DNA of 64,000 nt from Plasmopara viticola (Eukaryota > Oomycota > Peronosporomycetes > Peronosporales > Peronosporaceae): assembly GCA_001695595.3 (NCBI GenBank), contig MBPM02000095.1:1-64000 (forward strand), read 5' to 3'. Shown here one piece after another: positions 1 through 64,000 of the stretch. The notes under the pieces are model-generated. The model searched no databases. It had not been told where the DNA came from and saw only the letters and a list, made by a program, of their open reading frames with translations. How positions within the stretch are numbered: position 1 is the stretch's first letter; every line of letters starts with the position of its first letter. The translations under genes were made by a program, and so were the position numbers.

Positions 1-11
1 ACCAATTGACC
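1..11 (-). tRNA. tRNA-Leu(AAG) type A, partial at window edge
   Basis: Only the 5' end of the gene (acceptor strand GGTCAAT and the next few bases) is inside the window. The flank that follows is identical to the other A copies. Confidence 0.6.
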
Positions 12-266
12 GATAGACACTCGATCATACGTTTATTTGTAGAGGAATTTAAATACCCCAACAAAAGGCAGCTGTGGTAATAACAGCTTGTTTTACTCAT
101 ATTTATTATGGGATGCAAGGGCACCCATTATACATACAACTTAGAAAGGATTACAGCCGTCACTTCCGTAATATGCTGCATACTGTATCATAGAGGTCAA
201 AGGGACACTTAAACAAGGCTTCTGAGTGACATTGAGGTGCGAGGAAGGCAACAGAATAGCTGCTAC

Positions 267-276
267 AAAAAGAAAA
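267..276 (-). terminator. Pol III oligo-T terminator after type B sequence (representative)
   Basis: TTTTCTTTTT on the minus strand lies just downstream of the B sequence. B copies typically have a T5 run, slightly stronger than the A copies; the CAAAGAG subclass reduces it. Confidence 0.55.
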
Positions 277-283
277 TTTATGT

Positions 284-362
284 TGGCCAGTGTGGGATTC
301 GAACCCACGCCCTTCTTGACCAAAGCTTACACTGGCGCCTTAGACCGCTTCGCCGATCAACC
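284..362 (-). pseudogene. tRNA-Leu-like pseudogene, type B (reference)
   Basis: 79 nt, related to type A throughout. The T-arm and B box are intact. The anticodon arm (CCAGTGTAAGCTTTGG) is one base short with a T-T clash, the D-stem is GGC facing GGC, and the acceptor usually GGTCGAT facing ACTGGCC has a mismatch (here GGTTGAT). The damage is shared by all B copies, so it predates amplification. An unusual but functional tRNA or a stable Pol III RNA cannot be ruled out. Confidence 0.7.
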
Positions 363-630
363 ACTCGGTACTAGATCAAGCTTTCACGAAAAAGAAACAT
401 AGCAAACTCACAGTCCATCAGCAAAACAATTTTGGAAAGAATACCGTGATCAGCCCATAAGCTTACATTGTATTTAAGAGGCGACATCGACAACCCATAA
501 TGAAATGCTCCAATATAACGGAATCTTACTTCCACTTTAAGTGTATTTCGGTGTGGGGACGTTAAAGAGACACTCAACAAAGCTATAACGTAACATAAAG
601 GCGCAAATAATGCAACAATCTCACTGCTAC

Positions 631-644
631 GAAAAGAAAATTAA
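631..644 (-). terminator. Pol III oligo-T terminator after type A gene (representative)
   Basis: Two T4 runs (TTTTCTTTTC on the minus strand) start about 7 nt after the tRNA 3' end. The same pair follows nearly every A copy. T4 is the minimum for Pol III termination, so efficiency is uncertain. Confidence 0.6.
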
Positions 645-657
645 GTTGGCCAATGTG

Positions 658-668
658 GGATTCGAACC
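658..668 (-). promoter_or_regulatory. Pol III B box of a canonical A copy
   Basis: GGTTCGAATCC on the minus strand matches the TFIIIC B-box consensus GGTTCGANNCC. It is kept in canonical A copies and most early B copies, but is altered at the conserved A in class C (GGATCC) and in the GATACG B copies. Confidence 0.8.
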
Positions 669-708
669 CACGCCCTTTCGGACCAGTGCCTTAAACTGGC
701 GCCTTAGA

Positions 709-719
709 CCGCTCGGCCA
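709..719 (-). promoter_or_regulatory. Pol III A box of a canonical A copy
   Basis: TGGCCGAGCGG on the minus strand fits the TRGYNNARNNGG A box at the tRNA D-arm. Copies with GGTCAATTGACC or CACTTGACC change it to TGAC. Confidence 0.75.
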
Positions 720-1007
720 ATTGACCGATAGACACTCGATCATACGTTTATTTGTAGAGGAATTTAAACGAAAAGAACACCCCAACAAAAGGCAGCTGTG
801 GTAATAACAACTTGTTTTACTCATATTTATTATGGGATGCAAGGGCACCCATTATACATACAACTTAGAAAGGATAACAGCCGTCACTTCCGTAATATGC
901 TGCATACTGTATCATAGAGGTCAAAGGGACACTTTAACAAGTCTGCTGAGTGACATTGAGGTGCGAGTAAGGCAACAAAATAAATGCTACAAAAAGAAAA
1001 TTTATGT

Positions 1008-1048
1008 TGGCCAGTGTGGGATTCCAACCCACGCCCTTCTTGACCAAA
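1008..1048 (-). pseudogene. Type B copy truncated by deletion
   Basis: Breaks off after GACCAAA and continues directly with AACACTTTTGGTAAAG from the downstream spacer. ACCAAA occurs at both breakpoints, so the roughly 100-bp loss fits a microhomology deletion. The adjacent dimer is shortened to 626 bp. Confidence 0.8.
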
Positions 1049-1272
1049 AACACTTTTGGTAAAGAATACCGTGATCAGCCCATAAGCTTACATTGTATTT
1101 AAGAGGCGACATCGACAACCCATAATGAAATGCTCCAATATAACGGAATCTTACTTCCACTTTAAGCTTTATTTCGGTGTGGGGACGTTAAAGAGACACT
1201 CAACAAAGCTATAACGTAACATAAAGGCGCAAATAATGCAACAATCTCACTGCTACGAAAAGAAAATTAAGT

Positions 1273-1352
1273 TGACCAATGTGGGATTCGAACCCACGCC
1301 CTTTCGGACCAGTGCCTTAAACTGGCGCCTTGGACCGCTCGGCCAATTGACC
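1273..1352 (-). tRNA. tRNA-Leu(AAG), type A
   Basis: Two changes from the reference: the acceptor 3' strand is ATTGGTC (still pairable through G-U) and there is a C in the D-loop region (CTTGGACC on the + strand). Probably functional. It follows a shortened dimer. Confidence 0.75.
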
Positions 1353-1633
1353 GATAGACACTCGATCATACGTTTATTTGTAGAGGAATTTAAACGAAAA
1401 GAACACCCCAACAAAAGGCAGCTGTGGTAATAACAACTTGTTTTACTCATATTTATTATGGGATGCAAGGGCACCCATTATACATACAACTTAGAAAGGA
1501 TTACAGCCGTCACTTCCGTAATATGCTGCATACTGTATCATAGAGGTCAAAGGGACACTTAAACAAGGCTGCTGAGTGACATTGAGGTGCGAGTAAGGCA
1601 ACAAAATAGCTGCTACAAAAAGAAAATCTATGT

Positions 1634-1712
1634 TGGCCAGTGTGGGATTCGAACCCACGCCCTTCTTGACCAAAGCTTACACTGGCGCCTTAGACCGCTT
1701 CGCCGATCGACC
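1634..1712 (-). pseudogene. tRNA-Leu-like pseudogene, type B
   Basis: Standard B form with acceptor GGTCGAT. Confidence 0.65.
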
Positions 1713-1991
1713 ACTCGGTACTAGATCAAGCTTTCACGATAAAGAAACATAGCAAACTCACAGTCCATCACCAAAACACTTTTGGAAAGAATACCGTGAT
1801 CAGCCCATAAGCTTACATTGTATTTAAGAGGCGACATCGACAACCCATAATGAATTGCTCCAATATAACGGAATCTTACTTCCACTTTAAGCTGTATTTC
1901 GGTGTGGGGACGTTAAAGAGACACTCACCAGAGCTATAACGTAACATAAAGGCGCAAATAAGGCATCGCTGCTACGAAAAGAAAATTAAGT

Positions 1992-2071
1992 TGGCCAATG
2001 TGGGATTCGAACCCACGCCCTTTCGGACCAGTGCCTTAAACTGGCTCCTTAGACCGCTCGGCCAATTGACC
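1992..2071 (-). tRNA. tRNA-Leu(AAG), type A
   Basis: One change (CTGGCTCC on the + strand) at the D-stem/anticodon-stem junction; otherwise as the reference. Confidence 0.8.
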
Positions 2072-2352
2072 GATAGACACTCGATCATACGTTTATTTGT
2101 AGAGGAATTTAAACGAAAAGAACACCCCAACAAAAGGCAGCTGTGGTAATAACAACTTGTTTTACTCATATTTTTTATGGGATGCAAGGGCACCCATTAT
2201 ACATACAACTTTGAGAGGATTACAGCCGTCACTTCCGTAATATGCTGCATACTGTATCATAGAGGTCAAAGGGACACTTAAACAAGGCTGCTGAGTGACA
2301 TTTAGGTGCGAGTAAGGCAACAGAGTAGCTGCTACAAAAAGAAAATTTATGT

Positions 2353-2430
2353 TGGCCATGTGGGATTCGAACCCACGCCCTTCTTGACCAAAGCTTACAC
2401 TGGCGCCTTAGACCGCTTCGCCGATCGACC
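2353..2430 (-). pseudogene. tRNA-Leu-like pseudogene, type B, 1-nt deletion
   Basis: One G is lost at the acceptor/T-stem junction (GGCCATGTGGG on the + strand). Confidence 0.65.
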
Positions 2431-2718
2431 ACTCGGTACTAGATCAAGCTTTCACGATAAAGAAACATAGCAAACTCACAGTCCATCAGCAAAACAATTT
2501 TGGAAAGAATACCGTGATCAGCCCATAAGCTTTCATTGTATTTAAGAGGCGACATCGACAACCCATAATGAAATGCTCCAATATAACGACATCGCTCCAT
2601 CTTAAATGTATTTCGGTGCTGTATTTCGGTGTGGGGACGTTAAAGAGACACTTAAGAAAGCTATGCCGTAACATAAAGGCGCGAAAAAGGTATCGCTGCT
2701 ACGAAAAGAAAATTAAGT

Positions 2719-2798
2719 TGGCCAATGTGGGATTCGAACCCACGCCCTTTCGGACCAATGACTTAAACTGGCGCCTTAGACCGCTCGGTCAATTGACC
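2719..2798 (-). tRNA. tRNA-Leu(AAG), type A, variant
   Basis: Changes: anticodon stem CCAGT/ATTGG (one G-U), base 37 G to T, and the D-arm GGTC form that alters the A box. The anticodon is still AAG. Confidence 0.65.
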
Positions 2799-3079
2799 GA
2801 TAGACACTCGGTCATACGTTTATTTGTAGAGGAATTTAAACGAAAAGAACACCCCAACAAAAGGCAGCTGTGGTAATAACAACTTGTTTTACTCATATTT
2901 ATTATGGGATGCAAGGGCACCCATTATACATACAACTTAGAAAGGATTACAGCCGTCACTTCCGTAATATGCTGCATATTGTATCATAGAGGTCAAAGGG
3001 ACAGTTAAACAAGGCTTCTGAGTGACATTGAGGTGCGAGTAAGGCAACAGAATAGCTGCTACAAAAAGAAAATTTATGT

Positions 3080-3158
3080 TGGCCAGTGTGGGATTCGAAC
3101 CCACGCCCTTCTTGACCAAAGCTTACACTGGCGCCTTAGACCGCTTCGCCGATCAACC
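3080..3158 (-). pseudogene. tRNA-Leu-like pseudogene, type B
   Basis: B form with the GATCAACC acceptor end, as at 284. Confidence 0.65.
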
Positions 3159-3443
3159 ACTCGGTACTAGATCAAGCTTTTACGATAAAGAAACATAGCA
3201 AACTCACAGTCCATCAGCAAAACAGTTTTGGAAAGAATATCGTGATCATCCCATAAGGTTACATTGTATTTAAGAGGCGACATCGACAACCCCTAATAAA
3301 GTGCTCCAATATAACGGAATCTTACTTTCACTTTAAGCTGTATTTCGGTATGGGGATGTTAAACAGACACTCAACAAAGCTATAACGTGACATAAAGGCG
3401 CAAATAATGCAGCAATCTCACTGCTACGAAAAGAAAATTAAGT

Positions 3444-3523
3444 TGGCCAATGTGGGATTCGAACCCACGCCCTTTCGGACCAGTGCCTTAAACTGGCGCC
3501 TAAGACCGCTCGGCAAATTGACC
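3444..3523 (-). tRNA. tRNA-Leu(AAG), type A, variant
   Basis: Two changes, both in the D-arm (CCTAAGACC and CGGCAAATTG on the + strand). The anticodon and T-arms are intact. Confidence 0.68.
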
Positions 3524-3804
3524 GATAGACACTCGGTCATACGTTTATTTGTAGATGAATTTAAACGAAAATAACACCCCAACATAAGGCAGCTGTTGTA
3601 ATATTACCGTGTCCAGCCCATATTTATTATAGGATGCAAGGGCACCCATTATACATACAACTTAGAAAAATTTACAGCCGACACTTCCGTAATATGCTGC
3701 ATACTGTATCATAGAGGTCAAAGGGACACTTAAACAAGGCTGCTGAGTGACATTGAGGTGCGAGTAAGGCAACAGAATAGCTGCTACAAAAAGAAAATTT
3801 ATGT

Positions 3805-3883
3805 TGGCCAGTGTGGGATTCGAACCCACGCCCTTCTTAACCAAAGCTTACACTGGCGCCTTAGACCGCTTCGCCGATCAACC
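3805..3883 (-). pseudogene. tRNA-Leu-like pseudogene, type B
   Basis: B form with the GATCAACC acceptor end and a variable-arm change (CTTAACC). Confidence 0.65.
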
Positions 3884-4162
3884 ACCCGGTACTAGATCAA
3901 GCTTTTACGATAAAGAAACATAGCAAACTCACAGTTCATCAGCAAAACAGTTTTGGAAAGAATACCGTGATCAGCCCATAAGCTTTCATTGTATTGAAGA
4001 GGCGACATCGACAACCCATAATGAAGTGCTCCAATATAACGGAATCTTACTTTCGCTTTAAGCTGTATTTCGGTGTGGGGATGTTAAACAGACACTCAAC
4101 AAAGCTATGACGTGACATAAAGGCGCAAATAAGGCATCGCTGGTACGAAAAGAAAGTTAAAT

Positions 4163-4242
4163 TGGCCAATGTGGGATTCGAACCCACGCCCTTTCGGACC
4201 TGTGCCTTAAACTGGCGCCTCAGACCGCTCGGTCAATTGACC
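4163..4242 (-). tRNA. tRNA-Leu(AAG), type A, variant
   Basis: The anticodon stem has an A-A mismatch (CCAGT/ACAGG) and the D-arm is the GGTC form with a further change (CTCAGACC). Possibly inactive. Confidence 0.55.
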
Positions 4243-4513
4243 GATAGACACTCGGTCATACGTTTATTTGTAGATGAATTTAAACGAAAAGAACCAACAT
4301 AAGGCAGCTGTGGTAATATTATCGTGTTCAGCCCATATTCATTATGGGATGCAAGGGCACCCATTATACATACAACTTAGAAAGGATTACAGCCGACACT
4401 TCCGTAATATGCTGCATACTGTATCATAGAGGTCAAAGGGAAAGTTAAACAAGGCTGGTGAGTGACATTAAGGCGCAAATAAGGCATCGCTGCTACAAAA
4501 AGAAAATTTATGT

Positions 4514-4592
4514 TGGCCAGTGTGGGATTCGAACCCACGCCCTTCTTGACCAAAGCTTACACTGGCGCCTTAGACCGCTTCGCCGATCGACC
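4514..4592 (-). pseudogene. tRNA-Leu-like pseudogene, type B
   Basis: Standard B form; its downstream spacer is the AAGGCGCAAATAAGGCATCG version otherwise typical of A monomers. Confidence 0.65.
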
Positions 4593-4871
4593 ACTCGGTA
4601 CTAGATCAAGCTTTCACGATAAAGAAACATAGCAAACTCACAGTCCATCACCAAAACACTTTTGGAAAGAATACCGTGATCAGCCCATAAGCTTACATTG
4701 TATTTAAGAGGCGACATCGACAACCCCTAATGAAATGCTCCAATATAACGGAATCTTACTTCCACTTTAAGCTGTATTTCGGTATGGGGATGTTAAACAG
4801 ACACTCAACAAAGCTATAACGTAACATAAAGGCGCAAATAAGGCATCGCTGGTACGAAAAGAAAATTAAGT

Positions 4872-4951
4872 TGGCCAATGTGGGATTCGAACCCACGCCC
4901 TTTCGGACCAGTGCCTTAAACTGGCGCCTAAGACCGCTCGGCAAATTGACC
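4872..4951 (-). tRNA. tRNA-Leu(AAG), type A, variant
   Basis: Carries the same two D-arm changes as the copy at 3444, so the two dimers share a recent ancestor two units apart. Confidence 0.68.
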
Positions 4952-5232
4952 GATAGACACTCGGTCATACGTTTATTTGTAGATGAATTTAAACGAAAAT
5001 AACACCCCAACATAAGGCAGCTGTTGTAATATTACCGTGTCCAGCCCATATTTATTATGGGATGCAAGGGCACCCATTATACATACAACTTAGAAAAATT
5101 TACAGCCGACACTTCCGTAATATGCTGCATACTGTATCATAGAGGTCAAATTGGCAGTTAAACAAGGCTGCTGAGTGACATTGAGGTGCGAGTAAGGCAA
5201 CAAAATAGCTGCTACAAAAAGAAAATTTATGT

Positions 5233-5311
5233 TGGCCAGTGTGGGATTCGAACCCACGCCCTTCTTGACCAAAGCTTACACTGGCGCCTTAGACCGCTTC
5301 GCCGATCGACC
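5233..5311 (-). pseudogene. tRNA-Leu-like pseudogene, type B
   Basis: Standard B form. Confidence 0.65.
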
Positions 5312-5590
5312 ACTCGGTACTAGATGAAGCTTTCACGATAAAGAAACATAGCAAACTCACAGTCCATCAGCAAAATAGTTTTGGAAAGAATACCGTGATC
5401 AGCCCATAAGCTTACATTGTATTTAAGAGGCGACATCGACAACCCATAATGAAATGCTCCAATATAACGGAATCTTACTTCCACTTTAGGCTGTATTTCG
5501 GTGTGGGGATGTTAAACAAACACTCAACAAAGCTATAACGTAACAGAAAGGCGCAAATAAGGCATCGCTGGTACGAAAAGAAAATTAAGT

Positions 5591-5669
5591 TGGCCAGTGT
5601 GGGATTCGAACCCACGCCCTTCTTGACCAAAGCTTACACTGGCGCCTTAGACCGCTCGGCCAATTGACC
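5591..5669 (-). pseudogene. A/B hybrid tRNA-Leu-like copy
   Basis: The 3' half (T-arm, variable arm and anticodon arm with CCAAAGCTTACACTGG) is type B, while the D-arm and 5' acceptor (CTCGGCCAATTGACC) are type A. The downstream spacer is type A. This looks like exchange or gene conversion between the two monomer types. Confidence 0.8.
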
Positions 5670-5944
5670 GATAGACACTCGGTCATACGTTTATTTGTAG
5701 ATGATTTTGAACGAAAAGAACACCGCAACATAAGGCAGCTGTTGTAATATTACCGTGTTCAGCCCATATTTATAATGGGATGCAAGGGCACCCATTATAC
5801 ATACAACTTAGAGAGGATTACTGCCTTTTCTTCCAGAATATGCTGCATACTGTATCATAGAGGTCAAAGGGAAAGTTAAATAAGGCTGGTGAGTGACATT
5901 AAGGTGCAAATAAGGCCTCGCTGCTACAAAAAGAAAATTTATGT

Positions 5945-6023
5945 TGGCCAGTGTGGGATTCGAACCCACGCCCTTCTTGACCAAAGCTTACACTGGCGCC
6001 TTAGACCGCTTCGCCGATCGACC
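5945..6023 (-). pseudogene. tRNA-Leu-like pseudogene, type B
   Basis: Standard B form, directly after the A/B hybrid monomer. Confidence 0.65.
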
Positions 6024-6302
6024 ACTCGGTACTAGATCAAGCTTTCACGATAAAGAAACATAGCAAACTCACAGTCCATCACCAAAACAGTTTTGGAAAG
6101 AATACCGTGATCAGCCCATAAGCTTTCATTGTATTGAAGAGGCGACATCGACAACCCATAATGAAGTGCTCCAATATAACGGAATCTTACTTTCACTTTA
6201 AGCTGTATTTCGGTGTGGGAATGTTAAACAGACATTCAACAAAGCTATGACGTGACATAAAGGTGCAAATAAGGCATCGCTGGTACGAAAAGAAAGTTAA
6301 AT

Positions 6303-6382
6303 TGGCCAATGTGGGATTCGAAGCCACGCCCTTTCGGACCTATGCCTTAAACTGGCGCCTCAGACCGCTCGGTCAATTGACC
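6303..6382 (-). tRNA. tRNA-Leu(AAG), type A, damaged
   Basis: Shares the D-arm changes of the copy at 4163, adds a T-stem mismatch (GAAGCCACG on the + strand) and has a damaged anticodon stem (CCTATGCC). Likely inactive. Confidence 0.5.
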
Positions 6383-6655
6383 GATAGACACTCGGTCATA
6401 CGTTTATCTGTAGATGAATTTAAACGAAAAGAACACCCCAACATAAGGCAGCTGTGGTAATATTATCGTGTTCAGCCCATATTCATTATGGGATGCAAGG
6501 GCACCCATTATACATACAACTTAGAGAGGATTACAGCTCACTTCCGTAATATGCTGCATACTGTATCATAGAGGTCAAAGGGAAAGTTAAACAAGGCTAG
6601 TGAGTGACATTAAGGCGCAAATAAGGCATCGCTGCTACAAAAAGAAAATTTATGT

Positions 6656-6734
6656 TGGCCAGTGTGGGATTCGAACCCACGCCCTTCTTGACCAAAGCTT
6701 ACACTGGCGCCTTAGACCGCTTCGCCGATCGACC
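6656..6734 (-). pseudogene. tRNA-Leu-like pseudogene, type B
   Basis: Standard B form with an A-like spacer. Confidence 0.65.
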
Positions 6735-7013
6735 ACTCGGTACTAGATCAAGCTTTCACGATAAAGAAACATAGCAAACTCACAGTCCATCAGCAAAACA
6801 GTTTTGGAAAGAATACCGTGATCAGCCCATAAGCTTACATTGTATTTAAGAGGCGACATCGACAACCCATAATGAAATGCTCCAATATAACGGAATCTTA
6901 CTTCCACTTTAAGCTGTATTTCGGTGTGGGGATGTTAAACAGACACTCAACAAAGCTATAACGTAACATAAAGGCGCAAATAAGGCATCGCTGGTACGAA
7001 AAGAAAATTAAGT

Positions 7014-7093
7014 TGGCCAATGTGGGATTCGAACCCACGCCCTTTCGGACCAGTGCCTTAAACTGGCGCCTTAGACCGCTCGGCCAATTGACC
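7014..7093 (-). tRNA. tRNA-Leu(AAG), type A, canonical
   Basis: Identical to the 80-nt reference. The 5' flank has lost the GTAGATG piece present in neighbours. Confidence 0.92.
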
Positions 7094-7369
7094 GATAGAC
7101 ACTCGATCATACGTTTATTTATGAATCTAAACGAAAAGAACACCCCAACATAAGGCAGCTGTGGTAATATTACCGTGTCAGCCCATATTTATTATAGGAT
7201 GCAAGGGCACCCATTATACATACAACTTAGAAAAATTTACAGCCGACACTTCCGTAATATGCTGCATACTGTATCATAGAGGTCAAATTGGCAGTTAAAC
7301 AAGGCTGCTGAGTGACATTGAGGTGCGAGTAAGGCAACAAAATAGCTGCTACAAAAAGAAAATTTATGT

Positions 7370-7448
7370 TGGCCAGTGTGGGATTCGAACCCACGCCCTT
7401 CTTGACCAAAGCTTACACTGGCGCCTTAGACCGCTTCGCCGATCGACC
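7370..7448 (-). pseudogene. tRNA-Leu-like pseudogene, type B
   Basis: Standard B form. Confidence 0.65.
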
Positions 7449-7725
7449 ACTCGGTACTAGATCAAGCTTTCACGATAAAGAAACATAGCAAACTCACAGT
7501 CCATCAGCAAAACAGTTTTGGAAAGAATACCGTGATCAGCCCATAAGCTTACATTGTATTTAAGAGGCGACATCGACAACCCATAATGAAATGCTCCAAT
7601 ATAACGGAATCTTACTTCCACTTTAAGCTGTATTTCGGTGTGGATTCTAAACAGACACTCAACCAAGCTATAACGTAACATAAAGGCGCAAATAAGGCAT
7701 CGCTGGTACGAAAAGAAAATTAAGT

Positions 7726-7804
7726 TGGCCAATGTGGGATTCGAACCCACGCCCTTTCGGACCAGTGCCTTAAACTGGCGCCTTAGACCGCTCGGCAATT
7801 GACC
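7726..7804 (-). tRNA. tRNA-Leu(AAG), type A, 1-nt deletion
   Basis: One C is missing at the acceptor/D-stem junction (CTCGGCAATTG on the + strand), removing part of the A box; the rest is canonical. Confidence 0.6.
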
Positions 7805-8084
7805 GATAGACACTCGGTCATACGTTTATTTGTATATGAATTTAAACGAAAATAACACCCCAACATAAGGCAGCTGTTGTAATATTACCGTGTCCAGCCC
7901 ATATTTATTATGGATGCAAGGGCACCCATTATACATACAACTTAGAGAGGATTACAGCCTTCACTTCCGTAATATGCTGCATACTGTATCATAGAGGTCA
8001 AACAGACACTCAAACAAGGCTGCTGAGTGACATTGAGGTGCGAGTAAGGCAACAAAATAGCTGCTACAAAAAGAAAATTTATGT

Positions 8085-8163
8085 TGGCCAGTGTGGGATT
8101 CGAACCCACGCCCTTCTTGACCAAAGCTTACACTGGCGCCTTAGACCGCTTCGCCGATCGACC
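8085..8163 (-). pseudogene. tRNA-Leu-like pseudogene, type B
   Basis: Standard B form. Confidence 0.65.
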
Positions 8164-8442
8164 ACTCGGTACTAGATCAAGCTTTCACGATAAAGAAACA
8201 TAGCAAACTCACAGTCCATCAGCAAAACAGTTTTGGAAAGAATACCGTGATCAGCCCATAAGCTTACATTGTATTTAAGAGGCGACATCGACAACCCATA
8301 ATGAAATGCTCCAATATAACGGAATCTTACTTCCACTTTAAGCTGTATTTCGGTGTGGGGATGTTAAACAGACACTCAACAAAGCTATAACGTAACATAA
8401 AGGCGCAAATAAGGCATCGCTGGTACGAAAAGAAAATTAAGT

Positions 8443-8522
8443 TGGCCAATGTGGGATTCGAACCCACGCCCTTTCGGACCAGTGCCTTAAACTGGCGCCT
8501 TAGACCGCTCGGCCAATTGACC
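8443..8522 (-). tRNA. tRNA-Leu(AAG), type A, canonical
   Basis: Identical to the reference gene. Confidence 0.92.
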
Positions 8523-8797
8523 GATAGACACTCGGTCATACGTTTATTTGTAGATGAATTTAAACGAAAAGAACACCCCAACATAAGGCAGCTGTGGTAA
8601 TATTACCGTGTTCAGCCCATATTTATTATGGGATGCAAGGGCACCCATTATACATACAACTTAGAGAGGATTACAGCCTTTTCTTCCAGAATATGCTGCA
8701 TACTGTATCATAGAGGTCAAAGGGAAAGTTAAATAAGGCTGGTGAGTGACATTAAGGCGCAAATAAGGCATCGCTGCTACAAAAAGAAAATTTATGT

Positions 8798-8876
8798 TGG
8801 CCAGTGTGGGATTCGAACCCACGCCCTTCTTGACCAAAGCTTACACTGGCGCCTTAGACCGCTTCGCCGATCGACC
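8798..8876 (-). pseudogene. tRNA-Leu-like pseudogene, type B
   Basis: Standard B form with an A-like spacer. Confidence 0.65.
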
Positions 8877-9154
8877 ACTCGGTACTAGATCAAGCTTTCA
8901 CGATAAAGGAACATAGCAAACTCACAGTCCATCAGCAAAACAGTTTTGGAAGAATACCGTGATCAGCCCATAAGCTTTCATTGTATTGAAGAGGCGACAT
9001 CGACAACCCATAATGAAGTGCTCCAATATAACGGAATCTTACTTTCACTTTGGGCTGTATTTCGGTGTGGGGATGATAAACAGACACTCAACAAAGCTAT
9101 AACGTGACATAAAGGCGCAAAAAAGGCATCGCTGGTACGAAAAGAAAATTAAGT

Positions 9155-9234
9155 TGGCCAATGTGGGATTCGAACCCATGCCCTTTCGGACCAGTGCCTT
9201 AAACAGGCGCCTTAGACCGCTCGGCCAATTGACC
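9155..9234 (-). tRNA. tRNA-Leu(AAG), type A, variant
   Basis: Two changes: CCCATGCC at the T-stem border and AAACAGG in the anticodon stem, each costing a pair. Confidence 0.6.
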
Positions 9235-9509
9235 GATAGACACTCGGTCATACGTTTATTTGTAGATGATTTTAAACGAAAAGAACACCCCAACATAAGG
9301 CAGCTGTGGTAATATTACCGTGTTCAGCCCATATTTATTATAGGATGCAAGGGCACCCATTATACATACAACTTAGAGAGGGTTTCTGCCTTTTCTTCCA
9401 GAATCTGCTGCATACTGTATCATAGAGGTCATAGGGAAAGTTAAACAAGGCTGCTGAGTGACATTAAGGCGCAAATAAGGCATCGCTGCTACAAAAAGAA
9501 AATTTATGT

Positions 9510-9588
9510 TGGCCAGTGTGGGATTCGAACCCACGCCCTTCTTGACCAAAGCTTACACTGGCGCCTTAGACCGCTTCGCCGATCGACC
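9510..9588 (-). pseudogene. tRNA-Leu-like pseudogene, type B
   Basis: Standard B form with an A-like spacer. Confidence 0.65.
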
Positions 9589-9867
9589 ACTCGGTACTAG
9601 ATCAAGCTTTCACGATAAAGAAACATAGCAAACTCACAGTCCATCAGCAAAATAGTTTTGGAAAAAAATACCGTGATCAGCCCATAAGCCTACATTGTAT
9701 TTAAGAGGCGACATCGACAACCCATAATGAATTCTCCAATATAACGGATTCTTACCTCCACTTTAAGCTGTATTTCGGTGTGGGGATGTTGAAGAGACAC
9801 TCAACCAAGCTATAACGTAACATAAAGGCGCAATTAAGGCATCGCCGCTACGAAAAGAAAATTCAGT

Positions 9868-9947
9868 TGGCCAATGTGGGATTCGAATCCACGCCCTTTC
9901 GGACCAGTGCCTTAAACTGGCGCCTTAGACCGCTCGGCCAATTGACC
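9868..9947 (-). tRNA. tRNA-Leu(AAG), type A, variant
   Basis: One change in the T-stem (GAATCCACG on the + strand) gives a mismatch; otherwise canonical. It is immediately followed by a partial duplicate of its own 5' half. Confidence 0.68.
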
Positions 9948-9980
9948 GATTGACACTCGGTCATACGTTTATTTGTAGAT

Positions 9981-10034
9981 GGACCAGTGCCTTAAACGGA
10001 CCAGTGCCTTAAACTGGCGCCTTAGACCGCTCGG
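9981..10034 (-). pseudogene. Duplicated 5' halves of type A gene
   Basis: The segment GGACCAGTGCCTTAAAC occurs twice in a row (9981 and 9998). The second continues through the anticodon arm, D-arm and 5' acceptor to 10034 with no T-arm. It records a local slippage or unequal crossover inside the dimer. Confidence 0.85.
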
Positions 10035-10319
10035 CCAATTGACCGATAGACACTCGGTCATACGTTTATTTGTAGATGAATTTAAACAAAAAGAACACCC
10101 CAACATAAGGCAGCTGTGGTAATATTAACGTGTCCAGCCCATATTTATAATGGGATGCAAGGGCACCCATTATACATAGAACTTAGAGAAGATTACAGCC
10201 TTTACTTCCGTAATATGCTGCATACTGTATCATAGAGGTCAAAGGGAAAGTTAAACAAGGCTGGTGAGTGACATTAAGGCGCAAATAAGGCATCGCTGCT
10301 ACAAAAAGAAAATTTATGT

Positions 10320-10398
10320 TGGCCAGTGTGGGATTCGAACCCACGCCCTTCTTGACCAAAGCTTACACTGGCGCCTTAGACCGCTTCGCCGATCGACC
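10320..10398 (-). pseudogene. tRNA-Leu-like pseudogene, type B
   Basis: Standard B form; the distance from the previous B is lengthened by the 5'-half duplication at 9981-10034. Confidence 0.65.
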
Positions 10399-10678
10399 AC
10401 TCGGTACTAGATCAAGCTTTCACGATAAAGAAACATAGCAAACTCACAGTCCATCAGCAAAATAGATTTGGAAAAAAATACCGTGATCAGCCCATAAGCC
10501 TACATTGTATTTAAGATGCGACATCGACAACCCATAATGAATTGCTCCAATATAACGGATTCTTACTTCCACTTTAAGCTGTATTTCGGTGTGGGGATGT
10601 TGAAGAGACACTCAACAAAGCTATGACGTAACATAAAGGCGCAAATAAGGCATCGCTGGTACGAAAAGAAAATTAAGT

Positions 10679-10758
10679 TGGCCAATGTGGGATTCGAACC
10701 CACGCCCTTTCGGACCAGTGCCTTAAACTGGCGCCTTAGACCGCTCGGCCAATTGACC
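10679..10758 (-). tRNA. tRNA-Leu(AAG), type A, canonical
   Basis: Identical to the reference gene. Confidence 0.92.
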
Positions 10759-11039
10759 GATAGACACTCGATCATACGTTTATTTGTAGATGAATTTAAA
10801 CGAAAAGAACACCCCAACATAAGGCAGCTGTGGTAATATTACCGTGTTCAGCCCATATTTATAATGGGATGCAAGGGCACCCATTATACATACAACTTAG
10901 AAAGAATAACAGCCGTCACTTCCTTTATATGCTGCCTACTGTATCATAGAGGTCAAAGGGACACTTAAACAAGGCTGCTGAGTGACATTGAGGTGCGAGT
11001 AAGGCAACAAAATAGCTGCTACAAAAAGAAAATTTATGT

Positions 11040-11118
11040 TGGCCAGTGTGGGATTCGAACCCACGCCCTTCTTGACCAAAGCTTACACTGGCGCCTTAGA
11101 CCGCTTCGCCGATCGACC
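11040..11118 (-). pseudogene. tRNA-Leu-like pseudogene, type B
   Basis: Standard B form. Confidence 0.65.
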
Positions 11119-11396
11119 ACTCGGTACTAGATCAAGCTTTCACGATAAAGAAACATAGCAAACTCACAGTCCATCAGCAAAACAGTTTTGGAAAGGATAC
11201 CGTGATCAGCCCATAAGCTGACATTGTATTTAAGAGGCGACATCGACAACCCATAATGAATTGCTCCAATATAACGGAATCTTACTTCCACTTTAAGCTG
11301 TATTTCGGTGTGGGGATGTTGAAGAGACACTTAAGAAAGCTATAACATAACATAAAGGTGCAAATAATGCAGCAAACTACGAAACGAAAATTAAGT

Positions 11397-11476
11397 TGGC
11401 CAATGTGGGATTCGAACCCACGCCCTTTCGGACCAGTGCCTTAAACTGGCGCCTTAGACCGCTCGGCCAATTGACC
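11397..11476 (-). tRNA. tRNA-Leu(AAG), type A, canonical
   Basis: Identical to the reference gene. The terminator region is altered (GAAACGAAAA), leaving one T4 run. Confidence 0.9.
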
Positions 11477-11747
11477 GACAGACACTCGGTCATACGTTTA
11501 TTTGTAGATGAATTTAAACGAAAAGAACACCCCAACATAAGGCAGCTGTGGTAATATTACCGTGTTCAGCCCATATTTATTATGGGATGCAAGGGCACCC
11601 ATTATACATACAACTTAGAGCCGTCACTTCCGTAATATGCTGCATACTGTATCATAGAGGTCAAAGGGACACTTAAACAAGGCTGCTGAGTGACATTGAG
11701 GTGCGAGTAAGGCAACAAAATAGCTGCTACAAAAAGAAAATTTATGT

Positions 11748-11826
11748 TGGCCAGTGTGGGATTCGAACCCACGCCCTTCTTGACCAAAGCTTACACTGGC
11801 GCCTTAGACCGCTTCGCCGATCGACC
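11748..11826 (-). pseudogene. tRNA-Leu-like pseudogene, type B
   Basis: Standard B form. Confidence 0.65.
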
Positions 11827-12104
11827 ACTCGGTACTAGATCAAGCTTTCACGATAAAGAAACATAGCAAACTCACAGTCCATCAGCAAAACAGTTTTGGA
11901 AAGAATACCGTGATCAGCCCATAAGCTTACATTGTATTTAAGAGGCGACATCGACAACCCATAATGAATTGCTCAATATAACGGAATCTTACTTCCACTT
12001 TAAGCTGTATTTCGGTGTGGGGATGTTGAAGAGACACTCAACCAAGCTATAACGTAACATAAAGGCGCAATTAAGGCATCGCTGCTACGAAAAGAAAATT
12101 AAGT

Positions 12105-12184
12105 TGGCCAATGTGGGATTCGAACCCACGCCCTTTCGGACCAGTGCCTTAAACTGGCGCCTTAGACCGCTCGGCCAATTGACC
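12105..12184 (-). tRNA. tRNA-Leu(AAG), type A, canonical
   Basis: Identical to the reference gene. Confidence 0.92.
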
Positions 12185-12458
12185 GATTGACACTCGGTCA
12201 TACGTTTATTTGTAGATGAATTTGAACGAAAAGAACACCCCAACATAAGGCAGCTGTGGTAATACTAACGTGTCCAGCCCATATTTATAATGGAATGCAA
12301 GGGCACCCATTATATATGAACTTAGAGAAGATTACAGCCTTTACTTCCGTAATATGCTGCATACTGTATCATAGAGGTCAAAGGGAAAGTTAAACAAGGC
12401 TGCTGAGTGACATTAAATCGCAAATAAGGCATAGCTGCTGCAAAAAGAAAATTTATGT

Positions 12459-12537
12459 TGGCCAGTGTGGGATTTGAACCCACGCCCTTCTTGACCAAAG
12501 CTTACACTGGCGCCTTAGACCGCTTCGCCGATCGACC
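12459..12537 (-). pseudogene. tRNA-Leu-like pseudogene, type B
   Basis: The T-loop is changed (GATTTGAAC on the + strand), which damages the B box. Confidence 0.65.
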
Positions 12538-12816
12538 ACTCGGTACTAGATCAAGCTTTCACGATAAAGAAACATAGCAAACTCACAGTCCATCAGCAAA
12601 ACAGTTTTGGAAAGAATACCGTGATCAGTCCATAAGCTTACATTGTATTTAAGAGGCGACATCGACAACCCATAATGAATTGCTCCAATATAACGGAATC
12701 TTACTTCCACTTTAAGCTGTATTTCGGTGTGGGGATGTTGAAGAGACACTCAACAAAGCTATAACGTAACATAAAGGCGCAAATAAGGCATCGCTGCTAC
12801 GAAAAGAAAATTAAGT

Positions 12817-12896
12817 TGGCCAATGTGGGATTCGAACCCACGCCCTTTCGGACCAGTGCCTTAAACTGGCGCCTTAGACCGCTCGGCCAATTGACC
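12817..12896 (-). tRNA. tRNA-Leu(AAG), type A, canonical
   Basis: Identical to the reference gene. It is the last canonical copy before the third-tier repeat block. Confidence 0.92.
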
Positions 12897-13169
12897 GATA
12901 GACACTCGGTCATACGTTTATTTGTAGATGAATTTAAACGAAAAGAACACCCCAACATAAGGCAGCTGTGGTAATATTAACGTGTTCAGCCCATATTTAT
13001 TGTAGGATGCAAGGGCACCCATTATACATACAACTTAGAGAGGATTACAGCCTTTACTTCCGTAATATGCTGCATACTGTATCATAGAGGTCAAAGGGAC
13101 ACTTAAACAAGGCTGCTGAGTGACATTGAGGTGCGAGTAAGGCAGCTGCTACAAAAAGAAAATTTATGT

Positions 13170-13248
13170 TGGCCAGTGTGGGATTCGAACCCACGCCCTT
13201 CTTGACCAAAGCTTACACTGGCGCCTTAGACCGCTTCGCCGATCGACC
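13170..13248 (-). pseudogene. tRNA-Leu-like pseudogene, type B
   Basis: Standard B form with a spacer deletion just downstream (GTAAGGCAGCTGCTAC). Confidence 0.65.
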
Positions 13249-13527
13249 ACTCGGTACTAGATCAAGCTTTCACGATAAAGAAACATAGCAAACTCACAGT
13301 CCATCAGCAAAACAGTTTTGAAAAAAATACCGTGATCAGCCCATAAGCTTACATTGTATTTAAGAGGCGACATCGACAACCCATAATGAAGTGCTCCAAT
13401 ATAACGGAATCTTACTTCCACTTTAAGCTGTATTTCGGTATGGGGATGTTAAACAGACACTCAACAAAGCTATAACGTAACATAAAGGCGCAAATAAGGC
13501 ATCGCTGCTACGAAAAGAAAATTAAGT

Positions 13528-13606
13528 TGGCCAATGTGGGATTCGAACCCACGCCCTTTCGGACCAGTGCCTTAACTGGCGCCTTAGACCGCTCGGCCAA
13601 TTGACC
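13528..13606 (-). tRNA. tRNA-Leu type A, anticodon-loop deletion
   Basis: One base is lost in the anticodon arm (GCCTTAACTGG on the + strand), leaving 16 nt where 17 are needed. Probably a pseudogene. Confidence 0.45.
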
Positions 13607-13887
13607 GATAGACACTCGGTCATACGTTTATCTGTAGATGAATTTAAACGAAAAGAACACCCCAACATAAGGCAGTTGTGGTAATTTTAACGTGTTCAGC
13701 CCATATTTATTATGGGATGCAAGGGCACCCATTATACATACAACTTAGAAAGAATTACAGCTGTCACTTCCGTAATATGCTGCATACTGTATCATAGAGG
13801 TCAAAGCGACAGTTAAACATGGCTGCTGAGTGACATTGAGGTGCGAGTAAGGCAACAGAATAGCTGCTACAAAAAGAAAATTTATGT

Positions 13888-13966
13888 TAGCCAGTGTGGG
13901 ATACGAACCCACGCCCTTCTTGACCAAAGCTCACACTGGCGCCTTAGACCGCTTCGCCGATCGACC
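13888..13966 (-). pseudogene. tRNA-Leu-like pseudogene, type B, GATACG subclass
   Basis: T-loop TTCGTAT (A58 lost) and a changed anticodon region (AGCTCACAC). It is the first member of the subclass that defines the 2.15-kb unit. Confidence 0.65.
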
Positions 13967-14244
13967 ACTCGGTACTAGATCAAGCTTTCACGATAAAGAA
14001 ACATAGCAAACTCACAGTCCATCAGCAAAATAGTTTTGGAAAGAATACCGTGATCAGCCCATAAGCTTACATTGTATTTAAGAGGCGACATCGACAACCC
14101 TTAATCAATTACTCCAATCTAACGGAATCTTGCTCCACTTTAGCTGATTTTCGGTGTGGGGATGTTAAACAGACACTCAACAAAGCTATAACGTGACATA
14201 AAGGCGCAAATAAGGCATCGCTGCTACGAAAAGAAAATTTAAGT

Positions 14245-14324
14245 TGGCCAATGTGGGATCCGAACCCACGCCCTTTCGGACCAGTGCCTTAAACTGGCGC
14301 CTTAGACCGCTCGGTCACTTGACC
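14245..14324 (-). tRNA. tRNA-Leu(AAG), type A class C, damaged
   Basis: The T-loop reads TTCGGAT (conserved A58 replaced by G, also hitting the B box), and the 5' acceptor GGTCAAG no longer closes its last pair. Confidence 0.5.
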
Positions 14325-14599
14325 GATAGACACTCGGTCATACGTTTATTTGTAGATGAATTTTAACGAAAAGAACACACCAACATAAGGCAGCTGTGGT
14401 AATATTAACGTGTTCAGCCCATATTCATTGTAGGATGCAAGGGCACCCATTATACATACAACTTAGAGAGGATTACAGCCTTTACTTCCGTAATATGCTG
14501 CATACTGTATCATAGAGGTCATAGGGAAAGTTAAACATGGCTGCTGAGTGACATTAAGGCGCAAATAAGGCATCGCTGCTACAAAAAGAAAATTTATGT

Positions 14600-14678
14600 T
14601 GGCCAGTGTGGGATTCGAACCCACGCCCTTCTTGACCAAAGCTTACACTGGCGCCTTAGACCGCTTCGCCGATCGACC
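14600..14678 (-). pseudogene. tRNA-Leu-like pseudogene, type B
   Basis: Standard B form with an A-like spacer. Confidence 0.65.
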
Positions 14679-14958
14679 ACTCGGTACTAGATCAAGCTTT
14701 CACGATAAAGAAACATAGCAAACTCACAGTCCATCAGCAAAACAGTTTTGGAAAGAATACCGTGATCAGCCCATAAGCTTACATTGTATTTAAGAGGCGA
14801 CATCGACAACCCATAATGAATTGCTCCAATATAACGGAATCTTACTTCCACTTTAAGCTGTATTTCGGTGTGGGGATGTTGAAGAGACACTCAACAAAGC
14901 TATAACGTAACATAAAGGCGCAAATAAGGCATCGCTGCTACGAAAAGAAAATTTAAGT

Positions 14959-15038
14959 TGGCCAATGTGGGATTCGAACCCACGCCCTTTCGGACCAGTG
15001 CCTTAAACTGGCGCCTTAGACCGCTCGGTCAATTGACC
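14959..15038 (-). tRNA. tRNA-Leu(AAG), type A
   Basis: A single change to the GGTC D-arm form (A box TGAC). It is the least altered A copy inside the 13.7-25 kb block. Confidence 0.68.
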
Positions 15039-15318
15039 GATAGACACTCGGTCATACGTTTATTTGTAGATGAATTTAAACGAAAAGAACACCCCAACAT
15101 AAGGCAGCTGTGGTAATATTAACGTGTTCAGCCCATATTTATTGTAGGATGCAAGGGCACCCATTATACATACAACTTAGAAAGGATTACAGCCTTCACT
15201 TCCGTAATATGCTGCATACTGTATCATAGAGGTCAAAGGGACACTTAAACAAGGCTGCTGAGTGACATTGAGGTGCGAGTAAGGCAACAAAATAGCTGCT
15301 ACAAAAAGAAAATTATGT

Positions 15319-15397
15319 TGGCCAGTGTGGGATTCGAACCCACGCCCTTCTTGACCAAAGCTTACACTGGCGCCTTAGACCGCTTCGCCGATCGACC
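15319..15397 (-). pseudogene. tRNA-Leu-like pseudogene, type B
   Basis: Standard B form; one spacer T is lost (AAAATTATG). Confidence 0.65.
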
Positions 15398-15677
15398 ACT
15401 CGGTACTAGATCAAGCTTTCACGATAAAGAAACATAGCAAACTCACAGTCCATCAGCAAAATAGTTTTGGAAAGAATACCGTGATCAGCCCATAAGCTTA
15501 CATTGTATTTAAGAGGCGACATCGACAACCCATAATGAATTGCTCCAATATAACGGAATCTTACTTCCACTTTAAGCTGTATTTCGGTGTGGGGACGTTA
15601 AAGAGACACTCAACAAAGCTATAACGTAACATAAAGGCGCAAATAAGGCATCGCTGCTACGAAAAGAAAATTTAAGT

Positions 15678-15757
15678 TGGCCAATGTGGGTGTTCGAACC
15701 GACGCCCTTTCAGACCAGGGCCTTAACTGGCGCCTTAGACCGCCCGGCCAATTGACC
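15678..15757 (-). tRNA. tRNA-Leu type A class G, damaged
   Basis: Changes in the T-arm (GGGTGTTCGAACCGAC), variable arm (TTCAGA), anticodon arm (CCAGGGCCTTAACTGG) and D-arm (CCCGGCC). Very probably a pseudogene. Confidence 0.4.
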
Positions 15758-16038
15758 GATAGACACTCGGTCATACGTTTATCTGTAGATGAATTTAAAC
15801 GAAAAGAACACCCCAACATAAGGCAGTTGTGGTAATATTAACGTGTTCAGCCCATATTTATTATGGGATGCAAGGGCACCCATTATACATACAACTTAGA
15901 AAGAATTACAGCCGTCACTTCCGTAATATGCTGCATACTGTATCATAGAGGTCAAAGCGACAGTTAAACATGGCTGCTGAGTGACATTGAGGTGCGAGTA
16001 AGGCAGCAGAATAGCTGCTACAAAGAGAAAATTTATGT

Positions 16039-16117
16039 TAGCCAGTGTGGGATACGAACCCACGCCCTTCTTGACCAAAGCTCACACTGGCGCCTTAGAC
16101 CGCTTCGCCGATCGACC
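16039..16117 (-). pseudogene. tRNA-Leu-like pseudogene, type B, GATACG subclass
   Basis: 2151 bp from the copy at 13888. The terminator is CAAAGAG, reducing the T5 run. Confidence 0.65.
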
Positions 16118-16396
16118 ATTCGGTACTAGATCAAGCTTTCACGATAAAGAAACATAGCAAACTCACAGTCCATCAGCAAAATAGTTTTGGAAAGAATACC
16201 GTGATCAGCCCATAAGCTTACATTGTATTTAAGAGGCGACATCGACAACCCTTAATCAATTACTCCAATCTAACGGAATCTTGCTCCCACTTTAGCTGAT
16301 TTTCGGTGTGGGGATGTTAAACAGACACTCAACAAAGCTATAACGTGACATAAAGGCGCAAATAAGGCATCGCTGCTACGAAAAGAAAATTTAAGT

Positions 16397-16476
16397 TGGC
16401 CAATGTGGGATCCGAACCCACGCCCTTTCGGACCAGTGCCTTAAACTGGCGCCTTAGACCGCTCGGTCACTTGACC
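16397..16476 (-). tRNA. tRNA-Leu(AAG), type A class C, damaged
   Basis: Same T-loop and acceptor lesions as the copy at 14245, lying 2152 bp from it. Confidence 0.5.
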
Positions 16477-16751
16477 GATAGACACTCGGTCATACGTTTA
16501 TTTGTAGATGAATTTTAACGAAAAGAACACCCCAACATAAGGCATCTGTGGTAATACTAACGTGTTCAGCCCATATTTATTGTAGGATGCAAGGGCACCC
16601 ATTATACATACAACTTAGAGAGGATTACAGCCTTTACTTCCGTAATATGCTGCATACTGTATCATAGAGGTCATAGGGAAAGTTAAACATGGCTGCTGAG
16701 TGACATTAAGGCGCAAATAAGGCATCGCTGCTACAAAAGGAAAATTTATGT

Positions 16752-16830
16752 TGGCCAGTGTGGGATTCGAACCCACGCCCTTCTTGACCAGAGCTTACAC
16801 TGGCGCCTTAGAGAGCTTCGCCGATCGACC
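16752..16830 (-). pseudogene. tRNA-Leu-like pseudogene, type B, GAGAGC subclass
   Basis: The D-arm is further damaged (TTAGAGAGCTTCGCC), while CCAGAGC makes the anticodon stem CCAG/CTGG pair fully. Confidence 0.65.
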
Positions 16831-17110
16831 ATTCGGTACTAGATCAAGCTTTCACGATAAAGAAACATAGCAAACTCACAGTCCATCAGCAAAATAGTTT
16901 TGGAAAGAATACCGTGATCAGCCCATAAGCTTATATTGTATTTAAGAGGCGACATCGACAACCCTTAATGAATTGCTCCAATATAACGGAATCTTACTTC
17001 CACTTTAAGCTGTATTTCGGTGTGGGGATGTTGAAGAGACACTCAACAAAGCTATAACGTGACATAAAGGCGCAAATAAGGCATCGCTGCTACGAAAAGA
17101 AAATTTAAGT

Positions 17111-17190
17111 TAACCAATGTGGGATTCGAACCCACGCCCTTTCGGACCAGTGCCTTATACCGGCGCCATAGACCGCTCGGTCAATTGACC
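17111..17190 (-). tRNA. tRNA-Leu(AAG), type A class T
   Basis: The anticodon stem is CCGGT/ACTGG (one G-U) with loop ATAAGGC and anticodon AAG retained. The acceptor 3' strand ATTGGTT leaves two further G-U pairs, and the D-arm is altered (GCCATAGACC). Confidence 0.5.
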
Positions 17191-17471
17191 GATAGACACT
17201 CGGTCATACGTTTATCTGTAGATGAATTTAAACGAAAAGAACACCCCGACATAAGGCAGCTGTGGTAATATTAACGTGTTCAGCCCATATTTATTATGGG
17301 ATGCAAGGGCACCCATTATACATACAACTTAGAAAGAATTACAGCCGTCACTTCCGTAATATGCTGCATACTGTATCATAGAGGTCAAAGCGACAGTTAA
17401 ACATGGCTGCTGAGTGACATTGAGGTGCGAGTAAGGCAGCAGAATAGCTGCTACAAAGAGAAAATTTATGT

Positions 17472-17550
17472 TAGCCAGTGTGGGATACGAACCCACGCCC
17501 TTCTTGACCAAAGCTCACACTGGCGCCTTAGACCGCTTCGCCGATCGACC
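17472..17550 (-). pseudogene. tRNA-Leu-like pseudogene, type B, GATACG subclass
   Basis: 1433 bp (two dimers) after the previous member of the subclass. Confidence 0.65.
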
Positions 17551-17829
17551 ATTCGGTACTAGATCAAGCTTTCACGATAAAGAAACATAGCAAACTCACA
17601 GTCCATCAGCAAAATAGTTTTGGAAAGAATACCGTGATCAGCCCATAAGCTTACATTGTATTTAAGAGCGACATCGACAACCCTTAATCAATTACTCCAA
17701 TCTAACGGAATCTTGCTCCCACTTTAAGCTGATTTTCGGTGTGGGGATGTTAAACAGACACTCAACAAAGCTATAACGTAACATAAAGGCGCAAATAAGG
17801 CATCGCTGGTACGAAAAGAAAATTTAAGT

Positions 17830-17910
17830 TGGCCAATGTGGGATTCCGAACCCACGCCCTTTCGGACCAGTGCCTTAAACTGGCGCCTTAGACCGCTCGG
17901 TCACTTGACC
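17830..17910 (-). tRNA. tRNA-Leu type A class C, T-loop insertion
   Basis: Has the class C acceptor change plus one extra base in the T-loop (GATTCCGAA on the + strand). Probably inactive. Confidence 0.4.
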
Positions 17911-18184
17911 GATAGACACTCGGTCATACGTTTATTTGTAGATGAATTTTAACGAAAAGAACACCCCAACATAAGGCATCTGTGGTAATACTAACGTGTT
18001 CAGCCCATATTTATTGTAGGATGCAAGGGCACCCATTATACATACAACTTAGAGAGATTACAGCCTTTACTTCCGTAATATGCTGCATACTGTATCATAG
18101 AGGTCATAGGGAAAGTTAAACATGGCTGCTGAGTGACATTAAGGCGCAAATAAGGCATCGCTGCTACAAAAAGAAAATTTATGT

Positions 18185-18262
18185 TGGCCAGTGTGGGATT
18201 CGAACCCACGCCCTTCTTGACCAAGCTTACACTGGCGCCTTAGACCGCTTCGCCGATCGACC
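18185..18262 (-). pseudogene. tRNA-Leu-like pseudogene, type B, 1-nt deletion
   Basis: GACCAAGC in place of GACCAAAGC; another base is lost in the already short anticodon arm. Confidence 0.65.
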
Positions 18263-18541
18263 ACTCGGTACTAGATCAAGCTTTCACGATAAAGAAACAT
18301 AGCAAACTCACAGTCCATCAGCAAAATAGTTTTGGAAAGAATACCGTGATCAGCCCATAAGCTTATATTGTATTTAAGAGGCGACATCGACAACCCTTAA
18401 TGAATTGCTCCAATATAACGGAATCTTACTTCCACTTTAAGCTGTATTTCGGTGTGGGGATGTTGAAGAGACACTCAACAAAGCTATAACGTGACATAAA
18501 GGCGCAAATAAGGCATCGCTGCTACGAAAAGAAAATTAAGT

Positions 18542-18621
18542 TGGCCAATGTGGGATTCGAACCCACGCCCTTTCGGACCAGTGCCTTATACCGGCGCCAT
18601 AGACCGCTCGGTCAATTGACC
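18542..18621 (-). tRNA. tRNA-Leu(AAG), type A class T
   Basis: Class T anticodon arm with a canonical acceptor 3' strand (ATTGGCC) and intact T-arm; the D-arm is altered (GCCATAGACC and GGTC). Confidence 0.55.
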
Positions 18622-18905
18622 GATAGACACTCGGTCATACGTTTATTTGTAGATGAATTTAAACGAAAAGAACACCCCACATAAGGCAGCTGTGGTAATA
18701 TTAACGTGTTCAGCCCATATTTATTGTAGGATGCAAGGGCACCCATTATACATACAACTTAGAAAGGATTACTGCCTTCACTTCCGTAATATGCTGCATA
18801 CTGTATCATAGAGGTCAAGGGAAAGTTAAACAAGGCTGCTGAGTGACATTGAGGTGCGAGTAAGGCAACAAAATAGCTGCTACAAAGAGAAAATTTTTTG
18901 TGTGG

Positions 18906-18984
18906 GAGCCAGTGTGGGATACGAACCCACGCCCTTCTTGACCAAAGCTCACACTGGCGCCTTAGACCGCTTCGCCGATCGACC
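18906..18984 (-). pseudogene. tRNA-Leu-like pseudogene, type B, GATACG subclass with altered 3' flank
   Basis: The usual TTATGTTAGCC junction is replaced by TTTTTTGTGTGGGAGCC, an insertion at the tRNA 3' end that also creates a T-poor trailer. Confidence 0.65.
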
Positions 18985-19260
18985 ACTCGGTACTAGATCA
19001 AGCTTTCACGATAAAGAAACAGCAAACTCACAGTCCATCAGCAAAATAGTTTTGGAAAGAATACCGTGATCAGCCAATAAGCTTACATTGTATTTGATAG
19101 GCGGCATCGACAACCCATAATGAATTGCTCCAATATAACGGAATCTTACTCCACTTTAAGCTGTATTTCGGTGTGGGGATGTTAATGAGGCACTCAACAA
19201 AGCTATAACGTAAATAAAGGCGCAAATAAGGCATCGCTGCTGCAAAAAGAAAATTTAAGT

Positions 19261-19340
19261 TGGCCAATGTGGGATTCGAACCGACGCCCTTTCAGACCAG
19301 TGCCTTAAACTGGCGCCTTAGACCGCCCGGCCAATTGACC
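19261..19340 (-). tRNA. tRNA-Leu(AAG), type A class G, damaged
   Basis: T-stem C-C mismatch (CCGAC), variable-arm change TTCAGA and D-arm change CCCGGCC. The anticodon arm is canonical. Confidence 0.5.
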
Positions 19341-19619
19341 GATAGACACTCGGTCATACGTTTATCTGTAGATGAATTTAAACGAAAAGAACACCCAACA
19401 TAAGGCAGTTGTGTAATATTAACGTGTTCAGCCCATATTTATTATGGGATGCAAGGGCACCCATTATACATACAACTTAGAAAGAATTACAGCCGTCACT
19501 TCCGTAATATGCTGCATACTGTATCATAGAGGTCAAAGCGACAGTTAAACATGGCTGCTGAGTGACATTGAGGTGCGAGTAAGGCAGCAGAATAGCTGCT
19601 ACAAAGAGAAAATTTATGT

Positions 19620-19698
19620 TAGCCAGTGTGGGATACGAACCCACGCCCTTCTTGACCAAAGCTCACACTGGCGCCTTAGACCGCTTCGCCGATCGACC
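19620..19698 (-). pseudogene. tRNA-Leu-like pseudogene, type B, GATACG subclass
   Basis: 2148 bp after the member at 17472. Confidence 0.65.
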
Positions 19699-19977
19699 AT
19701 TCGGTACTAGATCAAGCTTTCACGATAAAGAAACATAGCAAACTCACAGTCCATCAGCAAAATAGTTTTGGAAAGAATACCGTGATCAGCCCATAAGCTT
19801 ACATTGTATTTAAGAGGCGACATCGACAACCCTTAATCAATTACTCCAATCTAACGGAATCTTGCTCCCACTTTAGCTGATTTTCGGTGTGGGGATGTTA
19901 AACGGACACTCAACAAAGCTATAACGTGACATAAAGGCGCAAATAAGGCATCGCTGCTACGAAAAGAAAATTTAAGT

Positions 19978-20057
19978 TGGCCAATGTGGGATCCGAACCC
20001 ACGCCCTTTCGGACCAGTGCCTTAAACTGGCGCCTTAGACCGCTCGGTCACTTGACC
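19978..20057 (-). tRNA. tRNA-Leu(AAG), type A class C, damaged
   Basis: Same lesions as the other class C copies; its closest partner is at 22130. Confidence 0.5.
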
Positions 20058-20331
20058 GATAGACACTCGGTCATACGTTTATTTGTAGATGAATTTTAAC
20101 GAAAAGAACACCCCAACATAAGGCAGCTGTGGTAATACTAACGTGTTCAGCCCATATTTATTGTAGGATGCAAGGGCACCCATTATACATACAACTTAGA
20201 GAGATTACAGCCTTTACTTCCGTATTATGCTGCATACTGTATCATAGAGGTCATAGGGAAAGTTAAACATGGCTGCTGAGTGACATTAAGGCGCAAATAA
20301 GGCATCGCTGCTACAAAAAGAAAATTTATGT

Positions 20332-20410
20332 TGGCCAGTGTGGGATTCGAACCCACGCCCTTCTTGACCAGAGCTTACACTGGCGCCTTAGAGAGCTTCG
20401 CCGATCGACC
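20332..20410 (-). pseudogene. tRNA-Leu-like pseudogene, type B, GAGAGC subclass
   Basis: Matches 16752 in the tRNA part. Confidence 0.65.
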
Positions 20411-20690
20411 ATTCGGTACTAGATCAAGCTTTCACGATAAAGAAACATAGCAAACTCACAGTCCATCAGCAAAATAGTTTTGGAAAGAATACCGTGATCA
20501 GCCCATAAGCTTATATTGTATTTAAGAGGCGACATCGACAACCCTTAATGAATTGCTCCAATATAACGGAATCTTACTTCCACTTTAAGCTGTATTTCGG
20601 TGTGGGGATGTTGAAGAGACACTCAACAAAGCTATAACGTGACATAAAGGCGCAAATAAGGCATCGCTGCTACGAAAAGAAAATTTAAGT

Positions 20691-20770
20691 TAACCAATGT
20701 GGGATTCGAACCCACGCCCTTTCGGACCAGTGCCTTATACCGGCGCCATAGACCGCTCGGTCAATTGACC
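20691..20770 (-). tRNA. tRNA-Leu(AAG), type A class T
   Basis: Identical by eye to the copy at 17111 in the tRNA part. Confidence 0.5.
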
Positions 20771-21051
20771 GATAGACACTCGGTCATACGTTTATTTGTA
20801 GATGAATTTAAACGAAAAGAACACCCCGACATAAGGCAGCTGTGGTAATATTAACGTGTTCAGCCCATATTTATTGTAGGATGCAAGGGCACCCATTATA
20901 CATACAACTTAGAAAGGATTACTGCCTTCACTTCCGTAATATGCTGCATACTGTATCATAGAGGCCGAAGGGAAAGTTAAACAAGGCTGCTGAGTGACAT
21001 TGAGGTGCGAGTAAGGCAACAAAATAGCTGCTACAAAGAGAAAATTTTTGT

Positions 21052-21130
21052 TAGCCAGTGTGGGATACGAACCCACGCCCTTCTTGACCAAAGCTCACAC
21101 TGGCGCCTTAGACCGCTTCGCCGATCGACC
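21052..21130 (-). pseudogene. tRNA-Leu-like pseudogene, type B, GATACG subclass
   Basis: Spacer variant TTTTTGTTAGCC; it recurs at 23205 and 24992. Confidence 0.65.
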
Positions 21131-21410
21131 ACTCGGTACTAGATCAAGCTTTCACGATAAAGAAACAGGGCAAGCTCACAGTCCATCAGCAAAATAGTTT
21201 TGGAAAGAATACCGTGATCAGCCAATAAGCTTACATTGTATTTGATAGGCGGCATCGACAACCCATAATGAATTGCTCCAATATAACGGAATCTTGCTCC
21301 CACTTTAAGCTGTATTTCGGTGTGGGGATGTTAATGAGGCACTCAACAAAGCTATAACGTAAAATAAAGGCGCAAATAAGGCATCGCTGCTGCAAAAAGA
21401 AAATTTAAGT

Positions 21411-21490
21411 TGGCCAATGTGGGATTCGAACCGACGCCCTTTCAGACCAGTGCCTTAAACTGGCGCCTTAGACCGCCCGGCCAATTGACC
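21411..21490 (-). tRNA. tRNA-Leu(AAG), type A class G, damaged
   Basis: Same changes as the copy at 19261, 2150 bp away. Confidence 0.5.
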
Positions 21491-21771
21491 GATAGACACT
21501 CGGTCATACGTTTATCTGTAGATGAATTTAAACGAAAAGAACACACCAACATAAGGCAGTTGTGGTAATATTAACGTGTTCAGCCCATATTTATTATGGG
21601 ATGCAAGGGCACCCATTATACATACAACTTAGAAAGAATTACAGCCGTCACTTCCGTAATATGCTGCATACTGTATCATAGAGGTCAAAGCGACAGTTAA
21701 ACATGGCTGCTGAGTGACATTGAGGTGCGAGTAAGGCAGCAGAATAGCTGCTACAAAGAGAAAATTTATGT

Positions 21772-21850
21772 TAGCCAGTGTGGGATACGAACCCACGCCC
21801 TTCTTGACCAAAGCTCACACTGGCGCCTTAGACCGCTTCGCCGATCGACC
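21772..21850 (-). pseudogene. tRNA-Leu-like pseudogene, type B, GATACG subclass
   Basis: 2152 bp after 19620. Confidence 0.65.
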
Positions 21851-22129
21851 ATTCGGTACTAGATCAAGCTTTCACGATAAAGAAACATAGCAAACTCACA
21901 GTCCACCAGCAAAATAGTTTTGGAAAGAATACCGTGATCAGCCCATAAGCTTACATTGTATTTAAGAGGCGACATCGACAACCCTTAATCAATTACTCCA
22001 ATCTAACGGAATCTTGCTCCCACTTTAGCTGATTTTCGGTGTGGGGATGTTAAACGGACACTCAACAAAGCTATAACGTGACATAAAGGCGCAAATAAGG
22101 CATCGCTGCTACGAAAAGAAAATTTAAGT

Positions 22130-22209
22130 TGGCCAATGTGGGATCCGAACCCACGCCCTTTCGGACCAGTGCCTTAAACTGGCGCCTTAGACCGCTCGGT
22201 CACTTGACC
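22130..22209 (-). tRNA. tRNA-Leu(AAG), type A class C, damaged
   Basis: Same lesions as the copy at 19978, 2152 bp away. Confidence 0.5.
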
Positions 22210-22484
22210 GATAGACACTCGGTCATACGTTTATTTGTAGATGAATTTTAACGAAAAGAACACCCCAACATAAGGCAGCTGTGGTAATACTAACGTGTTC
22301 AGCCCATATTTATTGTAGGATGCAAGGGCACCCATTATACATACAACTTAGAGAGGATTACAGCCTTTACTTCCGTAATATGCTGCATACTGTATCATAG
22401 AGGTCATAGGGAAAGTTAAACATGGCTGCTGAGTGACATTAAGGCGCAAATAAGGCATCGCTGCTACAAAAAGAAAATTTATGT

Positions 22485-22563
22485 TGGCCAGTGTGGGATT
22501 CGAACCCACGCCCTTCTTGACCAGAGCTTACACTGGCGCCTTAGAGAGCTTCGCCGATCGACC
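22485..22563 (-). pseudogene. tRNA-Leu-like pseudogene, type B, GAGAGC subclass
   Basis: 2153 bp after 20332. Confidence 0.65.
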
Positions 22564-22843
22564 ATTCGGTACTAGATCAAGCTTTCACGATAAAGAAACA
22601 TAGCAAACTCACAGTCCATCAGCAAAATAATTTTGGAAAGAATACCGTGATCAGCGCATAAGCTTATATTGTATTTAAGAGGCGACATCGACAACCCTTA
22701 ATGAATTGCTCCAATATAACGGAATCTTACTTCCACTTTAAGCTGTATTTCGGTGTGGGGATGTTGAAGAGACACTCAACAAAGCTATAACGTGACATAA
22801 AGGCGCAAATAAGGCATCGCTGCTACGAAAAGAAAATTTAAGT

Positions 22844-22923
22844 TAACCAATGTGGGATTCGAACCCACGCCCTTTCGGACCAGTGCCTTATACCGGCGCC
22901 TTAGACCGCTCGGTCAATTGACC
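22844..22923 (-). tRNA. tRNA-Leu(AAG), type A class T
   Basis: Like the copy at 20691 but with the D-arm base restored (GCCTTAGACC). Confidence 0.52.
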
Positions 22924-23204
22924 GATAGACACTCGGTCATACGTTTATTTGTAGATGAATTTAAACGAAAAGAACACCCCAACATAAGGCAGCTGTGGTA
23001 ATATTAACGTGTTCAGCCCATATTTATTGTAGGATGCAAGGGCACCCATTATACATACAACTTAGAAAGGATTACTGCCTTCACTTCCGTAATATGCTGC
23101 ATACTGTATCATAGAGGCCGAAGGGAAAGTTAAACAAGGCTGCTGAGTGACATTGAGGTGCGAGTAAGGCAACAAAATAGCTGCTACAAAGAGAAAATTT
23201 TTGT

Positions 23205-23283
23205 TAGCCAGTGTGGGATACGAACCCACGCCCTTCTTGACCAAAGCTCACACTGGCGCCTTAGACCGCTTCGCCGATCGACC
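23205..23283 (-). pseudogene. tRNA-Leu-like pseudogene, type B, GATACG subclass
   Basis: 2153 bp after 21052. Confidence 0.65.
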
Positions 23284-23562
23284 ACTCGGTACTAGATCAA
23301 GCTTTCACGATAAAGAAACATAGCAAACTCACAGTCCATCAGCAAAACAGTTTTGGAAAGGATACCGTGATCAGCCCATAAGCTGACATTGTATTTAAGA
23401 GGCGACATCGACAACCCTTAATCAATTACTCCAATCTAACGGAATCTTGCTCCCACTTTAGCTGATTTTCGGTGTGGGGATGTTAAACAGACACTCAACA
23501 AAGCTATAACGTGACATAAAGGCGCAAATAAGGCATCGCTGCTACGAAAAGAAAATTTAAGT

Positions 23563-23642
23563 TGGCCAATGTGGGATCCGAACCCACGCCCTTTCGGACC
23601 AGTGCCTTAAACTGGCGCCTTAGACCGCTCGGTCACTTGACC
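23563..23642 (-). tRNA. tRNA-Leu(AAG), type A class C, damaged
   Basis: Same class C lesions. It is followed 355 bp later by another class C sequence instead of a B monomer. Confidence 0.5.
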
Positions 23643-23917
23643 GATAGACACTCGGTCATACGTTTATTTGTAGATGAATTTTAACGAAAAGAACACCCCA
23701 ACATAAGGCATCTGTGGTAATACTAACGTGTTCAGCCCATATTTATTGTAGGATGCAAGGGCACCCATTATACATACAACTTAGAGAGGATTACAGCCTT
23801 TACTTCCGTAATATGCTGCATACTGTATCATAGAGGTCATAGGGAAAGTTAAACATGGCTGCTGAGTGACATTAAGGCGCAAATAAGGCATCGCTGCTAC
23901 AAAAGGAAAATTTATGT

Positions 23918-23997
23918 TGGCCAGTGTGGGATCCGAACCCACGCCCTTTCGGACCAGTGCCTTAAACTGGCGCCTTAGACCGCTCGGTCACTTGACC
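23918..23997 (-). tRNA. tRNA-Leu(AAG) class C on a type B downstream flank (hybrid)
   Basis: The spacer and acceptor 3' strand (ACTGGCC) are type B, but the T-loop, variable arm, anticodon arm and 5' end are class C. The alternation A-B-A is broken here by one unequal exchange. The acceptor mispairs, so it is likely inactive. Confidence 0.5.
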
Positions 23998-24271
23998 GAT
24001 AGACCCTCGGTCATACGTTTATTTGTAGATGAATTTAAACGAAAAGAACACACCAACATAAGGCAGCTGTGGTAATACTAACGTGTTCAGCCCATATTTA
24101 TTGTAGGATGCAAGGGCACCCATTATACATACAACTTAGAGAGATTACAGCCTTTACTTCCGTATTATGCTGCATACTGTATCATAGAGGTCATAGGGAA
24201 AGTTAAACATGGCTGCTGAGTGACATTAAGGCGCAAATAAGGCATCGCTGCTACAAAAAGAAAATTTATGT

Positions 24272-24350
24272 TGGCCAGTGTGGGATTCGAACCCACGCCC
24301 TTCTTGACCAGAGCTTACACTGGCGCCTTAGAGAGCTTCGCCGATCGACC
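24272..24350 (-). pseudogene. tRNA-Leu-like pseudogene, type B, GAGAGC subclass
   Basis: 1787 bp after 22485; the spacing is irregular because of the hybrid monomer at 23918. Confidence 0.65.
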
Positions 24351-24630
24351 ATTCGGTACTAGATCAAGCTTTCACGATAAAGAAACATAGCAAACTCACA
24401 GTCCATCAGCAAAATAGTTTTGGAAAGAATACCGTGATCAGCCCATAAGCTTATATTGTATTTAAGAGGCGACATCGACAACCCTTAATGAATTGCTCCA
24501 ATATAACGGAATCTTACTTCCACTTTAAGCTGTATTTCGGTGTGGGGATGTTGAAGAGACACTCAACAAAGCTATAACGTGACATAAAGGCGCAAATAAG
24601 GCATCGCTGCTACGAAAAGAAAATTTAAGT

Positions 24631-24710
24631 TAGCCAATGTGGGATTCGAACCCACGCCCTTTCGGACCGGTGCCTTATACCGGCGCCTTAGACCGCTCGG
24701 TCAATTGACC
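24631..24710 (-). tRNA. tRNA-Leu(AAG), type A class T, compensated stem
   Basis: The anticodon stem is CCGGT/ACCGG, fully Watson-Crick, where the other class T copies have CCGGT/ACTGG. The loop is ATAAGGC (anticodon AAG). The acceptor 3' strand ATTGGCT pairs better than in 17111 or 20691. Confidence 0.62.
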
Positions 24711-24991
24711 GATAGACACTCGGTCATACGTTTATTTGTAGATGAATTTAAACGAAAAGAACACCCCAACATAAGGCAGCTGTGGTAATATCAACGTATT
24801 CAGCCCATATTTATTGTAGGATGCAAGGGCACCCATTATACATACAACTTAGAAAGGATTACTGCCTTCACTTCCGTAATATGCTGCATACTGTATCATA
24901 GAGGCCGAAGGGAAAGTTAAACAAGGCTGCTGAGTGACATTGAGGTGCGAGTAAGGCAACAAAATAGCTGCTACAAAGAGAAAATTTTTGT

Positions 24992-25070
24992 TAGCCAGTG
25001 TGGGATACGAACCCACGCCCTTCTTGACCAAAGCTCACACTGGCGCCTTAGACCGCTTTGCCGATCTACC
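24992..25070 (-). pseudogene. tRNA-Leu-like pseudogene, type B, GATACG subclass
   Basis: Adds two changes at the D-arm/acceptor (CTTTGCCGATCTACC). Confidence 0.65.
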
Positions 25071-25355
25071 ACTCGGTACTAGATCAAGCTTTCACGATAA
25101 AGAAACATAGCAAACTCACAGTCCATCAGCAAAACAGTTTTGGAAAGGATACCGTGATCAGCCCATAAGCTGACATTGTATTTAAGAGGCGAAGTCGACA
25201 ACCCATAATGAATTGCTCCAATATAACGGAATCTTACTTCCACTTTAAGCTGTATTTTGGTGTGGGGATGTTGAAGAGACACTTAAGAAAGCTATAACGT
25301 AACATAAAGGCGCAAATTATGCAGCAAACTCGCTGCTACGAAAAGAAAATTAAGT

Positions 25356-25435
25356 TGGCCAATGAGGGATTCGAACCCACGCCCTTTCGGACCAGTGCCT
25401 TAAACTGGCGCCTTAGACCGCTCGGCCAATTGACC
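25356..25435 (-). tRNA. tRNA-Leu(AAG), type A
   Basis: One change in the T-stem (AATGAGGG on the + strand); the rest is canonical. Confidence 0.72.
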
Positions 25436-25708
25436 GATAGACACTCGATCATACGTTTATTTGTAGATGAATTTAAACGAAAAGAACACCCCAACATAAG
25501 GCAGCTGTGGTAATATTAACGTGTTCAACCCATATTTATTATGGGATGCAAGGGCACCCATTATATATAGAACTTAGAAAGGATTACAGCCGTCACTTCC
25601 GTAATATGCTGCATACTGTATCATAGAGGTCAAAGGAAGTTAAACATGGCTGCTGAGTGACATTGAGGCGCAAAGAAGGCATCGCTGCTACAAAAAGAAA
25701 ATTTATGT

Positions 25709-25787
25709 TGGCCAGTGTGGGATTCGAACCCACGCCCTTCTTGACCAGAGCTTACACTGGCGCCTTAGAGAGCTTCGCCGATCGACC
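25709..25787 (-). pseudogene. tRNA-Leu-like pseudogene, type B, GAGAGC subclass
   Basis: Last member of the subclass. Confidence 0.65.
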
Positions 25788-26065
25788 ATTCGGTACTAGA
25801 TCAAGCTTTCACGATAAAGAAACATAGCAAACTCACAGTCCACCAGCAAAATAGTTTTGGAAAGAATACCGTGATCAGCCCATAAGCTTACATTGTATTT
25901 AAGAGGCGACATCGACAACCCTTAATCAATTGCTCCAATCTAACGGAATCTTGCTCCCACTTTAGCTGATTTTCGGTGTGGGGATGTTAAAATGACACTC
26001 AACAAAGCTATAACGTAACATAAAGGCGCAAATAAGGCATCGCTGGTACGAAAAGAAAATTAAGT

Positions 26066-26145
26066 TGGCCAATGTGGGATCCGAACCCACGCCCTTTCGG
26101 ACCAGTGCCTTAAACTGGCGCCTTAGACCGCTCGGTCAATTGACC
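26066..26145 (-). tRNA. tRNA-Leu(AAG), type A, T-loop change
   Basis: Has the GGATCC T-loop change and the GGTC D-arm, but retains the normal acceptor GGTCAAT. Confidence 0.55.
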
Positions 26146-26419
26146 GATAGACACTCGGTCATACGTTTATTTGTAGATGAATTTAAACGAAAAGAACACA
26201 CCAACATAAGGCAGCTGTGGTAATACTAACGTGTTCAGCCCATATTTATTGTAGGATGCAAGGGCACCCATTATACATACAACTTAGAGAGATTACAGCC
26301 TTTACTTCCGTAATATGCTGCATACTGTATCATAGAGGTCATAGGGAAAGTTAAACATGGCTGCTGAGTGACATTAAGGCGCAAATAAGGCATCGCTGCT
26401 ACAAAAAGAAAATTTATGT

Positions 26420-26498
26420 TGGCCAGTGTGGGATTCGAACCCACGCCCTTCTTGACCAAAGCTTACACTGGCGCCTTAGACCGCTTTGCCGATCTACC
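26420..26498 (-). pseudogene. tRNA-Leu-like pseudogene, type B
   Basis: B form with the CTTTGCCGATCTACC end also seen at 24992. Confidence 0.65.
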
Positions 26499-26778
26499 AC
26501 TCGGTACAAGATCAAGCTTTCACGATAAAGAAACATAGCAAACTCGCAGTCCATCAGCAAAACAGTTTTGGAAAGAATACCCTGATCAGCCCATAATCTT
26601 ACATTGTATTTAAGAGGCGACATCGAAAACCCATAATGAAGTGCTTCAATATAACGGAATCTTACTTCCACTTTAAGCTGTATTTCGGTCTGGGGATGTT
26701 GAAGAGACACTCAACAAAGCTATAACGTAACATAAAGGCGCAAATAAGGCATCGCTGCTACGAAAAGAAGATTTAAGT

Positions 26779-26858
26779 TGGCCAATGTGGGATTCGAACC
26801 CACGCCCTTTCGGACCAGTGCCTTAAACTGGCGCCTTAGACCGCTCGGCCAATTGACC
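26779..26858 (-). tRNA. tRNA-Leu(AAG), type A, canonical
   Basis: Identical to the reference gene. It is the last A copy before the array edge. Confidence 0.92.
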
Positions 26859-27139
26859 GATAGACACTCGGTCATACGTTTATCTGTAGATGAATTTAAA
26901 CGAAAAGAACACGCCAACATAAGGCAGTTGTGGTAATAATAACGTGTTTTACTCATATTTATTATGGGATGCAAGGGCACCCATTATACATACAACTTAG
27001 GAAGGATTACAGCCGTCACTTCCGTAATATGCTGCATACTGTATCATAGAGGTCAAAGGAAAAGTTAAACAAGGCTGCTGAGTGACATTGAGGTGCGAGT
27101 TAGGCAACAAATTAGCTGCTACAAAAAGAAAATTTATGT

Positions 27140-27190
27140 TGGCCAGTGTGGGATTCGAACCCACGCCCTTCTTGACCAAAGCTTACACTG
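27140..27190 (-). pseudogene. Type B copy truncated at the array edge
   Basis: The D-arm and most of the 5' acceptor are deleted (CTTACACTG joined to ACCACTCGATAC). From here rightward the monomers become strongly diverged. Confidence 0.7.
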
Positions 27191-27483
27191 ACCACTCGAT
27201 ACAAGATCAAGCTTTCACGTAAACATGATCATAGCAAACTCATGGTTCATCAGCAAAGCAGTCTTGGCGAGAATACCGTAATTAGCCATTAAGCTACCTT
27301 GGAGGTAAGAGGCGACATCAACTACCTATAAGAAAATGTTCTAATATACCGAAATTCTTTACTTCCGCGGTAAGCTGTAATTTGGAGTAGGGAGGGGGTG
27401 TAAGCGATAGTCAACAAAGCTATAACGTAGCATTACGGCGCAAAAAAGGCAACACAATAGCTGCTACGAAAAGTTAATTTAAA

Positions 27484-27560
27484 TCAGCCAATTTGGGATT
27501 CGAACACATCATCTGTCGGACCCGTGCATTAAATCACGCCTTGAACCGCTAGATACTCGC
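27484..27560 (-). pseudogene. Decayed tRNA-Leu monomer 1 of the array edge
   Basis: Recognisable GCCAATTTGGGATTCGAAC start, GTCGGACCCGTGCATTAAA and GCCTTGAACCGC blocks, with several small losses. The flanking spacer (GAGGCGACATCAACTACC, GCAAAAAAGGCAACAC) is also monomer-like. Confidence 0.75.
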
Positions 27561-27845
27561 TTCTTCTAATGTGTACATAAATACAGCCAGACGAACAGCC
27601 AATGACGAGCCAGCGGTGAAAAGAACGGCAATCTCAGCCCATTGGCTTTTATTAAAATTTAATGCAAAAAATCGATACCAACTACTTGTACGATGTTGAT
27701 CCCAATTAGGTGAAAGCCGTCACTTCTGTATCAAGCTGTATACTTGATCAAGGAGGTCGAAAAGACCAATTTACAAAGCTGCAAAGTGAGATTGATGTGC
27801 GACCAAGGCACAAACAAACCTGTCGCGAAACGAAAAACAATTTAT

Positions 27846-27926
27846 AGGCCAAATTGGAATTCGACCCCAATCACTTTTGGTCAAGTGCTCTAGACTATAG
27901 TCTTAGATTGTTTGGCCAGTTAATAG
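27846..27926 (-). pseudogene. Decayed tRNA-Leu monomer 2 of the array edge
   Basis: About 362 bp after the previous one. AGGCCAAATTGGAATTCGA and TTTGGCCAGTTAATAG mark the ends; the anticodon region is unrecognisable. Confidence 0.65.
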
Positions 27927-28209
27927 CTCTGCGCTTGATCAACCTTTCATGTGTACATACGTATAGCAAGAAAACATAGCCCAACAGCAAGACGTTTCCG
28001 CGAAAAATAAGGTGTTCAACCCGTAAACTACCATTGAGTGCCATTTTTGACGCCAGCTACCCATAATATTTTGCTTTAATTCTATAAAAGCCGTGACGCT
28101 TGTTACAAGCTGTATACGTAATCGAGGTCAAAAACCAAGTGAAAAAGCTGCAGAGTGACATTGAGGTGCGAATAAGGCAACAAAATATCTGCTTCAAAAA
28201 AAACTTTGC

Positions 28210-28288
28210 AAGCCAAATTGGGATCTGAATCCACGCCTATTCGGATAAGTGCCTTTTTTGGGGCCTCAAACCGCTCGGTCAAATGACT
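28210..28288 (-). pseudogene. Decayed tRNA-Leu monomer 3 of the array edge
   Basis: About 364 bp after monomer 2. AAGCCAAATTGGGATCTGAA, TTCGGATAAGTGCC and ACCGCTCGGTCAAATGAC remain. Confidence 0.75.
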
Positions 28289-28329
28289 GCTTAGAAAAAT
28301 ACTTGATTCGAAGCAAAATGCACAGTTTT

Positions 28330-28659
28330 ATTGTATTGTATTGTATTACGTTATCGCGTTGCCAAGTTATGCACGTGCTAGGCTCAGTCTGGCTAGTCCA
28401 CGGCATAGAGTGGTGTCCGCATACGTCGGGTCTCGTTCGGCGGACAGTGCAGCCAGCACCGAGGCCGTGAGGGTCTTCCATTATTTTGTGTAGTTCTGAC
28501 TTGGTAAGAGCCCAGGTGGCGCCCTGGTGCTGGAGACCGTCGCGTCGAGGGTGAGACTCGTTAGAGACCTGCAGATGCCCAAGAGCACCTGCCCGAAGCG
28601 CGCGAGCATTTAGCCCCTGCGCTTGGAAGGAGGGCGTCACCCCAACCTTTTCCGAAAAG
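28330..28659 (-). mobile_element. LINE-derived mini-retroelement (~330 bp), copy 1
   Basis: Minus-strand copy of the element also found at 61167 and 63543. It begins CTTTTCGGAAAAGG, carries the conserved GGGGTGACGCCCTCCTTCC block and ends in a short (AATAC)n tail (TTGTATTGTATTG on the + strand). It lies between decayed monomers 3 and 4, so it arrived after the array edge formed. No clear target-site duplication remains, suggesting an older insertion. Confidence 0.85.
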
Positions 28660-28873
28660 TCTATCAACTATAAATCTCGAAAAAATAACGACTTCAGCCC
28701 GTAATATGCAAGATTGGACACCAATATTTTCGTCTATACGAAAGAAGCCATCACTTCCAAATCAAGCCGTATACTCGATCAAGGAGGTCAGAATGAAAGT
28801 TAACAAAGCTGCTGAGTGGTATCGAGGTTTAAGTAAGACAGCAAAATAGCTGTTACGAAGAGACAAAATTTTG

Positions 28874-28945
28874 TTGGCCAATGCGGGAGTCATATCCACA
28901 TCTTTCCGACCATGGTGCCTATGACCGCTTGGTCAATTGGCCACT
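28874..28945 (-). pseudogene. Decayed tRNA-Leu monomer 4 of the array edge
   Basis: TTGGCCAATGCGGGAGTCA, TTTCCGACCATGGTGCC and GACCGCTTGGTCAATTGGCC remain; the anticodon arm is deleted. After subtracting the inserted element the spacing to monomer 3 is about 330 bp. Confidence 0.7.
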
Positions 28946-29206
28946 CGATACTCGATCAACCTTTCAATGTTCATAAACAAAGCATTACGCATCACATAGT
29001 CATGACAGCTATGAATCAATCGACGTGTTCAACCCACTGTCTACCATTGGTTGCAAGGTCCGATATCATCTAACCCTTATTTTTTTATCGGTCTGGTGAA
29101 GGCAATGATGGATCATGGAGGCCAAAAGAAGTTGACAAGATTGCTTAGTGGCATTGAGCTACGAGCAGGGCAACAAATCAGCTACTACCAAAGGCGAAAC
29201 GAATTG

Positions 29207-29275
29207 ATTGGCCAATGTGGGATACGAACACAAGCAATTTCAATTTAACTGCAGCTCGGTCAGCTAATTGCTCAA
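29207..29275 (-). pseudogene. Decayed tRNA-Leu monomer 5 (outermost)
   Basis: GATTGGCCAATGTGGGATAC is well kept, then only AGCTCGGTCAGCTAATTG. The preceding spacer (GTGGCATTGAGCTACGAGC, GGGCAACAAATCAGCTACTAC) still matches B-type spacers. No further monomer is visible to the right. Confidence 0.7.
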
Positions 29276-29608
29276 AATGTGGTCATGCATATATGCAGTA
29301 AAGTAAGTGCATAAGACATTGCACTTTCAGCTCAAAATCTACCATAGATGCAGCGGTTGACGCCGACTACCGCGAAACGAACTTGAATTTGGCTAGTGTG
29401 CTTATCTCTGCATACGCTAGCAGTAGAAGTGCGCTGTCTGAAAAAAATACTAAGAAAAAAACAACAATTTTATTATTTTGCAATTGTTGAGCTAAAAGGA
29501 TGACAATTTCGAACGCTTTTTGCTGTAATGTCGAGAGTCCTCGCTTGCGGTTGCTAACTAAAAACCTTTTCTTACCAAACGCTACATGTCAAAAATGCTA
29601 TCAGCATT
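29276..29608. other. Boundary between array edge and gene block
   Basis: No gene or repeat recognised. It contains the 3' flank of the ATG10-like gene (minus strand). Confidence 0.5.
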
Positions 29609-30265
29609 TTATCGTATGGCATAGTAGTCTAGCGGAGATATGCCTGTCAGTGGCTCGACCAAACTTAGCCAGCTTGCAAGATACCAAGGCATGTCTGGAT
29701 CGTATAAAGTTTTATCGGGCTGCAGCTGAGCTTGGAGAAGTTGCATGGCTGCTGCGGTTTCGCATGGGTGTATGAAGGAGAATGGCTTGCCCAGCACGGG
29801 GTGCTCTTCGATGGCAGCAAGCTTTAAACAATCATTGGAGCCAGGTAAGAGCACACTCTCGGTGACTGCATCAGAGTTTAGTGGCGTCCCATCGAAAGCC
29901 AGCGCTCGAAAATACAGGACAGGTGTTTGGTAGATGGTATGGTATACGATATGAAACTCAAGTAGCGATGTTTTGACGTCTTCACACTGCAATAGTGTCG
30001 TCTGCAAATCTTCAACTTCTACATCTGTTTCCTGAAAGTTCCAAAATGTTACAAATCCAGCATGTTATAATGACGTATCGATTGGCTTTTTACGGTGATT
30101 GATCATCACCGTGTTAGAGCCCACCTCTTCGGATAGCACCAGCTCTTCAATATTAGTACCGCCTTGCTCATCAAAGCCCATCATGCCATCAACTATTTCA
30201 GCAGAGCGATTCTGCGAGAGATTCCCTGTCGAGACGAGGTACGAGTTTCCAGCGAGGTGCTTCAC
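29609..30265 (-). CDS. ATG10: ATG10-like ubiquitin-like-conjugating enzyme (N-terminus unresolved)
   Basis: E2-like enzyme expected to transfer ATG12 to ATG5 in autophagosome formation. The C-terminal exon (30024 down to a stop at 29609) encodes the family core: a beta-sheet stretch FHIVYHTIYQTPVLYFRA, an EEHPVLGKP loop, then IHPCET, whose Cys (codon at 29764-29762) is the catalytic HPC cysteine of the ATG3/ATG10 active-site domain, and a C-terminal WYLASWLSLVEPLTGI segment. An upstream exon is open from 30265 or above. GTAAAA at 30093 and an AG ending at 30025 give a 69-nt intron that joins both frames, with the weaker AG at 30032 out of frame. No in-frame ATG is visible before an upstream stop, so the true start probably lies in another exon. 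Length and motif order fit ATG10 better than the longer ATG3. Confidence 0.75.
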
Positions 30266-30290
30266 CGTTGCATTAAAAATGCACTTAGCT

Positions 30291-30537
30291 TCCCTTTTCC
30301 ATTATGCCAGCGCTGCTCACCTGTCTGTGGCCATGCCTCCACTCCCACGTTGCCACGCACTTGTCTTTTCCCACCTCTTGCCTACTAGCTAGCTCGTGCG
30401 ACCGCTTTTGCAGTAGTTTTGCCTCCACACAAAACCTCTTGTAGCTGAGGCCACCTTCTCGCATCGCAGCAAGTTACAATAATAGTGGTGTGCACTACAC
30501 AGCATTCTTTTGCTCTTTTTCGCATTCCACTTTCTTT
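30291..30537. promoter_or_regulatory. Shared upstream region of ATG10-like (-) and LMBR1-like (+) genes
   Basis: About 250 bp separate the divergent coding regions, rich in CT on the + strand. TTCGCATTCCACTTT just before the + strand ATG resembles the oomycete initiator core CATTYY, but would leave an almost absent leader, so the assignment is weak. Confidence 0.4.
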
Positions 30538-32175
30538 ATGGAACTCTTCGTGTGGCTCCTTTACGCCAGTGTGGCTCTAATTCTTTTACTCTTGAGCACG
30601 TCGATAGTGCTTTACGCACAGCCAAGACATTGCGCATCCTCTTCACTCGCAGCTTTCGCCAATACTTCCACACTCAGTGCGGCACCGATCACTGTTTCTT
30701 CGCGCTTCGTTAATGTCGTATGCATCCTGACGCTATACATATCGTTATTGTGCTTATTTACGGCCCCTGTGGACATTTATTTACTTGAAAATGCGTTTTC
30801 GCATCAGCCGTCAAAAGGCCGCGCGCTTCGAATTATGTACCAAGTCTATTTTGCAGCGCTAGCGCTGTACTTCTTTGTTGGAGCTCCTCTTGCCTACAAC
30901 TACGCCAAGCAGACAGAAATTGCACATTTGACGCTAAAATTTTCTGCTCAAAGTCGATTTTATGCTGCTGTCAAGCGCACGGGACGCTTTCTGATCGGCC
31001 TTACGTTCCCTATGGTCATGCTGATGGTGGTGTTGCTGTGCGGGAAACCTGCTAGCTCTGATATTGACTGGCTTAGACCGCTGCTCAACTTTTCGTCTGA
31101 TCTAGAGACTTTTCTAAGACTGATGGTAGGGATATTGGCACTGACAGGGATATACTTATGGGTATTCGTTTGTAGTCGAGGACTAGCGAGTGTGCCATTG
31201 GTGGGGCTGTTAATGGAAGACCACAGTATTGATGAAAATTTGATAACGTTTGAAGACTTGCTACAAGAAAATGCGTTGGAGACGCAGGCAACATTACAGA
31301 CAAGACAGACAATTCTGCAGCGATATGCCGTGGAACAGCAAATGAGTAGGGCGGACAAGGAACGGTTATCGCAGCTAAAGACGCGTGAAAAGCTTCTGGA
31401 AGAACGTCGTGAGGTACTTAACGCGAACCTGCAGAAATTCGCGCTGACTGGCAGGTTATCTTGCTGGAACATCCCAATTGGCGTCATTCTGATCATTCTA
31501 TCGCTGCTGCTTGTGATCTCAGTACTTATTACTAGCATCGACAAAATGGCACATTCTAATTTTGGGCGAGGATTTCTCTTGAATGCGCCCGAATTTTTCA
31601 ATCCAATGGATTTGCTGCTAATTTTCGCATCGCACATTTTTCCGCTGGACTATGTCGTTTTCACTTTGCTTTTCGCGTACTTGTTTATAGTTTCATTGAT
31701 AGTGCTTAAGCGCCATGGTCTACAGTTTTTGTGTTTTCAAGTTGGGCGGTTGCAACCGCGACTAACAACTGCTCCCACGATCACAATGCTGTCACTCGTG
31801 CTGATGCAACTTGCCATGGTGGGCCTATTTGCGCTACTCACTTTGGCGCCGCAATACGCAACCTTCGGGCATCAAACGTTTTTGGACGCTTTGGGACGCG
31901 TCGTACCCTGCACTTTACGGGAGGCAGCTAATGCAGCTGCGGCTGCCGCCAAATCTGGCGGCTTACCGACACATTGTCGCTTGACACAGCTGGCAAGCTT
32001 TTACAACGGCCTAGTAGTAGAGCTGCCCATGTTTGGCACAGCCTTCTTTCTAGGTCAATTCATATTTGCCGTAGCTTTCGTGCCATGGATCGCATATGCT
32101 TACTGTATGGCAAAGAGACTAGACGATCCTGTCGACTCCAAGCGCCAGCGGCTACTGACTGACTTCAAAGATTGA
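30538..32175 (+). CDS. LMBR1-family multipass membrane protein
   Basis: 545-aa polytopic protein. The first helix is at residues 5-26 and the second at 59-83, with the family-typical APVDIYLL at its end. Further helices lie near 100-120 (ending VGAPLAYNYAK) and 150-175. A long charged helix-rich loop (about 235-310, many Q/E/R/K, likely cytosolic coiled coil) precedes four or more C-terminal helices, and the tail is KRLDDPVDSKRQRL. This order matches LMBR1/LMBRD proteins (LIMR-type receptors and the lysosomal cobalamin-export relative LMBRD1). The ATG at 30538 was chosen; an in-frame GTG at 30490 is not a credible eukaryotic start. No intron is needed. Ligand and location are not deducible here. 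The gene converges on the J-protein gene with 135 bp between stops. Confidence 0.85.
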   Translation: MELFVWLLYASVALILLLLSTSIVLYAQPRHCASSSLAAFANTSTLSAAPITVSSRFVNVVCILTLYISLLCLFTAPVDIYLLENAFSHQPSKGRALRIMYQVYFAALALYFFVGAPLAYNYAKQTEIAHLTLKFSAQSRFYAAVKRTGRFLIGLTFPMVMLMVVLLCGKPASSDIDWLRPLLNFSSDLETFLRLMVGILALTGIYLWVFVCSRGLASVPLVGLLMEDHSIDENLITFEDLLQENALETQATLQTRQTILQRYAVEQQMSRADKERLSQLKTREKLLEERREVLNANLQKFALTGRLSCWNIPIGVILIILSLLLVISVLITSIDKMAHSNFGRGFLLNAPEFFNPMDLLLIFASHIFPLDYVVFTLLFAYLFIVSLIVLKRHGLQFLCFQVGRLQPRLTTAPTITMLSLVLMQLAMVGLFALLTLAPQYATFGHQTFLDALGRVVPCTLREAANAAAAAAKSGGLPTHCRLTQLASFYNGLVVELPMFGTAFFLGQFIFAVAFVPWIAYAYCMAKRLDDPVDSKRQRLLTDFKD

Positions 32176-32310
32176 AGCATCTAGCAGCTTTCGATTTAAG
32201 AAATACTACGTAATTCGTGCAAATTCCATCTCTCTTCAATTTAGGAAGTTTCCATATCCAATCCTACTTCCAGACGTCCACTTCAGCTATATTAATGTCT
32301 CAATATTTTA

Positions 32311-33576
32311 CTAATGACTGTAAGATGGCACGTTGCTAGTACTGTCCATTGAGCTTGTGCGTTCCTTGCCCGCGAAAAAGCGGTTTTGAAAGCCGCCAAA
32401 GATGTTCCGTATACCGCCAGAAGGGCTACCCGATCCGCTCGATGGCCCTTTCTGTCCATTTTGCGAGGTATTGGAGCCACGCGCTTCATCAAAAGGACCA
32501 ACAGTCCGATTGGGGTCGCATCCAATCAAGAAGGCTTCGTACGACTGCTCGCGCTGCTGAAGTAATTCTTCTGTGCGGATCTGTTTGGCCTCTACATGTG
32601 CGCAAACCTCCTCAAAGGCCTTTTTAGCGGCCATGTATTCTTTTTGCAAGGCATCAAGATCGTGCTTAATTCCAACCAACTCGTGTTCACTTTCCTGAAT
32701 GCTGCGCAATGCAGGAGACTGCTCATCAATTTTCAGGCACTTGATCGAATATTTGACGGCAGACAACCAATTGTCACCGTAAACACAAAATAAGTGCTCG
32801 CCCTTTTGAAGTGTTACAGTACGTCGCACCTCAAATAGTGATAATTTACTAAAAATTTCAGGCAATTCCGAGTCGCTGTTGGATCCAGGCCACAATTCTG
32901 GGTTAAGATCCATGAGCTCCACAGTGCTGGACAAATACATGTCCGCAGCAGTACAGCGCGCTTTTTTTAACGACTCTTGAACCATGCGCACAGCTCCGTG
33001 CTGGTCAAATAAGACCAGCTTGAACTTGCTCTTGCTGGCGGAGCGACACATAATGACGACAGACTCTCGGTCTTTCTCCACCTGCAGTTTATAAAAATGT
33101 GCGTCCTGCTTATCTACCTTGGCGTGGCGCTCCATGCCAAAGACCATCTGAGTGACTCGAGGTAATTGAGCCGAATTGTTGCGCTCGTCACACAGATCGC
33201 GTGCGGCAGACAGAACAGTCTGTGAGATCTGTGTAGGAATGGGCATACCGATTTTGGTGAAGAGCGCGCCGACGACGCGGCCAAAGCCACCCATGGACTC
33301 GACATCCACACTCTCAAACTCTATATCCTTACCACTGTCACCTGCCACATCGTATTGACGGCGCTTATTGGGGTCACTTAGGATGGCGTAGGCAGCGCTG
33401 GCCATTTTAAACTTGTCAGCGGCCTCGACCGAGCCCGCGTTACGGTCTGGGTGGTACTTTAGTGCCAGCTTGCGGTAGGCTACTTTAATCTCCAGCTCAC
33501 TTGCCGATTTCTCCACTCCCAACACCTCGTACAGATTGGTGCTTTCATTAGGTTGCTTGGGCACAGGCTCGCTCAT
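32311..33576 (-). CDS. DnaJ/Hsp40 protein of the ARG1-like type
   Basis: 421 aa, intronless. The J domain spans residues 14-80 with the HPD motif at 42-44 (YHPDRN), so it should stimulate Hsp70 ATPase. The rest follows the layout of the plant gravitropism protein ARG1 and its ARL relatives: an [15 protein letters not shown] stretch after the J domain, a conserved middle region with [12 protein letters not shown] and a [15 protein letters not shown] segment, then a coiled coil at about 290-355. The C-terminus is a Gly/Ser-rich low-complexity tail. There is no Gly/Phe or zinc-finger domain, so it is a class C J-protein. The start ATG at 33576 begins a standard N-terminus close to the J domain. 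Family assignment is from recalled similarity. Confidence 0.85.
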
Positions 33577-34051
33577 GGTTGAAGGGGATGAAGAAAACTA
33601 ACGGTGGATGTGGGTGGAGAATATATGTGTTGGGTGCTGTTTAAAGATGATTGGCTTAAATTAGATGGGAGTGTTTAAAATCTGTTAAGATCAGAAAGAA
33701 TCCAGATACGGTTTTCAGTTGGTATTGTCGACTTCAATTGTTTGCCACGCAAGGCACAGTACTAGTTATTTTCTCCTAAAACAAAAAGGAATACACAGAC
33801 ACACTCCTCCGTCTTTTTCTTTAACTCTCGCGTGTTTCATTCGCCTGTATTGTCCTTCCGATAATCTCTGCCTCTCGTTCCTACATTCTCGTCGCTCTTG
33901 TCCTGACGCTTGATTCTACGTTAGTTGTTTCGCGTGCGCACCACACTCGCCGTCTCCCACATTGTCGCCATCTGTATTCGCAGCTACGCCGTGACATACG
34001 ACGACTTGACAGAGCAACAGCCTTGCAGGAGAACATTTGATGGTGGAGCTC
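33577..34051. other. Intergenic: J-protein promoter and eIF4A 3' flank
   Basis: No further coding signal. The region is T/C-rich on the + strand. Confidence 0.5.
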
Positions 34052-35341
34052 TTAAATAAGGTCCGCGACGTTCATGGGCATCTCGTCAATTTGCGTGTTG
34101 TAGAATTGCTCAATGTCGCGCAAGTACCGCACGTCGTTGTGCGTCAAAAAATTGATGGCCACACCCTTACGACCAAAACGACCCGAACGACCGATACGGT
34201 GAATGTAATTTTCACGGTTCGTGGGCAGATCGTAATTAATGACTAAAGACACTTGCTGCACATCGATACCACGAGCCAAGAGGTCCGTGGTGATCAGTAC
34301 ACGTGAGGAGCCTGAGCGAAACTCACGCATAATGATGTCACGCTCACGCTGCTCCATGTCACCGTGCATGGCTGAAACCGTGAAGTCCTTCGACTGCATC
34401 TTTTCGGTCAACCAATCTACTTTTCGGCGCGTGTTGCAGTAAATTATAGCCTGTGTGATCGTCAACGTTTCGTAAAGATCGCAGAGCGTGTCGAACTTCC
34501 ACTCTTCGCGATCAATGGCGATGAAAAACTGCTTGATACCTTCAAGAGTCAGTTCGTCACGCTTCACTAGGATACAGATAGGCTCGCGCATAAAACGGTG
34601 AGTCACTTCAAGCACATCAAGAGGCATCGTAGCCGAGAATAAAGCCACTTGAACTTTCTCGGGAAGGAATCGAAAAACCTCATAGATTTGGTCCTTAAAG
34701 CCACGAGAGAGCATCTCATCTGCTTCGTCAAGCACAAACATTTTGACCTCGTCTGTGCGCAAAGCGCGACGATTGATCATGTCGCCAACACGGCCAGGAG
34801 TTCCGACCACGATGTGCACGCCCTGCTGCAGCGTGCGAATGTCATCACGCACTGCCGTACCACCCACACAAGCGTGCACCTGAACGCTCATGTAGTCACC
34901 AATCGCAACTACGACCTTAACAATTTGCTGGGCAAGCTCACGCGTTGGAGCGAGAATTAGAGCTTGGGTCTCTTTGAGGCCAATGTCAATCTTCTGCAAG
35001 ATTGACACAGCGAATGTAGCGGTCTTACCGGTACCTGATTGAGCTTGAGCAATACAGTCGTGTCCCAAAACGATTGGCTTCACAGCACGCTGCTGGATAG
35101 CCGACGGCTTCTCAAAACCGTAAGCGTAGATACCACGTAGCAGGTCTTCGCGCAAGTCCATCCCGTCGAACGTCTCAATCACTTCATCCCAATTTGTTTC
35201 GATGTCGCCCTCATTAAGCTGAACCTGTTCAGTCTGGCCCTCTTCGACATTTTCACTTCACGCACAATCAGTTAGTAATAAAAATTCAGCTTTATGGCGG
35301 TTTGGGGCTTACGTCGGCGTACGATCGTCAGCATCAGCCAT
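34052..35341 (-). CDS. eIF4A: Translation initiation factor eIF4A (DEAD-box RNA helicase)
   Basis: ATP-dependent RNA helicase that unwinds mRNA leaders as part of eIF4F. Exon 1 is 35341-35313 (ATG to ..CCG AC), and a 57-nt intron follows (35312-35256; GTAAGC donor, TACTAAC branch site, AAG acceptor). Exon 2 is 35255-34052, giving 410 aa, the usual eIF4A size. Motifs in order: Q motif ([12 protein letters not shown], near 57-68), Walker A AQSGTGKT (81-88), PTRELAQ, GG, TPGR, DEAD, SAT, then ARGID and HRIGRSGR in the second RecA domain. The N-terminal acidic segment ending [12 protein letters not shown] is typical of eIF4A rather than eIF4A-III. Taking the in-frame GTG at 35182 as start would lose the first 34 residues. 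Confidence 0.95.
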
Positions 35342-35629
35342 AACTATATGATGCTTTTTGTCTAAGGCGAGTAGATAAGTAGAGAAGCAAGGAAAAGCTG
35401 GCGGAACGATAGGGTTCCGTGGTCTTCCTCTGTGTGCGTTTTGTTCAGTTTTGGAGTGCGCGCTCAGAAACTTTCACTCACTTGACTTCTGTATATACTG
35501 CCAAGTGGGTGGCCAGCAGACTTTCTTTCTTATCCATGTTTGCCACATATGTTGAGTAATTTACACAATTTACAGTCGCCAAAATTTTGGCTTGATAGGT
35601 TGTTGGATACAGATGAAGTCGTGAACAGT
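35342..35629. other. eIF4A upstream region
   Basis: Promoter and leader of the minus-strand eIF4A gene. No other gene is seen. Confidence 0.45.
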
Positions 35630-36290
35630 CTTGTCTCACATACGCGGCGACTGCTCTAATCCGTAAAGCGATCGCTCAAGCTTGCAAACAAAAATCGGAT
35701 ACTTTATTATCACCAAACCCACCAGACTGTGTCATGTAGATGTACTCATCGAGAGGCCCATTCAAAAACGCTGTCTTGACATCCATTTGAAGCACAGTTA
35801 GGCTATTCTTGGCTGCCAGATTGAGAAGGATCCAAATCGAAGTGAACTTGGCCACTGGCACAAACATTTTTTCATAGTCGACGCTATACTTTTGTGAAAA
35901 TCCCTTGGCCACCAAACGCGCCTTGCACCGCTTGACTACGCCCACTTGATTTTCCTTGATTCGGAACACCCATCTGTTGCTTATGGCTTTGCAACCTTTT
36001 GGCATTGGCAAGAAGACATACAAAGACTAAAATGACATGTCTAACTAGATGTGTTCAATTGGAATTGTTTTTCGATTGTCCAACCTTGTAATTTGTTGTT
36101 TTGACCTTCTCTGCTCCGACCACTGGTACCTGCCTGCTGGTGCCAGCGGCAGAAAATTCTCAGAAAGACGTTCGGACGAGTTATCAACCGTGTGCCCAAA
36201 AGGCACAATGCTTTGTATGTGCGCTGAGACGCCGCATTCGCGGGGCGATGAACTTGTAATGATTGAGCTTGCACTCAGCAATGAGGTTTA
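35630..36290 (-). mobile_element. Ty1/copia pol fragment (RT start, degenerate)
   Basis: The minus strand encodes the start of a copia reverse transcriptase: LPMPKGCKAISNRWVFRIK, KARLVAKGFSQ, then LQMDVKTAFLNGPLDEYIYM. After 35676 the reading continues in another frame as CKLERSLYGLEQSPR, so a frameshift is present. An open stretch just upstream (36281-36045) with PFGHTVDNSSERLSENF may be the linker between integrase and RT, but is not diagnostic. The YADD box, RNase H and LTRs are not seen nearby. It is a dead fragment. Confidence 0.8.
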
Positions 36291-39200
36291 CACATTTAAT
36301 AGCCATAAAGCCTATAATTTTAGATGGGCTAAGACCCTTAATCACCGCCAACATTTAGAAGCACGAACGCTATTGTGGACAGGCTTGATTTTTTTCCTTT
36401 ATGTCTCGATAGAAGACCGGTATTCCTGCGTATACTTTATTTTAAAATTCCCAAAATAAGGATTGAGCAGGTAGATAGAAGGGCTACAATTGCATTCGCT
36501 CAGAATAAGCAAAAAATACCTTCAATTGCATGAAAGCAACAATTCTAATACCTTGGGTAGTAACGACTCTCATATTGAATATAGAAACTAACGCAAGATG
36601 GGTTTGAAGTCGTGAACGCTCGCTGCTTATTTTTTTGTGAATACATACGACTCATTACTTGAAAGAATCGCCTCGGTATTTAAAAGCAATAAAATCGTTA
36701 TATCGGGCCTCGTATAATTAAGGAATCGAATATGTAAGAGTTTCAACACGCTGGCGTCTGTACAAAGTCTAACCAAATCGGCGGATTGTTAAGTGTCCTT
36801 GAATCTCGATTTTGTCTTCGGCTTACGGTTACTGAGTTGCGAGACGGGCATAGTGCCGCCTGAGTAAGATGGTGCATTTTGCAGCATTTCCAGCTTGTTT
36901 CATTGGAAAACATACAGCAAGAATTTTCATGGAGATTTCAAACGTGGTCTTTCGGATACGTTGGTGTCGAATGGAGCTCCACGGCTCACCGTTACATAAT
37001 GGTTACTTATTAGAAGCTAGCTTGCTGATGCCGACAGTATGTCACCGTATAAAAAGGCTATCGAAAGTTAAGAGTCAACTGTGTGCTCAAAGACAGACTA
37101 CGCATTATGTCGTGGGATGAGAAGGTACCGATGGTTGTGTTTGCGCTTGGCAATACAGGTCACGCACCGTCAGGCCCTCTTATATCAATCTCCAAGAAAA
37201 TTATCAGCTCTCACAACAAGTGCTTCCGGAGTCACTGGGAGAGAGGTTCGAAAAAGCTTCTTTTTTTGCCTAGTTTGCTCGTAAGTTAGTCATCTGACTT
37301 CACAAAAAGTCAGCTGAGCGTGCACAGCAAAGAAAGAGATTGAAAAGTCGCCCAGAATAAAAAAATCCTGACAATTACAAAAAAAACGATTGTTTTCTAG
37401 AAGAGATAAAGAACCACCCGTGAAAAAGTTTGTAGTGTTGAAAACGATAAAACATCGTTCTATCAGACCTCTCTCGGTCTCAAAAAGGCACAGGTCGGCG
37501 TAGACCATTATATTTTCTACGATAATTTTGGCACACCTAGCTTTTAATGTGAATTTTTTTAGAGGTATTGAGACAGAACTTCGATTCTCGTATGAGTCTT
37601 GAGCCCCAGCATCTTTCCAAACCGTTGCTTTTGCTCTCGACTTTGCCGATATATCGAGTACGGGTGACAATACTGCAGCGACAGTGACCACAACCATCCG
37701 GTTTTGCCCATAGGACAAAAGGGTCGTGTATTTACAAAGCTGGGCGCTTTAAGCAGTCAGTCAAGCCTGGAGCTCACTACGAGACGAAATGTCTTTACGA
37801 TGTAGCTCGGACACCATGCGCCGAACGACCCAAATGTGAAGCTTGTAAAAATCATGACTAAGGGAGTACGATTCGGTTTTACATCTTTCAAGATCCGGAA
37901 TCGTCCCAAAGATACCTCCATGGTCAATCTCAAGAGCAGATTCAATTTACCGCAAAAGCCTAACTGTTGGACGAGGTGACAGTGGCATTTTCCGGCTTTT
38001 ATTGACCTTCAAGGCTAGCTGCCCTTCTTCGTAAAGAGTATATCAACGCGAAAGCTCCAAAACAGGCGTCTTGAGCTATTTGTGAAGTGCCGCGGTTATT
38101 TCACAAAACCCGTAGGAGTTGTAAAATTTACTTTGTTTCCGAAGGCGCCTTTACCACCTACTACTAAAAGCATTATGCGCTTCAGAAAGCCTCTGCGACC
38201 TTTTGGCGGTACGCTGGGATAAAGTAGAATTGACCCCATACCCGTGGCTAAAACTTGGAGTTTAAGCGTCTGACTTGGCATCACGCTGAAGCCTGCGAGG
38301 ACAAAGTATTTCTGAGATGGATTCGCATTTAAAAAAACGATCGAAATGAATGTGGTCTCGCACGCTGAATTAGTTAACTAGAATTAATACGTTTCCTCCA
38401 TCGAAGTCGCCGATTTAGTGTTTAAGATTTAAAAGGGCTTGGCAGGCTTGCCCTCTCCGGTTGAAGTGAATGGTTTCATTTGCGAATTGATACTGGCCTA
38501 TTGAATTCACATCAAGTTTCGCGCCTCACAATGATACGGGATGACTGAAGCTTGTCTGGTAGAAGATGCAAAAGTCTGTAAGCTTTACAATCCTGGTCGG
38601 ACCCTCAAGGCTCTCGGAGAGGAGATGAACTCTTTTGTCTACGTGGATCAAAAATTTGTAATTTGGATCCGCCCCACGTTTCAGTGCAAGGTATCGTGAA
38701 GTGCCTTCCTTTCGAAATAGCTCTAAACCAGCTGTTCAAAGCCGACAGCTTTATATTTAGGTCTTTTGGTCACTATGGCTGTGGTCATGGGCACTATCAG
38801 CTGTTGTATGCCAACCCGTATTCGCTCTATCAACAAGGACGAGAAGGAGGCAGTGCTTTGAAGCGGTCCCACTGCACTTCATAAGTCATATGAGACTCGA
38901 TGGGCTGAGGATCTAAAACCTTTTAAGACGCCCTACACGCGATGTTGGGTCGTCAGAATGACTTCTTCGGAAGGTCGATCATACAATAAACCCCGTATGT
39001 GTCACAATATTTGGCTGGCTTACAACTATTGTGAGACGTGGACTACGTGGATATAACCACATCAGTGTAATGGCAGTACTTAGCACAGAAGAGCATACCA
39101 AAACGAAGATCATGATCGAACGCAAACTGTTAGTGCACATTAGCAGAATTACCATGCTAAATAGCAATTCTAGAATATTTGTCTCAAAAGGGCTTTATTG

Positions 39201-40745
39201 ATAACATTGGAATTAAGATCAATTACCATTTGGAACACAAATCCAAAATTGAGTTTCAGAATTTAGACTTATACTTACTCTTGGAGTCAGGCATGCGCAA
39301 ATCGCCAACTTGTTCTAGCTCTACGTATAGAGCGAAGGTCCTCGACCTAAGGCCTTTCCTCCTTTATAAAAAATAGCTACGATAGCCCCAGGTGAAAGCT
39401 AAATTTTTGTGAGAGCGAGCAGTATTATCGTTCTTCTAGGGAAAGCACGGCGAACTTAAAAAGCAGTTTATCCTGCTTAGCCCCAACAGAGTGCACCATT
39501 TGGTTACACATGGATCCGACGCGATCAGTGCGCGTTTGGATGTGTTCAATATTTATTGGAGCGCTCTGTTGGAGCCATCATGGGTATGCGTGGCTGGTCC
39601 GCCAGCAACCCTGGCCAATCGGTGGCAGAACACCTTATGTGCCACCAAAGGCACTGATTCGAGCTGGTCAATGAACAGAACATTGCAATGTCAGATTGCT
39701 GACAAGGTCAAGAGTTTGGAGCGTGAGCTGACACATTAGCCGCCGTGCGGCGCTTGTCAGAAGCAGCCCTTGCTGTATTTCGTGGCACAATTCGAGGCAT
39801 CCGAAACGCTTACTTTCTGTTGTATGTGGAGAAGCCATGTGCAGAATTTTTTGTTGAACGTCAGTCTAGACGTTGTTAGTGTCTAAGCAAACAAGGCATG
39901 TAGAGCCTCGTTATAACCGTCAATTTAAAAAACATGTGGCTATCTTTGCATAAAGCAAAGCGTTTCGTCTTGGACGAAGCGAAACTATCTCTGTGGCTTT
40001 TATAGCTTGTCACTCGAAACGGGATCGGGAGATTGCTGATTCGAGCCGTAATATTTTAGCAGCCAAAAATAGGTCACTGGACGGGATGAGATGTTCATGA
40101 AAGAGGCTTAAGTCGCTGACAGCAAGATTAAAGAAGTGTTCAAACGACCTGAAGGTGAGATCGACTTTTATTACAAATAAATAAAGCGGTCTTGGAAGAT
40201 AATGAAAAGGCACTCGTTGTCTGTAAAGGGTGTCCGATTATAAAGAATATATCGGAGCCTTGGATTAATAGGATTCGGTTCCACGAGATTTGATCTCAGA
40301 GCACCTCATTGAGGTGTACGTCATAAATTTGACTTGGTTCCAGGACTGCGTCAGACGGTAGTGACCGTTACCGAATGAATAGAGCGACGCCATTGACGCA
40401 TCCTTTCACGCAAAGCACGGGTGAAAGGGCTAGGATTGCTTTTATTTCCCATCCAGCACCGAGATTTAACGTCAAAGCCTAAAGCGGCCATAGAAAAGAT
40501 GTGCTTCAAAACAACATGGTGAGATGTACAGCGCTTTTGACTAGGTCAACAACTTCATCAACTTCCGAAGCGTGGAAGTAACTTAGCGTTGCATGTAGTC
40601 AGCATTCCGAGCGGCTTGCTTTGGGAGTGGTGGATCATGCCTCAAGAACTTTGACGGTCAATTGTCTGGTGACACGGTGTTTTAAACCGCACAAGGCATT
40701 TTCATAGACTCACTTCAATACAAATTGTTTATAGTCGCGTAGAGT
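36291..40745. other. Gene-poor stretch, unrecognised decayed sequence
   Basis: No ORF above about 140 aa and no family recognised. Around 37,700-37,960 a + strand reading with one internal stop (KAGRFKQSVKPGAHYETK, then CAERPKCEACKNHD) has a coding look, with four cysteines close together. Short open stretches at 38,663-38,884 and 39,491-39,739 are similarly anonymous. Probably old transposon sequence. Confidence 0.4.
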
Positions 40746-41260
40746 GTGGAAGACGGGCATGAAAAGACATATTGTTCGCTTGCAGTAATCGGGAAAATGC
40801 GTCCGAATAAGCTTTACGCTAATAAAGAGAAAAATTCTCTCAGCGCATGTAATCTTCTTACCAACGCATTATTATCGAGAAAATGGTCTTTGGCTCAAGA
40901 AAACTTTACGAAAGTGGCTTGGCGTGGTCAATCTCGCCAAGGCAATGGGCTTATTACGCCAAAATGGCGCATGCATATTTAGAATGGACACTGGATATCT
41001 TTAAGCAAACCAACACCATGAGGCCTTTGACAGAATCAAGGCCTATTACAGTCGCCGATTCTTGTGGGAAACTAACGACCGTTCAATATCGTCTCATCAT
41101 CGGCACCGCACCAGAAGCCAAAGGGCAGGAAGGAGATATCGTGCTCAAATCTCAGCAGCTCGATCTTTCAAGAAAAGCAACTATATCTACAACAAAGAGT
41201 TACTTGCGATAGAGTTTAAGACTGACGAGTTTCAAGCCATTCGGGATGTCTGATCATGCA
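40746..41260 (+). mobile_element. Decayed Ty3/gypsy reverse transcriptase-RNase H remnant
   Basis: The frames shift repeatedly, but recognisable pieces follow pol order. KMRPNKLYANKEK resembles the RT thumb (KLYAN.KKC). WLGVVNLAKAMGLL resembles the connection motif (WLGLANYL). EAFDRIKAYY resembles the QEAFDAIK block. SNYIYNKELLAIEFKTDEF resembles the RNase H motif NYPVHDKELLAI. No intact ORF. Confidence 0.65.
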
Positions 41261-41339
41261 TCCTTACACACTTCGACACAGTCTCCGTACTTCTCGCAGA
41301 AGATAGCCAGGTGGCCTGCCGAAAGACATAGTAAGCATT

Positions 41340-41775
41340 ACCAGTCTTGCGATTTTTGTTGACCAATACAGTAAATTGGCTCAATTAGAGGCTGTGCCGG
41401 TCACATACGACGGTGTCAAAACAGCTGTGCTGCTCCCTCAATCATGTTTTTAGCAAACATGTACGTTAAAAGTCAATTGTCTTAGACGAAGGTATCCACC
41501 AAACGGTCTTTATCGGAGAATTGCTTTAAAAATACTTGATGATTGGCTAGACGTATCGACAACGAGCATTCTAACGACAAAATGTCTGACTAAGCGAGTA
41601 AATCGGGTCATCGAAGACGTTAAACGAGATATAGGAGCAGCATTTACTTGCTGAGACTGCACTGATAGATCATATCTACATGCTAATTAGCGTAAATTTG
41701 TTAGCCAACCTTCTCATTTCGCTGACCTGACTGTGAGTAGAAAAGGCTTACTAATTTGCAATTGTTAGCCCTACC
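41340..41775 (+). mobile_element. Decayed Ty3/gypsy integrase remnant
   Basis: AIFVDQYSKLAQLEAVPVTY matches the integrase core start (VFVDRLSKMAHLAAV). Further on TKRVNRVIEDVKRDI matches the conserved QTERVNRVIEDVLR, and FVSQPSHFADLTV matches the FVNGL.HPR.P block. Together with the RT piece just upstream this is one gypsy element in + orientation with many stops. Confidence 0.75.
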
Positions 41776-43306
41776 ATAACTCGTCAGCAACTCGATGTCA
41801 GAAACTTTAAGTCTCAAGAACGTAAGAAACAGAATTACAAAAAGCTAAGAAATAAAAAAAGAAGTGGGCCATTTATTTCGGTACAACGTCACCCGTGCAA
41901 ATTTATCGTTGACTGCTTGCAGACTGTCATCCTGCAACGTTTGGCTCGCAACATCACCCTTTTTATGAGTACTACTTCCACGATGGCCTTCGAAAACTTC
42001 GGAAGATACATGCTAATGCGGCGGGAACTGTAGTCTTGGACGAAGAGACTGATCACTATGATCAAAAAAAAAAAGCGTTTGCGGTGTCAGAGCAACCTGC
42101 CAAAGTAAAACCAAAAGTCTTTATGAACTCTCGCCTAGAAGATATTGCTCCACATCGCAGAAAATTAGACTAAATTCTGGGGTCTACTTTATGCGAAAAT
42201 GTGGTTTCAGTAATCGTTCTCTTGACTAAAAAGGAAAAGAGAGCGATGTATTAGTCTTTTCTGGTGCACTGCGGGCTCTTTCCTAAGATGTCGCTCGCAA
42301 CCGACGTCTGGCGACTAAAAACCCTGCAGCAGGCAAATAGAAATGCCAACAAACTCGACTGATTTCGTCAAGACATGCACTAGGTACCGCATCTCCGAGA
42401 TCTGCAAGGGTTGTCCGGACAGTCCCCAAGCCTTACGAGATTAAACCGCTGGATTAGTGCCCCTCAAGATACAGCTCAAGACACTACATGACCAGAACCA
42501 AATTGAGATCAAGCCAATGGATCGGTCTTACATGGTTGTGCCTACGTAATATTCCGAACCAAAGATTCCGCGCTATATTGTCCCGAGTCATAAAACGACA
42601 TAAGTTGCTCACATAGAACATTAAAAGCTTCTGTAATTATCAAGCCTATTCGCTATGCAGTACATGATCTGATGACCACTACTTAATGCATTCTTGTAAG
42701 AATTACTATGCTACATAAAATTTGTACGGCAATTATTGTAAACAAAAAGAAGCAATTTGAGATTCAGATATATTTGGATTTATCTCAGTTTTATTACAAA
42801 GACTGATAATAATGGCAGATAGCAATTCACGACCCTTACTGAATATTAGTATTAAATGAAATTATAAAAACCAAACTCACGATCTCTCAAATAGCAGCAT
42901 CACTGCACCGAGAAGGTCAGATCTATCCGAAGTGGAGTCTGGTCAAATGACGTGCCGACTCTGATTGGAGGTGTTTAATTATCAAATGAAGAGGGGTGTT
43001 TATACAAGACACGGAGATTTATGCCACCCACAGTAGCCTGATAAGTCTGCTACATATCTGAGGTTTCGTCTGAAAACTTTGATTTAATTTTACGTCCACT
43101 TCTAACAAATACAAGTAGCCTATCATACATCGCCAAGTCGAGAGCAATTGGGAAATGTAATCAGCTTTGTAAACGTGCACACACGAGTAGATCCTTAGCA
43201 ACCCCACGGATCTTCGAGGTGGTCGTCTTAAGTCCATGGTAAGCCGGCTTCCTATAAGATAGTGTGACAGCTCGCTGCCGCAGCATCCCCTCCGTTCGTC
43301 GGCAGG
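41776..43306. other. Tail of the gypsy element and unrecognised sequence
   Basis: Short open pieces only (for example PLKIQLKTLHDQNQIEIKPM near 42,460) in a position where a gypsy C-terminus would fall. No LTR pair could be matched by eye. Confidence 0.35.
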
Positions 43307-43687
43307 TTAAGGCGGTATGTACGATCGGGGACTTGCAAGTTTGCAAAGGCTACTCTGCGACTGGATCCACTGGTGAATCGAGGTTTCACTAAAACTTCTA
43401 TGACCACGAAGAGATGCGGATAGGGCTAGAATAAGGGACAAACCGTTTTGAAGGGATTTTTGTTGGTATTCTGCTGATTTGAAAAGCATAGCAGAGGAAT
43501 TATTTTTCGAGTGAAATCCTTGAGAAACACTTTTGGGCTGACTACAAGGCCGATCTTTAGAGATGATTTGACAACGGTTGGCACTCGGCAACCACCTATA
43601 TCTAATAAGCATTAGGTCAGGAATAAACATTGACACACAGCCGCAAGACAGGAGCATTACTATCGTGAAGGCTAGAATGATCGCCAT
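43307..43687 (-). CDS. Hypothetical small protein with signal-peptide-like N-terminus
   Basis: 126 aa from a true ATG at 43687. The first 20 residues (MAIILAFTIVMLLSCGCVSM) form a hydrophobic core ending in small residues, as in a secretory signal. The rest is Ser/Gln-rich with only three more cysteines. No RxLR, LxLFLAK or DEER motif is visible. It stands alone in decayed transposon sequence, so it may be a chance ORF, a pseudogene of a secreted protein, or a young gene. Coding status cannot be settled from the sequence. Confidence 0.3.
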   Translation of the reverse strand: MAIILAFTIVMLLSCGCVSMFIPDLMLIRYRWLPSANRCQIISKDRPCSQPKSVSQGFHSKNNSSAMLFKSAEYQQKSLQNGLSLILALSASLRGHRSFSETSIHQWIQSQSSLCKLASPRSYIPP

Positions 43688-46600
43688 GTCGTTTACAAAA
43701 ATTGCTTGTGCAATATAAAAGACGCTGCAGACTTCCTTGAAAGCTGACTATCGTGATTAATATTAGTCTGCTACAAGCAAGACTGCATAAAGCTCTCCTC
43801 TAGAGCTAATTTTGATAAATTTTGCCATCAATTCACGGCTGCTTTGAGGACACCAGTACTGCTAGTAGCTCTACTGTAAGGCCATATTATTCACCAAGCA
43901 TTTCTCCCAGTTTTCTATCTGACTGGGCGTTTAAAGTCGCATCAGCTTTTGCAAATCTAAACTAGAGTTAAAGATGGAATGTAGTCAAGCCTAGTGGGTG
44001 CAATCCGCATCCCGCCGATCAGTGTCTGTTGCGATAGAGCCGATCGAATATGAAAGTGGGTTTGGCTTGAAAAGAAATCATTCGAATCTGAAATGATGCG
44101 TTTGCAACGAAAATAGACAAGGACTACGACAGTAGTGTTTTAGTGGAACTTGTGGGTACATGGTGGCGTGACCATCTCTTTGTACAGGCGGTCCAGCTCA
44201 TCTTATTCAACTTCTTGCGACTTATACATTCAAGAGCAGTTTGATCCTTCTAGCTAAAAGATATCGCGCTTTGTTTTGGTAGTGACATTACAGTCAAGTA
44301 CTACTTGAAGTCACCAGTTGGTTGTCGTTTAAGAAATTTAACTAGATTGCTGGTCCGTTATCGTTATACCTCTAGTCGTGTACGTCAATCGTGACAGTTC
44401 AAAGACTTCTCATCGCAGCAGATTTACAAAGTACAATAGATTAGAAAACCTAGTTTGAACTTTTACACGTTTGTCATATAGGTCTTGTATGACACTTTGA
44501 CGCTCCGTTGCATCGATTTGCCAACTGCCATACTACTAGGTCATGACGACGCTGGCTTATAGCAACAGATGTATAAGTGACCTTTTCGTATCCAAAATCT
44601 ACCTTTTTAGGCTGCGAGCCATTCGCCGAGACTGCTGGTAGGCTTGATAGAAATCCCGGTGTTCTTTCAAAGTGTTAAAGGCTTGCCATAGCCGTCAAAA
44701 AAAAGGGCAGGTATCCCAACAAAGACTACTCATCATCCGAGACATATCCTTTTTGAGTGCAAAAGGGACGACTGAACTTCAATCGGATCGGCCTGAATAA
44801 AAGAGGCACGAATTCAGCGCAACACCAGGGAAGATGTCGGCTTGAAGGATAACATAGCAATCGACATACATTTATGAATCTTGAGAAAGTTGTATGACGT
44901 CTGTCGATTATGTCTATAACGCGCAGGCAAGGGGTGATTGTGGTAAAGCGCTTAACATATTCATCAGTTGACCTGATGGATGAGATGTATTTAGAAACAT
45001 TAGCTGGCAATATCAATAGCATATTTACTCTGAGTAACATTAAATCGGAAAGGATTAAGTAGTGCAATACACTAGATCATCTGAAATCAGTCATTTTGGT
45101 ACATAATAGTTTATTCTGTGTATGACCTATGTCAATCCTGTAGAACTGACAATTTAGTGAATCAAGTTGGATAGATTCGCGACCCAAGATATCAAGTACA
45201 ATCACGTGGTACAATAAGGTAGCCTTCGCAATATATGACCAGCTGCGCAGCTACACTACACGTATTAAGTTGTCCAAGAAAGTTACAACATCGATCAACA
45301 AACCTCACTTGTCACATGACACTCCAATCCACGTTTTTGCACAGAAGCTTCTGGATTTAGATGGCACCAGGACGATGTCGATGGAAAAATTCCGACCAAT
45401 ACTGCGTTGACTGTATCATTGTCGATTTTTTCAGATTTGAAGACCCCAATTAGCTCAGCTCTATCAGCTCCATCGACAATTTTAGATATCAACAAAAGGA
45501 GTTATCCGAAATCCATGGAAAATTTGCGGTGCGTGCTTGAGCCCGAAACACCTTGCCATACTGTGTGAGTAGTACAACAACACCTTGTCCTGGTCTCCTA
45601 GCATTTCGCTGGCTAACATCATTTGGTTGGCCGCCAACTTCATCAACCAATTTTGGCGCATTGTTGTCTTTTAAAAAAATAACATGGTTGCTTTTAGAAT
45701 GGTCGCATCTCTTGCGTAAGCCACACTTCCACCAATTACTCAATACACCTTAAGCTTGCTCCCTTATAATTTGGCCCCTTCTATTCTCATACAATAAGTC
45801 TTACAAAGACTTACTCTATCACTATTGATGAAGCTAACGCGTGGCAAATTAGCTAAATACTTAAATTCTCACAAGCTTTAGGTCGGACACATTGACTGAA
45901 ATTAGATATTTCGTCACAAAGATTTCGAGCCGCTCTGCTTGCTGGTTAATCAATTTTGTCCATGCCGTATGCGCTTTAATTTTGAGCATTGTTCTCATTC
46001 ACGCAATACACACATTTTCGAGCCGATCTCTGCTATCATGGGACTGTAAATCTTTGATCTGTTGATCGGATCGGTCTTAGATCGCTCTCTGTCATGATGG
46101 ATGCAAATGCTCTACCAGTGCAGTCAGAGTAGATCTCAGTCTTGCCTTTTTTAACTTCCAGCCTTTCTTAAGTCAATCAAGCAAGACGTGTGTGAGCAAA
46201 GAAAGAATGGAAGTTCACCGTGGGTGCGAAGGTGTACTGCATCAACAAAAACAGCAAACGCTTCACAATATTATTACAATATTGTCAATTGCATATGTAA
46301 CGTACATTTCTAGTACTAATGTTAGCGTTTGCATCGTTTGTTCGGCTGTTCCATTTGCTTGATCATCGTGGCGTGCTTTTCCTTCGGTAGGACGCAACTA
46401 AAAGACTGACTTTAGAAAGACGCGACACCCGACTTCCAATCGCGTCGAAATGCTTTACTGACTCCAATATATTGATAAACATTTCTTTATCCTTTCGTCA
46501 ATCGTCTGGATGGCTTTTAAGCTACAAATCTTACCCACTACAAGATATACAAACAGGTAATCGATATTTGCAGTCCCAAAGTCACATTGGGCGATCAAGG

Positions 46601-49600
46601 CAGAGGCGTTATATGGTCCATCACCACAGCTAAACTGTCGTGGTTATGTTCAAAGAAACAAGCGTGAGTTAGGATTCTTGGCCTTTGTTTTATGCTTGAA
46701 ACCATTTGAAGTCGCAGATCGCTATCCGCCCGACTGCTGGCGTTAATATAGTTCTTTTGAGTAAGACTTACAGAAAAAAGTATACCTTAAAATATGCATT
46801 TTTTTAGGTTTATCCATGTGATAAAATTATATTCTACAACTACTATTTTTATGCATTAAACAGCGGACATTGGTCTATACACTAATTTTTTGTAACCTTT
46901 TCCGTACTGAAGACTGCTTTCTTGTTGATGTTTGCAAGTTCACGACTTACGTAACATAATGTGGCTTTACTGCCATCTGGTTTGACACACATTGATTTCG
47001 CATAGCCTCATTGCACTCCATATCATAAAAAACGCTAAACTCCTTGAATTGATACAATGCAAAGCTTTTTCTTGGCATGCCCGTAACCATCGTGACTTGT
47101 GCCGCGTATAAGAAACCCGCCAGCAAACAGAATGAATCTTTGAGCTCAATTCAAAAATAAAATCAAATTTTACGGACAACCGTGTTGACTAGAAGAAGTG
47201 CATCGTCTGGATTTGTAGCGACTAATTTTGTCAATACATTAGCTAAGCTTACAGTAGTCGAATGCCCCCCTGCACCCCGCCGTTTATACGCTATGATTGG
47301 TCGCTTGTTTAACACATTCGATCTACGCACATCGCTTACACTCTTTTTAGAAGAAAACAAGCCGTACGCTATATCGTCAAACTTGGATCATTAGCCTCGC
47401 AATCTGAAAACCAAACTTGCCAGTGCTCGACAAGTTTTGAGCCATGCTTATGAGCCTTTAGCTTCCATTAATCCTTGTAAGGTTTCTGCACGCGCCATGA
47501 TCAGCTATTTCACTTGTAAGCCTGTGGATTGCAATTGCGAGCAGTTAGCTCTCACTTACTATGTACTCGTTCTTCGATAAATACGGTGCCCAAATCTTAT
47601 AATAAATATTCTAGTTAAGGCGAAAAAGCAGAGGTACAGTCACGGCAAGATTAATATTCGATCCGTGAATGAATTTCAAGCTTGCGTCTGATATCCGAAC
47701 CGAAAGGTTTCATCAAGAAGAGTTGGTGTCCATAGCATTCGACACTTGGCCTCGACGAGCGATTGGACCGCGCAGATCTAGCTGCTAAATCGTTTATCTT
47801 ACTTTAGTTGTCCTAATTAGACGTGTCGTGCTTGTTAAGCGGCTTCAATGAGCAATTAGTCGGTGTCGGTGGTACAAGCCGAGCCGGGATTCATACTACA
47901 TCGGATAGCGACAAAATCTCTTAACGCTATACACAAAGGTAAATGGAATATGGTGTTCTGTAATTTTAGAACGCTGTTTCAACTAATGACGTTTTTATAA
48001 GCAGGATTTCTAAGATAAGTAAAAGAATCGCAGCATAGAAAGACCGTTTAGCCACAAAAATGTTGTGGAGGACGTTCAGTATGAATGTGCTTCATTCCCG
48101 GATGCTTTGGTGAAAAATGCAGCGACCCTTATGTAAGAAATTGCGCCGGAATGATGCAACATTTGGCTACTGTACTAATGAGTAGCCCTATTTCAGAATG
48201 GGCCATTATTTATTTGTACTGTGACAAAAAAATTTGAAGCGCTGAACAGTAAGTTGGACATCCACACCGGCGCAACGCTTGGCGGATTCTATTTCAGCAA
48301 AATGTTCGTACCAATTAAACATTTTTTCCAAAATGCAAAAATGTGCAACGCCAAGATAAAGGAAGGCTGCAATAACAACGAGACGCTTCAGGGTCAGATG
48401 TACTTATTGCTACATTCTTTGCAGCAGCTTCGGATTATACGAAAGTGAGAACAATAGTCGCATCGTCAATAAGAATGGCCGGCCTTGCCAAGGGAAATCG
48501 ATTCAAAATATCATTTGCTACCTCAACTGCGAAGCTGCCTTGAATGTGAAAGTCAACTTTTCCTTCGGACGTGACATAAGAGGATGGTGCTTTGTGGCTT
48601 GCAGCTGTCAACTTATGACTCATTCATCACTTTAAGGCAAATTTTGTCTCAGCTTAATGCTTGCCCCGAGAAATGTCCTACAATTTTGGAGCAGTCGATC
48701 ACGCGACTCGACTATTGCAGCAATCTGTAACACTACAATCCTATCAGCAGTGTGCGATGTTCACGTTGCTATAGCTCCCAACAAAGGCTGACGTTATTAA
48801 CGAGTTGCATTTGCTGAGCACGAAATTATCGATTGCTTTCTAGGGAAGACGATTCCTTCTGTAGAATTGGACACATCGAACGTCATCAATATTGAGCAAT
48901 GAAACATACAGTAGACGCTGGACTAGCAGAGTGCGGGGCTTTAAAGTATTGTGATGGGAGCTGTGGCGGCAACTTGTTATTAAATATCGGGTGAGTGCCT
49001 TAACGGTCAATAGTAGTAATGCTGCGGTTACCAGAATGATCGGCAATCGCTTTATGCAAGTGTATTACTAAGCCCTTTCAAATTAGGTTGAATAAATATT
49101 TTACATGTACTCTAGGATGATAATTTATGTGAATAGAATTGCGTTCTACCACTGCCACTGTTTTTTTGTAGATGCTAAGACCAGTCGAGGTATCTTAAGC
49201 AGCTCTCAGACCACATTGTCAGCCACCAGCTCATTTTAAGTCTCACTTTGCCCAAATGCCATTTTCGGCTTCCACCATCAACTGACTCGTCTGGTTGCGT
49301 AGCTTGAGTCAGCGACGATACATCTCAGTTTTTACCGTCTTGCTTGCTTACAATTTTTCATCCTTTGGCGCACGCAAGTCCTTCATTTATCTTCTGCGTT
49401 TCCGCTTTCTTGAATTAAGGCGGTTCATTTAAGCCAAGTGCTCTCACACGTTTGTAAGCGCTTGTGACACACAGTCGTACTTCGGTTGGCAGTATAAATC
49501 ACATTGAGAGCGTTGATATATGTTATCTGATCATGAGTGGTGGGTGGTTGTTCTTGCTGGACGATCTTGATCCGACGTTATACGATTTGATCGCTCTGGT

Positions 49601-49811
49601 ATTTAAGCTGATCTGTCCCGTTCTGCTATTGCGGCCTAGATTTTGCGTTGGCTGCGATCGATCGGAGTCGCTATCACTTTACAAGCAGTTTAAAGCGACT
49701 GCGGTCTGCATACAGTGTGGCTCATTTCGTCAGTCTTAGCTTATATTTGCTTACTTAAACACAATCTCGCCCTCGACATTCTTACGACTATCTTCGTTCT
49801 ATCGTGGCTGA
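43688..49811. other. Gene-poor stretch, unrecognised decayed sequence
   Basis: No family recognised and no ORF above about 115 aa. Candidates looked at were minus-strand stretches at 44,726-45,067, 45,295-45,743 and 47,163-47,360 and + strand 48,221-48,448; none shows a known motif. Composition is AT-rich like the gypsy remnants on either side. Confidence 0.4.
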
Positions 49812-50030
49812 TCAGGGTCCACTTTTGATGCGCTGTGTGGCCGTCAAAGCAGCAGCTCTGAGGCGGGTTAAATACTTATACGGTTTTTCGTTTGATCTCT
49901 TCCTTGCGTGATAGTATTGTCTGGCAAGATACTCCGAAGCAGCAGAACTGAACCCAAAATTTTCTTCGAGTCTGGCTATATTTCGTATTAGTTGGGCGTT
50001 ATACAGTTTAAAAGTCACCAAACACTTCAT
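49812..50030 (-). mobile_element. Gag-like remnant of a Ty3/gypsy element
   Basis: The minus strand reads ARQYYHARKRSNEKPYKYL followed by TRLRAAALTATQR, resembling the retro-gag helix (YY.A.R...E.P..YL.RLN.AA..A) of oomycete gypsy elements. The orientation is opposite to the integrase pieces around it, so it belongs to a different insertion. Confidence 0.55.
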
Positions 50031-51839
50031 TATCGGGTGCTTGATCGCTTAGAAAGGTGCCTTTTTGTGCTGTCACGCGTACGGGCTTCATCTTCGCCCT
50101 GTTTTTGATCCTATAATTCAATCAGCCCAAAGCTTGCCGTCAATAAAGAATTGATTGCGAACCAATCATTGCCGGAGTAGTGATTAGTGACGATATTGGG
50201 AAACTGAGTTACCAAGACCATTCAGTTCATGCTTATCAGCAGGCGAGGCAAAAAATGCATGCTGACGTCCATTCTCTCAGTCGCGTGACCCAAAACATAC
50301 TCAGCGCTTCTTTTGGCCACTTTCTCGAGTTTAATGAATGCCTACCAAATCATGTATATGTGGCCGGTCGAATTTTTTATATACACATGCTTTTTCATCC
50401 ACAAGAGCTTGCTTTGTTAGTGATACAGATGCGCCAGGCTGCGCGGTTTGCATTTATACATAAGTGCCTTGATGATTCGCTTTGTGGACCAGCTCTCGAT
50501 AGCTGTGGACTCGGTCTTGATTGTGATTGGTTATATACTCAAAGCCTGTGAATACCGAGGTGTGCCGTTTTTCTAAATCAAAGCATATGTCTTGCTAAAA
50601 TCGCTTGTCTTAATTAGATTGTAAGACTTAATCGTGGGCTCGACCTTTGATGTTGACAATGCCAACCGGCAAGCAAGTGCGATTCTTGGAATCGACCACA
50701 GAGCTCTTTCGGGCTTAGCCCTATCGCTATTTCTTACGGCTTGACAGGGCTTGCTCTGAGATCTAAACTTCTTTAAGCTTGATACACTTGGCAATAGGAC
50801 ATTCCAGCCGCGATGCGCGGATATCATATAGATGAAGCATCGACGGATGTGTATGTACAAGCTAGAAGCTCGAAGTTTCTCCTTCTTACATCAGTACAGC
50901 TGAGACTTATGGGAACCAAACTGTTCGAAGGCACCTAAATTCATGGCCCTCCATATTATAATTCCTCCTAAAATTGCATTCGAAAGCATTTTTACAACTT
51001 TCTTAGTAGTGGTTGGGTGTTCGCCGATCACCTATATTTGGGCCACGCCCGTGTGACGTCGGTTTGTAAAGGCAATGACTACTTCCTTCAGAGATATTGG
51101 CGATCCTAGTCAGCAGAGTGCGTAGCGATTAAGGAAAATCTCACATAATCATGTTGCAAGTAAGCGTAACCGCACACGGTACACGCAATCGAGTGGCAGA
51201 AATAATTGCGTTAGCTAATGGTTTAACTCGCTCAAGATGCGCAACGTTGCCCCAGCTGAGGTATTGCACTTAAGTTCTCGTACGCATACTCGCTCAAGAT
51301 GGCCAGATATGCTCATTTTTTTTTCAGTCACAACAAGGCGGACATCCTGGCCAATTTAATCATGATTAGAGGGCGAAAATTTTCTGCCCTGGACATTGTA
51401 TCCTCAAAATGCTCTCAATGCAACGTTTCAGTCGAGAAATGACGTGTGCTATCCCTCAATACTAGTTCCAATGGGTCGGTATAATGTACATTGTAATCGC
51501 GGGTAGAAAGTCCGCGAATTGAAGCCGAACCCTTATTGAGTTTGCCATTACGATTGCGCTGCCGAAAGGCCATTATCACTGATACTAAGCTTGTCTGGAT
51601 AAAGAGATTATTAGGGGGCATTGGAATTGTAATTCTAGTTGACCGATTGAGAAAAGAGGATCTTTACGATGCTGGACCGGACACGTTCAACGGTCTTGAA
51701 TTAACATCTTATTCCTCGATTGTTTGTTAGTTAGCATGGACTCCCAAGGTCAGTTGTCTTGGACCTAAGGTTTCCGGTTTGAAAGCTTTTGATCGATCCC
51801 TTGAGGTGAACTGCTTATCTTCTCAACGAACCATCCATA
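50031..51839. other. Unrecognised sequence between gypsy remnants
   Basis: One open stretch (50,180-50,551 +, 123 aa, many Leu/His/Gln) and shorter ones; no motif recognised. Confidence 0.35.
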
Positions 51840-52005
51840 GACCGATGGCTAGGCAAGGCGAGTGATTCGTGTTATCGATGTTTTGCAGTGTGTGTGCGAA
51901 TGATCCAAGACATCGGATCAGCAAGCCGTCACTTGTTGAGCTTGCATTGAACAATGCCGCTCACGCTTTGAAAGACCATACACCAAAATCTGCGTAGCAA
52001 CTTCG
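51840..52005 (+). mobile_element. Second gypsy integrase remnant
   Basis: RVIRVIDVLQCVC, then after a one-base shift PSLVELALNNAAHALKDHTP, matches the gypsy integrase motif (RV..VL..VC.....W....LP..EFALNNA.H.ST..TP). It is separate from the copy at 41.3 kb and also frameshifted. Confidence 0.75.
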
Positions 52006-52415
52006 CTTTCCTTGATACTATTACATTGTAAATTTAGGTACGATGGAAGAGATACAGCTGAATAGCTTGCTAAAACAGCTCTTTTTAGTAATATAAGAAG
52101 TCGGAGACTCTAACGTCAAAACTCTTGATGCCTTTAGACACGTACAAGAAATAATGACTGAAATTTTAGATATTGAAAGAAGAATAGTCTGACTGCAAAG
52201 GATGGTATACCAAAAAATATACAACTTGACGTTTGATGCTAAGTGCGCCCATGCTTTCATTCAACGTTTAAAGATCGCAGCGAAAAGAGGCTCAGCGTAT
52301 ATACTTTTTTTCGGATGCGAACACAACCTATGTCTACGTGGGCTTGCTGGATCGGGATCAAGGTAGGCAGCCACGAAAGACCGATTAATCAGCATGACAA
52401 ACAATAATTTTTGGT

Positions 52416-52688
52416 TTACACTGCCATATTACTGTCTTTTAGGGCGCAAGTCGAGCGATGCGATTGAGCGCTCGAGGCCCGAGGCCCGAGGCTTAAACAT
52501 TGCCGGAAAAGACGTGGCGATTTACACTCGGGTTTAAGTCTTGCAGAAATAGCTGACTTGACCTCATAAGGTCTTGAATATAGCGGATTGCCAGCTGCGA
52601 CCGCCAGACGCTGGTCGCGAGCAGCATCATTGCAAAGGGCACGCAGAGCGCTGCATAATGCTATGATATCGTTCTCTGTCACTGCCAT
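52416..52688 (-). CDS. Hypothetical ORF, possibly a gene 5' fragment
   Basis: 90 aa from an ATG at 52688. The first 50 residues (MAVTENDIIALCSALRALCN onward) are Ala/Leu-rich and protein-like. After ARLKPE the composition changes to Ser/Arg-rich, as if reading into an intron or non-coding DNA (possible donor GTGTAAAT). No family recognised. Confidence 0.3.
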   Translation of the reverse strand: MAVTENDIIALCSALRALCNDAARDQRLAVAAGNPLYSRPYEVKSAISARLKPECKSPRLFRQCLSLGPRASSAQSHRSTCALKDSNMAV

Positions 52689-52711
52689 TATTACTAAGAG
52701 CAATATTGAGC

Positions 52712-52815
52712 GACTCCATCGCTAGGGTCAAACGTAGTATTTTGTGATGTAAAGAGCATTCTTGTGTGACTCCATCGCTAAAGTCAAATGTAGTATCTTG
52801 TGATGTAGAGATCAG
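52712..52815. repeat. Two-copy tandem duplication, 56-bp period
   Basis: GACTCCATCGCTA followed by a GTCAAAYGTAGTATYTTGTGATGTA block occurs at 52712 and again at 52768 with a few substitutions. Confidence 0.85.
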
Positions 52816-53228
52816 TCTAAATGTGATGTCTCATTATAGTGTAAGGCTCTACTAAAGCAAGTATTCTCTGACGCCAAAGTTGCTTCCTCTTATGGTATGA
52901 AGTGCAAGAGGTACGAGCAGAACTCATCAAGGTGGTGCCTGATTATTGCTGCGGGAATCAGCGCTCCCGATAGCATAACATTGCGGACTACAAGACGCGA
53001 AACGGTGGCCAAGTGGCAGTCGACAAATTTCCAGCCGAACAAACTCTTGCTTAAGATTCCACTTCATTGACTTTGCAGGGACAGTTGCCAAGTGCTAGCA
53101 GCTAGTACAGCTTGGCCTACAAATTCGCCCTATCCCTATTTTATTTAGTGGCTATAAATGGCATCAATTGTGGAAGGCTGCAGACGTGGCACAAACCACT
53201 GACAATTTACCGTGCAACTACAATTGTC
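52816..53228. other. Upstream region of the TauE/SafE gene
   Basis: No gene seen. An in-frame GTG-led extension from 53112 is open but was not chosen because a signal peptide begins at the ATG at 53229. Confidence 0.4.
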
Positions 53229-55266
53229 ATGAAATTTGCTCTGCTAATTTCGGGCGGCTTGGCCACCGTGTGCGTGGCTCAGAATGGTTCCTTTCAAAAG
53301 ACGATAGGACTGCAATGCTCTCAAAACACCGATTGCGGCTACGTGCCTGCCCTATCCTGCAATTTTGGGTGTGTACAACTGTCAGAGTCACTTCTACCCT
53401 GTTTTTCGTCAAACTAAGTGCTTTTTTTACACGCCGCCGCAGCAAGTGTGAATACTGCCACCCTGATACCGACGACTGCAGCGCTGATGGATCCAAGCGC
53501 TGCCAAGTGAAAACTCGACTCGAAGCCACGGGTTTGTTGGAGCAATACGCACTTGATTCCAACGGAGAGACTGTGCCAGTTGCCTACTGCATCGAAAAGA
53601 ATTTGTTCGACCCGTTTACGTGGAAGGACTTGGTAGCCACGGTCATTGCACTGCTAAGTACAGCACTTGGCTCTGGATGCGGTGTGGGTGGTGGTGGCCT
53701 TCTGGTGCCCATGTATATTTTCTTCTACGGACTCAGCCCTAAGCATGCCATACCATTGTCGAAAGCTACTATTTTTGGCAATGCTCTCTCCTCTTACTTC
53801 TATAATTTTAACCGAAAGCATCCAAGTACGCTTGAAAATAAGTGTATGATATTGAGAATCTAGAAGTCTAATGTTATTTTAGCAAATGCCAGATTGCCTC
53901 TCATTAACTACCAAGTTGCAAGTATCATGGAGCCGGCTACGCTAATCGGTACCATATTTGGGGTCATGATGAACTACGTGTTCCCAGACTGGTTGATTCA
54001 AGTACTTTTAGTCTTGCTGCTCTCATATATCACGTTTAAGACATTTCTCAAAGGCAACAAGGTTTGACGTATACAACAGAAGGGCTGCTTTGCTTTATCA
54101 AATTATTTTTACGGATATTGGTGTTTACTGCAGATTCATGATAAAGAGTCGCACCGGCAGCTTGCGGCACTCAAGTCAGTTTTCAAGGGTGGCCCTAACG
54201 GTGGAAGCCGCGGTCGTCAGTGGTCAATTTATCGAGTACGTATTAGCCTTCTACTTTCGGTGCTTCATTTAACGAGTTATACATCAATTTGTATGCGCAA
54301 ATGTGCTTGTAGCGTTTTAATGTGGAGATCGCTGCCCGTCGATGGCTCGAAAAGACTCGCCTTAACAAACAATTGCGTGAGATAAGAGCTCAAAATGATG
54401 CGGATTTTGCATCGTTGCCGCCTCTTCATCAACACCACCTATCGAGCTCGAAAGCTCTGCTGAATAGTTCAGGCCAACATAGTTTTGGGACTTTCATTAT
54501 GTCCGATGACGAAATATTACAGAGACGCAAAGCCATCGAGCTGCGCGAAAGGAATGTACTTCCGCTCAAGCACGTCATTCCTGTGGTTCTTTCATGGGTC
54601 GTCGTGCTGGTGCAGTCGTTGCTTCGTGGTGGTCACGGCACCTCGAGTATTGTTGGAATCGCTTGCAATTCAGCGGGCTACTGGATGTTAACGCTTCTGC
54701 CATTGTTGCTCTTAATTTTTATCACGCTTTGGGTCGGGCATCAATTGCGTCTACAGAATCGACTTAAAGTGCTTTGCAACTATTCATTTGCCAAAGGAGA
54801 CGTTTATTGGGTCAAACGACGTATTCTCATTTTTCCGACCTTGTGCACTTTAGCTGGCGTATGTGCTGGCCTCTTGGGTATTGGAGGTGGCATGGTTAAG
54901 GGTCCAATCATGCTGGAAATGGGAATTTGGCCGCAAGTGCAATCCGCTACTGCCAACTTTATGATTCTATTCACGTCTTCGGCAACGACTTTGCAATTTG
55001 CAATCAACGGTCAATTTCCAGGCGAGTTTCAGTATGATTACATGACGTGGTTCGCTTTAATGGGCTTTATCGGTGGCTTTTGTGGCCAGAACATTGTGGC
55101 GTACTTGGTCATCAAGTACAAACGCGAGTCAATTATGGTGTACTTGCTAGCAGTGACAGTTGGTCTTTCGGCTTTGGCAATGGGTGCCATCGGTTTAAAG
55201 GCAACGAATCGAGACATCCAAAAAGGCGTGCATCTCGGCTTTAATGACGTTTGTGGCAACGAATGA
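53229..55266 (+). CDS. TauE/SafE-family anion carrier with Cys-rich N-terminal domain
   Basis: Five exons join in frame: 53229-53368, 53443-53843, 53883-54061, 54134-54235 and 54313-55266 (591 aa). Introns are 74, 39, 72 and 77 nt, all GT-AG. A signal peptide (MKFALLISGGLATVCVAQ) leads into a Cys-rich segment (CSQNTDC.., then KCEYCHPDTDDC and RC) before the first helix, so that part should be luminal or extracellular. The two transport repeats carry the family glycine signatures GSGCGVGGGGLLVP and CAGLLGIGGGMVKGP, with a charged loop of about 130 residues between them. TauE/SafE proteins export sulfite, sulfoacetate or related organosulfur anions in bacteria; the substrate in oomycetes is not known. 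The 39-nt intron is unusually short but is required to keep the frame and joins ..LENK to NARLPLINYQ. Confidence 0.88.
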
Positions 55267-56350
55267 GTCAGCTATACAAAACAGGCGCTGTTGTCCACCT
55301 ATACGTACTAGAACACTTCAGCACAAAGAATATTTAGTATTGCTGCGATTCATATATTGTTTCAAAGCAGACTCACTTTTTGTTAAGAATGACAATAACA
55401 GCACCATAAGAAAACGACCTACCGATATTATTGATGCCTACCCTTAGAGATTAATTGTGTTACTCGTTGATTTTCTTACGATTTTTTATTAATGCTTATT
55501 GCACGGCGTTGGCTGGAGATTTTCTTTATCCTATGAACAATCTTTCTGGTCCTAGTGTCCGAGTGAAAGATTTTTAATGTGCTTGGCGATGTATGTCATC
55601 AACATCAGGCACAAACATAGAGTGTCTAGTATGGTTGCTTGTGACTAGATTTTTTAGTCTTACTGATGTCATTATTTGAATGTGTTCTGGGATTGTTAGC
55701 TTCGGTGTAAAAATTCTTATGGAATGCTACAACACTCATTGGCACGCTTTTGGCGCAATGCTGAATCACGTTTTCTCGAACTAGCTTGAGGCTTATAATG
55801 TTCCTCTCTTTCATCAGCACCGTCAATACAAGAAAAACATGCCTAACGTGCATTTCTCATATCCACCTTAACAGATCGTACTTAACCAAGCAAGTGCGCA
55901 TGCACAACTGGTAAAGCCGTATATACATACATATCAGCCGCCTGACATAGCCAGTGTCCGGGTAAATGTCAATTCGACTACATTGCATGATTTGCAAAAT
56001 TTTAGGTCAATTTCTAGGCGTCAGGAAATTTGTGAGCACAATTTGATTGTAATTCCATCTGCCCGGGGGCTATCGAATCGAATGGACATTAAAACCGAAG
56101 CTAATCCTAGATCAATATAATTGCTATCTCGATAATGCGTAATAGCATTTCGAAATTGCGGAGTACTGAGCATCGAAACACCTCTTAAGACGCCTCGAAG
56201 GTAAATTCGCGAGGCAAGGACAACGCCTCAGGGCGTGTATGCCAAATTTTAGATGTAAAGCCAAGTCTGAATTTTCTGTTTTAATAAACCACTGTCAGAA
56301 TTTAATCAATAATTGCTGACCACTATCTAGTCTGCATTCCTGCGTAAGAT
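55267..56350. other. Intergenic region between convergent genes
   Basis: Holds the 3' flanks of the carrier and the ankyrin gene. AT-rich; no coding signal or repeat recognised. Confidence 0.5.
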
Positions 56351-57829
56351 CTAAGCTTCTGTTTTACCAGCTGGATGTTCTTCAATAGCTTCTAACAAAT
56401 GCTGCTGAAACTTTCCGCTGCGTACGCTGATAAGCTTTCGGGAATGACTAGATTGCGACAGCAAGGAAGATGGCGGTGCAGACTGCAATATCGACCTCTC
56501 TTCAGATCTTCGCGACTGATCCTTGGGCGCGTTTTTTTCTTGGTCTTTGTAAGCAGAGAATTTAGACTTGTAGCTTTTTCCGTCTCCATAGCTTGATAAG
56601 AGATCATCGTGCTGACACGTATTTTCGCTCGATGTCACCGCATTCCAAACAACTTCCTCTTTGGCTAGGCTCGTATTGGCGGTAATCCGTGCAGATTGGA
56701 GAACGACAAAGTCGTTTGCACTCACTCCGTACGGATCAATGTGGCGTTGAATCTCTTTCATCGGCTCGCGTCCATCTAAAAACCATAACATGCCACTGCG
56801 TTGAAGCTCGTGCTGCATTTGAGCTCGAGCATGCAATAGCTTTTCTTGGCTCGAGTCCTCAGCAGGATTGTAATAGTTAATCGGCGAGCTGACATTCTCG
56901 TCATTGCTGCGTCGATAGTCGTCCTCAAAGTCACTGATCACCGTCTTCGCCATCGAATCACGATTACCCATTTGCACCTCACAAGAGTTGCCTACAGTTT
57001 TGCATGACGCTACGAAAGCCGGTTCGAGGGCGTTACCGAACTCAGAAAGGAAACTCGTCAATAGAACGAGCACGTGAGCTTGGCGGTGGCAATGCGCCAA
57101 TGCAATGGCGGCATCGAGAGCTTGTTCAGTTGCTATGCGACGCGCAAGCAAAAGTCGGACGCACTCGTAGTGACCATTCATTGCAGCCACTGAAAGCAAA
57201 GAATGTCCTTCGAACACGTAGTGAGCCCACCCGTGCAGGTAGTGATCCAGTAGATATGCCAGAATTTGGTGGCGACCATGCTGAGCAGCCACAAAAATTG
57301 GCATCGGGAGCTTGGAATTCGAGGATTCCATTGCGACTTGAGATAGCATTTGAGTCGATGTCGCTGAAGTCGAAGAATGTGAAGAGTCGGCTGAACATTG
57401 TGGTGACGATGGAGATATAGACACACGACGTTGATGCAGGCAATGAAAAGCTTTCCAATGGTTATGGCGGATGACGAGGCTATACATAGCTTTACTGAAA
57501 TGAGCGAGCACCTGAGGCTCTTCATAGAAGAAATCGAGAAGGAGACTCAGCACTTCGTCGTCACCACCTCGACAGGCCAAGAGGAGCGCATTAAGTGAAC
57601 AATAGGTTGTGGACCGATGAAATTGATGACGATTGTGCTCCTTATTTTCCGTCCAAATGGGTGATGCACCTTGTTTTAAAAGTTTCGCAACATGTGTTAT
57701 CTTGCCCAACTTCACCGCTTTGCGTAGTCGTAATTGCAGTCCACGGTCGTCCGAAAGACCATTACATTGAATTTCTTCATCACTGGACTTCCGAAAAAGT
57801 TTGCGCACGAAAGAGGATACTTTTGTCAT
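56351..57829 (-). CDS. Ankyrin-repeat protein
   Basis: 492 aa from the ATG at 57829. The in-frame TTG six bases upstream is not used. At least four ankyrin repeats are visible: RLRKAVKLGKITHVAKLLKQ near 34-58, ALLLACRGGDDEVLSLLLDF near 80-103, PIFVAAQHGRHQILAYLLDH near 172-196 and SLLSVAAMNGHYECVRLLLA near 206-230. A Ser/Thr-rich linker separates the second and third. The C-terminal half is acidic to Ser-rich with no recognised domain. The N-terminus is basic (FVRKLFRKSS) with no signal peptide, so it is probably cytosolic or peripheral to a membrane. Partner unknown. Confidence 0.8.
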   Translation of the reverse strand: MTKVSSFVRKLFRKSSDEEIQCNGLSDDRGLQLRLRKAVKLGKITHVAKLLKQGASPIWTENKEHNRHQFHRSTTYCSLNALLLACRGGDDEVLSLLLDFFYEEPQVLAHFSKAMYSLVIRHNHWKAFHCLHQRRVSISPSSPQCSADSSHSSTSATSTQMLSQVAMESSNSKLPMPIFVAAQHGRHQILAYLLDHYLHGWAHYVFEGHSLLSVAAMNGHYECVRLLLARRIATEQALDAAIALAHCHRQAHVLVLLTSFLSEFGNALEPAFVASCKTVGNSCEVQMGNRDSMAKTVISDFEDDYRRSNDENVSSPINYYNPAEDSSQEKLLHARAQMQHELQRSGMLWFLDGREPMKEIQRHIDPYGVSANDFVVLQSARITANTSLAKEEVVWNAVTSSENTCQHDDLLSSYGDGKSYKSKFSAYKDQEKNAPKDQSRRSEERSILQSAPPSSLLSQSSHSRKLISVRSGKFQQHLLEAIEEHPAGKTEA

Positions 57830-59964
57830 GACCAAGCTGAGGGTGCTCCTCTGCTAGTATAGAGGATTGAGATATGAGGGGTCCAACGTGTGTCTTTGCC
57901 ATTGTTTACCAGCTGATAAGGGGTCATTTCGTTTCAAATTGCTTCGAATATTACGAATATTAGTTCGTGTTGGATGTTCTTTCAGTCTCTACCGCTTCCA
58001 TATGTTGCAGCGCTTGCAACTTCAAACTTGCGGTGAACGGACCTTGAGCCACAAAACGCATCGAAAGTACCTACCATGTAAAATAGGGCCAACCGTTGCC
58101 AACGCGAAGGCGACTCAGTGCCTATCGCCAACGATAGGTGGGTCATGTTGCTGCTTGAGCAAAATGTCAACAAATTCCACCACAACGTGAGCATCCGATT
58201 ACACAGATGTTGTTAAGGAAATTCAATACCAATGTAGTGGTCTGGAGCACACTTCAGCGTGTTCAAATTTACACTGGAAAGTGTTCGGAAAAGTACGGGC
58301 AGAAAGCTCCTCGAAAAGTCAATTCCGGTCATAGTTTGAGGTGGGTAACACAAATTTGGTACCATCCACCTAATGCTCAACGGCGGCAGAGTGTAGTGCT
58401 GGCAAAATTAAAATGACAACATATGTCGACACGGAAGTGTTCGTATTGGAGAAAAATAACGTATGAGACTTTAATGGAGGCCAACGACGGCTAAGCATGC
58501 TGATGTTACGAAATCCAAGGATGAATATTTACTAAAATCCAACATAAAACACGCATTGAGGTAGCACCATATCCTTGATTTAAAAATGTTTAAGCTCATA
58601 AGATCCGTCATGTCTTATGACGAAACCACTTGCGAACGACATATTAGAGATGCTAAATGGGATGATCAAGCATGACAAAGGACCTTAATGACTAAAAAGT
58701 GCGTGCTCATTGACTTGTCCAGCCACACTACGAAGCAACGATGCGCTTACTGATATGCAAAACCTCCCAAAAATGCTGGAGAACGCGAACAATTTGATTT
58801 TACCCTTAAGCACGGTTGAAAGGCCATATAAGAGAAAAGTTTTCCTTTTCACGTAATACTGTTCTCATAGCGGCTTGTGTTATTTGACACAAAACCACTC
58901 CTATGTTCCAACAAAAGAGAACAAGAACTCGATATGAGAATTCACACTGGCGTTCCAAAATTGGAAATAGCTTGGATGTGATGGATGTCAGGCATGCGGT
59001 ATGCTCCCGACACCCTTACAGACATTCTGTAGTTTCGCGGATGGATATCTCAAGTGCATGCGATATCGATTTGTGGATCATGCTTTTCACCACACTAATC
59101 TGTGTCTGGTGTATGTGCTCAACATGTTCCAACTGTCGAGCATTCGGTGTACTCAATTCTCATGCCGTGTGTACCACCGCTACACAACGATTTTAGTCCT
59201 TTGCTAGTTATAACTTAATGAGTGCCACGCGGTATCTGTCTTGACGCTATGCCCGTGCATCAATTGTCTATTTGAACGTCTGGCAAATTATGCAACCATT
59301 TCCTCGCAATGTTTCTTGAGTAACCGAAACCGTAGATTTTTGCGTTCCGCATACTCGCACGACTACCACACGTAATTATACCACTTGCCGAGTTAAGTTT
59401 AAGGACAGATGTTTCTATAAGAAGCTAATCCGCAGGTTTGCATATGAGCCGCAATCTAGCAGCTGTGCAATGGGACAGGCAGCCTTACATCAATAACAGC
59501 AGGATCATGCACCATCCAAACTCATACAAGAGCACACCAGCCTGTTATGCGCTTTTTTTCTCCGTTCTTTCGGCTGGAGTCGTCGACCGCGTTGTCCTTA
59601 TCGAATCACCAACGATCTTTGTCAGTGCCTTTAAGTTTAAAGTACGTCAGCGTACAACTCGTTGGTGGCAAAGCGTGTGTTCGAGGCTTTCCTTCACTTT
59701 TCGAGGTCGTGATGGCTCTGCGAAGCTAAGCAAGCGCGTGCCTAAGTAAAGGCGATACGTTGCAGCTGGTTCATAATCTTTCCGCTTAGACATACCGCAT
59801 TTTGCATGGCCTGAATGCGACACTTGCAAACTTAGTCGCGACATACACTTGACTGATTATTGAGGCTTTTTGGGTGCTTATGCTTGAACTTAGTTGCATT
59901 ACACGGTTGAAAAAGTTGAATATTATTTTCCAAAATGGTCGTAACAAATCCAATTAATGTTGAC
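57830..59964. other. Unrecognised sequence upstream of the ankyrin gene
   Basis: Only short open stretches (57,867-58,190, 58,903-59,196 and 59,438-59,749, all +), none with a recognised motif. Its texture resembles the decayed-element region at 36-53 kb. Confidence 0.4.
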
Positions 59965-61102
59965 AATGCAGCAGACTTTTCGGAAAAGGTTGGGGTGACG
60001 CCCTCCTTCCAAGCGCGGGGGCTAAATGCTCGCGCGCTTCGGGCAGGTGCTCTCGGGCATCTGCAAGTCGCTAACGAGTCTCACCCTCGATGCGACGGTC
60101 TCCAGCACCAGGCCAAACCCCCTTCCACGCCCTTAACCGCGCCAACCGCATCCGGATTGGCTCCTTTAATGTGAATTCTCTAGGTTCGAAGCGCAAGAAG
60201 CACGAAACACTCCCCGAAGATCTCCGGCGCTACCGCGTCGATATCCTTGGCCTCCGAGAAACCAAGATCTACGATAGAGGTGAGCACCGCATTGATGACT
60301 TCCTTTTAACCCCGAAAAAAAAAAAAAACGAAGCCAAGACCGAAGTCACCGAAATCCGCCGCCACTGCAACCCGTCGGGCGCCACTCGACACGCCCGAGC
60401 CCAAGAAGAAACCTGGCGCCACACTAAGAAGCTCAGAACACTCCTCGGCGATATTAAAGATCTATCCCGACGCAAGTCCCTGTCCACCCTCGCGCTCCAC
60501 CGCCTCTGGTCCGTCTGGCTCCGCCCCACGCTCATCTCACCCAAGACCCGCATTCGATTGTACAACACCTACGTTCTACCAATTCTGCTGTACAACTGCG
60601 TCAGTTCCATCGCCGCCAGCTTCGCTACGCTCTTGGCTATCGCTACCCCCGACACATTTCGAATGCAAGACTACGACCTCTGTGATGAGCGGCCGCTGAG
60701 ACTACGACTGACACAAGCTCGCTGGCGCCTGTTTGGCCATGTACTTCGCCGCAATCCCGACATTCCAGCTAACCTCCAGATGCGTGCCTACTTCTTCTCC
60801 ACCGCAGCAAAATGGCGCGGACGTCCCCGCACCACGCTCCCCTCAACACTCGACCACAATTTTGTTTCCCGTGGCTCCGGCTTTCGACTCCGGATAGCAC
60901 AAGACCTCGAAGTGGTACGTACCCTTGCACAAGACCGAAAGAAATGGAATACCCTCACGACCTCGGTGCTGGATGCACTGCCCGCCGAACGAGACCCGAC
61001 GTATGCGGACACCACTCTATGCCGTGGACTAGCCAGACTGAGCCTAGCACGTGCATACCTTGGCAACGCGATGACGTGATACATTACATTAATGCAGCAG
61101 AC
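59965..61102 (+). mobile_element. Internally deleted non-LTR retrotransposon with target-site duplications
   Basis: The element (59977-61090) is flanked by a 12-bp direct repeat AATGCAGCAGAC (59965-59976 and 61091-61102), and its 3' end is ATACATTACATT. One frame stays open from 60090 to 61079 (329 aa). It starts with the LINE endonuclease N-terminus (RIGSFNVNSLGSKRK, DILGLRETK, containing the catalytic Asn and Glu). A run of 14 A (60315-60328) follows, then directly the post-RT region (TLISPKTRIRLYNTYVLPIL, RWRLFGHVLRR). The rest of the endonuclease and the whole RT palm are missing, so it cannot be autonomous. Intact ends plus target-site duplications indicate that it moved in this deleted form, using another element's enzymes. 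Confidence 0.88.
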
Positions 61103-61153
61103 GGCCATAAAATTGTAGTGCAGGGCCGGCTGACGGCTTAATTACTCGTTCAC

Positions 61154-61506
61154 TATCCTCGAGTTTTTTCGGAAAAGGTTGGGGTGACGCCCTCCTTCCA
61201 AGCGCGGGGGCTAAATGCTCGCGCGCTTCGGGCAGGTGCTCTCGGGCATCTGCAGGTCTCTTACGAGTCTCACCCTCGACGCGACGGTCTCCAGCACCAG
61301 AGCGCCACCTGGGCTCTTACCAAGTCAGAGATAAACAAAATAATTGAAGACCCTCACGACCTCGGTGCTGGCTGCACTGCCCGCCGAACGAGACTCGACG
61401 TATGCGGACACCACTTTATGCCGTGGACTAGCCAGACTGAGCCTAGCACGTGCATAACTTGGCAACGCGATAACGTAATACAATACAATACAATATCCTC
61501 GAGTTT
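61154..61506 (+). mobile_element. LINE-derived mini-retroelement, copy 2
   Basis: A 327-bp element (61167-61493) bounded by the 13-bp target-site duplication TATCCTCGAGTTT (61154-61166 and 61494-61506). Its first ~137 bp match the 5' end of the long copy (to CTCCAGCACCAG) and its last ~140 bp match the long copy's 3' end from CCTCACGACCTCGG onward. A ~50-bp middle (TGGGCTCTTACCAAGTCAGA) is not in the long copy. The tail is (AATAC)n. It lies about 130 bp beyond the stop of the polycomb-enhancer gene, in the opposite orientation to it. Confidence 0.92.
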
Positions 61507-61633
61507 AAATTATGGTTTTCACTGAACAGCAAGCTTTTTTAAATTACATGTGACGCCACCTTCCGCCAAACTAATTGTTACCTAGAGCCCACTATATGGC
61601 ATAATTAACTCGTACGCGTTCTCTCCAATGGAC

Positions 61634-63408
61634 CTAAATGTCTAGTATAAACTTCACATTTCGTTCTAATTCTGTGTGCGCACTCGAAAGCCCCTTCTCG
61701 CCGCTTGTGTTCTTGTTCATTATGGTGTCGTATACTGATGAAGAAAGTGGTTCAATGAGCTCGTCCTCACTATCACTCATGCCGTAAATTTCATCCAAAC
61801 GCAAGGACGTCATCTCGTTAATCTTCTTCACTTGTGGACGAACCGAAGATTCTTGGACAACTACCGTTCCGTTGATTGTAGTGAGAGAATTTCCAGTCAA
61901 AGTGGTCGCGCCATTGTCGGGCGTTGTGTTTCCTGTCAAATTTGCCGCACCGAGAAATGATGTTGCAGACCTAAACGAAGGCGCGTTTGTCTCGGTGATA
62001 CCATAATACCGAGAAGACGGTACCGCAATTCGGTCAAGCACCAATCTTCCACCACGACCAATGCGCCCACGACACCGGTACTTGGGCGGTTGCTGAAAGA
62101 TAGCTGCCATCAATCGAGGTGGAGACAGAGGATATGATGGGTACACTGGACCACGCAGATCACGCGGTGACCCGTCCGTGTCCGTTATGTCTTCCATCAC
62201 AAAGTTTGCCGACGTGTCGTACTCCATAAATGAAGGTGCAATTTGAGGTCCTTCGACCGCTCCAGCTCTACCAGACTTTATATTTGCACGGCCAGTCTTG
62301 TAATCTTCAGAACCAAAATCAGTAGTCGCGCTCTGACCTGCCATTCTGCCGTTCTCTTCATCACGATGTTTATTCTTCTTTTTCTTCATTTTCTTATGAC
62401 GTTCACGCTCTTCATTTTTCGGAATCACTGGCTTTCTTACCGCAGCATTTGGTCCAGGATTCGTGAGTTCATGCTCGGCTTGACGGCGAATCTCATCCAA
62501 AAAATCTAATTGCAGACGCTTTGCTCGTTCTCGACGTCGTACAAGATCCAACAACCTACGAACGCGCTCAAAGTCGACTCGAAGTTGCTGCAACTTACGA
62601 AAGCCTTCAAGGTCATTCTTGCGATGTTTTCGTAGCTTGTACCGTTCCTTTTCACGTGGCCGAAACACTGCATGGGGATTCGTGTCATTTAACGGAGTCT
62701 GAGGCCAAAATCGACGGAGTAGCGGACGCTGTAGCTTCTGACGCTTTGCTGCCCAGTACGCGTACACGTCACAAGTTGCGCGATTAAGTGGCATCTTGCG
62801 CATATTTAGTCTCTTAGCAAAAACATCCTCAGCTTCGGCCAGAGTCATAACATTCGGATTCAGTAGTGCTGATGCTTTTTCCAGTGCATCCAGCATTTGA
62901 GCAAATCGATCCTGTGTCAATTGATATCGAGGATCACCATCCAGACCGTACTTAGGGTGCCGTCGAAGCCATCGCATGTCTTCTAGATCTAAATCCACCT
63001 CAACGTTTTGAGGCTCGGGACCAAGAGCTTCGAGTCCTCCGGCATCTTCGTCTCGAGGCAAAGACTGAAATCGTACGTATGACGTGGGTACATCAAAATC
63101 TGCGGGCACTAAGAAGTCATATGCTGGAACAGGCAGAATCACGGGGATGGGAATGTCTTTCTTCTTTCGCTTAGATTGGCTCACGGCTCGTTGTCGCGCT
63201 TCCAGATTCTAATTTTATACATTTAGATCTCAAATATAAGGATAGTAGCCATCACTTTACGTACCGCAACGAGCTGATAGAACGATGTCTGCGGTTGAGA
63301 GGTACCCGCGGCAACGTCATCATCAGCTTCCAAATCCTCTTCCTCACGAATGATGCGCATGCGCGCATGAATGTCGATCTGCCGCGGCCGCAAGCTCGAC
63401 CGTCGCAT
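61634..63408 (-). CDS. EPL1: Enhancer of polycomb-like protein (NuA4/TIP60 subunit)
   Basis: Chromatin protein that links the catalytic module to nucleosomes in NuA4/TIP60-type histone acetyltransferases. Exon 1 is 63408-63265 (starts MRRSSLRPRQIDIHARMRI), and a 56-nt intron follows (63264-63209, GTACGT donor, ATTAG acceptor). Exon 2 is 63208-61634, giving 572 aa. The EPcA domain is clear: MRRSS...RPRQIDIHARM at the N-terminus, then the DLDLEDMRWLRRHPKYG region, and the signature DTNPHAVFRPREKERYKLRK, KNDLEGFRKLQQLR and RRLLDLVRRRERAKRLQL. A Lys-rich stretch (KKMKKKKNKHR) is a likely nuclear signal. The C-terminal third is Thr/Ser/Asn-rich. The GTG at 63184 is not the start. Confidence 0.88.
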
Positions 63409-63528
63409 TTTTGAATACAGGGGAAGCCGCACAAATTTCTTTGGCCACCGAAGTGTAAAAATGGGCGTTCAAGGATACCCTTGCAGATTGTATTGAACGT
63501 AAATTTGTAATTTAATATTTAATTAATG

Positions 63529-63878
63529 CAATAAGGATTGCTTTTCGGAAAAGGTTGGGGTGACGCCCTCCTTCCAAGCGCGGGGGCTAAAGGCTCGCGC
63601 GCTTCGGGCAGGTGCTCTCGGGCACCTGCAGGTCTCTAACGAGTCTCACCCTCGACGCGACGGTCTCCAGCACCAGAGCGCCACGTGGGCTCTTACCAAG
63701 TCAGAACTACACAAAATAATGGAAGACCCTCACGGCCTCGGTGCTGGCTGCACTGCCCGCCGAACGAGACCCGACGTATGCGGACACCACTCTATGCCGT
63801 GGACTAGCCATAGAGCCTAGGACGTGCATAACTTGGCAACGCGATAACGTAATACAATACAATACAATAAGGATTGCT
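63529..63878 (+). mobile_element. LINE-derived mini-retroelement, copy 3
   Basis: A ~322-bp element (63543-63864) with the 14-bp target-site duplication CAATAAGGATTGCT at 63529-63542 and 63865-63878 (the first two bases could belong to the AATAC tail). Nearly identical to copy 2. It sits about 135 bp upstream of the polycomb-enhancer start, so that gene is bracketed by two same-oriented copies. Confidence 0.92.
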
Positions 63879-64000
63879 AATCAGAGAAAACAACATTAAC
63901 CTCAACCAGTTGATGGCAAGACGTTGCAAACAGCGCCACTTCACCTAAAATTTTAAAAACGAAGCCATACAATTGTTTAGAGAAGACTCAACTTAATGAC

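What the first reader, a model, noticed from the sequence alone, without database searches (positions are those of the whole stretch)
1..27200. A tRNA-Leu satellite: tRNA genes amplified as a ~717-bp dimeric tandem array
About 38 head-to-tail dimers carry a tRNA-Leu(AAG) gene and a degenerate sister, spacers included. Tandem tRNA arrays are known in Entamoeba. A dimeric tRNA array with satellite-like order in what appears to be an oomycete is not something I know to be described. It could serve tRNA dosage, act as a TFIIIC-binding chromatin boundary, or be a structural (centromeric or subtelomeric) repeat.
Basis: partly seen in the sequence, partly recalled or inferred. Interest (0 to 1): 0.9.

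Follow-up and report, generated by a model that had tools for sequence, protein, structure and literature searches.

The report
Decaying edge of tRNA-leucine gene array
The window starts inside a long head-to-tail array of leucine tRNA genes in what is very probably grapevine downy mildew, a layout already reported in a related species; what stands out is that each tRNA gene is paired with a damaged look-alike that varies as little as the real gene.

Summary
The array is real. Window 1-27,190 holds 37 tRNA-Leu(AAG) copies (A) and 37 defective tRNA-like sisters (B) of at least 100 bits, minus strand, alternating in a ~717-bp dimer. The window is bases 1-64,000 of contig C95 of a 92,937,831-bp, 358-contig genome, the published size and count for Plasmopara viticola. 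C95 carries a decayed edge: 8 A copies are canonical, against 45 of 45 in fetched C156; remnants reach 29,241. Genome-wide there are 195 exact A and 210 exact B cores.

Tandem mono-, di- and trimeric tRNA arrays, including a tRNA-Leu(AAG) one with variants often near an edge, are published for Phytophthora infestans, so the kind is known. New here: B fails as a tRNA (20.6 bits, cutoff 29) yet has as few variable sites as A (B 2/79, A 2/80, spacers 61/396 in 112 of 125 core dimers), as does its leader (1/60). B may be a retained Pol III/TFIIIC element or RNA gene; homogenisation bias or polishing is not excluded, and old remnants of B are not conserved. No support for a centromere or telomere.

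The parts
1..27190 (-). Dimeric tandem array: 37 tRNA-Leu(AAG) copies (A) and 37 tRNA-like copies (B) of at least 100 bits, alternating with five irregular spots; runs off the contig start
7014..7093 (-). Example canonical A gene, tRNA-Leu(AAG), 80 nt, 55.5 bits
7368..7448 (-). Example B element (tRNA-like). In the homogeneous core on C156 the B element scores 20.6 bits against the tRNA model (cutoff 29) and keeps the B box, an A box with one base changed, and a T-run
5589..5669 (-). Apparent A/B hybrid copy breaking the alternation
   Evidence: ARAGORN tRNA-??? at 5591-5669; best BLAST match is B at 96% over 5589-5664
9900..10078 (-). 97-bp internal duplication touching an A gene
23563..23997 (-). 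Two successive A copies with no B between
27191..29241 (-). Decayed remnants, at least two more dimers by best match with A-B order kept, 65-82% identity to the core dimer in the longer stretches

Best explanation
The locus is a decaying edge, on the upstream side of the genes, of a large tRNA-Leu(AAG) gene array of the kind known from Phytophthora, spread over at least five contigs of what is very probably Plasmopara viticola. Shown: the unit is a ~717-725-bp dimer of two ~360-bp monomers; A is an intact Pol III-type gene; B is an old sister with an intact B box, an A box with one base changed and a T-run, but an anticodon arm one base short; the fetched core is homogeneous and the C95 edge diverged. 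Inferred: unequal crossing-over and gene conversion homogenise the core, while copies at the edge escape and decay. Intact A copies supply tRNA-Leu(AAG); many edge copies probably add little. B travels with A and, more likely than not, can still bind Pol III factors; whether its RNA or its binding matters is open.
For: Array structure. Genome-wide 195 exact A 49-mers and 210 exact B 48-mers, 0 for the reversed patterns. Core against edge, canonical A: 45 of 45 (C156, first 33 kb), 6 of 6 (C116), 22 of 27 (C2, 2 remnants included), 49 of 56 (C212, first 40 kb), 8 of 42 (C95, remnants and partial copies included). Decayed dimers beyond the edge keep A-B order by best match. A-B identity 69 of 81 in the tRNA part, 151 of 288 elsewhere. 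Other tRNA arrays in the same genome: Lys(TTT) on C27 and C140, Thr(TGT) on C16; 222 exact Thr cores, the listed ones on C16 and C47. P. infestans precedent, with the few variants often near one edge. The Arabidopsis SYY array also has a core flanked by variable regions richer in pseudogenes (passages).
Against: The C95 flank shows no long match to the C116/C156 flank, so there may be two arrays, two haplotypes or misassembly; C156 is palindromic over 12.5 kb at 98%. No expression or TFIIIC data were available.
Confidence: 0.87

Rival explanations
1. B is a functional element in its own right: a retained Pol III promoter or TFIIIC site, or the gene of a non-decoding tRNA-like RNA, kept by selection next to each tRNA gene.
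For: In 112 core dimers (13 of 125 rearranged ones dropped) variable sites are A 2/80, B 2/79, B leader 1/60, A leader 12/60, spacers 61/396; none of 410 spacer windows of 79 bp is as low as B. With all 125: A 4/80, B 9/79, B leader 3/60, A leader 20/60, spacers 120/396. At the C95 edge (33 dimers) B has 11/79 and A 22/80 (Fisher p = 0.0497), and 0 of 410 spacer windows are as low as B. Of 133 core B copies counted on C116, C2, C212 and C156, 129 keep the exact B box and 133 a TTTT within 30 nt.
Against: In the two remnants that cover B, B agrees with the core at 49/79 and 50/79 but the following spacer at 94/129 and 96/129, so B is not kept outside the living array. At the edge the A leader (14/60) is nearly as low as the B leader (12/60). 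With all 125 dimers the 25-bp trailers vary like spacer (A 6/25, B 9/25). C156 alone has too few variants to tell. With stricter filtering (79 dimers) p for B is 0.019. Sites in one array share history, so p values are descriptive. No RNA data, no second species.
Confidence: 0.3
2. B is a dead pseudogene that hitch-hikes in the dimer; its low variation reflects conversion tracts, stretches shared with A, recent spread, or short-read polishing.
For: The 44 C156 dimers have 7 variable sites in 725, so recent homogenisation is strong. A and B share identical blocks. Remnant B copies are no better kept than spacer. The published assembly was polished with short reads (PMC6660063, passages).
Against: In the core the low-variation block includes the B leader, which A does not share, while the A leader varies like spacer. 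B is still low at the poorly homogenised edge.
Confidence: 0.55
3. The array is mainly a structural satellite (centromeric, subtelomeric or boundary) and its tRNA content is incidental.
For: Satellite-like order, dimer structure and decayed edge. A passage of PMC7290008 entertains a centromeric place for another oomycete satellite.
Against: A bodies vary less than spacers in the core; no telomere repeats in the 22 sequences searched, and the first ordinary gene-like ORF starts 1.3 kb beyond the last remnant; P. sojae centromeres are described as transposon-rich.
Confidence: 0.06

Closest known systems
Phytophthora infestans tRNA gene arrays, including tRNA-Leu(AAG) (PMC9584435, section 9 and passages read)
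   Same: Same group of organisms, same tRNA, tandem arrays, near-identical copies, the few variants often near one edge.
   Different: The Leu(AAG) array is reported there as monomeric; here the unit is a dimer with a defective sister. Their genes came from tRNAscan-SE, which might overlook such a sister, so the difference may be only apparent.
Entamoeba tRNA array units (PMC2652664, abstract read)
   Same: Tandem tRNA gene units, copies mostly uniform within an isolate.
   Different: E. histolytica units carry up to five tRNA genes with short tandem repeats between them; here one tRNA gene plus a defective relative.
Arabidopsis SYY tRNA-Ser/Tyr cluster (PMC12308677, passages read)
   Same: Expanded core flanked by variable regions with more pseudogenes.
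   Different: Units of one Ser and two Tyr genes; tRNA-like pseudogenes are marked at places, but no sister fixed in every unit was mentioned in the passages read.
Phytophthora parasitica satellites PpSat1/PpSat2 (PMC7290008, passages read)
   Same: Oomycete tandem repeats with one prevalent sequence in large arrays and variants in small ones.
   Different: The only 'tRNA' found in its main text is in a reference title; not described as tRNA genes in the passages read.

Membership tests
Oomycete tandem tRNA gene array | Head-to-tail units each with a tRNA gene, same strand | tested here: met
Oomycete tandem tRNA gene array | Near-identical copies in the core, variants near an edge | tested here: met
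Oomycete tandem tRNA gene array | Other tRNA families in the same genome also in arrays | tested here: met
   Lys and Thr arrays
Published di-/trimeric subtype of these arrays (not filed as this subtype) | Each gene of the unit is a predicted functional tRNA | tested here: not met
   B scores 20.6 bits, cutoff 29, and its anticodon arm has 16 nt against 17 in A (read from the sequences)
Functional tRNA-Leu(AAG) gene (A) | Cloverleaf model score, AAG anticodon, A and B boxes, terminator | tested here: met
   Canonical copies score 55.5 bits; in C95 14 of 37 A copies keep the A box and 26 of 37 the exact B box
Functional tRNA-Leu(AAG) gene (A) | Transcription and charging | not testable with these tools
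   no RNA data
Centromeric or subtelomeric satellite | Telomere repeats nearby, or location in a gene-free region | tested here: not met
   no telomere repeat in the 22 sequences searched; gene-like ORFs from 30,538 on
Centromeric satellite | CENP-A occupancy | not testable with these tools
   no ChIP data
TFIIIC/tRNA chromatin boundary | TFIIIC occupancy or insulation | not testable with these tools
   only B-box presence was counted

The most novel reading that the evidence does not exclude
Each tRNA-Leu gene of the array is paired with a conserved tRNA-like partner that can hardly decode but keeps Pol III promoter parts, a T-run terminator and its own 60-bp leader: a family of some 200 or more non-decoding tRNA-like RNA genes or TFIIIC sites amplified with a tRNA gene as one unit. 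Such partners could be overlooked in other oomycete arrays because tRNA finders score them below threshold, as ARAGORN and the Rfam cutoff did here.
Probability: 0.27. Interest if true: 0.65.

Novelty: new variant of a known kind. Interest (0 to 1): 0.4.

Why it matters
It adds a core-to-edge picture of how a tRNA array stays uniform inside and decays at its border, and it points to a testable oddity: a defective tRNA sister with as little variation in the core as the real gene. If B is functional, counts from tRNA finders would miss part of what such arrays encode.

Tried and rejected
Relatives: I searched IMG/VR viral contigs for 32- and 31-base A and B cores in the hope of oomycete sequence: 0 hits each. 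No collection of eukaryotic genomes other than the window's own was open, so no second species was compared by sequence.

Own genome: a search with the 717-bp unit was not scored (too many letters for one answer), so exact patterns were used; each listing stops at 100 places, so contigs beyond C212 that may carry the array are not named. A genome-wide tRNA scan scored 63 of 13,680 candidates and is no census.

Are defective sisters general? Thr(TGT) cores with a base missing from the anticodon loop number 7 against 222 intact, and no low-scoring extra tRNA (E up to 2) was seen between genes in 9 kb of Lys and Thr arrays. So among the three arrays looked at, the 1:1 partnership is particular to Leu.

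RNA folding of A and B was uninformative: the minimum-energy fold was not a cloverleaf for A either (z -1.80 for A, -1.08 for B). Rfam matches to mir-1490, Plastid-psbl-rps4 and YrlA lie far below cutoff and were dismissed.

Literature: nine searches gave, in the listings and passages I saw, no description of this Pl. viticola array or of a conserved defective sister; only open-licence papers are held and no supplement was read. PMC2888827 (passages), from 2010, says tRNA tandem repeats had until then been reported only in Entamoeba. PMC9667082 (passages) gives tRNA counts per chromosome and PMC11139960 (word search, no 'tRNA') adds nothing.
Full report
What is there. ARAGORN finds 38 tRNA genes in the window, all on the minus strand between 647 and 26,858; 28 of the 38 pass Rfam's curated tRNA cutoff. 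TRF reports a 359-bp period with 71.8 copies. BLAST with the canonical tRNA (A) and its sister (B) gives 37 A and 37 B copies of at least 100 bits, in A-B alternation apart from five irregular spots. The finding is confirmed; at these lengths and copy numbers chance is not an issue.

Where it is. The window is bases 1-64,000 of contig C95 of a genome of 92,937,831 bp in 358 contigs. The published Plasmopara viticola PacBio assembly is 92.94 Mb in 358 scaffolds (its abstract says 359) (PMC6660063, abstract and passages). The eIF4A protein of the window is 99% identical to one from Peronospora belbahrii and 97% to one from Pythium oligandrum.

The array is larger than the window. Exact cores of A (49 bases) occur 195 times and of B (48 bases) 210 times in the genome, with 0 matches of the reversed patterns; the 100 listed places of each fall on C2, C95, C116, C156 and, for A, C212. 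I fetched 70 kb of C156, 40 of 62 kb of C212, 30 kb of C2 and 12 kb of C116, and counted repeat units in the first 33 kb of C156, the first 40 kb of C212, bases 1,901-21,500 of C2 (its first 1,900 bases hold an inverted piece and were left out) and the last 5.4 kb of C116. There the alternation is nearly perfect, and canonical A genes number 45 of 45 on C156, 6 of 6 on C116, 22 of 27 on C2 and 49 of 56 on C212; on C95 8 of 42, remnants and partial copies included. The window holds a diverged edge. Beyond 27,190 at least two further dimers can be traced, by best match, to 29,241 with A-B order kept and 65-82% identity in the longer stretches, so the dimer is old. The C116 flank equals the C156 flank (99.4% over 5.1 kb), while the 17.8 kb of C95 flank compared shares only short pieces with the others (up to 333 bp with C2); C156 is also palindromic over 12.5 kb at 98%. 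One array with two haplotypes, two arrays, or assembly errors all remain possible.

The sister B. A and B monomers agree at 69 of 81 positions in the tRNA part and 151 of 288 elsewhere. Against the tRNA model B shows mismatched pairs in the acceptor and D stems; its anticodon arm is one base short (16 against 17) and the short variable-arm stem of A is weakened (read from the sequences). It scores 20.6 bits against a cutoff of 29, and ARAGORN does not call it apart from the hybrid. On C156 it keeps the exact B box in 45 of 46 copies, an A box with T to C at its first base in 46 of 46, and a TTTT within 30 nt in 46 of 46.

Is B merely decaying? I aligned 158 dimers that passed a strict A-B-A filter (33 from C95, 125 from the other contigs). 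Among all 125 core dimers, variable sites are A 4/80, B 9/79, B leader 3/60, A leader 20/60, spacers 120/396; the 25-bp trailers vary like spacer (A 6/25, B 9/25). Dropping 13 rearranged dimers gives A 2/80, B 2/79, B leader 1/60, A leader 12/60, trailers 1/25 each, spacers 61/396; none of 410 spacer windows of 79 bp is as invariant as B. Other cut-offs keep the direction; with 79 dimers the Fisher p for B is 0.019. C156 alone has too few variants to tell. At the C95 edge B has 11/79 and A 22/80; 0 of 410 spacer windows are as low as B and 33 as low as A; the leaders are alike there (B 12/60, A 14/60). Against function, in the two old remnants that cover B, it agrees with the core at 49/79 and 50/79, its downstream spacer at 94/129 and 96/129: outside the living array B is not held. 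Sites in an array share history, so p values are descriptive; homogenisation hot spots or short-read polishing could mimic the pattern, though neither obviously explains an invariant core leader that A does not share.

Mechanism. Shown: a homogeneous core and a diverged edge with older remnants. Inferred from established knowledge of tandem arrays: unequal crossing-over and conversion homogenise the interior, and edge copies escape. A is a standard Pol III-type gene; many edge A copies have lost promoter boxes (A box kept in 14 of 37, exact B box in 26 of 37), so supply of tRNA-Leu(AAG) should come mainly from the core. B probably can still bind TFIIIC through its intact B box (inference). Whether that, or an RNA from it, is useful is open; I put function at about 0.3.

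Comparison with the known. PMC9584435 (section 9 and passages read) describes thousands of tRNA genes in P. infestans in monomeric, dimeric and trimeric arrays, a tRNA-Leu(AAG) array with near-identical monomeric repeats, and variants often near one edge. In the same genome as this window, Lys(TTT) and Thr(TGT) arrays exist. The finding is a new variant of a known kind: the difference is the fixed pairing with a sister that fails as a tRNA. The centromere or telomere idea has no support here. TFIIIC boundary activity was not testable.

Noticed in passing
window 30538-35161: Gene cluster next to the array edge: LMBR1-like membrane protein (30.4 bits, just below Pfam's cutoff of 31.9), a DnaJ-domain protein and an eIF4A-type helicase.
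   Followed up: partly
window 53315-55266: Two ORFs matching the N- and C-terminal parts of TauE/SafE (the first below Pfam's cutoff), perhaps one gene with an intron.
   Followed up: no
window 60090-61079: 329-aa ORF in a GC-richer stretch with no Pfam match; it looks like a retroelement remnant (impression only).
   Followed up: no
G000:C16, L040: tRNA-Thr(TGT) array, ~313-bp spacing, in which 7 copies have a base missing in the anticodon loop plus a linked change, against 222 intact cores genome-wide.
   Followed up: partly
G000:C27 and C140 (L038, L039): tRNA-Lys(TTT) arrays with ~550-bp units in which genes come in two length variants.
   Followed up: partly
G000:C156, about 32500-70000: Contig palindromic over ~12.5 kb at 98% around an inverted stretch of the Leu array; possible assembly artefact or true inverted duplication.
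   Followed up: no
L024 and L025 (G000:C156:30001-50000), L031 (C116): Long ORFs (up to 1,064 aa) in the flank shared by C156 and C116, not identified.
   Followed up: no
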